Source: Puniceibacterium sp. IMCC21224 (lineage in GTDB: Bacteria; Pseudomonadota; Alphaproteobacteria; Rhodobacterales; Rhodobacteraceae). Taken from it: DNA of 64,000 nt. Positions 1 through 64,000 of the stretch are shown here, one piece after another (within the stretch, counting starts at the first letter, position 1; every line of letters begins with the position of its first letter). The position numbers and the translations under genes were made by a program. Under the pieces are notes generated by a model. The model was not told where the DNA came from. It was given only the letters and a program-made list of their open reading frames with translations, and made no database searches. The DNA lies in contig NZ_LDPY01000002.1 of NCBI RefSeq assembly GCF_001038505.1, forward strand, positions 310,001-374,000, read 5' to 3'.

Positions 1-214
1 TAAGCGGAGCAAGATCGGCCATATCGGCTGCGGTAAAAACCCCAAGCACCCCGGGCATCGCGCGAGCATCGTTAGCCTGGATCGCGAGGATTCGCCCGGC
101 AGCCATGTCCGAGCGGACAAAACCCGCAAACCGCACGTCGGCATCCAGATCATCCGCCGCATACAGGCCGCCCCCCCTCAAAAGCCGAAGATCCTCATTT
201 CGCCCTGCTGTCAT
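1..214 (-). CDS. CoxL/XdhA-type molybdenum hydroxylase large subunit, N-terminal fragment
   Basis: Reading the minus strand from the ATG at 214 gives 71 uninterrupted codons that run off the window edge. The product begins MTAGRNEDLRLLRGGG, followed by LYAADDL, FVRSDMAAGRI and MPGVLGVFTAADM. That is the usual opening of carbon-monoxide-dehydrogenase-like aldehyde oxidase/xanthine dehydrogenase large subunits (R-x-D-x-x-x-L-x-G-x-G, then FVRSxxAxAxI and PGVxxVxTxxD). GGGAGGAAAATC lies just ahead of the ATG as a strong ribosome binding site. Known family role: molybdopterin-dependent oxidation of an aldehyde, CO or heterocycle. The active-site loop lies outside the window, so the substrate is unknown. 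Confidence 0.75.
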   Translation of the reverse strand, partial: MTAGRNEDLRLLRGGGLYAADDLDADVRFAGFVRSDMAAGRILAIQANDARAMPGVLGVFTAADMADLAPL

Positions 215-472
215 ATGATTTTCCTCCCGTCTCGATCATTGCCGCACCGTAGCGTTCAATTTGGCCGCATTCAACATAATAGAACGATGTTCCGCATACC
301 GGAAAACTGCCTGAGCAAAGCTCCCAGCATGCGGGCCTCTGACATCGGCAAGGAACGACACCCGCACACCGCTTGCACATACGAAACCCACATCTAAATC
401 TTGACTTCTTGCCGCCGCACTTTGATTGACGTCCCAGACAAACTTCAGCAACGTTCAGAAAAGGGGCGAAAG

Positions 473-1051
473 TTGCGTTTTCTTGCCGGGATTGCCGCGT
501 TGATATGCGCCGTAAACCTTATCATTGGAAAAACCTTTGCCTGGCTGTCACTCGCCATTGTGGTGGTGTGCTTTACGGTGGTGGTTCAACGCTACCTTTT
601 TGCGATCAGCTATGTGTGGATGCAAGATCTGTATATCTGGTTGAACGGTGCAATGTTTACCGCTGTGGCAGGATTTGCGTTGCTGCGCGATGATCATGTC
701 CGGGTGGACATCTTCTATCGTCCGGCGCGGATACGGACACGGGCACTGACTGATCTGATCGGAGTGGTCCTGTTTCTGCTGCCGTTTACATGGGTGGTTT
801 ACGTCTACTCCATGCCATTCGTGTTGCGCGCCTGGGGCTATCACGAGGCATCCGCAAATGTTGGCGGCATGCCGGGCCTGTTCATCCTGAAATCCTTTGT
901 CATCGCCTTTACCGCACTGATCGCTATGCAGGGGCTGGCGATGATCATCCGTTCGGTTCTGGTCCTGTCTGGCAACGTACAACTGGTTCCAAAGTCGATG
1001 CAATACAGTCCGGACAAGCGCCCCGCTGACCTGCCAGAGGAAACCGTTTGA
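473..1051 (+). CDS. takQ: TRAP transporter small membrane subunit (TakQ/DctQ-like)
   Basis: Four-helix DctQ subunit of a TRAP secondary transporter in the inner membrane. The motif series VWMQDLYIWLN, DDHVRVDIFY and a Trp-rich fourth helix match the alpha-keto-acid TakPQM subgroup. The frame is open from a TTG at 401, but AAGGGGCG stands directly before the in-frame TTG at 473, which starts LRFLAGIAAL; I prefer that start (about 192 residues, normal for the family). It overlaps the next gene by TGATG. Its probable binding protein lies on the other strand beyond the membrane subunit. The substrate guess (2-oxoacids) comes from subgroup resemblance only. Confidence 0.8.
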   Translation: MRFLAGIAALICAVNLIIGKTFAWLSLAIVVVCFTVVVQRYLFAISYVWMQDLYIWLNGAMFTAVAGFALLRDDHVRVDIFYRPARIRTRALTDLIGVVLFLLPFTWVVYVYSMPFVLRAWGYHEASANVGGMPGLFILKSFVIAFTALIAMQGLAMIIRSVLVLSGNVQLVPKSMQYSPDKRPADLPEETV

Positions 1052-2442
1052 TGGATCCGGTAATGATTGGCGAAATCCTCGCCGCTTTGATGTTCTTTGG
1101 TGTGATCGGCTTTCTGCTACTTGGATTTCCCGTCGCATTCACGCTGGCCGGCGTGTCCCTGCTGTTCGGCGGAGTCGGCATGGCGTTCGGCGTGTTTGAC
1201 CCGTCGAACTTTGGCTCACTTCCCAGTCGCTATATAGGCTTTATGACGAACGAGGTGCTGGTCGCGGTCCCGCTGTTTATCTTTATGGGGGTGATGCTGG
1301 AACGCAGCCAGATTGCCGAGAAACTGCTGCTCACGATGAGCAAGCTGTTCGGGAACATGCGTGGCGGGCTGGGTTTTTCGGTGATCCTGGTTGGCGCGAT
1401 GCTGGCGGCCTCAACCGGCGTGGTTGGCGCAACCGTGGTGACGATGGGCCTGATTTCGCTGCCGGCGATGCTGCGCGCGGGCTATGATCCCAAACTTGCC
1501 ACCGGGGTTATTTGCGCCAGCGGCACATTGGGTCAGATCATCCCGCCGTCGACCGTACTGATCTTTATGGGGGACATGCTGTCGGGCATCAACTCTCAGG
1601 TGCAGATGGCCAAGGGGAACTTTGCCCCTGTGCCGGTATCGGTGGGTGATCTGTTTGCCGGAGCATTGTTGCCCGGCCTGCTGCTGGTGTCGCTCTATCT
1701 GATCTATGTGCTGTTCAAGGCGGTGACCGATCCCGCCTCGTGCCCCGCAACACCGGTCCCACCCGAAGAAAAGGCGGCGCTGCTGCGCGACGTCTTTGTC
1801 GCACTGGTGCCGCCACTGTTGCTGATCCTTGCGGTGCTTGGCTCCATCCTCGGGGGCGTTGCCACGCCGACCGAAGCGGCGTCGGTCGGGGCAGTTGGGG
1901 CCATGCTTTTGGCCGCGCTGCGCTGGCGCCTGTCGTTCACGATCCTGCGAGAGACGGCAATCGCAACGGCAACGATCACCAGCATGGTCTTTGTCATCCT
2001 GCTGGGGGCATCGGTGTTCTCAATCGTGTTTCGGATGATGGGTGGTGACAATCTGGTGCATGAATTCCTGAGCAATCTGCCGGGCGGCACATTGGCGGCG
2101 GTCGCGGTTGTGATGCTGATCATGTTCTTTCTGGGATTCATTCTGGATACGTTCGAGATCATCTTTATCGTGATCCCGATCACCGCGCCGGTGCTGCTGG
2201 CGCTGGACGTTGATCCGGTCTGGCTGGGTGTGCTGGTTGGAGTGAACTTGCAAACCTCGTTCCTGACGCCGCCCTTTGGCTTTGCGCTGTTCTATCTGCG
2301 CGGCGTGGCACCGCCCGATTTGCCAACCAGCGCAATCTACAAGGGCATACTGCCGTTTGTCATTTTGCAGATCGTGGCGATTGCGATCCTGTTTGCGTTC
2401 CCTCAAATTGTCACTTGGCTGCCGCGCCTGGTGGCAGGGTAA
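1051..2442 (+). CDS. takM: TRAP transporter large membrane subunit (TakM/DctM-like)
   Basis: Twelve-helix DctM permease of about 463 residues, family length 420-470. Hallmarks visible are the long hydrophobic segments, MRGGLGFSVILVGAMLAASTGVVGATVV, GQIIPPSTVLIFMGD and the C-terminal TPPFGFALFYLRG. The extended loop with QMAKGNFAPVPVSVGD is typical of the mannitol/chloroaromatic and alpha-keto-acid branch. Start chosen at the ATG forming TGATG with takQ, implying translational coupling. The gene ends at a strong bidirectional terminator. With takQ and the convergent takP it should form a sodium-dependent 2-oxoacid importer. Confidence 0.88.
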   Translation: MDPVMIGEILAALMFFGVIGFLLLGFPVAFTLAGVSLLFGGVGMAFGVFDPSNFGSLPSRYIGFMTNEVLVAVPLFIFMGVMLERSQIAEKLLLTMSKLFGNMRGGLGFSVILVGAMLAASTGVVGATVVTMGLISLPAMLRAGYDPKLATGVICASGTLGQIIPPSTVLIFMGDMLSGINSQVQMAKGNFAPVPVSVGDLFAGALLPGLLLVSLYLIYVLFKAVTDPASCPATPVPPEEKAALLRDVFVALVPPLLLILAVLGSILGGVATPTEAASVGAVGAMLLAALRWRLSFTILRETAIATATITSMVFVILLGASVFSIVFRMMGGDNLVHEFLSNLPGGTLAAVAVVMLIMFFLGFILDTFEIIFIVIPITAPVLLALDVDPVWLGVLVGVNLQTSFLTPPFGFALFYLRGVAPPDLPTSAIYKGILPFVILQIVAIAILFAFPQIVTWLPRLVAG

Positions 2443-2446
2443 AACG

Positions 2447-2480
2447 AAAAAAGGCCCGGTGTTCCAACCGGGCCTTTTGT
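2447..2480. terminator. Bidirectional rho-independent terminator
   Basis: Perfect 12-bp inverted repeat, AAAAGGCCCGGT and ACCGGGCCTTTT, with a 6-nt loop (GTTCCA). The A-run on the left and T-run on the right make it a terminator in both directions. It sits five bases after the takM stop and 18 bases before the takP stop, so it serves both convergent units. Confidence 0.93.
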
Positions 2481-2498
2481 GTCGCAAGATCTGACGGA

Positions 2499-3593
2499 TC
2501 AGTACTTGAGGTACTTTTCACGCGCACGTGTGTACGCAGAATCGATGCGCTCGGTACGGGTCCGCACAATATTCATCGCCTCGATAAAGCTCTCGGTCGT
2601 CTTTTTGACCAAGGGATCGTCGCTGTTGCGCAGCTCTTCGACCACTTCGATCGACGCTTTGGCGCCGGCCTCCATGATATCCTCGGGGAAATCACGCACC
2701 ATCACGCCGTGATCTTCGACCAGCGTTTTCAGAGCACGCGGATCGTTGGCGATAAAGTCGGCCGAGACCTGATCATATTCCGCCTGGCTGACATCGCGGA
2801 TGATCGCCTGAAGATCGTCAGGCAGTTCCTGATACTTCTTCTTGTCGACGACCAGTTCGGTCGCCAGACCGGATTCCACAAACGACGGCATGTAGTAGTT
2901 TTTGGCGACCTGATAAAAACCCAGCGCCAGATCGTTGTACGGACCAACGAATTCGGCAGCGTCCAGCGTACCCGATTGCAGCGCCTGGAAAATTTCGCCC
3001 GCAGCCATGTTGGTGACTGTCGCGCCCAGCTTTTCCCAGACCCGACCGCCCAGACCCGGCGTGCGGAAACGAACGCCTTTGATGTCCTCAAGGCTGGTCA
3101 GTTCATTGCGGAACCAGCCGCCTGCCTGAGTGCCGGTGTTACCCGACAAAAAGCCCTGTACGCCAAACTGGTCATAAATCTCGTCCCAGATTTCCTGGCC
3201 ACCCAGAAAGCGCACCCAGGCCGTCAGTTCGGGCGTGGTCATGCCGTAGGGAACGCCGGTAAAGAACGAAAGCGCAGGCGATTTGTTCTGCCAGTAATAG
3301 GCTGCGCCATGGCTCATTTCCGCGCTGCCGTCGATGACAGCATCCAGCGACTGAAGCGGCGGAACCAGCTCGCCTGCCGAATAGACCTGAACGGTCAAAC
3401 GCCCGCCCGACGCGGCGGTGATACGATCCGCCAGCCGCTGCGCCCCAACGCCCAGACCGGGGAAATTCTTTGGCCAGGTTGTAACCATACGCCAAGTGAT
3501 GTTGCCCTGAGCAACCGCCGGAGCCGCCAAACCAGCGGCTGCAGCCCCGGCGCCCATCACCCCGGCTGTACGAATAAAAGAACGACGATCCAT
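2499..3593 (-). CDS. takP: TRAP binding protein, TakP (alpha-keto acid) subfamily
   Basis: Periplasmic substrate-binding protein of 364 residues. It starts at MDRRSFIRTAG, a twin-arginine-type signal followed by AAPAVAQ, with CGGGAGGAGATATC upstream of the ATG. Diagnostic TakP features are ITWRMVTTWPKNFPG near the N-terminus, AAYYWQNKSPALSFFTGVPYG, the GNTGTQAGGWFRNEL segment that contacts the carboxylate in the family, and EFVGPYNDL. Known family role is binding pyruvate and related 2-oxoacids as a sodium complex. It converges on takQM, which is unusual; normally the three genes are co-directional. Confidence 0.87.
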   Translation of the reverse strand: MDRRSFIRTAGVMGAGAAAAGLAAPAVAQGNITWRMVTTWPKNFPGLGVGAQRLADRITAASGGRLTVQVYSAGELVPPLQSLDAVIDGSAEMSHGAAYYWQNKSPALSFFTGVPYGMTTPELTAWVRFLGGQEIWDEIYDQFGVQGFLSGNTGTQAGGWFRNELTSLEDIKGVRFRTPGLGGRVWEKLGATVTNMAAGEIFQALQSGTLDAAEFVGPYNDLALGFYQVAKNYYMPSFVESGLATELVVDKKKYQELPDDLQAIIRDVSQAEYDQVSADFIANDPRALKTLVEDHGVMVRDFPEDIMEAGAKASIEVVEELRNSDDPLVKKTTESFIEAMNIVRTRTERIDSAYTRAREKYLKY

Positions 3594-3739
3594 GATATCT
3601 CCTCCCGGAATCGAAAACCCTTTGAAGGCATTTCTGACAATTCGACAAATCCGCCCCGCCCGCAGATAATCCCCGGCTGCCAGAAATGTCCATGGATCTA
3701 TCGGCACTGTTTGCCGCGAATGCCTTTCGTCGCGCCGAC

Positions 3740-4693
3740 TCAGCGCGGATCTTTGTCCAGCCAGGTTTTGTAATCCGCCAACCCTGCGTCGATATTGGCG
3801 TATTTCGGTGCAAACCCCAGTTTACTTTGCGCTTTGGAAATATCCAGCGGCGCGCCGCGCGGCGTGAACGGCCCCGGTCCCAGGGTCATGCCGCTCTCTT
3901 TGCCAAGAAGTTTCGCCACCCGGTCAACGATGTCGCGGTGCTGGTAGGCAACGCCGCAGGAAATATTTACCGCTTCGCCATTCATGCCCTCGGCGTTCAG
4001 CAGCGCAAGGATGCCCGCAGCGGTATCCTCGACATGGGTCCAGTCCAGTTCCTGATCGCCGCCATTGGCCGAATGCACATCAGACATCCCAGCAAGTGGG
4101 CCGAACATCGCCTGATAGAGCGGGTGCATGATCTCGGGCCGCTTGCCGGGGCCGTAAACGAAATAGAGCCGGGCGTTGCGCACATCAAATCCATAGGTCG
4201 CACCGTATTGCGTCGCCAGAACTTCGTTCGCAACCTTGGTCGCGCCGTACAGGTCGGTCACGGTGAACGGCGTGTCTTCGGTCTGACCGCCCGGGCGATC
4301 ACCATAGACAGCGCCGGACGACAGATTGACGAATTTAGGTACACCCAGAATGCGCGCCACTTCGAGCGCGTTCAACAACCCCATGGTGTTGATCGAAACG
4401 TTCCGAAACGGCCGATCCTTAAAGGTCGGGCCGGCAATGACCGCCACGCCGAATACGATCGCATCAATCTTGTCGCGATATTTCAGCGCCATCTCGATCA
4501 TCGTATGCGAATCGAGCACATCCACCGACTCAAGCGTGATGCTGTCACGCACCTCTTCGAGATAATCGAGGCCAAGGCTGCTGAACCGGGCGGCGCCCAT
4601 GTCAAAGATGATCACCTCTTGGCCCTGGTCAATCAGTTTCCGAGCCACCCAAGACCCGACATGCCCGAGTCCGCCATAAATCAGAACAGCCAT
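3740..4693 (-). CDS. NAD-dependent epimerase/dehydratase-family extended SDR
   Basis: Extended short-chain dehydrogenase of 317 residues. The Rossmann motif is GGLGHVG at residues 7-13, an acidic Asp ends beta-2 (IIFDMG, favouring NAD), catalytic Ser is near 125, and Tyr149/Lys153 form YGATK. The C-terminal part keeps the usual WTHVEDTAAGI substrate-domain motif. It is the last gene of a TRAP operon that diverges from OtnK-OtnC. In that context it could oxidise or epimerise a four-carbon sugar acid before OtnK acts, but it is not a close match to the DenD erythronate dehydrogenase as I recall that family. Exact reaction unknown. Confidence 0.75.
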   Translation of the reverse strand: MAVLIYGGLGHVGSWVARKLIDQGQEVIIFDMGAARFSSLGLDYLEEVRDSITLESVDVLDSHTMIEMALKYRDKIDAIVFGVAVIAGPTFKDRPFRNVSINTMGLLNALEVARILGVPKFVNLSSGAVYGDRPGGQTEDTPFTVTDLYGATKVANEVLATQYGATYGFDVRNARLYFVYGPGKRPEIMHPLYQAMFGPLAGMSDVHSANGGDQELDWTHVEDTAAGILALLNAEGMNGEAVNISCGVAYQHRDIVDRVAKLLGKESGMTLGPGPFTPRGAPLDISKAQSKLGFAPKYANIDAGLADYKTWLDKDPR

Positions 4694-4720
4694 GACTGTC
4701 TCCTTTTGTCGTTTCTAGAT

Positions 4721-6016
4721 TCAGTGAAGCAGAAGCTGCGGCACAAAGGTCACCAATGCAGGAAGAAAGGTGATCGCCAGCAGCATCCCGAAGAGAGGAA
4801 TGTAAAACGGCACGATCTCACGCACGAGCTTGCCGAACGGGATGTCCGCGACCCGAGACACTGTAAACAGGACCGTGCCCACCGGTGGCGTCACCAGACC
4901 AATCATCAGGTTAAAGATCATCATCACACCGAAATGCACCGGGTCGATGCCGTATTGCTGGACCAGCGGTGTCAGCAATGGCGTCAGCAGGAACAGCGCG
5001 GGCACCGAGTCGATGAAGCAACCGATGATCAGAATAAAGACATTCAGCAAAAGCAGCAGGACCAGCGGGTTGTCGATATTCGCCGACAGGAACCCCGTGA
5101 TGTCCGATGTCACCTGATACCGGGCAAGCACCCAGGAATAGATCGCAGATCCCGCGATGATAACCAGCAGCGCGGCGGTATCCACCGCCGTTTCGCGGAA
5201 AATCCGCCACAGCTCGCGCCCTTTGACCGTGCGATAGACGACAAGCGCGATAAACAATGTGTAGACCAGCGCGACGGCAGATGCCTCGGTCGGAGTGAAC
5301 AGTCCTGACAGGATGCCTGCGATGATGATGACCGGGCTCAGCATCGGAAGGAAACCACGCGCCACCGCCCGGCGGATTTCAGGCGCAGTTGCGCGTCGGG
5401 CGACCGGGTACTGACGCTTGGACGAAATATAGGCCACAAGCGCCATCATCCCAAGCCCCATGAGCAACCCCGGCACCATCGAGCCAAGGAACACATCAGC
5501 AATCGAAACGCCCGCCAGCGCACCGTAGATGACCGCCGGGATCGACGGCGGAATGATCGGACCAATGGTGGCCGACGATGCCGTCACAGCGGCGGAAAAG
5601 CCGCGATCATAGCCGTCTTTTTCCATCGCGCGCATCTGCACCGGACCAAGGCCGCCGGCATCAGCAACCGCCGACCCGGACATGCCGGCAAACAGCATCG
5701 ACGACAGCACGTTCACATGGCCCAACCCGCCGCGCAGATGCCCCACCATGGCGCGGGCGACATCAAACACGCGATCGGAAATGCCCGATGCGTTCATCAG
5801 CTTGCCGATAAGCAGGAAGGCCGGGATTGCCAAAAGCGTGAAGTTGTTAACGCCGTACAGCGTGCGCTGCGCAATCATGTCGAACGGCACCGACTCTAAT
5901 CCACCGCGTGAGATCGCGAGAACAATACTCGAAGCACCGATCATCGCAAAGCCAACCGGCACTCCGATGAAGATGAACAGCAGAAGACTGCCAAAAAGGG
6001 TCGCGAATATTATCAT
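4721..6016 (-). CDS. dctM: TRAP transporter large membrane subunit (DctM)
   Basis: Polytopic 431-residue DctM permease. Evidence includes GVPVGFAMIGAS, HLRGGLGHVNVLSSMLFAGMSGSAVADAGGLG, ATIGPIIPPSIPAVIYG and LVTPPVGTVLF, all standard landmarks of the large TRAP subunit. Its start overlaps the dctQ stop as ATGA. It belongs to the minus-strand unit SBP-dctQ-dctM-SDR. Family knowledge: it carries the transport pathway and the sodium sites. Substrate inferred to be a C4 sugar acid from the otnK/otnC neighbours across the divergent promoter. Confidence 0.9.
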   Translation of the reverse strand: MIIFATLFGSLLLFIFIGVPVGFAMIGASSIVLAISRGGLESVPFDMIAQRTLYGVNNFTLLAIPAFLLIGKLMNASGISDRVFDVARAMVGHLRGGLGHVNVLSSMLFAGMSGSAVADAGGLGPVQMRAMEKDGYDRGFSAAVTASSATIGPIIPPSIPAVIYGALAGVSIADVFLGSMVPGLLMGLGMMALVAYISSKRQYPVARRATAPEIRRAVARGFLPMLSPVIIIAGILSGLFTPTEASAVALVYTLFIALVVYRTVKGRELWRIFRETAVDTAALLVIIAGSAIYSWVLARYQVTSDITGFLSANIDNPLVLLLLLNVFILIIGCFIDSVPALFLLTPLLTPLVQQYGIDPVHFGVMMIFNLMIGLVTPPVGTVLFTVSRVADIPFGKLVREIVPFYIPLFGMLLAITFLPALVTFVPQLLLH

Positions 6017-6534
6017 ATCTTGGCGCTCTGGTCTGAGTGGTCAACGTGGTCCCAGTCGGTGATGTCTTTCCAGAGATCCCGCATCACGAGCAGGACCATC
6101 AGCACCACGCCGACCCCCTGCACCGCATAGAGCCACGCAAAGGGTACCGGCAATGTTGAGGCCATGACGCTGGAGGTGCGGTCAATCATGCCCCAGGAGC
6201 CCCACACCAGCCCGGCGGCAATCAGGATTACCAGAACATGGCTCACGATCTCAAAGATCTGGCGCACCTTGCTGGGCAGGACGTCCAGCAACACCACGAT
6301 ACGGATCTGTTCGCCGTACCGCTGGGCGATGGCTGCACCCAGGAAAATCTCGGCAATGAAGAGAAAGCGTGACGTCTCGTCGGTCCAGGGAACACCGGCG
6401 CCGATGGCATAGCGTGCGACAACCTGTATGAACATCACCGCGAGCATGCCCAGAAAGCTTGCCACCATGATGACTTCGACGGCAGTCCAGAACATGTTCG
6501 CGGGCGCATATCGCCTTGCGGGGCTGTCTTGCAT
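6013..6534 (-). CDS. dctQ: TRAP transporter small membrane subunit (DctQ)
   Basis: Four transmembrane segments in 173 residues, with the DctQ signature PWTDETSRFLFIAEIFLGAAIA followed by EQIRIVVLLDVLP. I start it at MQDSPARR, preceded by GAGGAGGATGAGGGA, rather than at the longer frame beginning near 6738, which would run back through the upstream hairpin and the end of the binding-protein gene. It is translationally coupled to dctM. Separation from the binding protein by an attenuator-like hairpin probably lowers its expression relative to that protein. Confidence 0.88.
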   Translation of the reverse strand: MQDSPARRYAPANMFWTAVEVIMVASFLGMLAVMFIQVVARYAIGAGVPWTDETSRFLFIAEIFLGAAIAQRYGEQIRIVVLLDVLPSKVRQIFEIVSHVLVILIAAGLVWGSWGMIDRTSSVMASTLPVPFAWLYAVQGVGVVLMVLLVMRDLWKDITDWDHVDHSDQSAKI

Positions 6535-6597
6535 TCCCTCATCCTCCTCACTGAACGACTTGCGCGCTCTGTCCGCAGGGACAGAGACGGCGCGGGC

Positions 6598-6634
6598 AAA
6601 AAAAGGAGGGTGCGTCGCGCACCCCCCCCCTTTC
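6598..6634 (-). terminator. Intra-operon terminator/attenuator after TRAP binding protein
   Basis: On the minus strand a stem GGGTGCG / CGCACCC with a three-base loop is followed by TCC and seven T residues, i.e. a classical intrinsic terminator. It lies between the binding-protein stop (6644) and dctQ (6534), within one transcription unit. Partial termination here would yield excess periplasmic receptor over membrane subunits, a common design in binding-protein-dependent uptake operons. Confidence 0.8.
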
Positions 6635-6643
6635 GGAGCCTGT

Positions 6644-7615
6644 TTAGTCGATGAACGACAGCACGTAGTCGCGCACTTTGGGTGCGAACCCGTCGGCGAC
6701 TTCGCGGATCGCGGGCGTCGCAGCAGCACGGAACGCATCTTTGTCGACTTCGACGACAGTCATGCCGTTGGCCTCAAGATCTGCGTACAGTTCGCTCTGC
6801 ATCTCATCAGTGCGGGTATCGCCCCAGGCGATGGCCTCGTCGATTGCGCCCTGGACCATTTCACGGTCCTCGTCCGACATCGAGTCGTAGAACTGCTCGT
6901 TCATCAGCCAATGGAAGAACGAGAAAACGTGCTCGGTCTTCATGATGTAATCCTGCACCTCGAACAGCTTGCCCGCGTGGATAAAGTTCACAGGATTTTC
7001 CTGCGCTTCGATCACGCCGGTCTGAAGCGACGTGTACACTTCGGGCCATGCAATCGGGCTGGGGCTGGCGCCGATACCGGACCAGATTTTGACCCAGGGC
7101 GCGATTTCCGGCACCCGCAGGCGCAGACCGTCTACGCCGTCGGGCGTTTCGATCGGTTCGTTGGCGGTCAGGTTGCGCGGGTTGCGCTTGGACAGACCGA
7201 CAAGGCGAAGCTGGCCGTTCTGGATGAAAGCGTCGTTGATCGCCTCGCCAAGTTCGCCCTCGTAGACGGCGCGCGCCTCGTCGGTCGAGGTATAGACAAA
7301 CGGCAGATCCGAGGCCGCGTAGTCAGGCGCATACAGGGTCATTGGCATCGACCCGCCAAGGGTGATCTGATATTCGCCAAAGCTGGCACCCTCGAGTTGG
7401 TCGCGCTCGCCACCCACTTCGGTTCCAAGCAGGGTTACAGTGTAGTCACCGCCCGAACGCTCTTCGACCAGCTCTTTCATCTTGCGACCGACGTCGAACA
7501 TCAGGTGTGTCGGGTCAACGTGCAGTGCAATGGCGATGTCCGCGGCCTGTGCGGCCATCGGTGCGCCGACTAGCGCGGTTGCGCTCATGAGACACGCAAT
7601 AATTGATCGTTTCAT
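6644..7615 (-). CDS. dctP: TRAP transporter substrate-binding protein (DctP family)
   Basis: Secreted receptor of 323 residues, starting MKRSIIACLM with a Sec signal ending near MAAQA-ADIA. GGGAGGAGCCAG precedes the ATG. Typical DctP elements are the VDPTHLMFDVGRKMKELVEERSGG opening, LRLRVPE with the carboxylate-binding arginines, and TSLQTGVIEAQENPV in the second lobe. It is first in the operon after a promoter shared with the divergent GntR regulator. Likely ligand is a sugar acid such as threonate or erythronate, inferred only from otnK/otnC. Confidence 0.88.
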   Translation of the reverse strand: MKRSIIACLMSATALVGAPMAAQAADIAIALHVDPTHLMFDVGRKMKELVEERSGGDYTVTLLGTEVGGERDQLEGASFGEYQITLGGSMPMTLYAPDYAASDLPFVYTSTDEARAVYEGELGEAINDAFIQNGQLRLVGLSKRNPRNLTANEPIETPDGVDGLRLRVPEIAPWVKIWSGIGASPSPIAWPEVYTSLQTGVIEAQENPVNFIHAGKLFEVQDYIMKTEHVFSFFHWLMNEQFYDSMSDEDREMVQGAIDEAIAWGDTRTDEMQSELYADLEANGMTVVEVDKDAFRAAATPAIREVADGFAPKVRDYVLSFID

Positions 7616-7670
7616 TCTGGCTCCTCCCAATTGAATATTCCGGCGACAGATGAGCACAGCGTTTGGACTT

Positions 7671-7707
7671 ATGGTCCGCTGGCCTACTGGTCTGCCCAGT
7701 TGACCAT
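7671..7707. promoter_or_regulatory. Candidate GntR/FCD operator in divergent promoter region
   Basis: Interrupted inverted repeat: ATGGTCCGCTGG at 7671-7682 and, on the opposite strand, ATGGTCAACTGG ending at 7707, identical at 10 of 12 positions with a 13-bp spacer. It is located between the TRAP operon start (7615) and the GntR gene (7785). TGGTC half-sites resemble those bound by FadR-type regulators. No footprint is implied; this is a motif reading. Confidence 0.55.
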
Positions 7708-7784
7708 GCAGCAAGTTTCTGGTTAGTTCAAGAGGCGAATACAAAAGCAGGCGAACGCAACCCCCATAGGGAACGGACCGGTAT

Positions 7785-8498
7785 ATGTTGAACGACCAAA
7801 GCAATCGCCGGATCTCAAAGCCGCGCCGGATGAGCGAAGATCTCGTTGAAATTCTCACGACTGACATCCGCAATGGCATCTACGAAGAAGGCGATTCGTT
7901 GCCGTCCGAGCGCACCATGGTCGAAGAATTTGGCGTATCGCGTATCACCGTACGCGAGGCGCTCGCTTCGCTCGAACGGTCTGGCCTCATTGCGCAGCAT
8001 CCGGGAATGCGGGCCAAAGTGCGGATTCCCGATTCTGCCACGGTGGTCGAAATGCTGTCCGGCGCCGCTACGCTGCAACTGGCGCAGTCCGGCGGGGTCG
8101 AACATTTTCAGGATGTGCGCACTCTGGTCGAAACCGGCGTGGTCCAACTCGCGGCCGAGCGCATTGACGACACGCAGATCGCGCATCTGCGGGAGCTGCT
8201 GGCGCAAAACCAGGCTAGCCTTGGCGATGTTGAACAGTTTGCCCGAACCGACATGGCATTTCACGCGGCAATCGCCGAGGTCCTCGCCAACCCGATCATC
8301 CTTGCCTTTTACCTCGCCGTGGATCGCTGGTTGTCGGATGTTCGCCGCACAACCCTGGCACGCGACGGGCAGATGGAAACGGCCTTTGCTGCGCACTGCG
8401 ACATTTTCAAGGCCATCGAGACGCGAAACCCACGGGACGCGCAGATCGCGATGCGGGCACATATCGAACAGGTAAACCGCGTTTACGGGGGCGGCTGA
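7785..8498 (+). CDS. GntR-family transcriptional regulator, FadR/FCD subfamily
   Basis: Winged helix-turn-helix at about residues 15-80 (SEDLVEIL, GDSLPSERTMVEEFGVSRITVREAL) followed by an FCD ligand domain. Metal-site residues of the FCD fold are present: Asp156, His160, His204 and His226. Length 237 is normal. It diverges from the TRAP operon and reads toward otnK-otnC, so it probably controls both and senses a sugar-acid metabolite. A candidate operator lies at 7671-7707. The start has only a weak AGGGAACGG ahead of it. Confidence 0.88.
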   Translation: MLNDQSNRRISKPRRMSEDLVEILTTDIRNGIYEEGDSLPSERTMVEEFGVSRITVREALASLERSGLIAQHPGMRAKVRIPDSATVVEMLSGAATLQLAQSGGVEHFQDVRTLVETGVVQLAAERIDDTQIAHLRELLAQNQASLGDVEQFARTDMAFHAAIAEVLANPIILAFYLAVDRWLSDVRRTTLARDGQMETAFAAHCDIFKAIETRNPRDAQIAMRAHIEQVNRVYGGG

Positions 8499-8546
8499 TC
8501 CACAAACGGGCAGCCGCTGATCACAACAGATAACGGAGAACACACG

Positions 8547-9797
8547 ATGCTGCTTGGCTGTATCGGCGACGATTTCACAGGCTCGAGCGATCTTGCCAAC
8601 ACGCTTGCACGACAGGGGATGCGGGTCACTCAGTATTCGGGCATCCCGGCGGTGCCCGCAGATGCCGCGGTCGAGGCCGGGGTGGTTGCGCTGAAATCAC
8701 GTACCGTCCCGTGCGACGAGGCGGTGCGCCAGTCCCTTGCCGCGCTGGAGTGGTTGCAGGCGCAGGGCTGCACCCAATTCCTGTTCAAATACTGCTCAAC
8801 CTTCGATTCCACCCCCGACGGCAATATCGGTCCGGTCGCGGCGGCCCTCGCCGAGGCGCTATCGGCCCGCAAGGTGCTGGTTTGCCCGGCCTTTCCAGCG
8901 GCGGGACGAACGATCTATCAGGGCCACCTGTTTGTTCAGGATACCTTGCTGAGTGAAAGCGGTATGGAGGATCACCCCCTCACCCCGATGACCGACCCCG
9001 ACATACGACGCTGGCTGGCGCGGCAGACCGGGATGCCGGTCGGGCATGTTGCCTACGCCGACGTGGCCCAAGGCACTGATGCCGTCGTGGCGGCGCTTCA
9101 ACGCGAGGATGCCGCCGGTCGCCGCCTGATTGTCGCAGATGCCGTCGCTGATCATGACCTGATGTCGCTGGGCACCGCCGTAGCCGACCTGCCCTTTCTG
9201 ACTGGCGGATCGGGTATCGCGCTTGGCTTGCCCGCAAATTTCCGGGCCAAAGGGCTGATCACGCAGACCAGCAATGGCTGGGCGGGGGTTTCCGGCCCGG
9301 CCGTCGTGCTGTCCGGTTCATGCTCGCGGGCGACCCAGGGTCAGGTGGCCCGCCATATAGAACGCGGTGCACCCGCCTTTCGGGTCACAGTGGAAGAGAT
9401 CCTCGATGGCACAATCACCGTCGACAAGGTCTGTGACTGGGCGCAGCAGCAGCAAGGGCTGCCATTGATCTATTCCACCGCCACCCCGGAAGAGGTGCGC
9501 GCCACTCAGGACAGATTCGGACGCGAAAGAGCTGCCGAGGCCGCCGAAGGGCTGATGGCCGACGTGGCGCGCCGACTGGTGGACACAGGATTCCAGCGTA
9601 TTGTCGCCGCAGGCGGCGAAACATCCGGCGCTGTGGTCGAGGCCCTGAACGTCACCGCGCTAGAGATCGGGCCCGAAATTGCGCCCGGCGCACCGGCGCT
9701 GCGGGTCGGGGATATCGCCCTGGCGCTCAAATCTGGCAATTTTGGCGATGCGGATTTCTTTGAAAAGGCCGTGACCGTCATGGCCACCGCGATATGA
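8547..9797 (+). CDS. otnK: 3-oxo-tetronate kinase (four-carbon acid sugar kinase)
   Basis: 416-residue kinase of the family formerly DUF1537. The N-terminal domain opens with GDDFTG at residues 7-12, has the SRT-P motif (LKSRTVP) and a KYCSTFDSTPDGNIGP segment. The C-terminal nucleotide domain has LSGSCSRATQGQ and AAGGETSGAVVEAL. Known role: ATP-dependent phosphorylation of 3-oxo-tetronate to 3-oxo-tetronate 4-phosphate. It overlaps otnC by ATGA-type coupling, so kinase and decarboxylase are made together. The upstream dehydrogenase/isomerase steps usually found with it (LtnD, OtnI) are not in this window. Confidence 0.9.
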   Translation: MLLGCIGDDFTGSSDLANTLARQGMRVTQYSGIPAVPADAAVEAGVVALKSRTVPCDEAVRQSLAALEWLQAQGCTQFLFKYCSTFDSTPDGNIGPVAAALAEALSARKVLVCPAFPAAGRTIYQGHLFVQDTLLSESGMEDHPLTPMTDPDIRRWLARQTGMPVGHVAYADVAQGTDAVVAALQREDAAGRRLIVADAVADHDLMSLGTAVADLPFLTGGSGIALGLPANFRAKGLITQTSNGWAGVSGPAVVLSGSCSRATQGQVARHIERGAPAFRVTVEEILDGTITVDKVCDWAQQQQGLPLIYSTATPEEVRATQDRFGRERAAEAAEGLMADVARRLVDTGFQRIVAAGGETSGAVVEALNVTALEIGPEIAPGAPALRVGDIALALKSGNFGDADFFEKAVTVMATAI

Positions 9798-10444
9798 GCG
9801 AACTTTCCAAGCTGCGTGAGCAGATATGCACGCTCGCCAAATCCATCTTTGATCGCGGTCTGACGGGCGGCGCGTCGGGGAATATCTCGGTGCGGCTGGA
9901 TGATGGCGGAATCCTTGTCACACCGACCGGGTCTTCGATGGGGCAGCTTGATCCGGCGCGGCTGACGCAGCTTGACCACACCGGCCGGATTGTCAGTGGC
10001 GATGCCCCAACCAAGGAGATTCCGCTCCACTCCGCCTTTTACGAGACGCGAAGCGAAACCGGCGCCGTGGTGCATCTGCATTCGACGCATTCGGTTGCGC
10101 TGTCCATGTTGCCCGACACTGACCCGGAGAACGCGATCCCGCCGCTCACGGCCTATTCAATCATGCGTCTTGGCAAGGTCAAGCTGCTGCCGTTCTTTGT
10201 GCCGGGCGATCCGGCGATGGGGCAGGCAATTCGCGGACTCGCCGGCAAGCGCAGCGCAGTCCTTTTGGCCAATCACGGCCCGGTCGTCGCGGGCAAAGAT
10301 CTTGAAGCTGCGATCTACGCCACCGAAGAGCTTGAAGAGACGGCGAAACTCGCTTTGCTGACCCACGGTCGCAACCCCATCGGGCTAAGCGACGCGCAAA
10401 TCGTTCAGGTGGTGAAAAAGTACGGCATCGACTACACGTCCTGA
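9794..10444 (+). CDS. otnC: 3-oxo-tetronate 4-phosphate decarboxylase (class II aldolase family)
   Basis: 216-residue AraD/FucA-fold protein. Glu75 (in KEIPLH), the zinc ligands His94 and His96 in HLHSTH and a further His in LLANHGP make the family metal site; GGASGNIS near residues 25-32 binds phosphate in the family. With OtnK it converts 3-oxo-tetronate phosphate to dihydroxyacetone phosphate plus CO2. The gene starts four bases inside otnK. A perfect hairpin at 10511-10538 follows it. Confidence 0.9.
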   Translation: MSELSKLREQICTLAKSIFDRGLTGGASGNISVRLDDGGILVTPTGSSMGQLDPARLTQLDHTGRIVSGDAPTKEIPLHSAFYETRSETGAVVHLHSTHSVALSMLPDTDPENAIPPLTAYSIMRLGKVKLLPFFVPGDPAMGQAIRGLAGKRSAVLLANHGPVVAGKDLEAAIYATEELEETAKLALLTHGRNPIGLSDAQIVQVVKKYGIDYTS

Positions 10445-10510
10445 CCCGAGCAACGCCCTGGTTCAGGTTTCATTGCGTTGTGGTCAGAGCACGTCAGTGA
10501 CCGCCGGATT

Positions 10511-10538
10511 CGCAGTGTCCCAGGCATGGGATACTGCG
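10511..10538. terminator. Hairpin between convergent otnC and quiC units
   Basis: Twelve-base stem (CGCAGTGTCCCA against TGGGATACTGCG, one G-T wobble) with a 4-nt loop, placed between the two convergent stop codons. It lacks a long U-run, so it may act as a weak or factor-assisted terminator or an mRNA 3' end stabiliser. Confidence 0.6.
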
Positions 10539-10557
10539 ACCCGCGCCAGATGTTCAC

Positions 10558-12444
10558 TCACTGCTTTGGCATTCCTTTGGGGCGCATCAGCCTTTTCTGT
10601 GCGGCGATCCGAAACGGTGCATTGGGCGCGCCATATCCTTTGTAACCCCCGCGCCGCTCAACGACCTCAAAGAACATTCCGCCTGCATAGGGTCGGGAAT
10701 AAAACTGAAAATAGGCGCCGGTCGCGTCCTCGTCATAGAGGATGTTGCCCGCTCGCAGCGCGGCCAGCATCTCTGGATCGAGGCTGAAGCGCGCCGCGAG
10801 ATCAGCGTAATAGTTCTCGGATATCGGTAACGGACTAAAACCTTGCCCGGCCATTGCCGCGCTTGTTGCAAAGATATCGTCGCTGGCCAGCGCGATGTGC
10901 TGCACCGAGGCGCCAAAACTGTCTGCCAGAAAGTTCCCAGCCATCGTCCGATGCGTTTCCGCCCCATTCAAGGTAATTCGAAACGCCCCATCTGGTGTTT
11001 CAAGAGCTTGGCTGCGCACCAACCCGTCAGGGTCAACCACATCAACCATCGGTGATTTCTCCATTTGGAACAGCGTGGTATAGAACAATGACCAGCTAAG
11101 CATCTCATCGTAGCTCATGGTTTGCGCGAGGTGGTCAATACGTTGCAGGCCCGCGCCAACGCCGTTGGCCGCGTTGTTGGTGAATTCGACCGACCAGACA
11201 TCCAGCAGCCCAGAGGTTTCGTCTATGAAGTGCAGGACGCTGCCACTCAGCCCCCGGATCGCTGGAATAGCAAGTTCGCCCGGCCCGATGGGCTGCTTGA
11301 ACGGATCAGCGCCTAGATGTTGGGCCCGCTCCACTGTTTTGGCGGCGGCATCAACCGAGATCCCTATATCACAGACGGTTGTGCCATGCATTGTATAGGC
11401 GCTGCTCGCAAATCCGGTGGTTTCGCGGTTCACAATAATCCGAATATCGCCTTGGGTCCAAAGCACCAGTTTCTTGGCGATATGTGTACCGGACTGCTGA
11501 AAACCAAGGGTTTTCAACACTGTTTCCAATGTGTCAGCTTCATCACCGCGTGTCGCAAACTCCACAAATGAGACGCCACCCACTTTGGAGCGAGCCGGCA
11601 TCAATGGCACATCAGGATTAGCGGCAACACCCGCTCGACGCACATCATCCATCAAGGCAACAAGCGATCGGTAGCCATCTTTGGCGACTGTCCGGGGCTG
11701 CCCGCCCCGGAATTGATCATTGAAGATTTCGAGCGAGATCGGCCCACCATAGCCGGTCGCCATCACAGCATTCATAAAATCGGAAACGGCCAGATCACCT
11801 TCGCCCGGCATATTGCGAAAATGCCGCGACCAATACAGCAAATCCATTTCAATCTGTGGCGCATCTGCCAGTTGCACAAAGAATATCTTGTCGCCCGGAA
11901 TCCGCCGGATGGTTTCGGGGTCAATCTTGCGCGCCAGCGTATGAAAACTGTCAAGAATAAGCCCGACATTTTCATGATCAGCCCGCCGGACCACCTCCCA
12001 GGCATCCCGGTGGTCGTTCACATGCCGCCCCCATGCCAGGGCCTCGAATCCCACGCGCAATCCGCGTTTGGCAGCGCGTTCGCCCAGTTCTGCAAAGTCC
12101 GCCGCCGCTCGGTCGATGCCTCCGAGCGCGTCAGCGTGGCAGCTTGAGCAGACCAGTAGCAGATCGGTCCCCAACTCCTGCATCAGGTCAAATTTGCGCT
12201 CAGCGCGATCAAACGCCTTTGCGCGCAGGGGTTCCGGCAAACCTTCGAAATCGCGAAACGGTTGGAACAGCGTAATTTCCAGGCCCATTGACCGGATCAG
12301 ATCACCGACATCACGCGGATTGCCGTCGTGGGCGATAAAATCCTGTTCAAAAATTTCGAGGCCGTCAAAACCTGCTGCTGCGATGGCTTCCAGTTTCTCG
12401 GGCAAATTGCCCGAGATGGATACGGTCGCGATTGAGGTCTTCAT
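10558..12444 (-). CDS. quiC: 3-dehydroshikimate dehydratase with HPPD-like C-terminal domain
   Basis: 628 residues, the length of two-domain QuiC-type dehydratases. The N-terminal TIM barrel (about 1-275) carries likely divalent-metal ligands Glu134, Asp165, Gln191 and Glu239. From about residue 285 there are two vicinal-oxygen-chelate (4-hydroxyphenylpyruvate dioxygenase-like) repeats with IDHLAQ, VQHIALA and GGMFFEVVER. Known role: dehydrates 3-dehydroshikimate to protocatechuate. The neighbouring shikimate dehydrogenase homologue would supply the substrate. The stop and the upstream aroE-like start are joined tightly (ATGA overlap), so the two are one transcript. Confidence 0.9.
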   Translation of the reverse strand: MKTSIATVSISGNLPEKLEAIAAAGFDGLEIFEQDFIAHDGNPRDVGDLIRSMGLEITLFQPFRDFEGLPEPLRAKAFDRAERKFDLMQELGTDLLLVCSSCHADALGGIDRAAADFAELGERAAKRGLRVGFEALAWGRHVNDHRDAWEVVRRADHENVGLILDSFHTLARKIDPETIRRIPGDKIFFVQLADAPQIEMDLLYWSRHFRNMPGEGDLAVSDFMNAVMATGYGGPISLEIFNDQFRGGQPRTVAKDGYRSLVALMDDVRRAGVAANPDVPLMPARSKVGGVSFVEFATRGDEADTLETVLKTLGFQQSGTHIAKKLVLWTQGDIRIIVNRETTGFASSAYTMHGTTVCDIGISVDAAAKTVERAQHLGADPFKQPIGPGELAIPAIRGLSGSVLHFIDETSGLLDVWSVEFTNNAANGVGAGLQRIDHLAQTMSYDEMLSWSLFYTTLFQMEKSPMVDVVDPDGLVRSQALETPDGAFRITLNGAETHRTMAGNFLADSFGASVQHIALASDDIFATSAAMAGQGFSPLPISENYYADLAARFSLDPEMLAALRAGNILYDEDATGAYFQFYSRPYAGGMFFEVVERRGGYKGYGAPNAPFRIAAQKRLMRPKGMPKQ

Positions 12445-13292
12445 ATCTCGTCTCCTTGAATGGCGTCGCGTAGTGCCGCCTGGTCGAGCGGGATGCCGGT
12501 AAAGATATCCCAGGCATCGACGCCCTGTCCGAAAAACAGCTCGTAGCCTGAGATTACCGCAAGTCCGCTACGGGTCGCATCCTGTAGAAACTGGGTGTCA
12601 ATCGGCGTGTAAACTGCATCAAATACCCAAGTGGCATTCTGCATCGCCTCAGCGGGCAACGGCGTCCCGCCGATGCCAACCATCCCCAAAGGTGTGCAGT
12701 TGACGATGCCGTCGACATCGTGCGCGGCGGTAACAGCATCGTTTGCGGTCTCGATCCGAGTGGCGGACCCCAAGGCGCGTAAAGCGTCAGCCAGCGCCTT
12801 GGCCTTGTCAGAATCCAGATCCACGCAGCGGATAGTCCTGGCATTGAGCCCGATCAGACCAAAGGCAACTGCTTTGCCGACACCGCCCGTCCCGATCAGG
12901 CAAACGGTACCGGGATTCTGATCGCCGCGCACCAGCATGTAGGCGCTCATGAAACCTGTGTAGTCAGTGTTGAACCCTTTGGGACCATCGGCGTTAAAAA
13001 CCACCGTGTTGACGGCCCCGATAGCGCGTACCAGCGGATCGCTCACCGTCACTTTTGCAGTCACGGTTTCCTTGTATGGATAGGTGATATTTATCCCGCG
13101 AAACCCCGATGAATACGCTTGGTCAAAGACCTCATCAAAGGTCAGTCCCATGTCCTTTGGGATCAACCGGTCATAGGTGATCTGTTGACCTGTCAACGCC
13201 CCGGCTGTGCGATGCAGTCTCGGGGACTTTGATCGGTTGATGTTATCCCCAATCAAGCCAAGCTTGATAAGCGATGGCGCCGCGGCGGTCAT
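12441..13292 (-). CDS. Shikimate/quinate dehydrogenase (catabolic AroE homologue)
   Basis: AroE-fold oxidoreductase of 283 residues. The substrate site has SKSP (21-24), Lys74 in the NxTxPxK motif and Asp110 in NTDYTGF; the nucleotide loop is GTGGVGK (134-140). After beta-2 the sequence reads CVDLDSDKA instead of the NRT(x)R typical of NADP-dependent biosynthetic AroE, so NAD use and an oxidative, catabolic direction are likely. Start at MTAAAPSL overlaps the tctA stop (ATGA). Together with quiC it would convert shikimate or quinate-derived intermediates toward protocatechuate. Quinate versus shikimate cannot be decided. Confidence 0.85.
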   Translation of the reverse strand: MTAAAPSLIKLGLIGDNINRSKSPRLHRTAGALTGQQITYDRLIPKDMGLTFDEVFDQAYSSGFRGINITYPYKETVTAKVTVSDPLVRAIGAVNTVVFNADGPKGFNTDYTGFMSAYMLVRGDQNPGTVCLIGTGGVGKAVAFGLIGLNARTIRCVDLDSDKAKALADALRALGSATRIETANDAVTAAHDVDGIVNCTPLGMVGIGGTPLPAEAMQNATWVFDAVYTPIDTQFLQDATRSGLAVISGYELFFGQGVDAWDIFTGIPLDQAALRDAIQGDEI

Positions 13293-14797
13293 GACGATGC
13301 CTTTCCCGACAAGCGGGTCTTGGTGGCAGCCCACAGGGGCGTTTGACTGACAAAAATCAGGATGACCGAGCTGAACAGAACAAACGAAAGTGGGCTGGTC
13401 AGGATACCTTCGAAAAAGCGGCCCAAATCCTCACGTTCCGAGATGATAGCGCGCCGCCAGTTTTCGTCGAGTAGCCGTGACAGGATCACCCCCAGGATCA
13501 CCGGACCCAACGGATAGCCGTAGTGGCGCATAAAATAGCCAAAGACGCCAAAGCCCAGCATCCAGTAGACATCCGTGATCGAGTTGTTCACCGCATAGGC
13601 CCCGACGATCGACAACAAAAGAATCAGGGGGATGATGATCGCACGCGGCATCTCAACGATTTTAGTAAAGACCTTGATGCCGGTCAGACCAAAAATCAGC
13701 ATAAAGATGTTGGCTGTGAACAACGCGCCAACGATGAACCAGAACATGTCCGGTTGGTCGATCATCAGCATCGGACCGGGGTTCAGGCCGTGGATAAACA
13801 ACGCGCCAATCATGATGGCCGTCACCGCGTCGCCGGGGATTCCAAGGGTCATCATCGGGATAAACGCCCCCCCCACAGCCGCGTTGTTGGCGGTCTCTGG
13901 GGCGACAAGCCCCTCCATCGCGCCCTTGCCAAATGGCACTTCGGGGTTTTTTGTCACCCGCTTGGCGTGATCATAAGCCATGAGTGCTGCAATATCTCCG
14001 CCGGTACCCGGCAGGGCACCTATGATGACACCAATGCTCGAAGTTTGCAGCGAAAGCGGTAGATATCTTTTGATGGTTCCAAAAGACGGAACAATCCTGT
14101 CTATCTTCTGACGAACCGCCTTCATGTTGACGTTCTGCAATTGTTGAAGCGCTTCGGAGACACCGAACATCCCGATCATCACGGCAATGAATGAAATCCC
14201 GCCTTCCATGATCCGCAGATCAAAGGTGAAGCGCTCAGTGAACGTCAGTGGATCACGGCCAACTGCGCCGATCGCGATACCCAAAGCACCCGCAAAGATG
14301 CCTTTGACCAGTGAACCGCTTGAGAGCGATCCGACCAGAAGAATCCCAAGTACGGCCAGCAGCATATAGTCTCGTGGTTGAAACTTTAGCGCGAAATCCG
14401 ACACAAAGGGGGCGGCGACGGCCAGCACGATGATACCGATCAGGCCGCCGAAAAACGACATGACCGTCGTCACGCCGATGGCTTGCCCCGCTTCGCCTTT
14501 TTGCGCCATCGGATAGCCGTCCATGGCGGTGGCGATGGCAGATGGCGCGCCGGGGATGTTCAACAGGATCGCCGTGCGCGAACCACCATAGACACCCCCC
14601 ATATAGATTCCGACCATCAGCGAAATCGCGGGATAGACGTCCCAGGAAAAGGTGAATGATATCAGGATCGAGACTGCCATCGTGACCGACAGACCGGGAA
14701 TAGCACCGATATAGATGCCAGCGAACGTGCCGACGCCGACCAGAATCAAAAGCTCGGGCTGGAGGAACACCATGACCATGGCGAGGAAAATATCCAT
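13289..14797 (-). CDS. tctA: Tripartite tricarboxylate transporter large subunit TctA
   Basis: 502-residue TctA permease with about 12 membrane segments. Family landmarks are GAIPGLSVTMAVSIL near the start, GGVYGGSRTAILLNIPGAPSAIATAMDGYPMA, ETANNAAVGGAFIPMMTLGIPGD and GLNPGPMLM. Start chosen at MDIFLAMV, where TGATG overlaps tctB. It sits in a five-gene unit tctC-tctB-tctA-aroE-like-quiC, so its cargo is probably quinate, shikimate or a related hydroaromatic acid rather than citrate (inference from context). Confidence 0.92.
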   Translation of the reverse strand: MDIFLAMVMVFLQPELLILVGVGTFAGIYIGAIPGLSVTMAVSILISFTFSWDVYPAISLMVGIYMGGVYGGSRTAILLNIPGAPSAIATAMDGYPMAQKGEAGQAIGVTTVMSFFGGLIGIIVLAVAAPFVSDFALKFQPRDYMLLAVLGILLVGSLSSGSLVKGIFAGALGIAIGAVGRDPLTFTERFTFDLRIMEGGISFIAVMIGMFGVSEALQQLQNVNMKAVRQKIDRIVPSFGTIKRYLPLSLQTSSIGVIIGALPGTGGDIAALMAYDHAKRVTKNPEVPFGKGAMEGLVAPETANNAAVGGAFIPMMTLGIPGDAVTAIMIGALFIHGLNPGPMLMIDQPDMFWFIVGALFTANIFMLIFGLTGIKVFTKIVEMPRAIIIPLILLLSIVGAYAVNNSITDVYWMLGFGVFGYFMRHYGYPLGPVILGVILSRLLDENWRRAIISEREDLGRFFEGILTSPLSFVLFSSVILIFVSQTPLWAATKTRLSGKASS

Positions 14798-15372
14798 CAA
14801 TTGGCTCCGCTGGACACAAGATTGCGGAACAATTGGATGAATTCGGCTTCTGGCACGATGCCTGCCGGCAAGAGCACCGTAAAAACCACGCGGAAGACGA
14901 TCCAAATGATGAACAACGCGCTCATTGCGGTCGCGAATGAGTAGCCCCACCCTTTGCGCGCCAGCACTTTGATCGCCAGGATTAAAAACAGCGCCGCCGT
15001 GGGCACGAATCCCAGCGGTTTAAGCAAGAGACCAAAGACAATCAGGAACCCGATGAACAAAAGCACTTTGCCTGGCAGGATGTCCCCGCTCAGGGTTTCG
15101 GATTGAACCTTTTTTAGTCGCGCGGTGCGATACGCCACGACCATGGCAGAAATCGCCATGACAAGCGTGGTGGCCATTGGAACAGCCCCCGGCGCAGAGA
15201 GCGCCTCGAACTCGGAAATGCCGTAGGCGCTATAGAGCAGGAATAGGCTGGCCGCCGTCAGGAAAAGGGCAAAGCCCAACTCGCCTGGTCTGCGCTGTTC
15301 AACATAGCCGCCCGGCGTTGCATCGGATGTGCCGTCGTGATGATCGCTGTCACCTCTGAAATCCGGATTCAT
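14797..15372 (-). CDS. tctB: Tripartite tricarboxylate transporter small subunit TctB
   Basis: Small membrane protein of 191 residues with a polar N-terminal tail and four hydrophobic segments; FLTAASLFLLYSAYGI, the SAPGAVPMATTLVMA motif and LKPLGFVPTAALFLILA match TctB. I start at MNPDFRGDSD, preceded by GGGGAGAAGAGG, rather than in the upstream GC-rich hairpin region. It is coupled to tctA. Confidence 0.85.
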   Translation of the reverse strand: MNPDFRGDSDHHDGTSDATPGGYVEQRRPGELGFALFLTAASLFLLYSAYGISEFEALSAPGAVPMATTLVMAISAMVVAYRTARLKKVQSETLSGDILPGKVLLFIGFLIVFGLLLKPLGFVPTAALFLILAIKVLARKGWGYSFATAMSALFIIWIVFRVVFTVLLPAGIVPEAEFIQLFRNLVSSGAN

Positions 15373-15462
15373 GAACCTCTTCTCCCCCTGGGTTACGCGG
15401 GGAACTTCGCCCCGAACGCGATGCGCCGCCCAGCGATTTTCGGCGCGGGCGGCGCCATTTTC

Positions 15463-15481
15463 GATGGGCCAAGGGCCCATC
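15463..15481 (-). other. Intercistronic RNA hairpin between tctC and tctB
   Basis: GATGGGCC and GGCCCATC form a perfect 8-bp stem with a three-base loop in the 135-bp gap between the binding-protein stop and tctB. No U-run follows, so it is more likely an mRNA stabiliser of the tctC transcript than a full terminator. Confidence 0.55.
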
Positions 15482-15507
15482 TTAGATCATTTCGGGCAGT
15501 GCGGATG

Positions 15508-16506
15508 TTACGGACGGGTGATTCCGAACTCTTCCGGGGACTTTTTTGTCAGACCGGCATCATCAAGAAGCCAGGCTGTACCTTGCTGCCACTTTGTCAG
15601 AAAGGCAGTCGCTTCGTCGCCGCTGATGTTCATCATTGTAAAACCGCGGCCATCCATCAAAGCAACAAAGTCAGGATTCTCAGCGGCCGTCGAATAGGCT
15701 GTCGTCAGCTTAGCGATAACGTCATCAGGTGTGCCATTCTTGACAAACACACCAAAGAACGGACCCCAAGGCAGGTAGGTCGAATAGTCGGCGTTCACAT
15801 CGGTTGCGACGGCAACTTCGGGAAGTGTGGCGTTAGTTTCAATGTCGAAGATCATCAACGGTTTTATGGCGCCTGCGCGGACCCCTTCGATCGCAGCGCC
15901 CAGAACGGCGGGCATCACGTCGATTGCACCGCCTTGCAGCGCAGTCAGTGCGGGACCATCGCCGTCATAGGGCACCGCAATCACGTCAAGATCGCCTTCG
16001 ACCGTATTCATCATCGCGGTGATCACCGACGGCAAACCGCCCGGCCCGGTTGCACCCATTTTCAATTCGCCCGGATGAGCGGCAATATAGGCCAGCATTC
16101 CGGGATAATCATCAAACGGCGCATCTTTGTTGGCGACCAGAATAGGTGTGCCACGCGCAAGAAGGTTGATCGGTGTGAACGCGGAATAGTCTTTGTCGCC
16201 CAATCCCATGATCTTGTAGAGCAGCGGATTTTCCGCGCCCATCATAAGCGTGTATCCGTCAGCTTCGGCATCAGCCACATAGTTCAGCCCAATGGCGCCA
16301 ACGGCACCAGTCATGTTCTGCATCACAACCGTGCCACCCAGGATTTCCTCGGCGTGCGGCGTGACCGAGCGCATGACAGTATCTGTCGATCCCCCGGCCC
16401 CCCATTGAATGATGCCCTGGATTTCCTTGGCGGGGTATTCCTGAGCGGTTGCAACGCATGCGCTCAGTCCGAACGCAACGAATGCGCCAATCAGCTTACG
16501 AGACAT
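15508..16506 (-). CDS. tctC: TctC-family periplasmic binding protein
   Basis: 332-residue secreted receptor (signal ending around ACVATA-QEY). The YPAKEIQGIIQWGAGGSTDTVMR opening, VVMQNMTGAVGAIGLNYVADAEADGYTLM, PFDDYPGMLAYIAAHPGE and GDGPALTALQGGAIDVMPA are classic tricarboxylate-type receptor blocks. GGGAGGACAGGA precedes the ATG. First gene of the quinate/shikimate-like unit and divergent from a TetR gene, with paired direct repeats in the shared promoter. Confidence 0.92.
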   Translation of the reverse strand: MSRKLIGAFVAFGLSACVATAQEYPAKEIQGIIQWGAGGSTDTVMRSVTPHAEEILGGTVVMQNMTGAVGAIGLNYVADAEADGYTLMMGAENPLLYKIMGLGDKDYSAFTPINLLARGTPILVANKDAPFDDYPGMLAYIAAHPGELKMGATGPGGLPSVITAMMNTVEGDLDVIAVPYDGDGPALTALQGGAIDVMPAVLGAAIEGVRAGAIKPLMIFDIETNATLPEVAVATDVNADYSTYLPWGPFFGVFVKNGTPDDVIAKLTTAYSTAAENPDFVALMDGRGFTMMNISGDEATAFLTKWQQGTAWLLDDAGLTKKSPEEFGITRP

Positions 16507-16576
16507 TCCTGTCCTCCCTTGGTGTTTGCCTGACCGACGATTCGTCTCCTCGGACCGTCAGTCACAGCAACGTTGT

Positions 16577-16622
16577 TGTACCTCGGGGTTAATTTGTCAA
16601 TTAAAATGTACTTCGGGGTTAA
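16577..16622. promoter_or_regulatory. Two 16-bp direct repeats, candidate TetR operators
   Basis: TGTACCTCGGGGTTAA at 16577-16592 and TGTACTTCGGGGTTAA at 16607-16622 differ at one base and are exactly 30 bp apart (about three helical turns). Each contains a near-palindromic ACCYCGRGGT-like core. They lie between the divergent tctC and TetR genes, where an autoregulatory site is expected. Confidence 0.6.
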
Positions 16623-16671
16623 ATCAGTGATACTCAGCTATCAGAATCGGAAAAAGGATGAGGCCACGGAA

Positions 16672-17355
16672 ATGGAAGGTAGCGCTGAGAGCCAGCCCCA
16701 AGAGCGGCGGACTTCGTGGAAGAAAGATCCCAAAGCCGTCAGAGAAAACATCTTGACCATCGCAACAGAAGAATTTGCGGCGCATGGGCTATCTGGCGCC
16801 AATATCAACGAGATCGCACGTCGCACGTCGACCTCGAAGCGAATGATTTACTACTATTTTGGCGACAAAGAGGGTCTCTATCAGCATGTCCTCGAGGGAA
16901 TCTATTCATCTCTGCGTGACACGGAAAAGGCCCTGAACGTCGCCGATCTTGAGCCGGTTGCAGCCTTGCGCAAGCTTACAGAGGCAACATTTGATTCACA
17001 TACGAACAACCCGAATTTTATTCGATTGGTAATGATCGAGAACATTCACAATGCCGAGTATGTAAAAAAGTCGGCAATCATTCCCAACCTCAACAAAACC
17101 ATCATCGACAAACTGACAGACGTTTGCCTGCGAGGCAAAGCCAGCGGTGTCTTGCGCGAGGATGCGGATCCACTCGAACTTCATTGGATGACGAGTTCAG
17201 CAAGCTTTTACAATGTGTCCAACAGGGCGACATTCTCGTCGTCGTTCGGCGGTCGGCTCTATACCAAATCTGGCCAAAAGCGCCTTCGCAAACGCGTTGT
17301 CGACATGGTATTAGGCGCCGTTGTCATTGGATATGATCCGGATTCGGTCCCGTAG
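16672..17355 (+). CDS. TetR-family transcriptional regulator
   Basis: About 227 residues. The N-terminal helix-turn-helix is clear (INEIARRTSTSKRMIYYYF at residues 45-63). The C-terminal ligand domain is not assigned. The frame is open upstream to 16573, but those codons cover the repeat elements; the ATG at 16672 or a GTG at 16627 are the likely starts. Divergent from the tctCBA-aroE-like-quiC unit, so it probably senses a hydroaromatic acid or protocatechuate. Confidence 0.85.
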   Translation: MEGSAESQPQERRTSWKKDPKAVRENILTIATEEFAAHGLSGANINEIARRTSTSKRMIYYYFGDKEGLYQHVLEGIYSSLRDTEKALNVADLEPVAALRKLTEATFDSHTNNPNFIRLVMIENIHNAEYVKKSAIIPNLNKTIIDKLTDVCLRGKASGVLREDADPLELHWMTSSASFYNVSNRATFSSSFGGRLYTKSGQKRLRKRVVDMVLGAVVIGYDPDSVP

Positions 17356-17738
17356 CAATGGCGACGACCTGCCCAATCCTGGCGCCAATTCGGCCAGCGG
17401 CGGGTCAGCCCGACCCGAAATCCCCGCGTGAGTACCACTCTGATGCGGGCACACGTCAGGTCGGCGCCGTGATGCCCAGCCGGATCACGTTCAAATCTGT
17501 CTCGCTTTTGTGCCGCTTCCTATGCTCGTTTAGGCCAGCTTGTATTTGGTTTTGGTCGGTCCCGCCGGATGCAATCCGCAATGCATCCATCGCCCAAATC
17601 GGTGAACGCAAAGACGGATCGCCCGGCGGCAGACAAACCCGTCAGCATGCCTTTCAGCTCGGCCATGCCCAGGGCGACGCGATGGTACACATCTCACATT
17701 GTCAGCACCGAATTGCTCGCTTCAGGATGACACCACCG
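17356..17738. other. Intergenic region without a convincing gene
   Basis: 383 bp between convergent TetR and CoA-transferase genes. A 48-codon minus-strand ORF (17520-17666, starting MAELKGMLTGLSAAG) looks protein-like in its first half but has no ribosome binding site and no recognised family; it may be a remnant. The plus-strand 139-codon frame looks like non-coding composition. No intrinsic terminator is evident. Confidence 0.4.
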
Positions 17739-18908
17739 TCACGCCTCTTGGATCTCTTGGTCGCCAAGCCAGCGTAGAACCTCTTCGGTATGCTCGCCCA
17801 GACGCGGCGGTGCCGCAGGCACGCGCACCGGCGTGTCGGAGAACCGCAGGGGCGACTGAACAAGGCGCAGCTGGCCATGCAGTGTGTCCGGTACCGCAGT
17901 GATCATCCCCCGTTCCATGACATCCGGCGACGTAAACACCTCGGACACCGTACGAACCTTGCCACCCGGTACTTTGGCAGCCTTGAGATCGGTCAGCCAA
18001 TCTGCGGTATTGCGTGTTTTAAATGCCGCCTCCAGCAACGGGATCAGTGTGTCGCGATTGTTGACGCGTTCGCGGTTGCGGGTATAGCGCGGATCGTGCG
18101 GCAGATTGGGCAGGTCCAGCACGTCTTGGCACAATGCCCGAAACTGGCCGTCATTCCCGCAGGCCAAGGCCAGAGTGCCATCAGCCGAGTCGAACAACTG
18201 GTAGGGCACCACTGTTGCATGGGCGTTGCCATAGCGCGGGCTTTGCTTGCCGGTCTGAAGGTAGCCGGACGCCACGTTGGCCAGCAGCGCGACGGCGGAA
18301 TCAAACAGCGCAATATCCAGATGCTGGCCCCGACCGGTCTGTTCGCGCGCGATGATGGCGGCCAGAATAGCCTGAACCGCGTTCATCCCGGTGACCAGAT
18401 CCGAAATGGCAACGCCCAGCTTCATCGGCTCGCCATCTGGCTGGCCGGTGATCGCCATCAGACCGCTTTCTGCCTGAATGGTGAAATCATATCCGCCCTC
18501 GGCGGCACGCGGCCCACTGCGCCCGTAGCCCGATATCGAGCAGTAGATCAGGCGCGGGTTGACCTTCGCTAGGGTTTCCGGATCAAGCCTGAATTCCGCC
18601 AGCGCGCCGGACCGAAAATTCTCCACCAACACATCCGCCTTGGCAGCGAGACGGCATAATGTCTGCCGCCCTTCGGGCGATTTAAGATCTATTGCGACAG
18701 ATTTCTTTGAGCGGTTGCAGCACATGAAATAGGTCGACTCGCCGTCCACCTCGGGTGGCATCCAGCCGCGCGTGTCGTCACCGGCAACGGGATTTTCTAT
18801 CTTCCAAACCTCTGCGCCCAGATCGGCCAGCGTCTGGGTGCAACTGGGGCCAGCCAAAACGCGCGACAAATCAAGCACCCGAATCCCGGTGAGGGCGGGA
18901 TCATTCAT
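17739..18908 (-). CDS. Family III CoA-transferase (CaiB/BaiF type)
   Basis: 389 residues starting MNDPALTGIRVLDLSRVLAGP, the canonical family opening. The catalytic aspartate, which forms the acyl anhydride in the family, is Asp170 in ISDLVTGMNA; ENFRSGALAEF and TGRGQHLDIALFDS are also conserved. Predicted to move CoA between an activated acid and the incoming acid. It overlaps the preceding SDR by eight bases. Last gene of the minus-strand acyl-CoA unit that starts at the Liv receptor. Substrate unknown. Confidence 0.9.
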   Translation of the reverse strand: MNDPALTGIRVLDLSRVLAGPSCTQTLADLGAEVWKIENPVAGDDTRGWMPPEVDGESTYFMCCNRSKKSVAIDLKSPEGRQTLCRLAAKADVLVENFRSGALAEFRLDPETLAKVNPRLIYCSISGYGRSGPRAAEGGYDFTIQAESGLMAITGQPDGEPMKLGVAISDLVTGMNAVQAILAAIIAREQTGRGQHLDIALFDSAVALLANVASGYLQTGKQSPRYGNAHATVVPYQLFDSADGTLALACGNDGQFRALCQDVLDLPNLPHDPRYTRNRERVNNRDTLIPLLEAAFKTRNTADWLTDLKAAKVPGGKVRTVSEVFTSPDVMERGMITAVPDTLHGQLRLVQSPLRFSDTPVRVPAAPPRLGEHTEEVLRWLGDQEIQEA

Positions 18909-19719
18909 CGCTGTCACCACTGATCATATGCAAGCCCGCCCCCAGATGTGCAGCGCCGTCGATCTGTATCAGCTGGCCGGTCATCAGCGCGCCTGCCGGA
19001 CTGGCGAGAAATGCGGTCAGCTCTGCCACCTCCTCGACACTTGTGGTGCGGCCCATCGGGGTGGCCGCAACGAGACTGTCCAGCATCCGGCGCGCGGCTT
19101 CGTCCGACAGGCCGGCGGTTACCACGGTGCCGGGGCCGAGGCAGTTCAGCCGGATGCCATCGCTGGCCCATTCCAACGCCAATGTCCGGGTCAGTCCAAG
19201 CACACCTGCGCGCGCCGCGACCGAATGGGCCAACCCCATAGAGCCGCGATCTATCCCGGAAAGCGAAATGTTGACGACGGCGCCGCGCGTCGCCTTGAGA
19301 TAGGGGTAGGCCGCTTTGGTCGCAGAGAAGACAGCATTCAGGTTCAGTTCCACCACAGAATCCCAGCCCTTGCGGCTGATCTTGGTCGCGGGGGCAAAGA
19401 ACTGCCCGCCGGCATTGTTCACCAGCAGGTTGATGCCATGCTGGTCCCCGGCGCGGGCCAGCGCCGCGTCCAGCGCTTCGGTGTCGCGTACGTTCAGTGC
19501 CTCAAAGTGAAAGGTGCCGGAGAGCTCCGCCGATAAATCAGCGGTCTCCTTCAACGCCTCTTCGCGGCGGCCAATGCCCGTCACGGCCATTCCCAACGCG
19601 CACAGGCGCAGTACGATGGCGCGGCCGATACCGCTGCCGGCGCCACTGACAACGGCACCTTGTCCGGTGAAAATACCATCCTGCAAAACCGGTTGCGGTG
19701 TGAAATCTGAGACGCTCAT
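18901..19719 (-). CDS. SDR of the peroxisomal trans-2-enoyl-CoA reductase (PECR) type
   Basis: 272 residues with GAGSGIG nucleotide motif and NNAGGQF. In place of the classical YxxxK it has AHSVAARAGVLGLTRTLALEW, which parallels the VHSGAARAGV block of mammalian PECR; the GGQFFAPATKISRKGW block also matches that family. So this is probably an NADPH-dependent enoyl-CoA (or dienoyl-CoA) reductase, not a hydroxyacyl dehydrogenase. It lies between two CoA-transferases with start/stop overlaps on both sides, supporting an acyl-CoA substrate. Confidence 0.8.
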   Translation of the reverse strand: MSVSDFTPQPVLQDGIFTGQGAVVSGAGSGIGRAIVLRLCALGMAVTGIGRREEALKETADLSAELSGTFHFEALNVRDTEALDAALARAGDQHGINLLVNNAGGQFFAPATKISRKGWDSVVELNLNAVFSATKAAYPYLKATRGAVVNISLSGIDRGSMGLAHSVAARAGVLGLTRTLALEWASDGIRLNCLGPGTVVTAGLSDEAARRMLDSLVAATPMGRTTSVEEVAELTAFLASPAGALMTGQLIQIDGAAHLGAGLHMISGDSDE

Positions 19720-20813
19720 TAGGATGATCCTTGCTGAAATCCGGGGATGGTACTGCCAAGCAGTGGCGCAGGCGCGCGGGCAATGCGCGCGCCATCAAAA
19801 AGAGCGGGAAAGCTGGGCACATGCTCGCCCGTCGATAATGCCTCGGCACCGCCACCAGGGCGCAGCGCCTGAATGCGCGCAATGCCGTCGGCCGGTTTTC
19901 GCACGGCCCCCGACGGAATGCCGCTGGGGCCAAGCTGCGCCAACACATGTTCGACGCTGTGCTGGCGCGTCCAGTTCTCGATCATCAGGTCAAAATCGTC
20001 GGCGCGGGCCAGCCGCTCGGCCTTGGGTGCGTCTTCGCCGCCGACAATCGGGCGAAGCCGCGCCCAATAGGCATCCAGCCCGCCATAAATGTATACATGG
20101 CCGTCGTCGCAGGGATAGACGCCGGACGGCGCCGATGCACGGTCGCGATTGCCCGAAGGTGGCCCGATTTGCGCACCCTCCATCAGCAGGATCGCGGCGG
20201 GGCCGAGCAACATGGCAGACGCCACTTCCAACATAGTCAGGTCTATGACGGTGCCCTTTGTCGCAGGATCCATCAGCGCCATTGCCGTGGCGTATGAGGC
20301 GTATAGCCCCGAGTAGAAATCCACCGGCCAGCTAGAGGACACACGCGGTGTGCCATCCAGATTGCCATTCATCCAGGCAAACCCGCTTTCGCATTGCGCG
20401 ATCGTGTCCATGCAGGTGCGATCATCCTGCTGGCCAAAGCCAGAGATCAACGTGACCACCAGATGCGGATGCCGCCTGCGCAAGCTGTCGCCGTCCAGCC
20501 CCAGTTTGCGCAGGGTACCAGGTGCAAGGTTGCACAAAAGCGCATCAGCCTCTGTCAGCAGCGCCTCGAACTGCGCCCGCCCCTCTTCGCTGCCCATATC
20601 GACAACAAGGCTGCTCTTGCTTGTGTTGAAGCACCTGAAATAGGCGCTGCCGAACTCGGTTCCCGGCAATTCGCGCGATCCATCCCCGCGCGCCGGTTCC
20701 AGTTTGATCACTTCGGCGCCGAAATCGGCCAGTAGCTGACCTGCTGTCGGTCCGGCAATGAACTGCGTGAATTCGATCACGCGGCGGCCTGTCAGGGGCT
20801 TGGGGGTGGGCAT
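19719..20813 (-). CDS. Family III CoA-transferase (CaiB/BaiF type), second copy
   Basis: 364 residues, N-terminus RRVIEFTQFIAGPTAGQLLADFGAEVIKLEP. Catalytic Asp165 in WPVDFYSGLYA. Distinct from the copy at 17739, with a shorter middle region. Stop overlaps the next SDR start (TAATG). Either one of the pair may activate the substrate while the other recycles CoA from a product, or they may form a heteromer; sequence does not decide. Confidence 0.88.
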   Translation of the reverse strand: MPTPKPLTGRRVIEFTQFIAGPTAGQLLADFGAEVIKLEPARGDGSRELPGTEFGSAYFRCFNTSKSSLVVDMGSEEGRAQFEALLTEADALLCNLAPGTLRKLGLDGDSLRRRHPHLVVTLISGFGQQDDRTCMDTIAQCESGFAWMNGNLDGTPRVSSSWPVDFYSGLYASYATAMALMDPATKGTVIDLTMLEVASAMLLGPAAILLMEGAQIGPPSGNRDRASAPSGVYPCDDGHVYIYGGLDAYWARLRPIVGGEDAPKAERLARADDFDLMIENWTRQHSVEHVLAQLGPSGIPSGAVRKPADGIARIQALRPGGGAEALSTGEHVPSFPALFDGARIARAPAPLLGSTIPGFQQGSS

Positions 20814-20815
20814 GG

Positions 20816-22153
20816 CTACTCCTTTACGACGCGGGTTGCCTTGTGGACCGTGCGGGGCAGAGCGCCGGCATCCAACACCTCAACTTCGAAGCTGACATTC
20901 AGCTGCGCGCGCAGCGCCGCCTTCAGCGTATCGCCAAGCGTGGCATCGTCGGCGTCTTCACGTTCGACGCGCAAGGTGATGCGGCGCAGCATCCCGGTGT
21001 TGGGGTCTTTCATGCTGTCGTTGACGACCAGCACATATTCGTTGGTGGTGCCAGGGTGGGCGCGCACGACATCCTCGACCGCGCTGGGGAACAAATTCAC
21101 CCCCCGAACGATCAGCATGTCGTCACCACGGCCATGAACGCCGCCGACCAGCCGCGCATGAGTGCGCCCGTCAGCGGCGGGCGTGCTATCGCGCACCACG
21201 ATATCACCGGTCCACCAGCGCACCAGCGGACAGGCCTCTTTGTCCAGGTGGGTCAGAACCAGCACGCCAGGGGTACCGTCAGGCACAGGCTCGTCCGTCT
21301 TTGGGTCCAGGATTTCGACATAGATAAAATCCTCGGCCAGAGTCGGGCCCGTCTGGGCGGCGGTATCCCAGCCGATTGGCTGACATTCCAGCGCGCCGTA
21401 GCAGTCAAACATCTTTGCGCCAAACTGGCGCTCGATTTTCTCGCGGGTGCCGGGGATGCTGGCGCCCGGCTCGCCGCCGACGCAGACCATCTCGACGCTG
21501 GAACTTGCCAGATCAATGCCACGGGCGATGGCGGCCTCGGCGATATGGGCCATGAACGACGGCGTGCCGATGACGCAACGGGGCTTGTACTGCAAGATCG
21601 TGTCAATCTGCCGCTGCGTATCGACAGACCCGCCGGGAATGACCAGCGCGCCCAGTTTTTGCGCCGCCATCGACGCGCCTAGGCCGCCGACAAACCATGA
21701 ATAGCCGAACATGCAATGAAACACGTCGGTTTTGCGCAAACCCTGCGCATATAAATATCGCGCATAGAGGCCAGCCCAGCGATCCGCGTCAAACGCGCTC
21801 CATAGAACCGGGGCGGGCGCTGCGGTGGTGCCAGAGGAGAAATGCACGCGCACCGCGTCTTCGACGTCTACCGCGCGGAAGGTGCCAAACGGCGGATCCT
21901 GGGCCAGCCCGGCCACATAGTCCTTTTTGCGTGTCAGCGGCAGACGGCGCAAATCGTCAAGCGATGCAAAAGTTTCAGGATCAAAGCCACATGCGGCGAA
22001 AACCCCGCGGTAATGCGCGCTGTTGCGTCCGACGCGGACCAACTGGGTTTTCAGCTGTTCGGTCTGATACGCGGTTATCCGGTCACGCGGCCACAGTTCG
22101 CAGGCGTCCCAAACAGTGTTTGAAAAAGGACTCTCAGCCTTGTTTTGGCTCAT
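20816..22153 (-). CDS. PaaK-like AMP-forming CoA ligase
   Basis: 445-residue phenylacetate-CoA-ligase-family enzyme. The phosphate loop SSGTTAAP occupies residues 106-113, ECQPIGWD supplies the aromatic/adenine loop, and GRGDDMLIVRGVNLFPSAVE precedes the C-terminal lid with the PRTVHKATRV lysine region. Known reaction: acid + ATP + CoA to acyl-CoA + AMP + PPi. It is two bases from the next gene and overlaps the 3' end of the frameshifted TetR frame. Substrate may be an aryl or alicyclic acid; not necessarily phenylacetate. Confidence 0.87.
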   Translation of the reverse strand: MSQNKAESPFSNTVWDACELWPRDRITAYQTEQLKTQLVRVGRNSAHYRGVFAACGFDPETFASLDDLRRLPLTRKKDYVAGLAQDPPFGTFRAVDVEDAVRVHFSSGTTAAPAPVLWSAFDADRWAGLYARYLYAQGLRKTDVFHCMFGYSWFVGGLGASMAAQKLGALVIPGGSVDTQRQIDTILQYKPRCVIGTPSFMAHIAEAAIARGIDLASSSVEMVCVGGEPGASIPGTREKIERQFGAKMFDCYGALECQPIGWDTAAQTGPTLAEDFIYVEILDPKTDEPVPDGTPGVLVLTHLDKEACPLVRWWTGDIVVRDSTPAADGRTHARLVGGVHGRGDDMLIVRGVNLFPSAVEDVVRAHPGTTNEYVLVVNDSMKDPNTGMLRRITLRVEREDADDATLGDTLKAALRAQLNVSFEVEVLDAGALPRTVHKATRVVKE

Positions 22154-22789
22154 GGTTCGTTTCCTTCTGAATACCTTGCATGGCGAAGGAAACCAGTGTT
22201 TCCACGATCATGCGGTTGCTTTGGGCGTCCTGTATCTTGCGCGGGCGATACCAGACGGTGACCCAGTTCAATGCGCCAAAGAACGGTTTGGTTAAAAGGC
22301 GGGGGGCATGTCATTGAACAGGCCTTCACGGGCGCCCTGATCTATGACCTCGGCAAATATCTGCTCGTACGTGTCGCGCAGCTGATTTATTTCGCGCAAT
22401 TCATTGACATAGCGATAGCCCGATGAATGGAACAAATACCGCTCAAGGCCCTGGACCGACACCTTCTGGATCGGCAGATCGGCCAGCAACATTCCCAGAT
22501 GTGCAGCGGCCATGCCGCGTAGCTTGTCAGCGGGACCAAGGTCACTGCGCGCGATCGGTTCGACCTCGGCCATCAGGCGACCCATGGCAGCGCGCTGGAT
22601 GTCAAAGAAGATGTCGGCCTTGCTTTTGAAGTAGTAGTAGACACGCCCCTTGGTCGCGCCCAGCCGTTCGGCGATTGCGTCAATCGACGTCATGGCATAG
22701 CCAAGATCGGTAAAAAGCTCGGCAGCCGCCTGCAGGATTTCTTCGCGGGCTGCTGCTGCGGCGTCGGTGGTGGGCTGGGCGCGGGACAT
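22134..22789 (-). pseudogene. TetR-family regulator with a frameshift in a G-run
   Basis: Starts MSRAQPTTDAAA (GGAGAGTATCC upstream), with HTH ATKGRVYYYFKSKADIFFD at about 45-63. The open frame stops at 22292 after LFNDMPPAF. In the next frame the sequence continues as RLLTKPFFGALNWVTVWYRPRK and VETLVSFAMQGIQ to a stop at 22134, the expected C-terminus of acyl-CoA-responsive TetR proteins. One extra G in the six-G run at 22301-22306 would restore a 218-residue protein. It is either a real inactivating or phase-variable indel or a sequencing error. It is the likely regulator of the divergent acyl-CoA units. Confidence 0.8.
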
Positions 22790-22808
22790 GGATACTCTCC
22801 AGTTGGGG

Positions 22809-23984
22809 TCAGGCCGATGCCTCTTGCGCGGCCTTTTCCACGTTTTTACGTACCGCACGCGCCAGGACAAGGCGCTGGATCTCGGATGTTCCTTCGTAGA
22901 TCTCTAAAATCCGCTGGTCGCGATACAGCCGTTCGGCCACATTCGGCTTGCAATAGCCAAAGCCGCCCCAGACCTGCACCGCAACATCCGCCGCTTTGTG
23001 CGACACTTCGGATGTAAAAAGTTTGGCCATCGCGCCCAGGTTGGTCACGTCCTCGCCAGCGTCATAGGCGCGGGCAGCCTCGTACAGCATCAGTCGCGCA
23101 GCCGAAATTTCGGTTGCCAGATCGGCCAGTTTGAACCCGATCCCTTGGTTCTCGATGATCGGACCGCCAAAAGCCTGTCGCTCAACCGCGCGTTCTGCGG
23201 CGGTACGATATGCCGCCAGCGCCAGACCAACCGACTGTGCCGAAACCATGATGCGTCCCACGTTCAGTGTCTTCAACGCCAGACGCAGCGCACGTCCCTC
23301 TTCACCGATCATGGCGTCAGCCGCCACCCAAGTATCCAGCTTGAGATTAGAGGTTTGAGTGCCGCGAATACCCATCTTGTCGTTCAGCTCGTCGATGCTG
23401 ACGCCCTCGGCCTCCTTGTCGACCATGAAGGCCGAGATACCGCGCCCGCCAGCCTTCGGGTCGGTCTTGGCGAAGACCACATAATAGCGCGAGGCCCCGC
23501 CATTGCCGATCCAATATTTCTCGCCTTTGATCCGCCAGCCTTCACCCTCGCGGTCGGCTGTAGCGGTGATGGCAGCGGCATCCGATCCGGTCGATCGTTC
23601 CGACAAAGCAAAGCTGGTGGCGGTACCTTGGGCCATTTCGCCCAAATACTTGCGCTTTTGATCGTCGCGACCGCCCAGAAGAACCGGAAACGCGCCCAGC
23701 TGGCAGGCGCACAAGATTGCGGCGGTGGACGAACAGGCGCTGGCGACACGTTCAACCGCCGCAATGGTGGCTGTCAGGGGCGCGCCGCCGCCGCCGAATT
23801 CCGTGGGAATAAACAGTCCGGCCAGGCCGGATTTCACCAGCTCATCGATGCTCTCCCACGGATAGCGTTGATCGCGGTCCAGCTCCTCGGCCAGAGGGCC
23901 GAATTTTTCGTCGCTCAAGCGCGCGGCGATGTCATGCCATTTCTGCGCGTCTTCATTCAGCTTGGGGGTCCAGATTACAGTCAC
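22809..23984 (-). CDS. Acyl-CoA dehydrogenase
   Basis: 391-residue FAD flavoprotein. ALSERSTGSDAAAI, YWIGNGGAS, RQAFGGPIIENQGI and the C-terminal LEIYEGTSEIQR are present; the glutamate in YEGT is the canonical catalytic base of short/medium-chain enzymes. Starts with GTG that overlaps the livM stop (GTGA). Introduces the alpha-beta double bond into the CoA ester made by the adjacent ligase or transferases. Confidence 0.92.
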   Translation of the reverse strand: MTVIWTPKLNEDAQKWHDIAARLSDEKFGPLAEELDRDQRYPWESIDELVKSGLAGLFIPTEFGGGGAPLTATIAAVERVASACSSTAAILCACQLGAFPVLLGGRDDQKRKYLGEMAQGTATSFALSERSTGSDAAAITATADREGEGWRIKGEKYWIGNGGASRYYVVFAKTDPKAGGRGISAFMVDKEAEGVSIDELNDKMGIRGTQTSNLKLDTWVAADAMIGEEGRALRLALKTLNVGRIMVSAQSVGLALAAYRTAAERAVERQAFGGPIIENQGIGFKLADLATEISAARLMLYEAARAYDAGEDVTNLGAMAKLFTSEVSHKAADVAVQVWGGFGYCKPNVAERLYRDQRILEIYEGTSEIQRLVLARAVRKNVEKAAQEASA

Positions 23985-24967
23985 TGGTGCGGCTCCTTTT
24001 TAGATGTGTATGTTTTTATGTTTTGAGCACGGTACTTGAGCCAGCGCAGCACATCGCTGACTGGCCCCGCCAGACCGCGCGGCATGAAGGACAGGACGAC
24101 AATCAGAACCGATCCCAGAATGATCCGGTCCACATAGCCGCCGAAGGACAGGAACTTTTCCTGACACAGGATCAAGGCCACACCGATGAGAGGGGCCAGC
24201 AGGATGCGCCGGCCGATCAGCACGACGGCGGTCAGCATCAGGATCAGGAAATACATGTCCACCACATCGGCACTGATATAGGCGCGCTGATAGGAATAAA
24301 GCCAACCGGCAACCGCTGTGATGGGCGCGGAAAACAGGAACACCTGAATGCGCACGCGGTGCGGGTCAATGCCCGACATCGTGGCAAGGCGCGGGTTGAG
24401 ATGCACGGTCATCGCTTCCTGTCCCAGCCGCGAACGGCGGAAACAGCGCACCAGATAGAGCGCGACGACCAGCAACAGCCAGGCAACGGGCCACAATTCG
24501 CGGTCCGTTTGGGCGCTGTAGCCAAAGATCTTGAACACAGGGATGCCGGTAATGCCGTCCGAGCCGCCCAGAAACGACCAGTTCGCGGCCAGCGTCATGC
24601 CAACCACCGTTACGGCATACGTGACCAGCGAGAAGACAAATTCCCGCATCCGCAATGTGACGATGCCGATTCCGGTCGCAATGATCGTGGCGGCGGCAAT
24701 GGCAAGCAGCAGGGTCGTGATGGGATCAAACCCCCAGCGCGACGACCCGATGGCTGATGCATAGGCGCCAGCGGCAAAGAACACCGGATGCGCCAGGCTG
24801 ACTTCGCCAAGGTCCGAGATGATAACATCAAGGCCGTAGGACATGACCGCAAAGATCGCGATCAGCACAAAGGCAGAGTAAACCGCGCCCGAACCACCCA
24901 GCAACGCAGGGGCGACCAATATCAGGCCAAGGCCTGTTAGCCATGAAAGAGGTGTCAACATGCGCAT
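23981..24967 (-). CDS. livM: Branched-chain-type ABC transporter permease (LivM)
   Basis: 328-residue permease with about ten membrane spans. SYGLDVIISDLGEVSLAHPVFFAAGAYASA and the GGSDGITGIP loop are LivM landmarks. It starts one base after the livH stop. Forms the membrane pore with LivH. In an acyl-CoA operon, cargo is more likely a carboxylic acid than a branched-chain amino acid. Confidence 0.9.
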   Translation of the reverse strand: MRMLTPLSWLTGLGLILVAPALLGGSGAVYSAFVLIAIFAVMSYGLDVIISDLGEVSLAHPVFFAAGAYASAIGSSRWGFDPITTLLLAIAAATIIATGIGIVTLRMREFVFSLVTYAVTVVGMTLAANWSFLGGSDGITGIPVFKIFGYSAQTDRELWPVAWLLLVVALYLVRCFRRSRLGQEAMTVHLNPRLATMSGIDPHRVRIQVFLFSAPITAVAGWLYSYQRAYISADVVDMYFLILMLTAVVLIGRRILLAPLIGVALILCQEKFLSFGGYVDRIILGSVLIVVLSFMPRGLAGPVSDVLRWLKYRAQNIKTYTSKKEPHQ

Positions 24968-24968
24968 G

Positions 24969-25835
24969 TCAATGGCCCCCCGGGCGCGACGCAAGTCCGC
25001 CGGGGCGCACCACCAGCACGACAATCAAAAAGACAAACATCGCCGCTGTCGAATAAGCCGCCGAGACGTAAGCCCCAAAGAACGCTGCAAAAAGACCCAG
25101 TGCGATACCGGCCACATAGCTGCCGGTAACGCTGCCGATCCCGCCCAACACCACCACGACAAACGTGATGATGACCTGATCAAACCCCATCGAGGTCAGG
25201 ATCGGGGTGCGTGGCGCAATCAAAGCAGCGGCAATCGCCACGGCGGCGCCTTCAAACGCAAAGACGCCCAAATAAACCTTGCGGATATCAATACCGGCCA
25301 GCAGCGCCAGCTTGGGGTCTTCGGCCACCATGCGGACCAGACGGCCCACGCGGGTTTTCTCGACGACATATTTCAGCAGCGCAAAGAACAGGATCGCGAC
25401 GATGATGATGGCAATGTCCTGCCATGTGATCCAGATATCCCCGATATAGATGTCGCGCACCGACAGCGGCGTGTCCAGAATCTGCCCGGTCGAACCAAAG
25501 AACAGCGCCGCGACACCCTCGAGCACATGGCCAAAGCCCAAGGTCACGATCATCACCGATACTAGATCCTGCCGGACCGTCAGTTGCAGCATGGTGCGCT
25601 GCATCAGGTAGCCGACGCCGATACCGACCGCCATGGCAATGGGGATGGCCACGACATAGGGCAGGCCAAAGCGAGACATGACAAACCAGGTCACGAAAGC
25701 ACCCACCATATACATCTGCCCGTGGCCAAAATTGACCAGCCGGGCAACGCCCAAAAGAACGGTCCAGCCGATGGCAATCAGGGCATAGGAATGACCCAGC
25801 ACCAGACCATTGATCAGCTGTTGGGCAAAATTCAT
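24969..25835 (-). CDS. livH: Branched-chain-type ABC transporter permease (LivH)
   Basis: 288 residues. NGLVLGHSYALIAIGWTVLLGVARLVNFGHGQMYMVGAF is the defining LivH N-terminal block, and VVVVLGGIGSVTGSYVAGI the C-terminal one. Coupled to livF by an ATGA overlap at its start. Pairs with LivM. Confidence 0.92.
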   Translation of the reverse strand: MNFAQQLINGLVLGHSYALIAIGWTVLLGVARLVNFGHGQMYMVGAFVTWFVMSRFGLPYVVAIPIAMAVGIGVGYLMQRTMLQLTVRQDLVSVMIVTLGFGHVLEGVAALFFGSTGQILDTPLSVRDIYIGDIWITWQDIAIIIVAILFFALLKYVVEKTRVGRLVRMVAEDPKLALLAGIDIRKVYLGVFAFEGAAVAIAAALIAPRTPILTSMGFDQVIITFVVVVLGGIGSVTGSYVAGIALGLFAAFFGAYVSAAYSTAAMFVFLIVVLVVRPGGLASRPGGH

Positions 25836-26578
25836 GAATCCGCTCCCAGATATGCGTCGGCGACACGAGGATCTGCCTTCATCTCCTCGACCGGGCCTTC
25901 GGCCAGGATCTGACCGCGCTCCAGCAGGATCAGGCGGTCAACGGCGCGGATGGCGGCCTTGACGTTTTGTTCGACCAAAAGGACGGTCAGCCCCTCGTTC
26001 ACCAGCGTACGCACGGTTTGCAGCACCACCGACACCAGCTTGGGCGCGAGGCCGATCGACGGCTCGTCCAGCATCAGCACCCGCGGCGCCAGCCGCAGCG
26101 CCCGCGCAATGCCCAGCATCTGCCGCTCGCCTCCGGACAGTTGTCCGCCCAGATGATCGCGCCGTTCAGCGAGATTGGGGAATAGGTCGTAAATCTCATC
26201 CGTGGTATAAATTCGTCGGCCACTTGCCTGCGCTGGACTGGCAGCATGCGTCAGATTTTCGGCCACGCTCATGGTGGCAAAGACAAGATCGCTTTCCGGG
26301 ATCAGCAGCAGACCGCGGCGCACCCGTTCGGGCGTGTTCAGGGCACTGATCGACTGACCATCCAGCAGCACATCGCCCGTCACCTTGGGCGCGCCGCGCG
26401 ACCAGCCGAGCAAAGCGTTGGCAAAGGTCGATTTACCCGCACCATTGGCGCCGACGATGCCTGCCAACTCTCCCTCGTGCAGCTGGAATTGCGCAACCGA
26501 CAGGGCGCGGTTCCCCGCATAGACAACGGACAGGTTGCGCACGTCCAAAACCGGTGTGGGGGGGTTGGGGGCGCTCAT
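25832..26578 (-). CDS. livF: ABC transporter ATP-binding protein (LivF)
   Basis: 248 residues after choosing MSAPNPPT at 26578, which overlaps the livG stop. Walker A GANGAGKST, signature LSGGERQ, Walker B VLMLDEPSIGLAP and the LLVEQN switch histidine-position Gln are visible. The upstream extension of the frame to 26767 is antisense-like to livG and is not used. Confidence 0.92.
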   Translation of the reverse strand: MSAPNPPTPVLDVRNLSVVYAGNRALSVAQFQLHEGELAGIVGANGAGKSTFANALLGWSRGAPKVTGDVLLDGQSISALNTPERVRRGLLLIPESDLVFATMSVAENLTHAASPAQASGRRIYTTDEIYDLFPNLAERRDHLGGQLSGGERQMLGIARALRLAPRVLMLDEPSIGLAPKLVSVVLQTVRTLVNEGLTVLLVEQNVKAAIRAVDRLILLERGQILAEGPVEEMKADPRVADAYLGADS

Positions 26579-27360
26579 TCTTCGCGTCCCAGATATGCTT
26601 CGAGAACGTGGGGATCGTGGCGGATTTCGGTGGGCGTGCCGTAGGCCAGCCGCCTGCCACGATCCAACACGACAATGCGGTCGGTGATCTGCATGACAAG
26701 GTCCATGTGATGTTCGATGACAACGATCGCCATACCGCCCGCACGCAGCGCCAGCAGGCGGTCGCACAGCGCGCGCATATCCTCACCGCCAAGCCCGGCG
26801 GCCGGCTCGTCCAGCAGCAGGATGCGCGCGCCGGTACCGTTGGCCAGAGCAATCGACAACATGCGCTGCGTGCCGTAGGGGATTTCACCCGGCAGGCGAT
26901 CGTGGAATTCGGGCGGTATGCCCATTTGCGCCAGCGCACCCGAAGCAATCTGACGGGTATGCGCCGCCCTGCGATGCTCGGACAAGGGGCGGAAAATCGT
27001 GCCCAACAGGCCGGTCCCATGCTCTGACTGAATGACGGCGATCATGTTCTCCAGCACCGTCAGATGGGTGAAAAAGGCATTCTGCTGGAACGCCCGCCGC
27101 AGACCCAGTGCGGCCAGTCGGCTGGCGGGCACATTTGTAACCTCGCGCCCGTCTATTTCAACTTTCCCGGTGCGATTCACCATGTTTGTTGTAGCGTTAT
27201 AGCAGGTGCTTTTACCTGCGCCGTTGGGACCGATGATCCCCAGAATTTCACCTGGGTTCACTTCCCAGCTGACATCCTCCAGCGCGACCAGGGCGCCAAA
27301 GGCCACGCGCAGGTCCTCGACCCTGAGGGTGCCGCCATCTGTCTGGAACATGTTGTTCAT
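26575..27360 (-). CDS. livG: ABC transporter ATP-binding protein (LivG)
   Basis: 261 residues. Walker A GPNGAGKST, AFQQNAFFTHLTVLENM Q-loop region, and Walker B ILLLDEPAAGL followed by VIEHHMD. The signature reads IPYGTQR where LivG proteins usually have LSYGQQR; mildly divergent but probably functional. Start at MNNMFQ, or nine bases downstream at MFQTDG. Confidence 0.9.
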   Translation of the reverse strand: MNNMFQTDGGTLRVEDLRVAFGALVALEDVSWEVNPGEILGIIGPNGAGKSTCYNATTNMVNRTGKVEIDGREVTNVPASRLAALGLRRAFQQNAFFTHLTVLENMIAVIQSEHGTGLLGTIFRPLSEHRRAAHTRQIASGALAQMGIPPEFHDRLPGEIPYGTQRMLSIALANGTGARILLLDEPAAGLGGEDMRALCDRLLALRAGGMAIVVIEHHMDLVMQITDRIVVLDRGRRLAYGTPTEIRHDPHVLEAYLGREE

Positions 27361-27385
27361 CGGTCCCGCTCGCTCCTGCTTGCGA

Positions 27386-28543
27386 TCAGTTGGCGCTGTC
27401 GCGAACGACGATCTGCTGATCGGTCACATCAAAGATGTAATGGTTGCTGTTCAGCTGACCGTTCTCGCCAAAGCTGACATCGCCAAGGATGGTGTTTTCG
27501 AAATCTCCGCCGCGGATACGGGGCGCGACCACCTCTTTCTCAAGACTTTGGACATCATTCGCGGCCATCGCCCAGACCTGAAGCGCTGTTGCGCCAAGGG
27601 CCATAAATTTGTCTGGCGTATAGTCGTGCAGGTCTTCTGTGATCGCGATAAAGCGCTGGTTCACCTCGTTTGAGGCGAACGGCTCGACCTTGGGAAAGTA
27701 GATATCGGCGCCGACCAACCCGTCGGACGCATCACCTGCCACCTCGATCACACTGGGCGCCACCGTGCCTACCGCCGCAACCAGCGAGCCGGGCAGACGG
27801 CTGCGTTTGGATTGGCGAATGATGGCCGGCATTCCCAGTCCTTCGTTGGCGTTGATCGCGATAGTGATGTCAGGATTGGCCGACTTTACATTTGACAGCT
27901 GCACGCGAAAATCGGCCTGATCAAAGGGGAACAGCTCTTCTGCGACCTTCTCGTACTCGTATCCCATCTCTTTCAGGGACGCCTCGATAGAGGCCTGTGC
28001 GCCTGTACCATAGGCATCGTTTTCGGTCAGGAAGGCGATGCGCGTGGCACCCGCATCAGCAATGAATCGCGCAACGACGGCACCGTCCTGCGCGTTAGAA
28101 CTGTTCAGACGCACGGCCAGCGGATTGCCCTCGCCTGACAGGATCGGATCGGCCTTGGAAATGGCCGTTATATCCATGATGCCCGCGCGGGCGATGACCG
28201 GCTGCATTGCCAACGTGACGGGGCTGTTCCAGCCTTCGATGATCACGTCGACGCCTTCTGAAATCAGCTCGTTCGCCCGCGACACGCCGACAGCGGGCGT
28301 CGATTCGTCGTCGCGGCTGATAAGTTCCAGCTGACGGCCCATCACGCCGCCATCATCGTTGATCATCTTGGCCATTGCTTCGATGGCCCAGTTAACATGT
28401 TTGCCCTGCGGGCCTGCGCCGCCACTGAGCGGGAAAATCACGCCGACCTTGATTGGATCCTCCTGCGCCTGCGCACCGGATGCGAGCAAACCTGCAGCCA
28501 TCATGGCGACGACTGCTGTTCTTGCGAATGTCGAAAATACCAT
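27386..28543 (-). CDS. Liv-type ABC substrate-binding protein
   Basis: 385 residues. The signal peptide ends at ASGAQA-QEDPIK, followed by VGVIFPLSGGAGPQGK and GGVMGRQLELISRDDES, typical of type I periplasmic receptors. TATGGGAGGAAGAG precedes the ATG. First gene of the minus-strand acyl-CoA unit; one of the paired 14-bp operators is 159 bp upstream. Ligand unknown, presumably the acid activated by the downstream ligase. Confidence 0.9.
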   Translation of the reverse strand: MVFSTFARTAVVAMMAAGLLASGAQAQEDPIKVGVIFPLSGGAGPQGKHVNWAIEAMAKMINDDGGVMGRQLELISRDDESTPAVGVSRANELISEGVDVIIEGWNSPVTLAMQPVIARAGIMDITAISKADPILSGEGNPLAVRLNSSNAQDGAVVARFIADAGATRIAFLTENDAYGTGAQASIEASLKEMGYEYEKVAEELFPFDQADFRVQLSNVKSANPDITIAINANEGLGMPAIIRQSKRSRLPGSLVAAVGTVAPSVIEVAGDASDGLVGADIYFPKVEPFASNEVNQRFIAITEDLHDYTPDKFMALGATALQVWAMAANDVQSLEKEVVAPRIRGGDFENTILGDVSFGENGQLNSNHYIFDVTDQQIVVRDSAN

Positions 28544-28701
28544 TCTCTTCCTCCCATAAGCGGCCGCACTTTACGTGCCACCAAATCTGATCGTCTCGTC
28601 AAACCTGTGCGACCCTCCCGCCGCTGTGCCGGTTTGCGTGCTGTCTTGCGGACGCATTTCCGCGCCCGAATGGCAGTCGCACAATGCCACTGAACTCAAG
28701 A

Positions 28702-28715
28702 ATACTAACTGGTAT
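28702..28715. promoter_or_regulatory. 14-bp operator, proximal to Liv/acyl-CoA unit
   Basis: ATACTAACTGGTAT, with inverted ends ATAC/GTAT. The same 14 bp occurs in reverse orientation at 28915-28928 next to the opposite gene. This resembles sites of TetR-type regulators of acyl-CoA catabolism (inference). It probably overlaps the promoter of the minus-strand unit. Confidence 0.7.
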
Positions 28716-28835
28716 GTAATTTTGTCAATCGTTCTGTGATCTATTTTTCGCCAGGACGTTTATCTGAGGGATCTCGCTAAATATTCGATTTTGTGTCCAT
28801 ATTTGATAATTATATTACCTATTATCTCCAGTTTT

Positions 28836-28858
28836 CGCACGAAACTTTTTTTCGTGCG
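28836..28858. other. Hairpin in the divergent control region
   Basis: CGCACGAAA and TTTCGTGCG form a perfect 9-bp stem around a CTTTT loop inside a strongly AT-rich 120-bp stretch (about 28735-28860). It sits 98 bp before the enoyl-CoA hydratase start. It could shape the 5' leader or separate the two promoters. Confidence 0.5.
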
Positions 28859-28914
28859 CCCGTTCGCATCGCCGAAAGACATCATTGGTCGCTTTGAAAA
28901 TTTCACTTGTTAAG

Positions 28915-28928
28915 ATACCAGTTAGTAT
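28915..28928. promoter_or_regulatory. 14-bp operator, proximal to enoyl-CoA hydratase unit
   Basis: ATACCAGTTAGTAT is the exact reverse complement of the site at 28702-28715. It is centred 34 bp upstream of the ATG at 28956, where bound repressor would block transcription of the plus-strand unit. The matched pair implies joint control of both arms. Confidence 0.7.
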
Positions 28929-28955
28929 GTCAGCCTATCGCAAAGGGGAGAATCC

Positions 28956-29747
28956 ATGAGCTCGATTCAAACAAAACCAGGGGACTTGATCCGGTTTGAT
29001 CAGCAGGGTGTCGTTGGGGTTGTCACGATGTACAGGCCGGATGCGCGCAATGCGCTAAGTGTTCCGATGCTCGAACAACTGGCGCAGATCATGGGCGCGT
29101 GCGACGCGGCCCAAGATGTGCGCTGCATCGTCCTGACCGGGGGTGACACTGTGTTTTCCGCCGGTGCGGATATCGATGTTTTGTCCGGCCACACTGCTGC
29201 CACCTATCCTGATTCGATCAACCGCCGCGCCTTTGATGCGATTCGCGCAACCCGCACGCCGGTTGTGGCGGCCGTTGCGGGGTATTGTCTGGGCGGTGGC
29301 TGCGAAATTGCGCTGAGCTGCGATCTGATCGTCGCCGCCGATACCGCACAGTTTTCGCAACCTGAGATCAATCTGGGGTTCATTCCCGGCGCAGGTGGCA
29401 CGCAACTTTGGGCGACACGCGCCGGGCTGGGCACGCAGGCGCGCGCGGCCTTGACGGGAACCATGCAGGATGCGTTTGCGGCGCGCCGCGCTGGGATTGC
29501 TGATATGGTGGTGCCCGCTGGCGCGTTGGCTGCAGCGTCGCTTGAGCTGGCGCAAGACATCGCCAGTAAGGCGCCGCTGGCCACGCGCGCGGCCAAGGCT
29601 GCGATGCGTGCGCCATGGGGTGCACCGTTGAACGCAGCACTGGAGCAGGAAGTCGCCCTGATGTCCGGCCTTCTCGCCAGCTCTGACGCGAGCGAGGGCA
29701 TTGCCGCCTTTCTGGACAAGCGCAAGCCCCGCTTTGAAGGGTTCTGA
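28956..29747 (+). CDS. Enoyl-CoA hydratase/isomerase (crotonase family)
   Basis: 263 residues. FSAGADIDVL supplies the CoA/oxyanion loop, LGGGCEIAL the second oxyanion segment, and Glu117 and Glu137 occupy the two catalytic glutamate positions of hydratases (GGGCE and QPEINLGFIPGAGGTQ). AAAGGGGAGAATCC precedes the ATG. First gene of the plus-strand acyl-CoA unit. Confidence 0.92.
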   Translation: MSSIQTKPGDLIRFDQQGVVGVVTMYRPDARNALSVPMLEQLAQIMGACDAAQDVRCIVLTGGDTVFSAGADIDVLSGHTAATYPDSINRRAFDAIRATRTPVVAAVAGYCLGGGCEIALSCDLIVAADTAQFSQPEINLGFIPGAGGTQLWATRAGLGTQARAALTGTMQDAFAARRAGIADMVVPAGALAAASLELAQDIASKAPLATRAAKAAMRAPWGAPLNAALEQEVALMSGLLASSDASEGIAAFLDKRKPRFEGF

Positions 29748-29750
29748 GCA

Positions 29751-30311
29751 ATGGAGAAGGTTGTGCCACAGGTGATCGAAATTGACGGCGGCGTCGATGA
29801 TGCAGCGCTGACCGGCGCTCTGCGCAAGGCATCGCGCGATGCGGTATGCCTGATGATTGCGGGGAATCTTTCTGCAAATCTGGGCGGGCCTGCGGGCTGG
29901 GTTCCGCTGTTGGCAGATACGCCGGTCCTGCTAAGTATATCGGTGGAGGGGCCGGTCGGCACGCGCGGTATCGCGTTGATTTTGCTGGCGGATATCGTCG
30001 TCATGGGCGCCAATCCTACATGCGACGGCACGGATATCCCCGCGCTGGCCGAGCTTGCCGCACTTCGGCTCGGGGCTTTGAACGCGCGGCGCGTGCTGCT
30101 GGCCACCGATCCCCTGTCCGAGTTGGTCGCGATTGGTCACGCCACCCGCGCCGAGGCACCGCGTGATGCGGCGCGCAGCCGTGCCGCCGCGTTTGCACCC
30201 GTGGCGCACCGGTTGCGCCAGGGCTGGCGCGCGGCACGTGATCTGCCCGCAGGCGAGGCGCTGGCCTATGCCGCCTGGTTTAACTCAATCACCAATAAGG
30301 AGGCGTCGTAG
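29751..30311 (+). CDS. Degenerate crotonase-like protein of unknown role
   Basis: 186 residues, shorter than ordinary crotonases. GPVGTRGIALILLADIVVMGANP aligns by eye with the crotonase segment that follows the second oxyanion loop, but the position of the first catalytic Glu appears to be Ala and the second Glu motif is missing. It is encoded between the hydratase and DUF35 genes with 3-base and start/stop-adjacent spacing, so it is likely translated. It may be a partner subunit of the hydratase or of the thiolase-like complex rather than an enzyme. Confidence 0.55.
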   Translation: MEKVVPQVIEIDGGVDDAALTGALRKASRDAVCLMIAGNLSANLGGPAGWVPLLADTPVLLSISVEGPVGTRGIALILLADIVVMGANPTCDGTDIPALAELAALRLGALNARRVLLATDPLSELVAIGHATRAEAPRDAARSRAAAFAPVAHRLRQGWRAARDLPAGEALAYAAWFNSITNKEAS

Positions 30312-30691
30312 TGCCCCAAGATCCGCGTTTTGATGGCCCCGGACCTGATGCCCAATGGCAAGCCGCGTTGGCAGAGGGGCAATTCGTAATTCAGCACTGC
30401 GACACTTGCGGCGCTGCGCAATTCCCGCCTGCCGTGACTTGCCGCGCCTGCCATGGCGCAATGCTCAGGATGGTGCCGGCATCGGGCAAGGCGACGGTTT
30501 ATTCCGCGACCACTGTTCGCAACCGCGAGGGCGCGCATAACGTCTCGATCATTGAGATGGCAGAGGGGCCGCGCATGATGGCCAGTGTCGAGGGCGATCC
30601 CGAAGCGGTGCGCATCGGCCAAGCGGTCACCGTACGCGTCGAGGGTGGCCAATCACCGATGGTTGTCTTTTCACCGGCGGACGCGGCATGA
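30311..30691 (+). CDS. DUF35 zinc-ribbon/OB-fold acyl-CoA-binding protein
   Basis: 126 residues, GTG start directly after the previous stop. Zinc-ribbon cysteines are in HCDTCG and TCRACH (CxxC-10-CxxC), followed by an OB fold (GKATVYSATTV). Members partner thiolase-like proteins (ChsH2-Ltp2 in steroid side-chain cleavage, and related pairs). Overlaps the thiolase-like start by ATGA, which fits a stoichiometric complex. Confidence 0.88.
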   Translation: MPQDPRFDGPGPDAQWQAALAEGQFVIQHCDTCGAAQFPPAVTCRACHGAMLRMVPASGKATVYSATTVRNREGAHNVSIIEMAEGPRMMASVEGDPEAVRIGQAVTVRVEGGQSPMVVFSPADAA

Positions 30692-31845
30692 GCGATCCAT
30701 TGCGCGGCAAGGTCGCCATCGCCGGCATCGGCAACACGCGGCGCTGGCATGCGCCCGGACGGTCAGCCTACGACCAACTGGAAGAGGCCGCATTTCTGGC
30801 GCTTGAGGATTGCGGCCTGACGCTGGGCGATGTGGATGCATTGTATTGCGCGCATTCCACCTCTGGCCTGCCGGTGCTGAACGTGGTCGAACGTCTGGGC
30901 CTTGGCCCGAACCTGCGCCATGCGGATGGCACCATGGTGGGCGGCGCGTCGTTCCTGTTCCATCTGCGCGGCGCGGTGTCGGCACTGAACGCTGGCCAGT
31001 GTGACGTGGCGCTGATTTGCTATGGTTCCAATCAAGCCAGCGCCGGCGGTCGGCTGGTGCCAATGCCGGACCCGCAACCTTACGAGGCGCCGTACAAGCC
31101 GCGATATCCGATTTCCAGCTATGCGCTGGCCGCGGCGCGGCATATGCACACCTTCGGCACTACTCGTGAACATCTGGCTCAGGTGGCGCTGGCCGCGCGG
31201 GCTTGGGCACAGCTGAACCCCGATGCGCAACAGCGAGGGCCGCTGACGCTGGACGAGGTATTGGGCGCGCGGATGGTGTCCGATCCGCTGAGCAAAGCTG
31301 ATTGCTGCCTTGTCACCGATGGCGGCGCAGCGCTGGTTCTGACCCGCGCTGACCGGGCCCGTGATCTGGCACGCCTGCCAGTACATGTTCTGGGCACGGG
31401 GGTTGCAGTCAGTCATCGTCAGATTTCCCAAATGCCGGATCTGACGACCAGCGCCGCCGCCATATCCGGCGCTGCGGCACTGCGCGAGGCCGCGCTTGGC
31501 ATCAAAGATGTCGATCACGCGATGCTGTATGACGCGTTCACCATCTGCACGCTGATGTTTCTTGAGGATCTGGGGTTCTGCACCAAGGGCGAGGGCGGCG
31601 ATTTCGTCGCCTCCGGGGCCATTTCACCGGGCGGCGCAGTGCCGGTGAACACGAATGGCGGCGGTCTGTCGTGCAATCATCCGGGTATGTACGGGATTTT
31701 CACCCTGCTGGAGGCCGTCACCCAGCTGCGTGGGGATGCCGGCGCGCGGCAGGTTGCAGGCGCCGAGGTGGCGCTGGCCCATGCCAATGGCGGCGTTTTG
31801 TCCAGCCAGGCAACCGCGATCCTCGGCACCGCGGCGACGATATGA
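30688..31845 (+). CDS. Thiolase-like (Ltp2/SCP-x type) protein lacking the nucleophile cysteine
   Basis: 385 residues with thiolase fold blocks AIAGIGNT, LYDAFTICTLMFLEDLGFC, GGAVPVNTNGGGLSCNHPG and HANGGVLSSQAT. Aligning by the downstream AGQCDVAL block, the active-site Cys of thiolases is replaced by Gly (VGGASF). Cysteine-less members working with DUF35 partners, such as Ltp2, are retro-aldolases that release acetyl- or propionyl-CoA from a beta-hydroxyacyl-CoA. That is the likely role here; the enzyme-specific residues are not verified. Confidence 0.82.
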   Translation: MSDPLRGKVAIAGIGNTRRWHAPGRSAYDQLEEAAFLALEDCGLTLGDVDALYCAHSTSGLPVLNVVERLGLGPNLRHADGTMVGGASFLFHLRGAVSALNAGQCDVALICYGSNQASAGGRLVPMPDPQPYEAPYKPRYPISSYALAAARHMHTFGTTREHLAQVALAARAWAQLNPDAQQRGPLTLDEVLGARMVSDPLSKADCCLVTDGGAALVLTRADRARDLARLPVHVLGTGVAVSHRQISQMPDLTTSAAAISGAAALREAALGIKDVDHAMLYDAFTICTLMFLEDLGFCTKGEGGDFVASGAISPGGAVPVNTNGGGLSCNHPGMYGIFTLLEAVTQLRGDAGARQVAGAEVALAHANGGVLSSQATAILGTAATI

Positions 31846-31860
31846 AACAGGAGATTTGAG

Positions 31861-32775
31861 ATGAGCAAGATACTGGACGGCAAGGTTGCCATTGTCACCG
31901 GCGCGGGCCAAGGCGTAGGCGCTGCCATCGCCAAGGGGCTGGCAGCCGACGGCGCAAAGGTTGTGGTGAATGATGTTGGCGTCACCCTTCAGGGCGAAAT
32001 CGAAAATGCCTCGGCGGCCGATGAGGTGGCGCAGGCAATCTGCGACGCGGGCGGCACAGCGGTGGGCAACGCCGACTCTGTTTCGGAATGGGACTCGGCG
32101 CAGCGCATTGTCGAGACAGCGATCGACACCTACGGGCGCGTCGATCTGATCGTGAACAATGCCGGCATTTTGCGTGACGCAATTTTTCACAAAATGCAGC
32201 CTGATCAATTTCAGGCGGTTCTGAACGTCCATTTGCACGGCGCGTTCAACGTCAGCCGCGCCGCCGCCCCGCATTTCAAAGAGCAGCAGAGCGGCAGTTA
32301 TGTCCACATGACGTCAACCGCCGGGCTGATTGGCAATTTCGGACAGGCCAACTATATGGCCGCCAAGATGGGGATTGTCGGCCTGTCTCGGTCAATTGCC
32401 ATGGATATGCAGCGCTCGAATGTGCGATCCAACTGCATCGCGCCCTTTGCCTGGAGCCGTATGGTCAGCTCGATCCCGACAGAAACCGAAGCTGACAAGA
32501 TCCGCGTTGCCAAGCTAAAGCGCATGACACCGGAAAAGATCGCGCCCTTGGTTGCGTTTCTTGGCTCAGATGCCGCGGAAAAGATCAGCGGCCAGATATT
32601 TTCCGTCCGCAACAACGAGGTTTATCTGTTCAGTCAGCCACGCCCGGTGCGTACGCTGCATCGCGGCGACGGCTGGACGGCCGATACGCTTGCGGAAATG
32701 CTGCCCGATGCGTTTGGCACATGGCTGACACCATTGGAACGGTCGGCAGATGTCATCGCATGGGATCCGGTCTGA
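31861..32775 (+). CDS. SDR-family 3-hydroxyacyl-CoA dehydrogenase (MFE-2-like)
   Basis: 304 residues. GAGQGVG nucleotide loop, VNDVGVTLQG, NNAGILRD and catalytic YMAAK. The VVNDVG segment and extra C-terminal 50 residues are characteristic of the (3R)-hydroxyacyl-CoA dehydrogenase domain of multifunctional enzyme type 2. Followed, with TGATG overlap, by the MaoC hydratase that fulfils the neighbouring step in MFE-2. Confidence 0.88.
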   Translation: MSKILDGKVAIVTGAGQGVGAAIAKGLAADGAKVVVNDVGVTLQGEIENASAADEVAQAICDAGGTAVGNADSVSEWDSAQRIVETAIDTYGRVDLIVNNAGILRDAIFHKMQPDQFQAVLNVHLHGAFNVSRAAAPHFKEQQSGSYVHMTSTAGLIGNFGQANYMAAKMGIVGLSRSIAMDMQRSNVRSNCIAPFAWSRMVSSIPTETEADKIRVAKLKRMTPEKIAPLVAFLGSDAAEKISGQIFSVRNNEVYLFSQPRPVRTLHRGDGWTADTLAEMLPDAFGTWLTPLERSADVIAWDPV

Positions 32776-33632
32776 TGCCCCTTGATCCGGACGCCTTGCT
32801 GAACATGCGTATCGACCCGGTGCGTCGGCGCTATGATTGGCGCGACAGTGCACTGTATGCGCTGGGTTTGGGATATGGCGCCGATCCGGTGGACGAGGTT
32901 CAGCTGCGTTTCGTCAGCGAGCGCGACCAGCAGGCAATGCCCACCATGGTCAACGTGCTGGGCCATGACGGAGCGTGGATGAAACGCCCCGAGACAGGTA
33001 TTGATTACACCAAGGTCGTGCATGGCGAACAGGCCATGCAAATACGCACCCCCCTGCCCGTCTCGGGCGAGATCATTGCCCAGACCCATATTGACGAAGT
33101 CGTCGACAAGGGCGAGGGCAAAGGCGCGCTGGTCACGGCCCGGCGCGAGATCCGCGACGCCGAAACGAATGTGCATTATGCCACGGTGCGGATGACGATC
33201 TTTTGCCGCGGTGCAGGCGGATTTGGCGGCGCTGGCGCCGGAACGCGCCAGCGCAAAGCGCAGCCGACCGATCTGCCAGAGACGTCAACCACGCTTGCCA
33301 CCCGTCCCGAACAGGCGCTGATCTACCGTCTGTCGGGCGACTACAACATGCTGCACGCCGATCCGGAGACCGCCCGAATGGCCGGATTTGACCGGCCCAT
33401 CCTGCACGGCCTGGCGACGTTCGGCATCGCCGGTCGCGCCTTGATGGACCGGTTCTGCTGTGCCGATGGGGCCCGCGTACGCGGCCTTGAAGGACGATTT
33501 TCTGCCCCGGTTTATCCCGGTGAGGCGATCACGATTGACATGTGGCCCCAAGGGGCTGGGCAAGCCGCCTTCAGGGCCCGCGTGGAAGATCGCGAGGTTC
33601 TAAGCAACGGGCAGTTTGATTTCAGCGAATAA
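32775..33632 (+). CDS. MaoC-like double hot-dog enoyl-CoA hydratase
   Basis: 285 residues starting MPLDPDALL. The C-terminal hot-dog holds the hydratase-2 motif SGDYNMLHADPETA and HGLATFGIAGRA with the catalytic Asp/His pair near residues 190-200. The N-terminal hot-dog is degenerate, as in eukaryote-like MFE-2 hydratase-2 proteins. It hydrates an (E)-2-enoyl-CoA to the (3R)-hydroxy form, matching the preceding SDR. Confidence 0.88.
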   Translation: MPLDPDALLNMRIDPVRRRYDWRDSALYALGLGYGADPVDEVQLRFVSERDQQAMPTMVNVLGHDGAWMKRPETGIDYTKVVHGEQAMQIRTPLPVSGEIIAQTHIDEVVDKGEGKGALVTARREIRDAETNVHYATVRMTIFCRGAGGFGGAGAGTRQRKAQPTDLPETSTTLATRPEQALIYRLSGDYNMLHADPETARMAGFDRPILHGLATFGIAGRALMDRFCCADGARVRGLEGRFSAPVYPGEAITIDMWPQGAGQAAFRARVEDREVLSNGQFDFSE

Positions 33633-33648
33633 GAGTGAGGCGGAACCT

Positions 33649-34809
33649 ATGGATTTCAATCTGACTGACGATCAAAGACAGTTGCAGGACAGCGTGCGCC
33701 GCTTTGCGCAGGCCGAACTTCCTGCACTGGCGATCGAGACCGAAGAAACCGGCCATCCGATCAACGACACCTGGATGCGGCGGTATGCCGATCTGGGCGT
33801 GCTGGGCGTCAATACACGAGAGGACCATGGCGGGCTGGGCCTGCCCCACCTCGACGCGTTTCTGGTGATGGAAGAGTTCGCCAAGGTGTCGGTCGGCGTC
33901 GCCTTTCCGGTGTTCGAGACGTCGGCCGGTCCCGTGCGCATCGTCGAAGCATTGGGCCATCCCGATCTGGCGGCGCGCGTTGTCCCCGCCTCGGTGCAGG
34001 GCAAGATGATGGTCGCCATCTGCATGTCCGAGCCAGGGGCCGGCACCGCGCTGACCGACCTGCGCACCAACGCGCGTATCGACGGCGACGAAATCGTGAT
34101 CAACGGCGCCAAGCGCTGGTGTTCGGGTGCCGGCCATTCGCAGGGCTATGTGGTGTTCTGCCGATTTGACAACACCCCCGGCGCCAAGGGTATCGGCGCG
34201 GTCTTTGTGGACAAGGACACGCCCGGCCTGACCTTTGGACCGCAAGAGCGGTTGATGGGCTTTCGCGGTGTGCCATCCGCCGACATCATGCTGGATGAGG
34301 TGCGCGTGCCGCGCAATCACCAGCTGATCGGCGCGGGAGGCTTCTCCCAACTGATGGGCTTGTTCAATCTGGAACGTCTCGGTAACGCAACCATGGCGCT
34401 GGGTGTTGCGGCCGGCGCGCTGGAGCAGGTTCAGTCCTATGTTCAGGAGCGCAGCCAGTTCGGCAAGGAAATCATCGACTTTCAGGCCGTTCAGATGCGT
34501 CTGGCCGAAATGGCGATCAAGGTCGAGGCCTCTCGCCTGATGATCCACCGTGCCGCCGCGAATGCCGGTACCGGCCTGCCGAAATCGGATGAATCGGCGA
34601 TGGCGAAATGCATGGCCAACGAGATCACGCGCGAAGTGACGATCGCTGCGATGCAGCTGATGGGCGGCTACGGCTACGCACGCGAATACGGAATGGAACG
34701 GCGCGTGCGCGACAGTTTCGGCTGGGGCATCGCTGGCGGTTCCATCGACATCCAGAAGGTGAACATCGCCGCCGGCTTGATCGGGCGACGTTTCAATCAA
34801 CGGGGATAA
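33649..34809 (+). CDS. Acyl-CoA dehydrogenase with catalytic Glu in the IVD/LCAD position
   Basis: 386 residues, MDFNLTDDQR start. MSEPGAGTAL, KRWCSGAGHSQ and RSQFGKEIIDFQAVQ are standard. At the usual YEGT position the sequence is AGGSID, i.e. Gly363 instead of Glu. However NLERLG places Glu242 where isovaleryl-CoA and long-chain dehydrogenases keep their base. This suggests a branched or bulky acyl-CoA substrate. Confidence 0.88.
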   Translation: MDFNLTDDQRQLQDSVRRFAQAELPALAIETEETGHPINDTWMRRYADLGVLGVNTREDHGGLGLPHLDAFLVMEEFAKVSVGVAFPVFETSAGPVRIVEALGHPDLAARVVPASVQGKMMVAICMSEPGAGTALTDLRTNARIDGDEIVINGAKRWCSGAGHSQGYVVFCRFDNTPGAKGIGAVFVDKDTPGLTFGPQERLMGFRGVPSADIMLDEVRVPRNHQLIGAGGFSQLMGLFNLERLGNATMALGVAAGALEQVQSYVQERSQFGKEIIDFQAVQMRLAEMAIKVEASRLMIHRAAANAGTGLPKSDESAMAKCMANEITREVTIAAMQLMGGYGYAREYGMERRVRDSFGWGIAGGSIDIQKVNIAAGLIGRRFNQRG

Positions 34810-34812
34810 GGT

Positions 34813-35937
34813 ATGACCGATCACGTTCTGATCGCAGGCGCGTCGGGCGTCATTGGGCAGGCGGCGGTTGCTGCCTTTGCCGCCAAGGGCTGGCAGGTGA
34901 CGGCACTGTCGCGCCGCCGTCCGATGGTCGATGTCAATTTTCGCCATCTCGCCGTCGACCTGACCGATCCCGCCACCAGTCGCGCTGCGCTGGAGACGCT
35001 GCCGCCTGTGACTCATGTGGTTTATGCGGCCCTGTTTGAAGAACCTGATCTGGTAAAGGGGTGGCAATCACCAGCGCAGATGGACACCAACCTTGCCATG
35101 CTGGACGCCGTAATTGCGCCGCTGACCGCGCGCGGCGACCGCCCGCATGTGTCCCTGTTTCAGGGCACAAAGGCATATGGCGTGCATATCCGCCCCTTTC
35201 CGGTGCCCGCGCGTGAAAGTTGGCCGCGCCACGACCACGCCAATTTCTATTGGTTGCAAGAGGATTATCTGCGCGCGCAGGCGGCTAAGGGTCATGTCAC
35301 CCTGACCATCTGGCGCCCGCAGGTTGTGTTCGGAAACGCCGTTGGCGTTGCGATGAACCTGATCCCGGTGCTGGGCGTCTGGGCTGCGCTCTGCGCGGCA
35401 GAGGGCCGCGGGCTGTCCTTTCCCGGCGGGCCTGCCTATCTGTTGGAAGCAGTCGATGTGGGGCTGATCGCAGATGCGCTGATCTGGGCCGCCAAATCGG
35501 ATCGTGCGGCGGGTGAGACGTTCAATATCACCAATGGCGATGTTTTTGTCTGGCAGAACGTCTGGTCCACCATCGCCGAGGCAACCGGGCTGGCAGTCGC
35601 GCCCCCGCAAAAGGCCGTGCTGGCCGAGGTGCTGCCCACCAAGGCAGACAAATGGCGCAAGATCGCCAAGGATCACGCGCTTGTGCAGCCGGACCTTGCC
35701 GCGATGATCGGCCATTCGCATCACTACGCGGATTTCACCTTTGCCACACATGCCAAACGCGAGCCCGCCCCGGCACTGGTCAGCACGATCAAACTGCGGC
35801 AGGCCGGCTTTGACGGCTGCATGGATACCGAAGCGATGTTCCGCCGCTTGATAGCGGATCTACAGGATCGCAACCTACTGTCAGCCCCCAGGGCGCTGGC
35901 GGATCTTGCGACACACAAAAAAGGAGCGCCAGATTGA
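34813..35937 (+). CDS. PRISE-like NAD(P)H-dependent enone reductase (atypical SDR)
   Basis: 374 residues. GASGVIGQ nucleotide loop, then QGTKAYGVH (Lys120) and HANFYWLQEDYL (Tyr146), the paired motifs of progesterone-5-beta-reductase/iridoid-synthase-like enzymes (GTKxYG, NFYYxxED). Known family chemistry is 1,4-reduction of activated enones. It would saturate a cyclic or conjugated ketone intermediate. Four bases from the ACAD stop and overlapping the cyclase start, so part of the unit. Confidence 0.8.
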   Translation: MTDHVLIAGASGVIGQAAVAAFAAKGWQVTALSRRRPMVDVNFRHLAVDLTDPATSRAALETLPPVTHVVYAALFEEPDLVKGWQSPAQMDTNLAMLDAVIAPLTARGDRPHVSLFQGTKAYGVHIRPFPVPARESWPRHDHANFYWLQEDYLRAQAAKGHVTLTIWRPQVVFGNAVGVAMNLIPVLGVWAALCAAEGRGLSFPGGPAYLLEAVDVGLIADALIWAAKSDRAAGETFNITNGDVFVWQNVWSTIAEATGLAVAPPQKAVLAEVLPTKADKWRKIAKDHALVQPDLAAMIGHSHHYADFTFATHAKREPAPALVSTIKLRQAGFDGCMDTEAMFRRLIADLQDRNLLSAPRALADLATHKKGAPD

Positions 35938-36953
35938 CACAGCGTTGGAAAAACCGCCCAGAGGGATCGAACTGGGGCGATTTCGGTCCCAACGATCAGA
36001 TCGGGCGCATGAATCTGATCACCCCCGAGTCCCGCCTGCGCGGCGCCCGCGAAATACGAGAAGGGCACAGCTTTTGTCTGTCGCTGCCCCTGGACTATCC
36101 GGGCGGCAATGTGCTGTTCCCGCTGCGCCGCGAGCCGGTGTTCCACCACGAGCCGCGCGGTGACGGCCACAATTTCAACTACGAGATGAGCCAGGTGTCG
36201 GGCTGCTATTGCGATGTCATCTCGGACGATGCGGTGACGCTGTTCACGCAATATTCCACCCAATGGGATGCGCTGGCGCATGTCGGAATGATGTTTGACG
36301 CCGATGGCGACGGAGTGCCGGAAAAAGTCTACTACAACGGCTACCGCGCCGGGATCGACATTGTCGGCCCTGACGATCGCACCGGCGATCTGGGCGCGCA
36401 AGCGCTGGGGATCGAGAACTTAGCGGTGTCCGGCGTCCAGGGGCGTGGTGTCATGGCGGATCTCGAAGCGCGCTGGGGCCGCGAGCGGCATCTAGTGGGC
36501 TATGACGATCTGATGAGCGTGCTGGACGAACAGGGCGCCGAAATCGAGCCGGGTGATTTTCTGTGCCTTTACACCGGCTTTGCGGATCTGATCCTGTCAA
36601 TGAACAGGAAACCCGACGGCGATGTGCTGGCCAAATCCTGTCCGGTGCTGGACGGACGCGACGACAAGCTGCTGAACTGGATCACCGATAGCGGGCTGGT
36701 TGCGATCTGCGCCGATAACTTCGCGGTCGAGGCGTATCCTGCCCGCATACCCGATGGCGACAGCTTTCCGGCGCTACCGCTGCACAACCTGTGCCTGTTC
36801 AAACAGGGTATCCATCTGGGCGAATTGTGGTATTTCGCCGAACTGGCGGCGTTCCTGCGCGAACACAAACGCTCGGCCTTTTTCCTGACAGCGCCGCCGC
36901 TGCGTTTGCCCGGTTCTGTCGGATCGCCACTGACGCCAGTGGCAACGGTGTGA
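35934..36953 (+). CDS. Cyclase-family metal-dependent hydrolase
   Basis: 339 residues, PF04199-like (kynurenine formamidase/isatin hydrolase type). The metal motif, normally HxGTHxDxPxH, reads STQWDALAHVG near residue 105, with later DNFAVEAYP and LPLHNLCL segments characteristic of the long cyclase branch. TTG start, read within the preceding stop (TTGA) with AAGGAGCGCCAGA before it. Predicted to hydrolyse a cyclic amide, lactone or dione. Substrate unknown. Confidence 0.8.
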   Translation: MTQRWKNRPEGSNWGDFGPNDQIGRMNLITPESRLRGAREIREGHSFCLSLPLDYPGGNVLFPLRREPVFHHEPRGDGHNFNYEMSQVSGCYCDVISDDAVTLFTQYSTQWDALAHVGMMFDADGDGVPEKVYYNGYRAGIDIVGPDDRTGDLGAQALGIENLAVSGVQGRGVMADLEARWGRERHLVGYDDLMSVLDEQGAEIEPGDFLCLYTGFADLILSMNRKPDGDVLAKSCPVLDGRDDKLLNWITDSGLVAICADNFAVEAYPARIPDGDSFPALPLHNLCLFKQGIHLGELWYFAELAAFLREHKRSAFFLTAPPLRLPGSVGSPLTPVATV

Positions 36954-36961
36954 GCCAATCC

Positions 36962-37319
36962 ATGCGCATCAATTCGGTCGCTTTTATCGGCGCGGGGACA
37001 ATGGGCGGTGGCATCGCCATCGGTTGCCTCGCTGCCGTGCAGAACCTTGCCGGGCTGGGCGCCTTTTATGCGCCCTCTGCCGTGCTTATCGCTGCGGGCA
37101 ATACAAATAACCCATGGCGGATCGAAGAAGGTCTGGCACCCTTGACCGACGCCATTTGGCACAAGATCGCTGACCGTTTGCGCGCAGCTCTTTTTCTGCC
37201 CCGTGCTCGAGGCGATGCGCGCTCTGGGCTGCGCCCGCACTGAGGACGTGATCAAACCACTGATCTTACAATACGGCGCCGAAATGCCGACAGCGGAGCT
37301 AAAGCAGGCCATGGGCTGA
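36962..37319 (+). pseudogene. Remnant beginning like 3-hydroxyacyl-CoA dehydrogenase
   Basis: Opens INSVAFIGAGTMGGGIAI, the Rossmann start of 3HCDH proteins, then diverges at once into unrelated-looking sequence (CLAAVQNLAGLGAFYAP). The frame ends at 37243 while another frame carries a protein-like tail (EDVIKPLILQYGAEMPTAEL) to 37319. Probably a deletion-fused, frameshifted remnant. It fills most of the 476-bp gap before the TAXI receptor. Confidence 0.6.
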
Positions 37320-37429
37320 TCGCCCGGCATAGCGACACGGAGGCCAGCGCCCCGAGGGACAACAAGGGCCGCGATTGAAAGACTGAACACCACAGACAAG
37401 ATACAGACCACTGAACAGGGAGGAAAAAT

Positions 37430-38566
37430 ATGAAGCACTTCTTTATTCCAACGATATGTGCGCTAGGCCTGACGCTCGCACATTCGGCAACCGCCCAGAC
37501 ATCGGTCGATTTGCCCGATGTTGTGACCTGGAGCGCATATGGCCAGGGTTCGACCGGCAACGCGCAGGCCGTCGCGATGGGGGCGGCGCTGAAAAACGAA
37601 TTTGGCAAAACGCTTCGGATTCTTCCGGGTAAAAATGACGTGTCACGCATGATTCCGCTGCGCGACCAACGGGTGATGTTTTCTGCCGCCGGGATTGCCT
37701 CGTATTTCGCGCAAGAAGGCATCGAACAATTCAACGACAGAGAGTGGGGCCCGCAAAAGATAAGGGTGCTAATTGCCTCGAACCCGGATCACAATCAGGG
37801 CCTTGCCGCGACGCAAGAAAGTGGCATTGCCTCTGTGGCTGACCTGAAAGGCAAGCGGGTCGCAGCAGTCGTCGGCTCAGCGGCGATCAACAACGGGGTC
37901 GAGGCTATACTGGCATTTGCCGGGCTTGGTTGGGAGGACGTGGAGCGGGTGGATTTTCCGGGCTACGCCGCCTCGTGGAGCGGTATGAATTCTGGTCAGG
38001 TTGACGCCGCATGGGGCGCGACCACGATCAGTGGCGCCTACCAGCTCGAGAATTCGACCCGCGGAATCACCTGGATACCGGTGCCGCAAGACGACAGCGA
38101 AGGCTGGGATCGTCTGCAAGCCAAGGGACCCCATATCATCCCGCACATCGCGACCGAAGGCGCCGGGATTTCTGAGGACGCCCCCCATGAAGGGACGAAC
38201 TATCCCTACCCCGTTTTGATCGCGTATGCGGATCAAGACCCTGATTTGGTGCAGTCCATGACGCAGGCGCTGATTGACACCTACCCGGTCTACAAGGACG
38301 CCGCGCCCGGCGCGGATGGGTGGGCCTTGGACAAGCAATCTTTCGATTGGATCATCCCGTTCCATGATGGCGCGGTCAACGCGATGAAAGACGCCGGTGT
38401 TTGGAGTGATGCATCAAATACTTACAATGTTGCGCTGATCGAGCGGCAGGAAAAACTTGCGAAATCGTGGCAGGGCCTGATCGAACAGGGTCTTGAAGGC
38501 GCTGATCTGCAACAAGCCTGGCTTGAAGAACGTAGTGGTATCCCGATGCCAAGCGCCGAGGACTGA
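37430..38566 (+). CDS. TAXI-family TRAP substrate-binding protein
   Basis: 378 residues with Sec signal (ALGLTLAHSATA-QTS). TWSAYGQGSTGNAQAVAMGAAL, SRMIPLRDQRVMFSA and ASVADLKGKRVAAVVGSAAIN match TAXI receptors. CAGGGAGGAAAAAT precedes the ATG. Stop overlaps the permease start (TGATG). Second uptake route of the acyl-CoA cluster besides Liv. Confidence 0.87.
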   Translation: MKHFFIPTICALGLTLAHSATAQTSVDLPDVVTWSAYGQGSTGNAQAVAMGAALKNEFGKTLRILPGKNDVSRMIPLRDQRVMFSAAGIASYFAQEGIEQFNDREWGPQKIRVLIASNPDHNQGLAATQESGIASVADLKGKRVAAVVGSAAINNGVEAILAFAGLGWEDVERVDFPGYAASWSGMNSGQVDAAWGATTISGAYQLENSTRGITWIPVPQDDSEGWDRLQAKGPHIIPHIATEGAGISEDAPHEGTNYPYPVLIAYADQDPDLVQSMTQALIDTYPVYKDAAPGADGWALDKQSFDWIIPFHDGAVNAMKDAGVWSDASNTYNVALIERQEKLAKSWQGLIEQGLEGADLQQAWLEERSGIPMPSAED

Positions 38567-40578
38567 TGAACGTGGCGCCGCATAGTTCAAATACCGCTCC
38601 TGCACCGCGTGCGGGGGCGTCTGGCAAAACCGATACATCAGGCGGGACAGATATGCGCGGGTTGCGCCAAGGTCCGATTGTGTCCAATCTGGTTGCTATA
38701 TTGACTTTGGTGGCAATCTTTTTTGCTGTGAACCAGGTCTTTAATTTTCGACTGTTTGTCGGCGTCACTATCCTTCAGAATGCGTACCTTTATACGCTTG
38801 GCGCGGTTTTCTTAACAATTGTTTTCCTGGTGTATCCGCTTTCGAAAACTCCGCACCGCGCGTTAGAGATTGTCGACTTTGTCGCCGCCGGCACGGCGTG
38901 GTTTATTTGCTCGTATTTTGGACTGACCGGAGAGCAGAGCCTGAATGAGGGCTGGGAATATGCTCAGCCGTTGATGCCCAAAGTCCTTAGCTTTGTGCTA
39001 TGGGCACTGATCGTCGAAGCGATGCGCCGGGTCACTGGCACATTGATGGCGATAATTGTCTTGGTTTTTTCCCTGTATCCCGTTTTTGCTGGATCGATGC
39101 CAGGACCGATTGCCGGATTTTCGCAGCCAATCGGGGATATTATTCCATTCCACATTCTATCTAGTGAAAGTAGTTTTGGAATCCCGATGGAGGCCTTTGG
39201 CACACTTGTGTTGGGTTTCGTCCTGTTCGGCGCGGCACTGCAATTCACTGGCGGCGGATCATTCTTCAACGATCTTGCGTTTCGCATGGTCGGAAAATAT
39301 CGAGGTGGCGCTGCAAAGGTTGCCACTGTCGGCAGCGGCCTGATGGGCTCGATGAGCGGTTCTGTCATCTCTAACATTATGACCACGGGTGCGGTTTCCA
39401 TTCCTGCGATGAAACGCACCGGATTTTCATCCAACTATGCCGCCGGTGTTGAGGCTTGTGCCTCGACCGGGGGGGTGATGATGCCACCGATCATGGGCGC
39501 GGTCGCGTTTGTCATGGCCGCTTTCGTCGGCGTTGGCTATGCTGAAATCGTGTTGGCGGCAATTATACCTTCGGCCCTTTTCTATTTTGGGCTCATCATT
39601 CAAATCGACAGCTATGCTGCCCGCAGGGGGCTGATAGGGCTAGAAAAATCAGAGCTGCCCAATCTACGGAACACACTCAAAAATGGGTGGCACTACATCA
39701 TTGTCTTCGCCGTGCTTGTCTGGATGCTGATCGGTCTCGAGCAAGAGAGGATCGCGCCGTTTATTTGTACATTCCTTCTTTTGCTGGTGACGCAGCTTTT
39801 CCCAGGCACACGTCTGCCCATCGCCAAAATCCGGGACTTGCTTAGTTATGCCGGCATTGCACTGGCCGAAATGGCAGCCATTTTGATGGGTGTCGGGTTC
39901 ATTGTCGGAGCATTCTCCGCAACCGGACTGTCTGGTACTCTGGCGAACGATCTGGTGTTTCTGGCAGGTGATGGGATGCTGGCATTGTTGTTCATGGGCG
40001 CCTTGACCAGCTTCATTTTCGGCATGGGAATGACGGTTACCAGCTGCTATATTCTGTTGGCTGTCGTTTTGGCGCCTGCGCTTGTTCAGGCTGGGTTGCA
40101 TCCAATAGCAGCGCATCTTTTCATAATGTACTGGGGGATGGTGTCCTATATCACACCACCCGTTGCTCTGGGGGCTTTTGCCGCGGCTACGCTGGCCGGA
40201 ACAGGCCCGATGCGCGCAGGTTTTACGGCCATGCGACTCGGTTCAATAATCTACGTTCTTCCATTTCTGTTTGTTCTGGAGCCAGCCTTGATTGGGGTGG
40301 GCGAATGGAGCGACGTTGTCCCCGTCACTATCCTGGCCTTTATCGGCGTCTGGCTGATTGCATCCGGCATTCAGGGATATCTCGCCGGGTTTGGCACGCT
40401 GGGATATGGCCGCGTTGGTATTCTAACACAAATCAGTATCATCATAGCGGGTGCCGCGATTGCTATTCCAGCCACGCTGGTCCCCGCTTTTGGCCATATT
40501 GGTATGACTGTAATTGGCGTTGCTATCGCGGCAATCGGCCTTGGGTTTTGCACCGCTATGATGCGGCACCAATCCTGA
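38566..40578 (+). CDS. TRAP transporter fused permease (DctQM fusion, TAXI type)
   Basis: 670 residues. The N-terminal third has a DctQ-like four-helix unit after a low-complexity tail; from about residue 150 it is DctM-like (GSMSGSVISNIMTTGAVSIPAMKRTGF, ASTGGVMMPPIMGAVAFVMA, TPPVALGAFAAATLAG). Fused permeases accompany TAXI receptors. Base use is slightly more AT-rich than in the neighbouring acyl-CoA genes, which may mean a different origin. Confidence 0.9.
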   Translation: MNVAPHSSNTAPAPRAGASGKTDTSGGTDMRGLRQGPIVSNLVAILTLVAIFFAVNQVFNFRLFVGVTILQNAYLYTLGAVFLTIVFLVYPLSKTPHRALEIVDFVAAGTAWFICSYFGLTGEQSLNEGWEYAQPLMPKVLSFVLWALIVEAMRRVTGTLMAIIVLVFSLYPVFAGSMPGPIAGFSQPIGDIIPFHILSSESSFGIPMEAFGTLVLGFVLFGAALQFTGGGSFFNDLAFRMVGKYRGGAAKVATVGSGLMGSMSGSVISNIMTTGAVSIPAMKRTGFSSNYAAGVEACASTGGVMMPPIMGAVAFVMAAFVGVGYAEIVLAAIIPSALFYFGLIIQIDSYAARRGLIGLEKSELPNLRNTLKNGWHYIIVFAVLVWMLIGLEQERIAPFICTFLLLLVTQLFPGTRLPIAKIRDLLSYAGIALAEMAAILMGVGFIVGAFSATGLSGTLANDLVFLAGDGMLALLFMGALTSFIFGMGMTVTSCYILLAVVLAPALVQAGLHPIAAHLFIMYWGMVSYITPPVALGAFAAATLAGTGPMRAGFTAMRLGSIIYVLPFLFVLEPALIGVGEWSDVVPVTILAFIGVWLIASGIQGYLAGFGTLGYGRVGILTQISIIIAGAAIAIPATLVPAFGHIGMTVIGVAIAAIGLGFCTAMMRHQS

Positions 40579-40663
40579 AAGGGACCATCGTTCAAAACGT
40601 CGTGCCTTGGTTGCCTGATATGGCCTTGGGGCGTATTCTGAATCTAGTAGGAAGGAACCTCGC

Positions 40664-41845
40664 GTGACCAGATCCATCGTTATCACCTCGGGCGTGCGCA
40701 CCGCTATTGGTACTTTTTCCGGGTCACTGGCGGGCACGTCCCCTTGTGATCTGGGCGCTGCAGTCGCAACCGAAGCCATCGCGCGCGCGGGAATAGGCGC
40801 TGCCGAGGTGCAGCAAACCGTATTGGGCAACGTCCTGCACACCCATCCTGAGGATATGTATATCAGCCGAATCGTCGCCATCCGCGCAGGCGTACCGGAC
40901 ACCGCGCCGGCTCTGACATTGAATCGCCTTTGCGGCTCGGGGCTTCAGGCCGTTGTCACGGCTGCGGAACAGATCATGCTGGGCCACGCGGAAATCACGC
41001 TGGCAGGCGGCGCCGAAAACATGAGCCGCGCAGGCCATCTGCTAACGACGGCACGGCATGGCCAGAAAATGGGCGATAGTCGCGCGATCGACATGATGAT
41101 CGGCGCGCTGACAGACCCCTTCGGCAATGGCCATATGGGTGTCACGGCGGAAAATATCGCAAAGCGGTATGGCATCGACCGTGACGCGCAGGACGCCTTT
41201 GCGCTGGAATCGCACCGCCGCGCTTCGCAGGCGATTGCAGAGGGCCGATTTTCCGATCAGATTCTACCCATGAACGTCCGCCAGGGCCGGAGCGAGGTAA
41301 CCTTTGATACGGACGAACATGTGCGTGGCGATATCTCTGCCGAGCGGCTGGAGGGGCTGCGCCCCGCCTTTACCAAGGACGGCAGCGTCACAGCCGGCAA
41401 TGCCAGTGGTATCAATGACGGCGCCGCCGCGCTGGTGCTGATGGAAGAGGACACCGCCCGCCACAAAGGCGCCGCGCCGCTCGCGCGGATTGTGGCCTAT
41501 GGGCTGGGCGGTGTTGCGCCCGAAATAATGGGCATGGGCCCGGTTCCCGCCACGCAGCAGGCGCTGTTGCGCGCGGGTCTGAATGCCAACGACCTGGATG
41601 TGATCGAAAGCAACGAAGCCTTCGCGGCCCAAGCCTGCGCCGTATCGCAGGAGCTGGGGTTAGATCCGGCCCGCGTTAACCCCAACGGCGGCGCCGTCGC
41701 TCTGGGCCATCCCATAGGTGCATCCGGCGCGATTATTCTGGTCAAGCTGATATACGAACTTCAGCGCACCGGCGGGCGCTATGGTCTTGCCACCATGTGC
41801 ATAGGCGGAGGTCAGGGTATCGCAGTGATTGTCGAGCGAATATAA
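40664..41845 (+). CDS. Acetyl-CoA C-acyltransferase (thiolase)
   Basis: 393 residues, GTG start behind AGGAAGGAACC. Full catalytic set: Cys90 in NRLCGSG, NGGAVALGHPIGASG with the His, and CIGGGQG with the second Cys. So unlike the two thiolase-like proteins elsewhere this is a true thiolase. It would release acetyl-CoA in the last step of the acyl-CoA route. Last intact gene before the IS graveyard. Confidence 0.93.
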   Translation: MTRSIVITSGVRTAIGTFSGSLAGTSPCDLGAAVATEAIARAGIGAAEVQQTVLGNVLHTHPEDMYISRIVAIRAGVPDTAPALTLNRLCGSGLQAVVTAAEQIMLGHAEITLAGGAENMSRAGHLLTTARHGQKMGDSRAIDMMIGALTDPFGNGHMGVTAENIAKRYGIDRDAQDAFALESHRRASQAIAEGRFSDQILPMNVRQGRSEVTFDTDEHVRGDISAERLEGLRPAFTKDGSVTAGNASGINDGAAALVLMEEDTARHKGAAPLARIVAYGLGGVAPEIMGMGPVPATQQALLRAGLNANDLDVIESNEAFAAQACAVSQELGLDPARVNPNGGAVALGHPIGASGAIILVKLIYELQRTGGRYGLATMCIGGGQGIAVIVERI

Positions 41846-41877
41846 ATGCCCGGCACCGGAGGTGATCCGCAGGTGGC

Positions 41878-42560
41878 ATAAGCAATCTTTATTGGCTGAA
41901 CGCCGCGTAGATAGCCAAGCTGGAGCCTTTTTTCCCGAAGTCCCACGGCAAGCCATGCGCGGACGACAAACGGGTGTTGAGCGGAGGTATCTTCATCAAT
42001 CGCAATAGCTTGCGGTGACGCGATGTGTCTGCGGAATACGGTCCGCACAAGACCCTCTATAGCCGTTGGAAGCGGTGGAGCGAGATAGGGTATCTTCGCG
42101 CGGATGCTTCTCGAACTGGCCGATCGAGGCGGCTAAATTGATAAGCCGATGATCGACGCGACACATCTGAAGACACACCGCACGGCCTCCAGCCTGGGGC
42201 TGAAAAGGGGGGGACCAAGGGCGGGATGAACCCAAAATTGCACGCCGTCACAGACGCGGCGGGCCGCCCGCTGCGGATCTTTCTGACGGCGGGCCAGCGC
42301 GCCGCGACGACATTGGCGCGCGAGCGCTTCTGGATGCGTTGCCGCCTGCAAAACATCTTCTGGCAGATCGAGGCTATGATGCCGATTGGCATCGCCAAGC
42401 CCTTGAAGACAAGGTGATCAAGCCGTGCCTCCCGTCGCGGAAAAGCCGTAAGGTCGCGATCCCGCACGATGAGGGGCGCTATCGAAAGCGCCACAAAATC
42501 GAGAACAGCGTTGCCCGCCGCTAGGACTGGCGACGGGTCGCGACACGTTACGATAGTCGA
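41878..42560 (+). mobile_element. Decayed IS5-family (IS427-like) transposase
   Basis: Fragments in several frames reconstruct one DDE transposase: WLNAA-x-IAKLEPFFP, GIFINRNSLR, YGPHKTLYSRWKRWSE, then MIDATHLKTHRTASSLGLK, MNPKLHAVTDAAGRPLRIFLTAGQ, PPAKHLLADRGYDADWHRQAL and YRKRHKIENSVARR. Stops and frameshifts break it at several places, for example an in-frame stop after NRNSLR and a shift after AGQR. Not functional. No clean terminal repeats identified. Confidence 0.8.
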
Positions 42561-42573
42561 CGTTGAACAACAC

Positions 42574-43529
42574 CTACGCGGCGATTTGCAGTGCTATTGA
42601 TCGGACGGTGAAGGCGTTGATCGCGCGCGGCGCCCGTGACAGGCCCTCGAACAACAGGACCAAAAGGGCCCTCAGGCGGGCCAGGATCTTGCGGATGTTG
42701 TGCCCGCAGCCGCACAGGACAGCGAAGAGCGCATCGCCCTTGGTCCCTTTGAGAGGGCAGCGCGCGAGGCGGCCATCGGTCTTCATGTGGCCGATCTCCG
42801 GCTCGATCGCACTGCGCCTTCGGAGCTGCGCTTTCAGCCCATCCGTCAGCCCGCGACGCATTCCGGAGATCAACACATGGGTTGTTCCGACACCGTGTCC
42901 ACGGTAGCCGCGGTCCACGACGGCGAGGTCCGGGCGGCGAGGTCCTTTGCCAGCGCGACCAACTTCACCCGCGCCTTCTCGTAGAGCCTGGCGTTCATTG
43001 CCCGGCAGGCGCATCCGCAGGATGCTGCCGGGAGGTGGTTGGATACGCGATATTCTTTTCCATCACGGTGGTGTCGACGGAGACGCGCGCCAGGCTGTCG
43101 TCGTCGATGATACCGACAGACCGGCCCGCTTGAATCGTTTTGGTCAGCAGCCACTCCGCGCCCTCTTCGCCGATGCGATCACGCCAGCGGCTGAGCGAGG
43201 ACGGATGAATCGGCGGCTGATGCTGGAAGAACGTCTCGCCTGTGAAATGCTGGACATACGGGGAGTCCACCCAGCGGGCGATCACGGCCTCGTCCGAGAG
43301 CCGATAGGCATGCTGCAGATACATGAGGCGCCACCAACCGTGGCGGCGTCGCAGGCCGCCCTGTCGCCGACGGGAAGAAACCAGCCCACTCCCGTTCGAA
43401 GACCTCCCAGTCGATCAAGTCTGCCAGCTTTACAAGCTCGTGGCGCATGTCGATCATGTCGACCAATCGGGGGCGGAGGAGATCATCCTGTTCCTCAGGA
43501 CGCGAGCGGTGCTTCATGGCAGGATCCAA
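42574..43529 (-). mobile_element. Internally deleted IS5-like transposase (InsH/DUF772 N-terminus)
   Basis: Minus-strand pieces: RHELVKLADLIDWEVFEREWAGFFP, MYLQHAYRLSDEAVIARWVDS with FTGETFFQH, DDDSLARVSVDTTVMEKNIAYPT, LYEKARVKLVALAKD, then directly PDLAVVDRGYRGHGV, SAIEPEIGHMKTDGRLARC and LCGCGHNIRKILARL. The central DDE region between ALAKD and PDLAVVDRGYRG is missing and several frameshifts occur. It abuts the IS427-like relic and the truncated kinase. Confidence 0.8.
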
Positions 43530-43624
43530 ACTGCAGCCTTTTCAATTGGATTCTACGAATCCCTGCAGTTTGAAGCCAGAAAAATATCCGATTTATCTCG
43601 GTTATTCAGCTACATGGCAGTTGT

Positions 43625-44887
43625 TCAAGCCGAACTCATAAGTGTTGCTGGGTCGTTGTAAGCCGCTTCAGGAAGCGTGCGCAGCGCTTCGGCGGCGCGG
43701 AACATGCTGGCACCAAGGTCGCCGTCGCCTGCGCGGCTGTCGAGGTCCGCCAAATGCGGTTCTGCCTCGGTCAATGCCATTGCAACGCGGGCGACACCGG
43801 CCTTGAGGACCGCGGTCAGGCTTTGGACAGGTTTTTGGGGAAGGGTGACAGTCTTCCCTGTTCCAATCTGCGCCGAACACGGCCATGCCCGCACGGCAGA
43901 GGGGGCCTCAAGCAGCGCCCTACGTGTGGCATCAAGCGGCAGCAGCGAGAGCGAACATCCCGGCATTTCAAGCGCCGCCATGAAATCGCCGATCCAGACC
44001 AGTTCGACCTGCGCGCCCCGAGCCCTGAGCGCGGTCAGCGCATCACCTGCGACGATCGCAAGTCCAGTGGCGGCGTTGCCCCAGGGCCGTTTACCAAAAG
44101 ACCAACCGGGCCTTTCAGGCGATCGCCCAGCTCGGCCTCAAGCGTATCCAGAATTCGTGCGACGATCTCGGCAGACGAGGCCGTCGGACCGCACTCTACG
44201 CCCTTCTCGCCATGGATACCAAGGCCGAATTCAACCTCGTCTGCGCCAAGCTCAAAGCTTGGCTGGCCAGCGGTGGGTACGATGCAGGCGCCAAGGCCGA
44301 CACCCATTGTGACCAGATCCTCAGCGGCATCGCGGGCAATCTGCGCGATTTCGGCCAGTGGCTTGCCTGCTGCCGCAGCTGCCCCGGCCAGTTTGTGGAT
44401 CAGAACCGTTCTTGCCAGTCCGCGACGACGATCCCGCGCCACCAGATTTCGAAGCCCCGCGTCATCAGCGACAAACACGATCTCGCAGGGGATTCCGTCT
44501 GCCTGGGCCAATTCGGCAGTAAGCGAGAAATTCAAGCGGTCGCCAGTATAGTTCTTGACGATCAACAACGCGCCCGCCGGGCCGACGCTGGCCTGCTTCG
44601 CTGCTTAGACCGCGTCGACACTGGGTGAGGTAAGACATCGCCCGCAACGGCGGCACTGAGCATGCCAGGGCCGACATAGTCGGCATGGGCGGGTTCGTGA
44701 CCGCTGCCCCCCCCGAGATCAGTGCGACGGACCGGTCGGTCGGCGTTTCGGGGATGTCACTGCGTAGGATGACCGCGTCTGTTTCCAGTAAGGCCAGTGA
44801 CGGACCCGCCGCGACCAAAGCGGTCAAAAGCTCGCGGACAACGGTCCGCGGGTCGTTTATCAGTTTTTCAACTTTTCGCTCCCGCAC
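43625..44887 (-). pseudogene. Broken dihydroxyacetone kinase (DhaK plus truncated DhaL)
   Basis: Pieces in three frames give a DhaK domain: KLINDPRTVVRELL, VALISGG, LLIVKNYTGDRLNF (seen from ...LIVKNYTGD), VLIHKLAGAAAAAG, GLGIHGE with the substrate-binding His, VNGPGATP, then MAALEMPGCSLSLLPLD. It continues into DhaL (DSRAGDGDLGASM), cut after about 60 residues near the IS relic. At least two frameshifts. It originally faced away from the IclR gene and shared its operator, so it was probably a regulon member. Confidence 0.82.
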
Positions 44888-44891
44888 AATT

Positions 44892-44908
44892 ATTCCGAAT
44901 AACGGATT
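44892..44908. promoter_or_regulatory. 17-bp palindrome, candidate IclR operator 1
   Basis: ATTCCGAATAACGGATT, inverted TCCG/CGGA with 5-bp spacer, between the divergent dhaK relic and the iclR-type gene, in a strongly AT-rich promoter region. Related sites recur at 45901, 47987 and 48104. Confidence 0.6.
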
Positions 44909-45062
44909 AATAGCAAATTATTGCTCGATTATTTTATATAAAATTACAAGACGTCAACAAACTTTCCATCATCTCTCAATTTTCTTCGTCTCGAGGGGTG
45001 AGAGGACATTGATCTGTATTGTGGAAAATGAGAGGTAGAGGGACACAGAAGATGGGTGTCAA

Positions 45063-45881
45063 ATGAGTGATCATGTCCTGAAGGTGGTTGAGGAAGAAGG
45101 TTTTGGCGATGCCGGGGCAAAGTCATTCTTCAAAATGGCGCGCGTGCTTGACTGTTTCAGCCGGACCAATGGCAGTTTGTCGCTGACCCAACTTGTTGAG
45201 GGCACCGGCCTGCCCCGCACCACCATTCACCGGATCGTCGCGTCACTGCGCGAAATCGGTATGATCGATCAGGACGGGCGGCGCGGCGACTATCGGCTTG
45301 GGCTGCGCATGTTCTATTATGGCAGCGTTGTTCTGGCCAATCTCGACCTGAACCGGCATGCCCATTCTCATGTGGTATCGCTACATCAGGTGACCGGAGA
45401 AATCGTTCATCTTCATATGTTTGACGGAAGTCACATGGTCTGTATCGAACGCGAGGAAATGGGCGATGCTCGCAATACAACCCTGACGACGATCGAAGCG
45501 GCCCCAATCCACTGCACCAGCGTCGGCAAGGCGTTTTTGGCGTTTCAGGATCAACGCCTGATTCGCAAAATTGTTGCGGAAGAGGGGCTTGCCGCGCGCA
45601 CCGTCAACACGTTGGCCACCTATGATGCGTTGGCCGAAAACCTCGCCCTGATCCGAGAGCGCGGCTATGCGACGGATGAGGAAGAGAACGAGATTGGTAT
45701 TCAATGTGTAGGTGCGCCTTTGCGGGACTCTCGGGGGCGTGTTTTCGGCTCGATCAGCGTTTCCGGGCCCACGCTTCGGATGCCCTTGTCGCGCCTGTCG
45801 GGATTGTCGCACGCGGTCACTCAGACCGCGAATGCGATTTCGGCCGAGCTTGGTTGGGATCCTTCTAAGAAGCGGCGTTAG
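45063..45881 (+). CDS. IclR-family transcriptional regulator
   Basis: 272 residues. Winged HTH at roughly 20-85 (LTQLVEGTGLPRTTIHRIVASL) and an IclR effector domain with HCTSVGKAFLAF and CVGAPLRDSRGRVFGSISVSGP. Precedes a TTT transport and aldolase unit in the same direction. The four 17-bp palindromes at nearby promoters make it the probable local regulator. Confidence 0.9.
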   Translation: MSDHVLKVVEEEGFGDAGAKSFFKMARVLDCFSRTNGSLSLTQLVEGTGLPRTTIHRIVASLREIGMIDQDGRRGDYRLGLRMFYYGSVVLANLDLNRHAHSHVVSLHQVTGEIVHLHMFDGSHMVCIEREEMGDARNTTLTTIEAAPIHCTSVGKAFLAFQDQRLIRKIVAEEGLAARTVNTLATYDALAENLALIRERGYATDEEENEIGIQCVGAPLRDSRGRVFGSISVSGPTLRMPLSRLSGLSHAVTQTANAISAELGWDPSKKRR

Positions 45882-45900
45882 AGCGTAATCTCACATCTAT

Positions 45901-45917
45901 TTTCCGAATAGCGGATT
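45901..45917. promoter_or_regulatory. 17-bp palindrome, candidate IclR operator 2
   Basis: TTTCCGAATAGCGGATT, differing from operator 1 at two positions. It is 20 bp after the iclR stop and upstream of tctB. Confidence 0.6.
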
Positions 45918-45964
45918 GACTGACGGGCAATGTCTTCGTAAACCCATTTTGGGGAGGAACAGAC

Positions 45965-46033
45965 ATGCGCGACCTATGTCCGGCCGTTTTCGTCGTCAAT
46001 TCGCACGGGGGGACCTCGAGTGAAGCTGCATGA
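45965..46033 (+). CDS. Possible 22-codon leader ORF ahead of tctB
   Basis: An ATG at 45965 follows an excellent GGGGAGG site at seven-base spacing and opens a 22-codon frame (MRDLCPAVF...) ending TGA at 46033, 14 bases inside tctB, whose own GTG at 46020 has a poorer site. This arrangement suggests translational coupling or a regulatory leader peptide. Alternatively the SD is a relic of a lost gene start. Confidence 0.4.
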   Translation: MRDLCPAVFVVNSHGGTSSEAA

Positions 46034-46499
46034 TGCCCTGCTTGGCGTGATCTTTGTGGCGCTTGGCGCGACTGTGATCGCCTTTTCCTACTCATTTCCG
46101 ACCCCCCGACATTTGGCGTATGGCCCAGGCATGTTTCCGCGCCTGATGGGGGCCGGAATGGCGCTGAGCGGTGCCGCACTGGTCGTGATGGGGCTGCGCC
46201 ATCGTGCGGCGTTGGTCGAATGGCCCGCTTGGCTTTCGGATCGCCGCCTGACACGCAACGTGCTGCTGATCCCAAGCGTCTGCCTGTTCTACTATCTTTT
46301 CGTAACGTCGCTTGGCTTTCACATCACGGCGACACTTTTATTGCTGGCGTTGCTGTTATCAGGCGAAGTCGCGCCGCTGCGGGCGTTGATTGTGTCCCTG
46401 TCCGTGGTTTTCATCACAACCCTGCAATTTATTTCAATTCTGCACGTCCCCCTTCCCTGGGGGGTGCTGGCACCGATTTCAGGGTGGTTTATATGGTAA
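46020..46499 (+). CDS. tctB: Tripartite tricarboxylate transporter small subunit TctB
   Basis: 159 residues, four hydrophobic segments, with the AYGPGMFPRLMGAGMALSGAALVVMGL block of TctB. GTG start inside the short leader ORF. Overlaps tctA by seven bases. Gene order here is tctB-tctA-tctC, unlike the other two TTT units of the window. Confidence 0.85.
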   Translation: MKLHDALLGVIFVALGATVIAFSYSFPTPRHLAYGPGMFPRLMGAGMALSGAALVVMGLRHRAALVEWPAWLSDRRLTRNVLLIPSVCLFYYLFVTSLGFHITATLLLLALLLSGEVAPLRALIVSLSVVFITTLQFISILHVPLPWGVLAPISGWFIW

Positions 46500-47986
46500 T
46501 TTTGGAGGTTTTCAGTTTGCTTGCTGATCCCGTGCTGTTGCTGACGATCGCAATAACGGCCTTTTACGGCTTGGTGATCGGGGCAATTCCGGGGCTTACG
46601 GCGCTGATGGCGACGGCGTTACTGGTGCCTTTCGTGATCTTTATGGACCCCATTCCAGCGGTTGCCGCCATCGTGACTGCCTCAGCCATGGCGATCTTTG
46701 CGGGCGACATTCCCGGCGCGCTTTTGCGGATGCCGGGAACCCCGGCCTCGGCGGCCTATACGGATGATGCACATGGTCTGGTGCTCAAGGGACAGGCGGC
46801 GGTGTCGCTGGGGGCGGGCGTGATCGCCTCGGCCTTTGGCGGGTTGTTCAGCGCGATGGTGCTGACACTAGCCGCGCCATCGCTGGCCAAGATTGCGCTG
46901 ACCTTCAGTTCGGTGGAATACTTTTGGCTTGGGATGATGGGGCTCAGCTGCGCCACGCTGGTATCCAGCGACTCGCTTCTGAAAGGGCTGTTGTCGCTGT
47001 TCATCGGCCTGACCCTTGCGACCGTAGGCATGGACCCGGTCAGCGGCATTCCGCGTTTTACCTTTGGGTCGGTCAACCTGCTGAGTGGGTTCGGCCTGAT
47101 TCCGGTTCTGATTGGATTTTTCGCAATGGGCGAGCTGATGCGCAATGCCAGTGTCCCGGTCGAGGACCGCCCTAAGTTGCCTCCGGTCGGTCCGATGCTC
47201 GGGCCCAGCCTGCGCGGTCTTGGAGCCCATAAGATGGGCGCGATGCGGGGCGGGTTGATCGGGACAGTGGTCGGTGCTCTGCCCGGCGCTGGGTCTGATA
47301 TTGCTGCGTGGATTTCCTATGCCATCTCGCGGCGCGGCACCCGGCGCGGGCGGGCGATGAGCGATGATGGCGCGGTAGAGCGTATCACCGCCGCCAGTGC
47401 AGCGAACAACGCCAGCCTTGGTGGTGCCTATATCCCGGCCACGGTCTTTGGCATTCCGGGTGATGCGATCACGGCCATCGTGATTTCTGTTATGTTCATC
47501 AAAGGCATAAACCCCGGTCCGACGCTGTTCCTGAACCAACCCGAGATGATCTATGCGATCTTTGCCATCTTCTTTCTGGCCAACCTCCTGATGATCCCGC
47601 TGGGGATTGCCATGGTTCGGGCCTTTGGCGCGGTGCTGCGGTTGCCGCCGGTCTATATCTCTCCGGTGATTGTGTTGTTCTGCATTCTTGGGGCGTTTTC
47701 GGTTGAAAATACGTTGTTTGCTGTGGGTCTGATCGTAGTCTTCGGTGTGCTTGGGTACATGCTAGAGGCTAATGGCATTCCGTTGGCCCCAGCGATTCTC
47801 GGGCTCATCCTCGGCCCGCTTATTGAGCAGAATTTCATGACAACGATGCTGAAATCCCGTGGCGATCTGGGAATTTTCTTCGACCGTGAGGTCGGCTCGT
47901 GGTTGGGATATGCCACCATCGTGATCTGGGTACTGGTGCTGGGCGCGCGGACGGTGACGTCCCTGCGCAGCCGTTCTAGGTCTTAA
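46493..47986 (+). CDS. tctA: Tripartite tricarboxylate transporter large subunit TctA
   Basis: 497 residues from MVILEVFSLL. GAIPGLTALMATALLVPF, GDIPGALLRMPGTPASAAYTDDAHG, GALPGAGSDIAAWISYAISRR, NNASLGGAYIPATVFGIPGDA and GINPGPTLF are conserved TctA blocks. The frame is open further upstream through tctB, but that is out of frame with TctB's protein and not used. Confidence 0.92.
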   Translation: MVILEVFSLLADPVLLLTIAITAFYGLVIGAIPGLTALMATALLVPFVIFMDPIPAVAAIVTASAMAIFAGDIPGALLRMPGTPASAAYTDDAHGLVLKGQAAVSLGAGVIASAFGGLFSAMVLTLAAPSLAKIALTFSSVEYFWLGMMGLSCATLVSSDSLLKGLLSLFIGLTLATVGMDPVSGIPRFTFGSVNLLSGFGLIPVLIGFFAMGELMRNASVPVEDRPKLPPVGPMLGPSLRGLGAHKMGAMRGGLIGTVVGALPGAGSDIAAWISYAISRRGTRRGRAMSDDGAVERITAASAANNASLGGAYIPATVFGIPGDAITAIVISVMFIKGINPGPTLFLNQPEMIYAIFAIFFLANLLMIPLGIAMVRAFGAVLRLPPVYISPVIVLFCILGAFSVENTLFAVGLIVVFGVLGYMLEANGIPLAPAILGLILGPLIEQNFMTTMLKSRGDLGIFFDREVGSWLGYATIVIWVLVLGARTVTSLRSRSRS

Positions 47987-48003
47987 ATTCCAACTATCGG
48001 AAT
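47987..48003. promoter_or_regulatory. 17-bp palindrome, candidate IclR operator 3
   Basis: ATTCCAACTATCGGAAT starts at the base after the tctA stop. Ends are perfectly inverted (ATTCC/GGAAT), same length as the other sites. Its reverse complement begins ATTCCGAT, like operators 1 and 2. Confidence 0.55.
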
Positions 48004-48103
48004 AAGTGTCAACAACTTATCTCCAATACCACTTTCCTGTTGACTGACGCCTAGATTCACTCAATTCTCATATATGGGATATGGCGCAATAATGAGCGCC
48101 ACA

Positions 48104-48120
48104 ATTCTCTAATTAGGAAT
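48104..48120. promoter_or_regulatory. 17-bp palindrome, candidate IclR operator 4
   Basis: ATTCTCTAATTAGGAAT, symmetric except for one position, 17 bases before the tctC start region. Centre-to-centre distance from operator 3 is 117 bp (about eleven turns). Implies separate control of tctC expression. Confidence 0.5.
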
Positions 48121-48137
48121 ATCTGGGAGGAGAAATC

Positions 48138-49115
48138 ATGTTGAAACAAACCCGCGCCCGTGGGGTAGCTGCGCTTGTCTTGATGGCGGCCGGCACCATG
48201 TCGATGGCAACGCAATCCGATGCGGCCTGGCCGACCAAACCCACGTCCTTGATCGTGATCGCCGGTGCCGGAGGTGGCAGTGATTACACTATGCGCCTGC
48301 TCGCGAGAGAGCTTGAAGCGAGCGCTGATCAGCCGATCAGTGTAGTCAATCAGGCGCAAGGCGCTGGTGTGGTCGGCATGACAACCTATGTCAACGCCGC
48401 ACCCGATGGTACAACCGTGGGGCAGATGTCACCCTTTGCCCAATACCGGATGCTGGGGCAGGCAGATTTCACCTCTGATAGCTTTACGCCAATCGCCATG
48501 ATCAACATGGATCCGGCAAGCGTGTCGGTTGCCGAGGGGTCTGATCTGACCTCGATCAACGACATCATTGCCAAACTCAAAGAAGATCCGACCAGCCTTA
48601 GTATCTCTTGTGGTGGTGGCTGCAATGCCAGCTGGGACATCCCCTTTGTGTCGCTGATGCTTGACGAAGGCATCGATGTCGCCCAGCTGAACCTGATCCC
48701 CGCCCAGGGGTCTGCTGCGGGCCTTCAAGAGTTGACCTCCGGCGGAATGGATATCGTTCTGTGCTCGCTTCCGGAAACCGACGCACTGCGTGATGCAGGG
48801 CTGGTTCGCAACGTTGCTGTGTTTTCGGGGGCACGACTGGACCGCTACCCGGACGTACCAACGGTTGAAGAGGAAACCGGTAGATCCGCCACGGGCGGCA
48901 CTTGGCGCGGCATCGCCGGCGCGGCCGGCATGGATGCAGACCTTGTTGGCGAGATCGAGGCGTCAATCAAGGCCGCCTATGACAGTGATGGCTTTCAAAC
49001 GGGCATGAAAGATCGCGGCTTTGGCGCGGTCTGGATGGATTCCGCAGAGCTTGGCGCCTTTATGCGTGAGCATGAGGCGCAGACAGAACGCGTTATCGAC
49101 GCGCTCAACCCCTGA
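48138..49115 (+). CDS. tctC: TctC-family periplasmic binding protein
   Basis: 325 residues, GGGAGGAGAAATC before ATG, signal through MSMATQSDA-AWP. WPTKPTSLIVIAGAGGGSDYTMRLLAREL and VVNQAQGAGVVGMTTYVNAAPDG define the family. A CGGGC pair (both cysteines shared with the paralogue at 50205) precedes SWDIPFVSLMLDEGID. Own promoter region with candidate operators. Confidence 0.9.
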   Translation: MLKQTRARGVAALVLMAAGTMSMATQSDAAWPTKPTSLIVIAGAGGGSDYTMRLLARELEASADQPISVVNQAQGAGVVGMTTYVNAAPDGTTVGQMSPFAQYRMLGQADFTSDSFTPIAMINMDPASVSVAEGSDLTSINDIIAKLKEDPTSLSISCGGGCNASWDIPFVSLMLDEGIDVAQLNLIPAQGSAAGLQELTSGGMDIVLCSLPETDALRDAGLVRNVAVFSGARLDRYPDVPTVEEETGRSATGGTWRGIAGAAGMDADLVGEIEASIKAAYDSDGFQTGMKDRGFGAVWMDSAELGAFMREHEAQTERVIDALNP

Positions 49116-49177
49116 TCGGCGACGGGCGTCGTGTGGCGCCCGCATCCCGGTCAACCGTTCATATAGAAGGAAACGGC

Positions 49178-50098
49178 ATGAAACACGACCTGAAAGGGAT
49201 CATTCCTCCGCTGGTGACTCCGTTCACAGCGGACGAAACCATCGACGAGGCGGCGCTGCGTGAAAACGTCCGCTTTATGATGCGCAAGGGGGTCCACGGG
49301 ATCTGCCTTGGTGGCTCGACCGGCGAAGGCCACACCCTGTCCACCGAAGAACTGGCGCGCTCGATCGAGATCGCTTGCGAAGAGGTGGACGGCTCCATTC
49401 CCGTTGTGGCGGGCATTATTGCCAACTCGACCCGCAAAGCTATCGAAATGGCCAAAGCGGTGTCGCAATACGATGTGGCCGCGCTTCAGGTGACGCCGGT
49501 GCATTACGTTTTCAAACCCGATGACGACGCCACCTATGCGCATTTCAAGCGTATGACCGAAGAAGTCGATCTGCCCGTGCTGATCTACAACGTGGTGCCG
49601 TGGAACTACCTGTCGCCCGCGCTTTTGGTGCGGCTGATGGAAGGTCTTCCCGGCATCATCGGAGTGAAGCAATCGGCAGGCGATCTTAAGCTGATGGCCG
49701 ATCTGATGATCTCCATTCCCCAGGGAAAACTTGTCTTCACTGCGGTTGATGCGCTGCTCTATGCCTCGTTCGCGATGGGGGCACATGGCACAATCGCGGC
49801 CAACCCGGCGGCGGTTCCCGGTGTCTGCGTGGCGCTTTGGAACGCTGTGCAGGCGGGCGATCACGCCAAGGCACAGGAAATCCATCGCGCGCTGCTGCGG
49901 TTCTGGAACACGATCTTTGCGGACAATTTGCCCGCAAACGTGAAGTATGTCCTGTCAAAACAGGGCGTCAATGCGGGCTTGCCGCGGATGCCAATGCCGG
50001 TAACCAGCCCGGAGCAAGCCGCCAAGATTGACGTACAGCTGGCCGAAGTTCTCAAGTATGACGAGAGCGAAACGGCATCAATGCAGAAAGCGGGCTGA
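49178..50098 (+). CDS. DapA/NanA-family pyruvate-dependent aldolase
   Basis: 306-residue TIM barrel. GGSTGE (45-50), Tyr137 in IYNVVPWN and Schiff-base Lys164 in GVKQSAGD are the catalytic landmarks of the dihydrodipicolinate synthase/N-acetylneuraminate lyase superfamily. Flanked by two TTT receptors and under an IclR unit, it is more likely a catabolic keto-deoxy-acid aldolase than lysine biosynthesis. AGAAGGAAACGGC precedes the ATG. Exact substrate unknown. Confidence 0.87.
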   Translation: MKHDLKGIIPPLVTPFTADETIDEAALRENVRFMMRKGVHGICLGGSTGEGHTLSTEELARSIEIACEEVDGSIPVVAGIIANSTRKAIEMAKAVSQYDVAALQVTPVHYVFKPDDDATYAHFKRMTEEVDLPVLIYNVVPWNYLSPALLVRLMEGLPGIIGVKQSAGDLKLMADLMISIPQGKLVFTAVDALLYASFAMGAHGTIAANPAAVPGVCVALWNAVQAGDHAKAQEIHRALLRFWNTIFADNLPANVKYVLSKQGVNAGLPRMPMPVTSPEQAAKIDVQLAEVLKYDESETASMQKAG

Positions 50099-50106
50099 CG
50101 CCAGAT

Positions 50107-50132
50107 GCGGCGGCGCTTTATTGTGCCGCCGC
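50107..50132 (+). other. GC-rich intercistronic hairpin
   Basis: GCGGCGGC and GCCGCCGC form a perfect 8-bp stem with a 10-nt loop, nine bases after the aldolase stop and before the second tctC. No U-run; could attenuate or protect the upstream mRNA. Confidence 0.55.
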
Positions 50133-50204
50133 CCCGCCTTTGTAGGAGGGCGGACGACCACGCGGATGACGCGCCATCCGATACGATCTCAGGGAGGAGA
50201 TATC

Positions 50205-51167
50205 ATGTTGAAATACATTGCTTTGGCTGTGCTCGCACTGGTGCCCGTCTCGGCCCAGGCAGAAGCCGTTTTTGATCGCCCTTTAACCATTGTCGTACCC
50301 GCGGGCGCGGGCGGCGGGGGTGACACGACAACGCGCCTGTTGTCACGCGAGTTGGAAGGCGCGCTTGGCCAACCGATCACCATCGTCAATCAGGGACAGG
50401 GCGGCGGGGTCGTCGGGCTGACCACGATGAAGAACGCCGCGCCAGACGGGCTGACCGTCGGTCTTTTGTTTCCCTATGCGGGTTACAAGATGACCGGCCA
50501 AGCCAATTTCGAAGGTTCAGATTTTTCACCCATCGCCGTGTTCAATGGCGACAGCTCCGCGCTTCTGGTCGGGGCGTCGTCGCCGTTCGAAGATCTGACA
50601 TCCGCCCTCGACGCTATCAAGTCCGATCCGGGTGCTTTCACGATACATTGCAGTGGTGGCTGCGGCAGCGTCTGGGATGTTCCGGTCGCTGGCATGATGT
50701 TGGACTATGGTATCGACGTCGCCAAGGTGATCTGGGTTCCAGGGCAGGGCGCGGCAAGCGGTCTGACCGAACTGGCCTCGGGCGGGGTTGATTTCCAGAC
50801 GGCCTCTTTGCCGGAGGCTTCCGCCCTGATCTCCGCTGGGGCGGTGCGCCCGATTGCCGTCCTTAGTCCCGCGCCAGTTCCAGGCTTCGAAGACGTTCCG
50901 CTGGCGGGCGAGGTTCTCGGCGTACCGCTTGACGGCGGCACCTGGCGCGCATTGGGTGGACCGGCAGGCCTGTCGCCTGAACATGTGACTGCTTGGGAAA
51001 CCGCTGCGCAATCAGCTTATGACTCGCCGCGCTTTCAGACCGCGATGATCGAAGCCGGGTTCGGGTTGCGCTGGCTAGATGCCGCTAATCTGGCCGAACT
51101 GATGGCCAAGCATGAGGCAGACACGCAACGAATCATGATCGCTCTCGGTTACGCTACTAACAATTGA
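50205..51167 (+). CDS. Second TctC-family binding protein (paralogue)
   Basis: 320 residues starting MLKYIALAVLAL, after AGGGAGGAGATATC. FDRPLTIVVPAGAGGGGDTTTRLLSREL and VNQGQGGGVVGL parallel the receptor at 48138, as do CSGGC and WDVPVAGMMLDYGID. No second TctA/TctB follows, so it presumably docks with the same membrane subunits and widens or tunes ligand range. Confidence 0.88.
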   Translation: MLKYIALAVLALVPVSAQAEAVFDRPLTIVVPAGAGGGGDTTTRLLSRELEGALGQPITIVNQGQGGGVVGLTTMKNAAPDGLTVGLLFPYAGYKMTGQANFEGSDFSPIAVFNGDSSALLVGASSPFEDLTSALDAIKSDPGAFTIHCSGGCGSVWDVPVAGMMLDYGIDVAKVIWVPGQGAASGLTELASGGVDFQTASLPEASALISAGAVRPIAVLSPAPVPGFEDVPLAGEVLGVPLDGGTWRALGGPAGLSPEHVTAWETAAQSAYDSPRFQTAMIEAGFGLRWLDAANLAELMAKHEADTQRIMIALGYATNN

Positions 51168-51800
51168 TCCTCTTGTCGCCGTCTAGTTCGGGAGTGGGCA
51201 AATAGGGTTCTGATGGATTGGACATCTCCCAGCTAGCGTTGTGCTATGTATTTGGTCCCATGGTTTGATGGTGCGATCCTTTCTGAGGAATGAAAGGAAG
51301 GCATGTGCGACAAGTTCGTCACGGGGGCGCCACGTACTGTCCACCCTCTCATGGTTTGCAAAGCAAACCATGAGAGGGCATGCACGCCGTCAGAGTTGCA
51401 ATACAGCGATCCACTGCCCAGCAGGGTATTTCCGCAGGAACCCTCGGGCCTGATCTCGTTTGATGAGCCATTCATGAAAAAATGTGCCGACGCGGGCGCC
51501 GCGTTCCTTGGTGTTGGATTCGATGCCTTTTTGTTGCGGGATGCCACGCTGGAGCGCAATGTGGGATTAAGCCGCTCCGGTCCTCCAGCCAACCAGGCCG
51601 ATCCCACGCTGCGGTTGCCCATTGAAAGATGGGCACCGCTTTTTCGCTGTTTCGACAGATCCTGTCGCCGGGATTTGAGGGCAAAGAATGGGGCGTGGCG
51701 TTCTAGCGGGACTTACGCCATGAACGTCCGCCTCGGACACAGGCTGACGGTGGGGCAAAGAGCCTTGTCCTTTTATGGCCAAAACCCTTGATACCGCTGT
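51168..51800. other. Gene-poor region, possible relics
   Basis: 633 bp between the second tctC and the AbrB gene. Frames up to 162 codons exist on both strands but lack ribosome binding sites and recognisable domains. The minus-strand pieces (for example CRNSEKAVPIFQWATA) look like debris. It contains a very strong perfect hairpin at 51344-51378. No gene is supported. Confidence 0.5.
51344..51378. repeat. Perfect 16-bp inverted repeat with 3-nt loop
   Basis: CCCTCTCATGGTTTGC, AAA, GCAAACCATGAGAGGG. A second ATGGTTTG occurs nearby at about 51260. It lacks a U-run, so it is not a standard terminator. It may be a relic of a mobile-element end or a structured transcript end. Confidence 0.75.
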
Positions 51801-52904
51801 TCACGTCGATGGGTCGCGGTTTTTGTGAAAAAGGGCTCTGTAGAGTGGCGGTGCCACGAACAGTACGAGTGACACGCGCAAGAGGTGGTGTATCGCAACC
51901 AGCGCAATATTGCCGCCTACGGCCAGCGTGATGATGCTCATCTCGGCAATACCGCCCGGAGCATATGCCAGCACAAGTTCAATCATGTCATGACCGGTCA
52001 AACGAGCCATCACAACCGCTGCGGCGGTCGCTGAGCCGAGATGAACCGTGACAAGCAGCAGGGTTACGCACCCCAGCCGTAAAAGCGTGTTCCGGTCGAC
52101 TCCCGCGAACCGGCCGCCCATGTTGATCCCGATCACCGCCTGTGCCGATGCCACGACAAAGAACGGCAGCTTGAAATCGGTAAATCCGCCAACGTGCAAC
52201 AGCGCGCTTAGAAACAAGGGGCCAAGCAGTTCCGGGGCCTGCAACCTAAGCTTTCCGGCTATTGGCTTGCCAAGCAGAAGACATAACAGGAGCCAACCGG
52301 CACCCTGCCATTCCAGCATGCCCTGGCTGCTGGCGGCCTGCGCTCCGTTGGTGATCGGCGCGTCGGCCAGTAGGTTCAAAAGCTGGGGAAGGATCAGCAC
52401 CACGAGCGAGACGCGCAATGTGTGGATGAGAAACGCCGACCGCATGTCACCGCCGAAATGCTCACTCATCAGGGACATTTCGATCAGGCCGCCGGGCGTC
52501 GATCCGAAAAACGACGTTGGCGGATCAAGGCGGCCAAAACGGCGAAGTATAAAATAGGCGATTGTCGAACTGATGGTGGAGGCGACGATGAGCCCAAGAA
52601 AAAGCATCCACCACGAGGCTATCTGAGAAAAGATATCCAAGGTAAAGCTTGCGCCCAGCATGGATCCGATGATCCCGATCATGGGTGCGTGGACACCCGA
52701 CATCGTGCTCACCGGACGCCCGACACTCAGAACCAGAAGCGTGGACAGGATCGGCCCGATCAACCAGGGAATCGGAACGCCAATCCATTGTGCGGCCAGA
52801 CCACCCAACGCTGCGGCGATCACGGTCAGGATAGTCCGGGCATAGAAATCGCGACTGCGCAAATGCAGCGCCGCGTCCCGCCAGATCTGTGCAACCCCGC
52901 TCAC
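51801..52904 (-). CDS. AbrB-family membrane protein (duplicated ammonia-monooxygenase-regulator-like fold)
   Basis: About 367 residues and ten hydrophobic segments arranged as two repeats: ALGGLAAQWIGVPIPWLIGPILSTLL with FFGSTPGGLIEMSLM in the first, and APGGIAEMSIITLAVGGNIALV in the second. Those PGGxxEM motifs are diagnostic of AbrB-duplication proteins, which often accompany TTT systems. The open frame continues upstream inside the CoA-transferase; the GTG at 52904 or a TTG at 52940 are plausible starts. Function in the family is poorly defined. Confidence 0.75.
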   Translation of the reverse strand: MSGVAQIWRDAALHLRSRDFYARTILTVIAAALGGLAAQWIGVPIPWLIGPILSTLLVLSVGRPVSTMSGVHAPMIGIIGSMLGASFTLDIFSQIASWWMLFLGLIVASTISSTIAYFILRRFGRLDPPTSFFGSTPGGLIEMSLMSEHFGGDMRSAFLIHTLRVSLVVLILPQLLNLLADAPITNGAQAASSQGMLEWQGAGWLLLCLLLGKPIAGKLRLQAPELLGPLFLSALLHVGGFTDFKLPFFVVASAQAVIGINMGGRFAGVDRNTLLRLGCVTLLLVTVHLGSATAAAVVMARLTGHDMIELVLAYAPGGIAEMSIITLAVGGNIALVAIHHLLRVSLVLFVAPPLYRALFHKNRDPST

Positions 52905-52968
52905 CCTCGCAGCCCGTTCGCCGGATGCTGAGACGCACAACGCCTGTTCGCTTGCAGGCGCGATAACA

Positions 52969-55584
52969 TCAGATGACGTCTTCGTCTTTGAACCGTCGGA
53001 TATCTGCCATGGAATATCCCAACAGTTCACCGAGAATATATTCGTTATCCTCGCCGTAACAGGGCGCGGCACGATCAATCGGACCACCACTATAGACCGG
53101 TGTATCGGTCAGTTTCGGCGAGAATTCCGCAACCGGCCAGCGTCCGATTTTGGTTCCGTCCACCTCGGTCAGCCAGTTGAGATGTGGCAGTTGCGGATCG
53201 ATGTCGCACCGGTCGCCCGCCGTTTGACAAACGCCTGCGGGCACCCCGGCAGCCTGCAGCCGTTGCATGGCGTCGTAGCGTTCCTGCGCCTGTGTCCATT
53301 GGCTGACCAACGCATCCAGTGCATCCTGATGCAGGAGCCGAGCTTCAAGTGTTGCAAAGCGCGGATCATCGCCAAGCGACAGTCCGCTGACCTTGAGAAA
53401 GCCCTGCCATTCGGGCTCTGTGAAACACGCGATGGCGAGCCAGTTGTCATCTCCATCACAGCGAAATGCGCCGTGCGGTGCCGCCTTCTTGAACGGGGAC
53501 CGATTACCGTATCGCTGCCATTCCCGTCCATTCGCAGACCAGTCGAGGATTGCAGTCGCGGTTTGAAAAATTCCGGATTCACATTGCGATGAGTCGATCC
53601 ACTGTCCTTCGCCTGTTCGGTTTCGGTGATGAATGGCGCCAAGTGATGCGAGTGCGAAGCCATACGCGCCGATCCAGTCAAGATATGAATATCCCCAACC
53701 TGCCGGCATTGCAGGCTCTGCAAGGCCTGACATTTCAGTCGTGCCGGCGAAAGAGGCCGCAATAGGCCCGACCGTTCGGAACCTGCCGTAGCTGCCCTGA
53801 CTTCCCATCCCGCTTTGCTGGACATAGATGATATCAGATTTCAGCTTTTTCAGTTCGTCATACCCAAGCCCCATACGGTCCAGCACACCAGGTGAAAAAC
53901 CTTCTGCAACCATATCTGACATCGATATCAGATCGCGGGCGATCTTAAGCCCGCGCGGATCGCGTATGTTCAGCGACAAACCGCGTTTGCCTGAGTTCTT
54001 GTTATTGAACTGTCCGCCCATATCCGGGTCTGTGACCCCTTGCAGCGGGGCTTTTGCACGCTCTCGTGCCGAGCGTCCGCCGACAGGGGCCATCGCCGCC
54101 AGCCGGGTATCGGGGTGCGCCTTCCATTCCACCTTGATCGCCTCGGCTCCCATCGCTGAAAGGATGCGAGTGCCACCCGCAGATGCGAGAAACCAGGAGA
54201 AATCGAAGATCCTGAATCCTTTCAACGGAAAATCACTGCCGTGCTTTGACTTGCCGATCATCCGTTTTTCCGACGCGGGTGGGCGGGCCTTTGCGGCCGA
54301 CTTGGCAGGCTCTTTGCGCGTGGTCCGGTCGTTGAGGACAGCCGCCCGGTCCTGATCCAGTCGCGGTGCACGGCGGCCGGGCTGCCAATCCGTTGCACTG
54401 CTCATCCACTTGCTGGTCGGATACACAAAACTGGCATTCAATTCCGGATGCTCGATCTCGGCAAAGGTGTTCCGTGCCAGCCAGTGCGGGTCCAGCGCAT
54501 TTTCATGAGGCTTGCGTACAGGCGACCACAGCAGCCCTGTTTCCTGCGCCTCTCGCCAGGGCAGACTGTCGTAACCAAAGGCCCGCACAAAGCGTTGAAT
54601 AACGTCGAGAGTGTGTGCGGTTTCTTCGTTGGCATCCGCCGTTCCGGGAATTTGCCGCGCCGATAGGTCTGCATCGTCGGACGGCCGGACGAGATCCGCC
54701 GCCATGCCGTAGCTATCCAGAAACGGCACAAGCTTGGCCTTGTCGCGGGCCGAAACGCCCCAGGTCATGCACCAGCGGCCATCCTTGGTGTGGCTGATGT
54801 TCTGTGCCCGGTTGGGGGTTTCTGTCGCGTGCCGCGCGGTTTGCCGATAGAGCGGTGCGCGGCGCATAACCCAGGACATCAGGTCCAGCTCGGTATTCTT
54901 CGACACGGCCTCGTGAATCGCAATCGATACATCCTGGGCGTCGCCGCCAGTCTGGCGATGCACAAGGGCCGCCACAATGCCGCACGCAAGCTGTTCGCCA
55001 GCAATGTGGTAGGCATGCCAGACCTGCGGCGCAATCGGAGGTAGGTCATATCGGCCATCCGGTTCGGCGTCATATCCGCAATTGGACATAACACCGCCAA
55101 GCGCAAGATGCACAAGGTCCGAAGACTTGAAATCCTTCCAGGGGCCATCATCGCCAAAGGGTGTAATGCGTGCCGTGACGGGGCGCTTGGCGGCGGCGTC
55201 AAAGCCTGCGCACTCCGACAGCAACTTGAGCAAACCGATGTTCTTTGAATCAAGAACAACATCAGCGGTTGCCGAGAGGCGAAGGTACTCGGCCCTGCCC
55301 TGCGATGACTCGAGGTCGAGCGTGACCGACTTCTTGTCGCGATTGTAAGCCCAAAAGAAAAGGGAGTTTTCCAGATCGTCCCGGTCTTCGTAGAACGGCC
55401 CGATCCGACGCGTGACTTCACCTTCGGGGGGTTCGATCTTAATGACATCCGCGCCCATCCCGGCAAGCAGCAGACCGCAGTATTCGCCAAGTTCGTCGCA
55501 GGTTTCGAGCACTCGAACGCCTTTGAGCATGCCGGGACGCAGCTGCTCTGAGGCCCCGCGGTTTAGATCTTCAACTTGCTGCAA
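52969..55584 (-). CDS. Fused double-domain family III CoA-transferase
   Basis: 871 residues: a first CaiB/BaiF domain (about 15-420, LKGVRVLETCDELGEYCGLLLAGMGADVIKIEPP), a Lys/Ala-rich linker, and a second (about 450-871, LKGFRIFDFSWFLASAGGTRILSAMGAEAIKVEW). The second keeps an aspartate at the catalytic segment (SYLDWIGAYGFALASL). In the first, the matching block is VWHAYHIAGEQLA without Asp, so only the C-terminal half is likely catalytic. Divergent from the LacI-controlled TTT unit across 200 bp with twin operators. Confidence 0.88.
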   Translation of the reverse strand: MQQVEDLNRGASEQLRPGMLKGVRVLETCDELGEYCGLLLAGMGADVIKIEPPEGEVTRRIGPFYEDRDDLENSLFFWAYNRDKKSVTLDLESSQGRAEYLRLSATADVVLDSKNIGLLKLLSECAGFDAAAKRPVTARITPFGDDGPWKDFKSSDLVHLALGGVMSNCGYDAEPDGRYDLPPIAPQVWHAYHIAGEQLACGIVAALVHRQTGGDAQDVSIAIHEAVSKNTELDLMSWVMRRAPLYRQTARHATETPNRAQNISHTKDGRWCMTWGVSARDKAKLVPFLDSYGMAADLVRPSDDADLSARQIPGTADANEETAHTLDVIQRFVRAFGYDSLPWREAQETGLLWSPVRKPHENALDPHWLARNTFAEIEHPELNASFVYPTSKWMSSATDWQPGRRAPRLDQDRAAVLNDRTTRKEPAKSAAKARPPASEKRMIGKSKHGSDFPLKGFRIFDFSWFLASAGGTRILSAMGAEAIKVEWKAHPDTRLAAMAPVGGRSARERAKAPLQGVTDPDMGGQFNNKNSGKRGLSLNIRDPRGLKIARDLISMSDMVAEGFSPGVLDRMGLGYDELKKLKSDIIYVQQSGMGSQGSYGRFRTVGPIAASFAGTTEMSGLAEPAMPAGWGYSYLDWIGAYGFALASLGAIHHRNRTGEGQWIDSSQCESGIFQTATAILDWSANGREWQRYGNRSPFKKAAPHGAFRCDGDDNWLAIACFTEPEWQGFLKVSGLSLGDDPRFATLEARLLHQDALDALVSQWTQAQERYDAMQRLQAAGVPAGVCQTAGDRCDIDPQLPHLNWLTEVDGTKIGRWPVAEFSPKLTDTPVYSGGPIDRAAPCYGEDNEYILGELLGYSMADIRRFKDEDVI

Positions 55585-55634
55585 CGGCTTTAACCCCTTC
55601 GTGTCGTGTCAAATTCTATCTGGCCGGTACACCT

Positions 55635-55654
55635 CGAGCTTTGCTCAAAGCTCG
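55635..55654. other. Hairpin in the divergent leader
   Basis: CGAGCTTTG and CAAAGCTCG form a perfect 9-bp stem with a 2-nt loop, flanked by further pairable GGTAC/GTACC. It lies in the 5' leader of the fused CoA-transferase gene. Confidence 0.5.
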
Positions 55655-55710
55655 TTTCTCTCGGGGTACCGACAATGGTGCTTGACGAGTGCAAAGCCAC
55701 TCGCATAGCC

Positions 55711-55749
55711 TTTTTGTAAGCGCTTACAAAAAAACTGCAAGCGCTTACA
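55711..55749. promoter_or_regulatory. Twin LacI-family operators
   Basis: Site 1 has core TGTAAGCGCTTACA within a 22-bp perfect palindrome (55711-55732); site 2, TGCAAGCGCTTACA, is at 55736-55749. Centres are 21 bp apart, i.e. two helical turns on the same DNA face. AAGCGCTT is the classic LacI/GalR-family half-site arrangement. A LacI-type gene ends this cluster at 60494-61618. Confidence 0.88.
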
Positions 55750-55805
55750 AAAAAGAATGCCCGCGTTCGAGGAGGAGCGCGGCGTGCTTTAACCGGGAGG
55801 AAATC

Positions 55806-56828
55806 GTGAGACATATCAAGAGATTTACCGCATTGGCTACGGCCTGCTGTTTGAGCGTCAGCACCGTTTCGGCGCAGCAAACCCACGCGCCGCAGGTCGA
55901 AGACTATCCAAACCAGCCGCTGACGATTCTTGTGCCCTACGGCCCTGGTGGCCTGACAGATTCGCGTGGCCGCATCTTCCAGCAAGAGATGGAAAGCGTG
56001 ATCGGTCAGCAGGTGCGCGTGGAAAACATCTCCGGCGGTGGCGGCCTCGTCGGGGCCAACGCCGCCTTTGCCAAGGCCTCTGACGGCTACACAGTATTGA
56101 CAGCAGCCACGGTTGATGGGCCGCACGCGCATTCGGTCCTGTCCCCTGCGGGGCTGCCATGGACGTGGGACGACTGGACGCCACTCGGCATGTTTACGCT
56201 GTCGGTCTTGGGCTTCGTGGCATCCAGCGAATCCAAGTATCCGACACTTGGAGCCATGGTAGAGCAGGTCAAAGCCGATCCGGGATCGGTCACGCTCGCC
56301 TCCATCGGACCAGGGCGTCTCGATGATCTCGAGATGATCGACTTTATGCAAACCACGGACACGCTGGGCGACTGGAATTGGGTTTTCTACAGTTCGTCCG
56401 CGGACATCCAGGCCGACCTGATCAGCGGTGATATTGATGTCGGATATCTGGGTGTTTCGCGCACAGACATGATTGACCACCCGGATTTCAAAGTGCTGGC
56501 CATGGGCATCGCACCGGACGCAATCCCGGATGAGAATTTCCCGTTCGACTGGCCCACCGTCGAAGAGGCCATCGGCGCAAAGCTGAATGTTCTGGGCAAC
56601 GGTTTCGGGGTGATGTTCGTCAAATCGGATGTACCCGAGGACCGCAAGGCGTACCTGGAATGGGCCTTCAAGACCACAACAGAGCAGCCGGGTTTCGTCG
56701 AAAACCGCATGGCAGCTGGCGAACCTCCGATCTGGATACCACGCGAAGAAGCGCAGAAACGCCTCGATAATCTGGTCGCCAAGATGAATGAGCTAAAGCC
56801 GGTTCGTGACGAGAACCTGAACAAATAG
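55806..56828 (+). CDS. tctC: TctC-family periplasmic binding protein
   Basis: 340 residues from the GTG at 55806, which has an ideal GGGAGGAAATC site. Signal ends SVSTVSA-QQT. YPNQPLTILVPYGPGGLTDSRGRIFQQEM, VENISGGGGLVGANAAFAKASDGYTVL define the family. Transcribed away from the LacI operators. Followed by a hairpin, then tctA and tctB. Confidence 0.9.
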   Translation: MRHIKRFTALATACCLSVSTVSAQQTHAPQVEDYPNQPLTILVPYGPGGLTDSRGRIFQQEMESVIGQQVRVENISGGGGLVGANAAFAKASDGYTVLTAATVDGPHAHSVLSPAGLPWTWDDWTPLGMFTLSVLGFVASSESKYPTLGAMVEQVKADPGSVTLASIGPGRLDDLEMIDFMQTTDTLGDWNWVFYSSSADIQADLISGDIDVGYLGVSRTDMIDHPDFKVLAMGIAPDAIPDENFPFDWPTVEEAIGAKLNVLGNGFGVMFVKSDVPEDRKAYLEWAFKTTTEQPGFVENRMAAGEPPIWIPREEAQKRLDNLVAKMNELKPVRDENLNK

Positions 56829-56848
56829 AGCCATTCCCATAAAAAAGA

Positions 56849-56872
56849 CGGCGCTTCTCTGCGGAAGCGCCG
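56849..56872 (+). other. Hairpin between tctC and tctA
   Basis: CGGCGCTTC / GAAGCGCCG, 9-bp perfect stem with 6-nt loop, in the 83-bp gap. Lacks a U-run; likely protects the receptor mRNA or attenuates read-through. Confidence 0.65.
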
Positions 56873-56911
56873 CCGACCCTATTCGTCCTGGAATCCGCAG
56901 CGCGAGGTCTC

Positions 56912-58429
56912 ATGAGCAGCCCAATTCTTGACGCTATAATATTTTTGTTCTCACTGGATAATCTTCTCTGGCTGGCACTTGGTACGTGCCTGGGCCTGAT
57001 CGCCGGAACCTTGCCTGGCATCAGCGGCGTTTCAATGATGGCGCTTTTGCTTCCGTTCACTTACGGCCTGCCGCCGCAGACCGCGGTGCTGATGCTTGTG
57101 GGCGTCTATGCCGCGTCAGTCTATTCGGCCAGCACTGGCGGCATACTTTACAAGATCCCCGGCGACGCGGCGGGTGTGCCGGCGACGGTCGAAGGCCATG
57201 CGATGGCGCAGAAGGGAAAGATTGGTCTTGCATTGACCGCTGACATCTATTCGTCGTTTATCGGTTCGGTCATCGGCTTTCTGGGGACACTGGCGCTGAC
57301 GCCGGTGTTCATCGAAATCGCACGGTCTCTTGGTACGGCAGAGCGTGGGCTCTTTGCGCTGTTCGCGCTGGTTCTGGCTGGAACGGGTGCGCTCTCTCGG
57401 GCCGACCCGCTGCGAGGGATGTTGGCCATCGGAATCGGTTTGATGGTTGGCACAATCGGGATGCATCAAGGCACCGGATTCATCCGCTACTTTCAACCCT
57501 ATCCGCAGCTTTGGGATGGCATCAACCTCGTCTGGTTGATCGTGGGACTATACGCGATCCCTCAGACCTTTCGGCTGGTCACGCTCGAAAGCTATATCAA
57601 GGAAAACAAGGTCAGTCTGAAATTCGAAATTTGGCAAGAGACCAAGGCGTTCTTTGCCTACGTATCAACCCGAAAATGGCTTGTCCTCAAGACTGGTATG
57701 ATGGGCACGATCGTTGGGGCGCTGCCCGGACTGGGCACGATCGCGGCGTCCTGGATCGGGTATCAGGAGGCATACCGAACGAGTAAGAATCCAGAAGAAT
57801 TCGGCAAAGGGGCGCTAGAAGGGCTCATCGGGGCCGAAACGGCCAACAACGCCGCGGTTCCGACAACGCTTGTCCCGCTCCTTGCGCTTGGCATTCCGGG
57901 CAGCGCCGCATCAAGCCTGATCCTGGGGGCATTTCTGCTGGCCGGAGTCTATCCGGGGCCGCAGATGATGACCGTAAACCCGGAAATTATCTGGAGCATT
58001 CTGCTGGGCCTGTTTCTGACGGGCTTTTTCTTTGTCGCCTTCGGCCTGCCGTTTCATGGCCTGGCCGTGTACATCACAAAGGTACGTACGGCTTATCTGA
58101 TACCTTGTATCGTCGGGTTTTCGATCATCGGCACCTTCATTGCGACAGGCTTTGTCGAAGGACTGTATGTCACCATCGCCGTCGGGATCTTCGCCGTCAT
58201 TCTCGAAAAATGTGACCTGCCCGTTGCGAATGTACTGCTTGGCGCGATCCTTGGACCCATCATCGAACGCGAACTTTTGCGCGCCTTTCAGGTGGGCGGG
58301 ATCGAGAGGTTCTTTCGCCCAGTCTCGGGTGTGCTGATTGCCATGATTGCGCTGCTACTGGCGGTCTCAATCTGGCGCGCGCTTGCAAGCACAAGGGGAC
58401 CCCAACAGCGAAAGGAAGGTGCGGCGTGA
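56912..58429 (+). CDS. tctA: Tripartite tricarboxylate transporter large subunit TctA
   Basis: 505 residues. GTLPGISGVSMMALLLPFTYG, GVYAASVYSASTGGILYKIPGDAAGVPATVEGHAMA, GALPGLGTIAASWIGYQEAYR and ETANNAAVPTTLVPLLALGIPGSA are conserved. The residue pattern is distinct from the other two TctA proteins, so this is a separate system and not a recent duplicate. Its end overlaps tctB (GTGA). Confidence 0.92.
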   Translation: MSSPILDAIIFLFSLDNLLWLALGTCLGLIAGTLPGISGVSMMALLLPFTYGLPPQTAVLMLVGVYAASVYSASTGGILYKIPGDAAGVPATVEGHAMAQKGKIGLALTADIYSSFIGSVIGFLGTLALTPVFIEIARSLGTAERGLFALFALVLAGTGALSRADPLRGMLAIGIGLMVGTIGMHQGTGFIRYFQPYPQLWDGINLVWLIVGLYAIPQTFRLVTLESYIKENKVSLKFEIWQETKAFFAYVSTRKWLVLKTGMMGTIVGALPGLGTIAASWIGYQEAYRTSKNPEEFGKGALEGLIGAETANNAAVPTTLVPLLALGIPGSAASSLILGAFLLAGVYPGPQMMTVNPEIIWSILLGLFLTGFFFVAFGLPFHGLAVYITKVRTAYLIPCIVGFSIIGTFIATGFVEGLYVTIAVGIFAVILEKCDLPVANVLLGAILGPIIERELLRAFQVGGIERFFRPVSGVLIAMIALLLAVSIWRALASTRGPQQRKEGAA

Positions 58430-58917
58430 CATTCACAAACCCAATGAAAGACGGGCTGCTGGGGATCACGTTTCTTCTTGCGGCATTTCTCATTTACCTC
58501 GGAGTAGAAGATTATCCGCAGGTTGCAGCGGTATTTCCCAGGCTCATAGCAATCGGAATCTTCGCTGTATTTGGTGGGCTACTGATCGTCCGCGCGACGT
58601 TTCGGTGGCGTCTCGACACCGTCCCTTGCCAAAAGGCGGTGGATGACCCGGCGAACATGTCAGTGCAGTTCGATGCCAGAACCCTGGTCATGTCGGCGAT
58701 CATCTGCAGCGCATTCTTCCTCGTCGGCTCTGTCGGTTTTATCGAAACCATGGCGCTTTTGTCGATCGCAAGCTGCGTGGTTTTCAAGATGAAGGCCAGC
58801 CATGCGGCGACCTTTGTTGTCGTGTTCTGCGCCATCCTTGTCGGCTTTCTGCTGCTTATGGGCGTCAGACTCCCCACCGGCCCGGCTTCGGGCTTTCTTT
58901 TCTCACTCTTCAACTGA
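58426..58917 (+). CDS. tctB: Tripartite tricarboxylate transporter small subunit TctB
   Basis: 163 residues, GTG start overlapping the tctA stop. Four membrane segments with YPQVAAVFPRLIAIGIFAVFGGLLIV typical of TctB. Precedes the thiolase-like gene by 12 bp. Confidence 0.85.
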   Translation: MTFTNPMKDGLLGITFLLAAFLIYLGVEDYPQVAAVFPRLIAIGIFAVFGGLLIVRATFRWRLDTVPCQKAVDDPANMSVQFDARTLVMSAIICSAFFLVGSVGFIETMALLSIASCVVFKMKASHAATFVVVFCAILVGFLLLMGVRLPTGPASGFLFSLFN

Positions 58918-58929
58918 TCTGGAGGATTC

Positions 58930-60048
58930 ATGGATCATTCCCCAAGCGGAAGGTTTGCAATTGCGGGGGTCGGAACAACGGCCTACGGCAACTTTCCCGA
59001 CAAAGATGACTATACGCTTGCCGCAGAAGCATTTCAGGATGCGTTAGAAGACTGCGGTCTCGACAAGTCGCAGGCCGACGGCCTGCTGGTCAGCCGTCTT
59101 CCCCATTATGCACGCATGTCCGAAATCATCGGTATCGAACCCAGATGGACGCTTCAGCTTCCCGCGCACGGCCGCATGTCCGGCATCGGCATAATCGAGG
59201 CAATGGCCGCCATCGACGCGGGATACTGCGATTATGCCGTCCTGCTTTATGCCAACATCGGTCGGTCGCGCCGCGTGCATTATGGCGGCGACGAGGATCC
59301 CGGCTTCTGGGATCCGTGGGGCTTTACCTCGATGGGCGGTATTCACGCGATGATGTTTCGCGAACACATGGAACGCTACGGCACAACCACCGAACAGCTT
59401 GCCGAGGTTTCAGTCGCCTTCCGCCATCATGCGCAGCTTAACCCGTCTGCCGTGATGAAAAAGCCAATGACGGTCGAAGATCACGAAAATGCCCGGCCAA
59501 TCTGCGAACCGCTACGCCTGTTTGACTACTGTCTGATCAACGACGGAGCGGTCTGCCTGATCGTCACGACAACCGAACGCGCCAAGGATCTCAAGAAGAA
59601 GCCGGTAAAGATTCTCGGTTCGGGAGCAAAGGATTCACTCAGGCATTCCTCCTACCCCGAGATGGATTTCTGGTACGAGCCGACGAAACTAGCGGGCAGG
59701 TCCGCTTACGAACAGGCTGGAGTCAGCCACAGCGACATCGACGCGCTGATGTGCTATGATAACTTCAGCCCGACGGTGCTGTTCAGTCTCGAAGGACTTG
59801 GATTCTGCGAGCGTGGCCAAGCCGGTCAGTTCGTCGAGGGAGGAGCGCTAAAGCTGGGCGGTCGCCTACCCACCAACACCGATGGCGGGCATCTCTCCAA
59901 TTCCTACATGCAGGGCTGGGCGCTCAACATCGAAGCTGTCCGGCAGTTGCGCGGAGAATGCGGTGCGCGGCAAGTTCCGGATTGCAAGATCGTGCAATAC
60001 GTCCAGTCGACGCCCTGCACACGTTCCATCATCTACGGCATCGAGTGA
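58930..60048 (+). CDS. Thiolase-like protein lacking the nucleophile cysteine, second copy
   Basis: 372 residues, TGGAGGATTC before ATG. IAGVGTTAYG, LMCYDNFSPTVLFSLEGLGFC and GGRLPTNTDGGHLSNSY mark an Ltp2/SCP-x-like thiolase fold. At the active-site position (aligned by DAGYCDYAV) there is Gly, in HGRMSG, and the usual GHP is replaced by NSY. With the DUF35 gene 11 bp downstream it is probably an aldolase-type or otherwise non-thiolase acyl-CoA enzyme. Confidence 0.82.
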   Translation: MDHSPSGRFAIAGVGTTAYGNFPDKDDYTLAAEAFQDALEDCGLDKSQADGLLVSRLPHYARMSEIIGIEPRWTLQLPAHGRMSGIGIIEAMAAIDAGYCDYAVLLYANIGRSRRVHYGGDEDPGFWDPWGFTSMGGIHAMMFREHMERYGTTTEQLAEVSVAFRHHAQLNPSAVMKKPMTVEDHENARPICEPLRLFDYCLINDGAVCLIVTTTERAKDLKKKPVKILGSGAKDSLRHSSYPEMDFWYEPTKLAGRSAYEQAGVSHSDIDALMCYDNFSPTVLFSLEGLGFCERGQAGQFVEGGALKLGGRLPTNTDGGHLSNSYMQGWALNIEAVRQLRGECGARQVPDCKIVQYVQSTPCTRSIIYGIE

Positions 60049-60059
60049 GGAGAGCTATA

Positions 60060-60485
60060 ATGACACCTTCTGAAACCTCCCGCCTGCTGCGGCCCGAACC
60101 GAATATCACCAACCTCTCTGCTCCCTTCTGGGATCTTGCGAACGACAGAACGCTTGCAACCCCTAAATGCAGCAATTGCGGCGATCGTCACTTTCCGCCC
60201 GGGCCGAACTGTCCCACCTGTCTGTCAAAGGACCTGAAGTGGGTTTCAGTTTCAGGCCATGGCAAGCTCGTATCCTGGGTGATCTTTCATCAGGTCTACT
60301 GGGATGATGTGCGCGACGATGTTCCCTACCTTGTTGCAACTGTCGACTTGGACGAAGGCATTCGCCTGCTCAGCAATCTTGTCGGGTCAGCCGCAGAAAA
60401 CCCAGAATACGGGATGGCATTGCAGGTCACTTTCCGCCCAAACACATCCGGTCGGCTGCTGCCGGTGTTCGAACGGGCCGACTGA
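60060..60485 (+). CDS. DUF35 zinc-ribbon/OB-fold partner protein, second copy
   Basis: 141 residues after GAGGAGAGC. Cysteine pairs CSNC and CPTC flank HFPPGPN, as in the family; the OB fold follows (GHGKLVSWVIFHQVY). Order here is thiolase-like then DUF35, reversed compared with 30311-31845. Ends nine bases before the convergent LacI stop. Confidence 0.88.
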   Translation: MTPSETSRLLRPEPNITNLSAPFWDLANDRTLATPKCSNCGDRHFPPGPNCPTCLSKDLKWVSVSGHGKLVSWVIFHQVYWDDVRDDVPYLVATVDLDEGIRLLSNLVGSAAENPEYGMALQVTFRPNTSGRLLPVFERAD

Positions 60486-60493
60486 CCACCCGA

Positions 60494-61618
60494 TTAGTCC
60501 TCGGACCAGAGATGCCTGATCTGGTCCGGGGGCGGCGCCGTAGTGCCGCGGATTTCAAGATGCGAGGCCAGCCGGATGTGATCCGGCACCACGTTTCCGG
60601 CCATCCGCGCCACCAGATAGTCGGCTGCGGTCTGGCCGATCTCGTACTCCGGCAGCCTTACCGTAGATAACGGAGGCGAAAGTTCAGACGCGAAATCGAA
60701 ATTGCCGTGCCCGAAAATCGACAGTTCGCCGGGTACGTCCAGCCCCAGATCCTGCGCCGCAAAAAGCGTTCCCATCGCCAGAAGATCGTTGCCGCAAACG
60801 ATCGCTGTAGGACGGTTATCCCGTCTGAGAATCTGCTTGGCAATGCTGCGCGCTTCGGACACCGAATAGCCGGATATCACGATATTTTCCTCTCGGAATG
60901 ACATCTTCAGCCGCTTAGCCGTCAACCGCGCGACCTTGAGCCGCGAAGCCGCCCTGTCGTTGATCGAAATGTCACCAATGATCATGCCAAGTTCAGTATG
61001 ACCAAGGCCCGCCAAATATTCGACGCTCGGTCCGATGGTCTGCGCATGGTCGAAACCACAGGACGGATGGGGCGAGGCCGCGTTGTAGACAAAGGTATTG
61101 ATGAACGGAATCTTGCGTTGGTTCAGCAGGTCATAGATCGCTGGGTCGCGCTGCTCCCCGATCAGCATGATCCCATCGACACTCTTTCCGATAAAGGTGT
61201 GGACGCGTTCGAACTCGGCCGCGAAATCGTATTCGGTCGTTGCCAGCAGAAGAGAATAATTTTGTTCGGTCAGACGTTTCTGAAAGGCCGTGATAACCTT
61301 GGCAAAAAACGAATTCTCAATCGTCGGTATGATCGCGCCGACAGTTCGAGTGTGCTGCAACGCCAGCGCCCTTGCAACGCCGTGCGGAACGTAGCCCAAC
61401 CGCGTGATCGTCTCAGTGACTTTGACACGGGCCTTGTCGGTTACGCTCTTGGGCTCGTTCAGAGCCCGGGAAACGGTGGCCGTCGACAATCCCGATTCCC
61501 GCGCGACATCCAGAAGAGTGACCCGTTCCACACCGGGAACATTGCGCCGCCTCCGTAGTCTGGAGGGCGTTGGGGGCGCCATTTTTGGGTCTGCATCTCC
61601 GCCTTCGTCAACTGCCAT
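60494..61618 (-). CDS. LacI-family transcriptional regulator
   Basis: 374 residues. HTH VTLLDVARESGLSTATVSRALN at 33-54, hinge VARALALQHTRTVGAIIP, then a periplasmic-binding-protein-like effector domain (FGHGNFDFASELSPPLSTVRLPEYEIGQ). The N-terminal 30 residues are extra; the second Met at residue 13 is an alternative start. Probable ligand of the twin operators at 55711-55749, regulating the TTT-thiolase unit and the divergent CoA-transferase. Confidence 0.92.
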   Translation of the reverse strand: MAVDEGGDADPKMAPPTPSRLRRRRNVPGVERVTLLDVARESGLSTATVSRALNEPKSVTDKARVKVTETITRLGYVPHGVARALALQHTRTVGAIIPTIENSFFAKVITAFQKRLTEQNYSLLLATTEYDFAAEFERVHTFIGKSVDGIMLIGEQRDPAIYDLLNQRKIPFINTFVYNAASPHPSCGFDHAQTIGPSVEYLAGLGHTELGMIIGDISINDRAASRLKVARLTAKRLKMSFREENIVISGYSVSEARSIAKQILRRDNRPTAIVCGNDLLAMGTLFAAQDLGLDVPGELSIFGHGNFDFASELSPPLSTVRLPEYEIGQTAADYLVARMAGNVVPDHIRLASHLEIRGTTAPPPDQIRHLWSED

Positions 61619-61678
61619 TCATTGCCATCCGTGCAAGTTATCGCCCTCCCGACATCGTCAGGGTTGTCGCAGTACATG

Positions 61679-62069
61679 TGAAGTCACGCTGAAGCGCGAT
61701 TTCTGTAGGTTCAGGTTATCTTGTTCCAGGCTTTCCTTCCAACAGTTTTGCGCGGAATACCTCGGCAGGGGGTTGATAGCCGGGGCACTTGGGCGGCGTC
61801 GCGTTGAGGCGGGCGCAAATCGACTTCAAATATCGATTTGTGAACGCAGTGGGATCGGCCTTGCGTGGCAGGTAGCGGCGCAGACGGTTGTTGGTGTTCT
61901 CTACCGTACCTTTCTGCCACGGTGACTGCGGATCACAGAACCACGGATCAACGCCTAAACCCGCGCGATGCAGATTGTCGGCGATCTCTTTGACAGCTAG
62001 CTTCGCTTCAAGCCATTTGGCCAGCTTGCGACGTTCTTCGAGGTTCAGGTGAGGGTAGCAGCGTCCCAT
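61679..62069 (-). mobile_element. IS30-family transposase relic, copy 1
   Basis: A 117-codon frame joins an IS30 N-terminus (MGRCYPHLNLEERRKLAKWLEAKLAVKEIADNL) directly to the C-terminal end (HRAGLGVDPWFCDPQSPWQKGTVENTNNRLRRYLP and PAEVFRAKLLEGK). The DDE core in between is deleted, apparently at a short repeat. 61679-61982 is a near-identical inverted copy of 63533-63834. Confidence 0.88.
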
Positions 62070-62212
62070 TGATCAACTCCATGCAAGGTTCTGGTTTAAT
62101 ACAGAATTTGCACTTCATTTGTGAATCCATCACTGCTATCGCTTGAAAGCGGATAATTTTTACTATCTTGCGATACCGAACAATAAAAATCTAGTAAAAT
62201 AAGGCATTAAGT

Positions 62213-63112
62213 ATGGAAGGCAAAGCTTTTACGGTCGTGCACGAGTCCTTCAAATACACGGTTCACACGGCTTCTGTCGACGCTTTGGGCGAGGTTCCCA
62301 CGTGGCGTCCAGAAGAGCAGGCGCTCTACTGGATCGATGTGCGGCGGCCGTGTCTCTATCGGCGGGATTGGGCCACAGGCGCACAGAGGCAGTGGATAAT
62401 GCCAGAGACCATCGGTACATATGTTTTCCGCGATGACGGCAATGTGCTCGTTGGCTTACAGTCCGGGATCGGAGTGTTCGATCTGAACAGCGGGACGCTG
62501 AGGATGGTCGCCGCACCTTATGCGGATCTCCCGGACATGCGGTTCAATGACGGCCATTGCGACCGCCAGGGTCGGTTGTGGATCGGTACGATGGACAATC
62601 TGAAACGTGGCGCAGATGGCGTGCTGTTCCGATTGGATGACCGTGGACTGGTGCAGATGGCGGATCAGGTCGTCGTTCCCAACAGCCTTTGCTTTTCGCC
62701 TGATGGGACGGTGATGTATTTCTCGGACGGACGGGATCCGACCATTTGGGCCTTCACGCTGGACCCGGAAACCGGAGATATTTCCGATCGTCGGGTGTTT
62801 GCAGAGATGCAGAGCGGCGGGGCCCCGGATGGGGCCACTGTGGACTGCCAAGGCTGCCTCTGGAGCACACAGTACGGTGCGAGCCGGATCGACGTGTTTG
62901 CGCCGGACGGATCTCTGAAGCGGGTCATTCCCGTGCCAGCCGTGCAGCCCACCTGCGTCGCTTTCGGTGGGGCAGAGATGCAGACTTTGATCGTCACAAC
63001 GGGGCGACAAAACATGAGCGACTCGGCGCTAGCTGCCGATACGTTGGCCGGGGCTGTGTTATCTCTGGAAGTAGATGTGGCGGGTCTTGAGGAGACACCG
63101 TTTCGGTTCTGA
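62213..63112 (+). CDS. SMP-30/gluconolactonase-family lactonase
   Basis: 299-residue six-bladed propeller. Metal ligands expected for the family are present: Glu27 in LGEVPTW, Asn in VPNSLCFSPDG and Asp in GAPDGATVD, plus the RFNDGHCDRQGRLWIGTM block. Known role: hydrolysis of sugar lactones (gluconate, xylonate, arabinonate types). It stands alone between inverted IS30 relics, with an AT-rich upstream stretch that could hold its promoter. No partner dehydrogenase nearby. Confidence 0.9.
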   Translation: MEGKAFTVVHESFKYTVHTASVDALGEVPTWRPEEQALYWIDVRRPCLYRRDWATGAQRQWIMPETIGTYVFRDDGNVLVGLQSGIGVFDLNSGTLRMVAAPYADLPDMRFNDGHCDRQGRLWIGTMDNLKRGADGVLFRLDDRGLVQMADQVVVPNSLCFSPDGTVMYFSDGRDPTIWAFTLDPETGDISDRRVFAEMQSGGAPDGATVDCQGCLWSTQYGASRIDVFAPDGSLKRVIPVPAVQPTCVAFGGAEMQTLIVTTGRQNMSDSALAADTLAGAVLSLEVDVAGLEETPFRF

Positions 63113-63532
63113 CTAAGCGGCGCTATTCCGGTCAGCGGTTTGCGAAAGCCTCCAGTGCCGCCCCCGCAGGCATCGAGGCGGCCGAGCATAGTTTGACCGC
63201 GCTCTACGCTTTCGGCCTGAGATTGAGGCTGTGCAGGGAGCTGCCCACCCACAGCCATACGAGATGCCCCGGAGTCCATATGGTGCCAAGGATAGCGAGC
63301 TTGGTCGTATTCTCGTACAGCAGGTTTCCCGGTGCGTAGGAATCCGCCGGACAGAGAAATTCATGTCCGATATGTCCTGCCCGGCGCGCATTTCCGAGGC
63401 CTGAACAATTTTGATCTGGATGCGCCGATCCGGCACCTTGAGGAAGCGCGGCAGACGAGCCTTGGCGAAAATGGCGATATCGGCCCGAGAGAGGTGTGCG
63501 CGATCCTGGAAATGTCAGCCCAGGTCGGGGAC
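63113..63532. other. Region without a supported gene
   Basis: 420 bp between the lactonase and IS30 copy 2. A plus-strand frame reads RYVLPGAHFRGLNNFDLDAPI and continues into the IS relic, and a minus-strand frame reads FLCPADSYAPGNLLYENTT; both look protein-like yet match no family I recognise and lack starts. Probably debris truncated by the IS30 events. Confidence 0.4.
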
Positions 63533-63836
63533 GCCGACAATCTGCATCGCGCGGGTTTGGGCGTTGATCCGTGGCTCTGTGATCCGCAGTCACCGTGGCA
63601 GAAAGGCACGATCGAGAACACCAACAACCGTCTGCGCCGCTACCTGCACGCAAGGCCGATCCCACTGCGTTCACAAATCGATATCTGAAGTCGATTTGCG
63701 CCGCCTCAACGCGACGCCGCCCAAGTACCTCGGCTATCAAACCCCTGCCGAGGTATTCCGCGCAAAACTGTTGGAAGGAAAGCCTGGAACAAGATAACCT
63801 GAACCTACAGAAATCGCGCCTCAGCGTGACTTCATA
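63533..63836 (+). mobile_element. IS30-family transposase relic, copy 2
   Basis: C-terminal part only: ADNLHRAGLGVDPWLCDPQSPWQKGTIENTNNRLRRYL, then a one-base deletion shifts the frame, and SISEVDLRRLNATPPKYLGYQTPAEVFRAKLLEGK follows. Ends in the same CCTGAACCTACAG / GCGTGACTTCA terminal stretch as copy 1, inverted. Confidence 0.88.
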
Positions 63837-63887
63837 AGACCCGGGGCGACTTGAAAAATACTTACCTCGATGGGACGCCGTGATCGT

Positions 63888-63989
63888 TTAGATGTCGAGG
63901 ACGTCATAGTGTTCGCGGAACAGACTCGAAATCAACGTCGCGTGGTCGGTGACACATTGTTGCAGGCTGGCTTTCTGAGCCCGCCTCAT
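63888..63989 (-). pseudogene. 33-codon fragment
   Basis: Frame MRRAQKASLQQCVTDHATL ending FREHYDVLDI with an in-frame stop close upstream. It reads like the C-terminal end of a protein cut off at the window edge or a remnant. Family not recognised. Confidence 0.25.
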
Positions 63990-64000
63990 GAGTCCTCAAG

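Follow-up and report, generated by a model that had tools for sequence, protein, structure and literature searches.

Gene content and conservation of the cluster

Do the acyl-CoA genes at this locus belong together, and which compound would they break down? The gene set is present and forms one unit in the window, by which we mean the whole 64-kb stretch of DNA analysed. Every gene class named in an earlier sequence-only reading was found where that reading had placed it, by Pfam and NCBIfam searches and by matching annotated Variovorax genes. The features are as follows:

17739..18920, minus strand: CoA-transferase family III, coaT1 (Pfam PF02515, 447.5 bits)
18901..19719, minus strand: SDR of the PECR/2,4-dienoyl-CoA-reductase type (Pfam PF13561)
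19719..20813, minus strand: CoA-transferase family III, coaT2 (Pfam PF02515, 288 bits)
20816..22153, minus strand: PaaK-like AMP-forming CoA ligase (TIGR02155)
22292..22858, minus strand: TetR regulator (Variovorax annotation TetR), C-terminus lost via a frame change compared with relatives
22809..23984, minus strand: acyl-CoA dehydrogenase 1, ACAD1 (Pfam)
23981..28543, minus strand: Liv/HAAT-type ABC importer, comprising LivM, LivH, LivF, LivG and the substrate-binding protein (binding protein assigned by Pfam Peripla_BP_6, permeases and ATPases via matching annotated Variovorax genes)
28702..28717, no strand: candidate operator copy 1, ATACTAACTGGTATGT
28915..28930, no strand: candidate operator copy 2, ATACCAGTTAGTATGT
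28956..29747, plus strand: crotonase-family enoyl-CoA hydratase (Pfam PF00378, 201.9 bits)
29751..30311, plus strand: short degenerate crotonase-fold protein (Foldseek on an AlphaFold model)
30311..30691, plus strand: DUF35/ChsH2-type zinc-ribbon OB-fold partner (PF01796, PF12172)
30688..31845, plus strand: thiolase-fold aldolase-like protein without the nucleophilic Cys (Y281 in YDAF, H331)
31861..32775, plus strand: MFE-2-like SDR (Pfam/NCBIfam searches), probably a 3-hydroxyacyl-CoA dehydrogenase
32721..33632, plus strand: MaoC / MFE-2 hydratase-2 type enoyl-CoA hydratase (PF01575, PF22622)
33616..34809, plus strand: acyl-CoA dehydrogenase 2, ACAD2 (Pfam, alignment)
34813..35937, plus strand: PRISE-like enone reductase (PDB match)
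35934..36953, plus strand: PF04199 'cyclase' hydrolase, proposed ring opener (47 bits, cut-off 23.1)
37430..40578, plus strand: TAXI-TRAP importer (family searches)
40664..41845, plus strand: BktB-type thiolase (NCBIfam)

Conservation was assessed by a scan of species genomes with the thiolase-like protein as query, from which the best 80 of 568 relatives were taken. Among these, 18 loci carry the protein at 66-94% identity and the next stand at 63% or less; with two plasmid records they make up the 20 close loci (at least 20 exist), and 65 distant loci served as the comparison group. Identity thresholds were chosen by the analyst after an earlier look at the locus data, and matches spanning less than 35% of the query were discarded. 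In this sample (best 80 of 568 relatives plus the two plasmid records), the cyclase (at least 50% identity) and the DUF35 partner are each found in 20/20 close loci, the PRISE-like protein in 19/20 and ACAD1 in 18/20, its two misses being a gene that spans a record start (L008) and a locus that stops early (L026). Cyclase, PRISE-like protein and ACAD1 all score 0/65 in the distant loci, absences that weigh less because 13 of the 65 are shorter than 18 kb. One locus found via its ligase, L124, has an aldolase at 60% and a cyclase at 58%, and the 65% identity line between close and distant loci is therefore not absolute.

Further genes of the minus arm recur as well. livK and livH reach at least 60% in 17 of the 20 close loci (same best 80 of 568 relatives and plasmid records). 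The PECR-like SDR, which has 2,4-dienoyl-CoA reductase among its best NCBIfam matches, under the cut-off, was matched in 17/19 genomes or records at a corresponding distance beyond the ligase or ACAD1 (one of these cases is split across two contigs); coaT2 gives a single match per genome, at 58-89%, in 17/19. Of 19 relatives compared by coordinates, 12 have coaT1 adjoining the PECR-like SDR and 2 have it some 1.1 kb away from this SDR; it adjoins the ligase in 1 and is non-adjacent in 4. The ligase has matches of 53-61% in 8 other genomes among 384 of the class, one of which (G465) is apparently the same Aquibaculum genome as L029. It scores 308.6 bits against TIGR02155, the PaaK equivalog, below the cut-off of 646.3, so that its identity with PaaK itself was dropped and it is regarded as a relative only.

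Judged by these loci, the set is a block of about 20 genes that stays together in both alpha- and betaproteobacteria. The carriers are unrelated bacteria from soil and sea, in some of which the cluster lies on large plasmids or repC-bearing replicons; a plasmid DNA search gave one partial match, to the cyclase alone. ACAD2 and the MFE-2-like SDR were missing, at the thresholds used, from all six betaproteobacterial relatives, and that half of the scheme below is therefore not universal. The unit had been proposed to span 17739-41845, which holds for 17739-36953 and fails for the TAXI-TRAP and BktB genes, found at 60% or more in 1/20 close loci (best 80 of 568 relatives plus two plasmid records). 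Since they recur only in that one, Pelagivirga, we consider them accessory. The BktB-type thiolase stays below the NCBIfam BktB equivalog cut-off (600.8 against 725) and passes a wider subfamily model (628.3 against 565).

A palindrome shared by both arms

The palindrome ATAC-N6-GTAT occurs twice between the arms and nowhere else in the 64-kb window; both copies had escaped the earlier reading. The pattern was found in 17/17 relatives tested (0.08 expected), a count that omits three close loci, namely L026 (contig end) and L029 and L030 (these Liv genes absent), and which rests, in L021 and the beta-type loci, on a stretch of 1.1-2.3 kb with genes in it. As the pattern was derived from those very regions, a genome-wide search is the better test. 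A stricter form placed 38/44 distinct sites within the cluster across 20 genomes or records. Six sites fall outside, one of them on contig C4 of the genome from which the window comes, and three of the six are without explanation; L029 and L030 have zero strict sites genome-wide. Beta-type loci transcribe the cyclase separately, and a copy of the palindrome precedes it in 5/5 of those tested.

The palindrome is thus a candidate operator common to both arms and standing before each. Because it lies between the arms, recurs in relatives and is concentrated, in its strict form, in the cluster, the arms look like one regulon. Synteny and the common operator support the earlier suggestion of one catabolic unit, and at the level of sequence they argue against a lack of co-expression of the two arms, which had been named as a finding that would refute it. 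Quinate/shikimate-like genes (10558-13334) and TctB/TctC genes (14797-16506) were dropped as members, the operator being absent there in the window.

The TetR gene, which sits between the ligase and ACAD1, had been overlooked. Its ORF is 188 aa here and 212-242 aa in 7/7 relatives looked at.

Active-site features of the encoded proteins

The DUF35 gene lies directly upstream of the thiolase-like gene. In a pairwise alignment, Met occupies the column of the Cys of thiolase BbsB, which we take to be the nucleophile. Y281 of the YDAF motif aligns to Tyr294 of Ltp2 and is invariant in 6 sequences; the Tyr of the YD motif is described as the catalytic base of the Sal/Ltp2 aldolases in PMC12329534. 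In the alignment the protein lacks the residue that serves as catalytic acid in Ltp2 (Tyr344) or Sal (Cys304), and has Ala283 in YDAF instead; the Ltp2 344 column lacks a Tyr, and Y335 is two columns off. H331, a thiolase-like His, is retained. Like ChsH1-ChsH2/Ltp2 and Shy/Sal, the locus combines DUF35 with a Cys-less thiolase fold, a putative YD-motif Tyr base and a nearby MaoC hydratase. In contrast to these systems, DUF35 is not fused to a hydratase, the motif reads YDAF instead of the YDHF or YDCY of Sal/Ltp2 (PMC12329534), and the His of the thiolase HP motif is kept. Hydratase-aldolase coupling at tertiary alcohols is described in PMC11321319. The retro-aldol release proposed earlier is therefore partly borne out: the absent Cys, the aldolase-type Tyr and the DUF35 partner favour it, whereas the missing Sal/Ltp2 catalytic acid does not.

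Between the hydratase and the DUF35 gene lies a gene overlooked before, the degenerate crotonase. It has zero Pfam or NCBIfam family matches, and an ORF fills the same gap in 12/12 aligned loci having the crotonase-family hydratase. Its AlphaFold model (pLDDT 87.3) resembles almost exclusively enoyl-CoA hydratase/isomerase-family structures among the 50 Foldseek matches listed (best E 1.7e-5), suggesting a crotonase fold. In ACAD1, Y362, E363 and G364 of the YEGT motif are invariant (alignment of 8 sequences). ACAD2 has an invariant AGG in place of YEGT and an invariant E253 in LER, presumably the arrangement of isovaleryl-CoA dehydrogenase.

The PRISE-like protein matches plant progesterone 5-beta-reductase in the PDB (E 1.2e-32), and a Lys and an NFY motif align with 5mlm; we take this Lys and the Tyr of NFY to be the catalytic residues of PRISE. 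It scores 26.5 bits against Pfam PF22917 (cut-off 27), a domain that most of the 120 homologues listed have. The likeness to plant PRISE (progesterone 5-beta-reductase, iridoid synthase) comprises an E of 1e-32 and Lys plus NFY. The match lends partial support to the enone reduction suggested earlier. Ring opening by the cyclase, also suggested, gains partial support by analogy, PF04199 including a proven retro-Claisen C-C hydrolase, dihydrophloroglucinol cyclohydrolase (DPGC), according to PMC10470551. The two are likened by description, in the common 'cyclase' family and the proposed retro-Claisen ring opening; the only solved relative of the window cyclase found by sequence is 5ibz, itself uncharacterised. 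An assignment as isatin hydrolase was dropped, as no solved-structure match was obtained even in a profile search at E up to 1. The AlphaFold model of the cyclase (pLDDT 52.7) was too poor for use.

Discussion

From the gene set, its conservation and the palindrome, all observed directly, we infer a chemistry. It is possible, and we propose it tentatively, that the locus forms a regulon, probably repressed by TetR, that is dedicated to the import and breakdown of one alicyclic keto acid, likeliest a ring that bears CH2-COOH and a carbonyl. The acid would be taken up by the Liv-type ABC importer, converted to its thioester by the PaaK-like ligase (or a CoA-transferase) and desaturated by ACAD1. 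Hydration would then give a tertiary alcohol, from which the DUF35/thiolase-fold pair may cut acetyl-CoA by retro-aldol cleavage, leaving a cyclic ketone. PRISE could saturate a ring enone, and the cyclic 1,3-diketone so formed could undergo retro-Claisen opening by the PF04199 hydrolase. The opened acid would be reactivated by CoA-transferases and enter beta-oxidation by ACAD2, crotonase and the MFE-2-like SDR, with the PECR-like reductase handling double bonds. A Pfam scan of the core proteins revealed no oxygenase, and neither did one of 20 proteins encoded near the locus in three carriers that are more distant. In its most specific form the proposal is doubtful: an O2-independent alicyclic ring opening in aerobes, in which the exocyclic CH2-CO-SCoA would be desaturated, hydrated at the ring carbon and removed as acetyl-CoA by a new YDAF/His aldolase clade, giving a cyclic 1,3-diketone for PF04199 opening. 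(3-Oxocyclopentyl)acetic (jasmonate-type) or (3-oxocyclohexyl)acetic acids would yield such a diketone, and the cluster could therefore represent jasmonate-class catabolism.

Several known systems resemble this scheme. The benzylsuccinate bbs operon comprises two CoA-transferases, an ACAD, a crotonase, an SDR and DUF35 plus thiolase. The same roles are found in the window, where the nucleophilic Cys is absent; membership was dropped since the BbsA and BbsB equivalog cut-offs were not reached (38.3 bits against 250 and 130.6 against 750). Degraders of cyclohexylacetate have a (1-hydroxycyclohexyl)acetyl-CoA lyase, for which we know of no gene or sequence; the DUF35/thiolase pair is proposed to carry out the same reaction. 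PMC4547698 describes how a Cupriavidus strain degrades cyclohexylacetate as largely unknown. Indole-acetate degradation by iad (IadF, IadG) shares, by description, a ligase followed by removal of acetyl from a tertiary-OH ring carbon, but there the OH is made by oxygenation, whereas dehydrogenation and hydration are proposed here (PMC12633357). Membership of iad was dropped, no oxygenase family (cf. IadCDE) being present among the core proteins scanned. Literature searches among open-licence papers, on jasmonate, cyclohexylacetate, abscisic acid, bacterial PRISE and retro-aldol/DUF35/terpenoid clusters among other subjects, listed no described match to this gene set, in agreement with the earlier statement that no named pathway with exactly this set was known to that reader.

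The target of the aldolase might instead be an acyclic, isoprenoid side chain with a beta-methyl branch, where hydration at the methyl-bearing carbon and retro-aldol cleavage would give a methyl ketone and acetyl-CoA while PRISE reduces a terpenoid enone, for example from abscisic acid to dehydrovomifoliol. Iridoid synthase belongs to PRISE and ACAD2 lacks the YEGT Glu but keeps the Glu in LER, both in keeping with such a substrate, as is the report, in PMC7996341 and PMC9599779, of dehydrovomifoliol and ring-acetic rhodococcal acid as the two abscisic acid products of Rhodococcus P1Y; their authors leave the enzymes open, and a genome note of an abscisic-acid-using Rhodococcus names no genes (PMC12509608). 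We consider this reading unlikely, since ACAD1, among the best conserved steps, would be superfluous for an already unsaturated acid and the cyclase would lack a clear role. Abscisic acid was given up as first choice on these grounds and kept as a rival, its aldolase chemistry being suitable. Rather improbable, too, is an aryl-acetic or aryl-propanoic substrate of which only the side chain is trimmed, as in ibuprofen or indole-acetate catabolism. The ligase is closest to phenylacetate-CoA ligase, and ligase and thiolase-like lyase are paired in ibuprofen ipf and in Variovorax IadF/IadG (PMC9195938, PMC12633357), but ipf and iad use a ring oxygenase, none of which is among the core proteins scanned, and the ACADs, enone reductase and cyclase suit a non-aromatic ring better.

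That the substrate is a side-chain fragment, from a steroid or another polycyclic compound, is very unlikely: Sal and Ltp2 cleave steroid side chains and progesterone 5-beta-reductase belongs to PRISE, but the aldolase active site is unlike both Sal and Ltp2, and no steroid-specific NCBIfam model exceeded its cut-off among the matches listed (best 25 per protein). That the thiolase-fold protein joins carbon in a biosynthetic cluster, as in PhlABC, whose PhlC is a distant relative, is highly improbable, since a dedicated importer and a ligase share one putative regulon with CoA-transferases and two ACADs, a set that indicates uptake and oxidation. A chance pile-up of beta-oxidation genes would be conceivable in an acyl-CoA-rich genome with 27 ACAD matches; synteny and operator refute it at sequence level, leaving it a negligible chance.

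Breakdown of an alicyclic keto acid is therefore our preferred reading. As the block is conserved and its operator nearly cluster-specific, its substrate can be found directly. The aldolase suggests a third active-site layout among thiolase-fold aldolases, and the locus suggests what bacterial PRISE proteins and the long PF04199 'cyclases' may do. If the proposed chemistry is true, the gene that is missing for lyases of the cyclohexylacetyl type could lie in the cluster, and the cluster would serve as a marker of a pathway that some soil and sea bacteria bear on large plasmids or repC-bearing replicons.

Conservation of the divergent gene cluster

Each enzyme class named by the sequence-only reading, from the ligase and two CoA-transferases to the PRISE reductase and the cyclase hydrolase, was confirmed in its place by Pfam and NCBIfam scans; names for the ABC permeases and ATPases came from matches to annotated Variovorax genes. 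The main features are:

17739-28543, minus strand: first arm, with PECR-like SDR (18901-19719) and acyl-CoA dehydrogenase ACAD1 (22809-23984)
28956-36953, plus strand: second arm, with aldolase-like protein (30688-31845), MFE-2-like SDR (31861-32775), ACAD2 (33616-34809), PRISE (34813-35937) and cyclase (35934-36953)
10558-16506: genes resembling dehydroshikimate dehydratase (AP endonuclease plus HPPD) and shikimate dehydrogenase, with TctB/TctC transporter genes
52969-55584: two CoA-transferase III domains fused in tandem
58930-60048: further thiolase-like gene

The genes at 10558-16506 probably serve quinate/shikimate use. The genome comprises 5.56 Mb in nine contigs, and the replicon of the window (contig C2, 441,716 bases) is probably plasmid-like, since it carries a repC gene. 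Of the 27 ACAD matches in the genome, 11 lie on another repC-bearing contig, C4 (235,447 bases).

The aldolase-like protein was aligned with five relatives before one genome per species was scanned. At least 568 relatives were detected and the best 80 of 568 were used; among these, 18 loci share 66-94% identity in this protein and the next reach at most 63%. Pelagivirga sediminicola is the closest named relative among the matches listed (94%; PRISE, 91%), which makes a rhodobacterial host probable. Window proteins were then compared with the 80 loci and five plasmid records, using presence thresholds chosen post hoc, after the first locus comparison. The cyclase was present in 20/20 close and 0/65 distant loci, PRISE in 19/20 and 0/65, ACAD1 in 18/20 and 0/65, and the ligase in 15/20 and 0/65, several close loci stopping short of the ligase. 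Apart from the variants described below, gene order is common to the close loci: CoA-transferase, SDR, CoA-transferase, ligase, TetR, ACAD1 and Liv importer in one arm, and hydratase, DUF35, aldolase-like protein, MaoC, PRISE and cyclase in the divergent arm. The outer genes, mostly outside the 10-kb flanks, were sought by whole-genome searches, which in 17 of 19 relatives placed the PECR-like SDR and second CoA-transferase at the expected distance past the ligase. As read from coordinates in these 19, the first CoA-transferase directly adjoins the SDR in 12, lies about 1.1 kb away in two, adjoins the ligase in one and is non-adjacent in four.

A candidate operator shared by both arms

The gap separating the arms contains the palindrome ATAC-N6-GTAT, at 28702 and 28915, with no third copy within the 64-kb window. 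It recurs in the corresponding stretch of 17/17 relatives tested (two copies in 16), where mononucleotide shuffles would yield 0.08 loci; this count alone is not independent because the pattern was derived from these same regions. In 62 distant loci from the best 80 of 568 the palindrome occurs at 10 sites in a total of 1.17 Mb. With one mismatch allowed, the window has three matches at the 28702/28915 places against 0.12 expected (dinucleotide shuffles). Across 20 whole genomes or records, including that of the window, the stricter pattern ATACYNNNNRGTATGT gave 53 rows, representing 44 distinct sites, and its backward-read control 2 rows; 38 of the 44 sites lie within the cluster, spread over 18 of the 20. 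The remaining two, those of L029 and L030, have no such site anywhere, and their clusters lack this importer.

Two of the six outside sites stand in tandem in Bordetella hinzii (L164, near 3994-4017) and precede a second ACAD1-like gene (58% identity). Another, in Microvirga soli (L163, near 2693), lies between transporter genes identified as TctC by similarity and TctB/TctA by sequence reading; these look tripartite tricarboxylate-type, which suggests a second importer in the regulon. The other three, one of them on contig C4, are without explanation. From these sequence patterns, both arms appear to constitute one regulon. The TetR protein encoded between ligase and ACAD1 probably reads the operator, to which it is predicted to bind. 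In the window this gene (22292-22858) has a frame broken near 22292, compared with 212-242 residues in 7/7 relatives looked at, reflecting either real loss or a sequencing error.

Carriers and variants

The cluster is patchily distributed. Carriers include Pelagivirga, Roseibium, Anianabacter, Limibaculum, Microvirga, Bosea, a record labelled Oceanobacillus and a Rhizobium plasmid, with Aquibaculum and Tistlia more diverged. The Oceanobacillus sp. record (L024) has the alphaproteobacterial form and is possibly mislabelled or mixed. A betaproteobacterial variant occurs on a Variovorax plasmid and in Achromobacter, Bordetella and Aquincola. At the thresholds used, its six loci lack ACAD2 and the MFE-2-like SDR; the hydratase is less similar and the cyclase lies on the opposite strand. 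In 5/5 such loci tested, the cyclase is transcribed separately and one or more operator copies of its own accompany it, which ties it to the pathway. The Variovorax annotation adds a CoA-transferase and a quinone-oxidoreductase-like gene.

Of 384 other genomes of the class, eight have an ACAD1-ligase pair (one apparently the Aquibaculum carrier again), and in five of the eight a TetR-like match lies between the two genes. One of them, L124, keeps a cyclase (58%) at only 60% aldolase identity; thus a 65% aldolase line is not absolute. PRISE was matched at 1e-40 in 7/292 genomes of the order, at 60% identity or more only in that of the window and one other.

A distinct DUF35/aldolase-like block, with two CoA-transferases upstream and a PaaK-like ligase downstream, was observed in 18 of 62 distant contig loci from the best 80 of 568, mostly in roseobacters (L040, L050, L056-L058, L060-L062, L065-L067, L074-L077, L079, L080, L082).

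Enzymes and predicted pathway

In pairwise alignments, the aldolase-like protein has Met in place of the Cys of benzoylsuccinyl-CoA thiolase, and its Tyr281 (YDAF) aligns to Ltp2 residue 294. In Sal and Ltp2 this Tyr is reported to be the base of the retro-aldol cut, with Tyr344 or Cys304 as catalytic acid (PMC12329534). Both acids are missing here and the thiolase HP-motif residue His331 is retained; therefore this looks like a third active-site layout, with an aldolase reaction predicted from sequence. The pairing of a hydratase with an aldolase has precedent for tertiary alcohols, which cannot be oxidised (PMC11321319).

ACAD1 retains YEGT. ACAD2 has an invariant AGG at this position and an invariant Glu in LER, which we take to be the isovaleryl-CoA dehydrogenase arrangement. 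PRISE resembles plant 5-beta-reductase and iridoid synthase, with E-values of 1e-30 to 1e-32. Between hydratase and DUF35, a short crotonase-fold protein without family match (29751-30311) has a counterpart in 12/12 loci with this hydratase and no space for one in 6/6 betaproteobacterial-type loci; it is probably an inactive partner subunit. The cyclase belongs to PF04199. In the 'cyclase' family the phloroglucinol enzyme DPGC performs a Mn-dependent retro-Claisen C-C cut (PMC10470551), whereas the sole solved relative found for the window's protein is uncharacterised.

Together, gene families and residue patterns fit, as the most likely substrate, an acid whose ring bears both a CH2-COOH arm and a carbonyl. 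It would be activated, desaturated and hydrated to a tertiary alcohol; acetyl-CoA would then leave by retro-aldol cleavage, followed by enone reduction, ring opening, reactivation and beta-oxidation. Chemical deduction predicts cyclohexane-1,3-dione, followed by 5-oxohexanoate, from (3-oxocyclohexyl)acetic acid and a 2-pentenyl-1,3-cyclopentanedione from jasmonic acid. For the first half, the nearest pathway already worked out is iad of Variovorax, in which ligase and thiolase-like protein are inferred to strip the acetyl arm from dioxindole-acetic acid, the hydroxyl coming from prior oxygenation (PMC12633357). No oxygenase was seen by Pfam among the scanned core proteins.

No described cluster with this gene set was listed by full-text searches of open-licence literature, a weak sign of novelty, as subscription papers lie mostly outside it and exact gene order was not queried. 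The component enzymes are of known kinds; what appears new is how the genes are combined, along with the operator and the aldolase layout.
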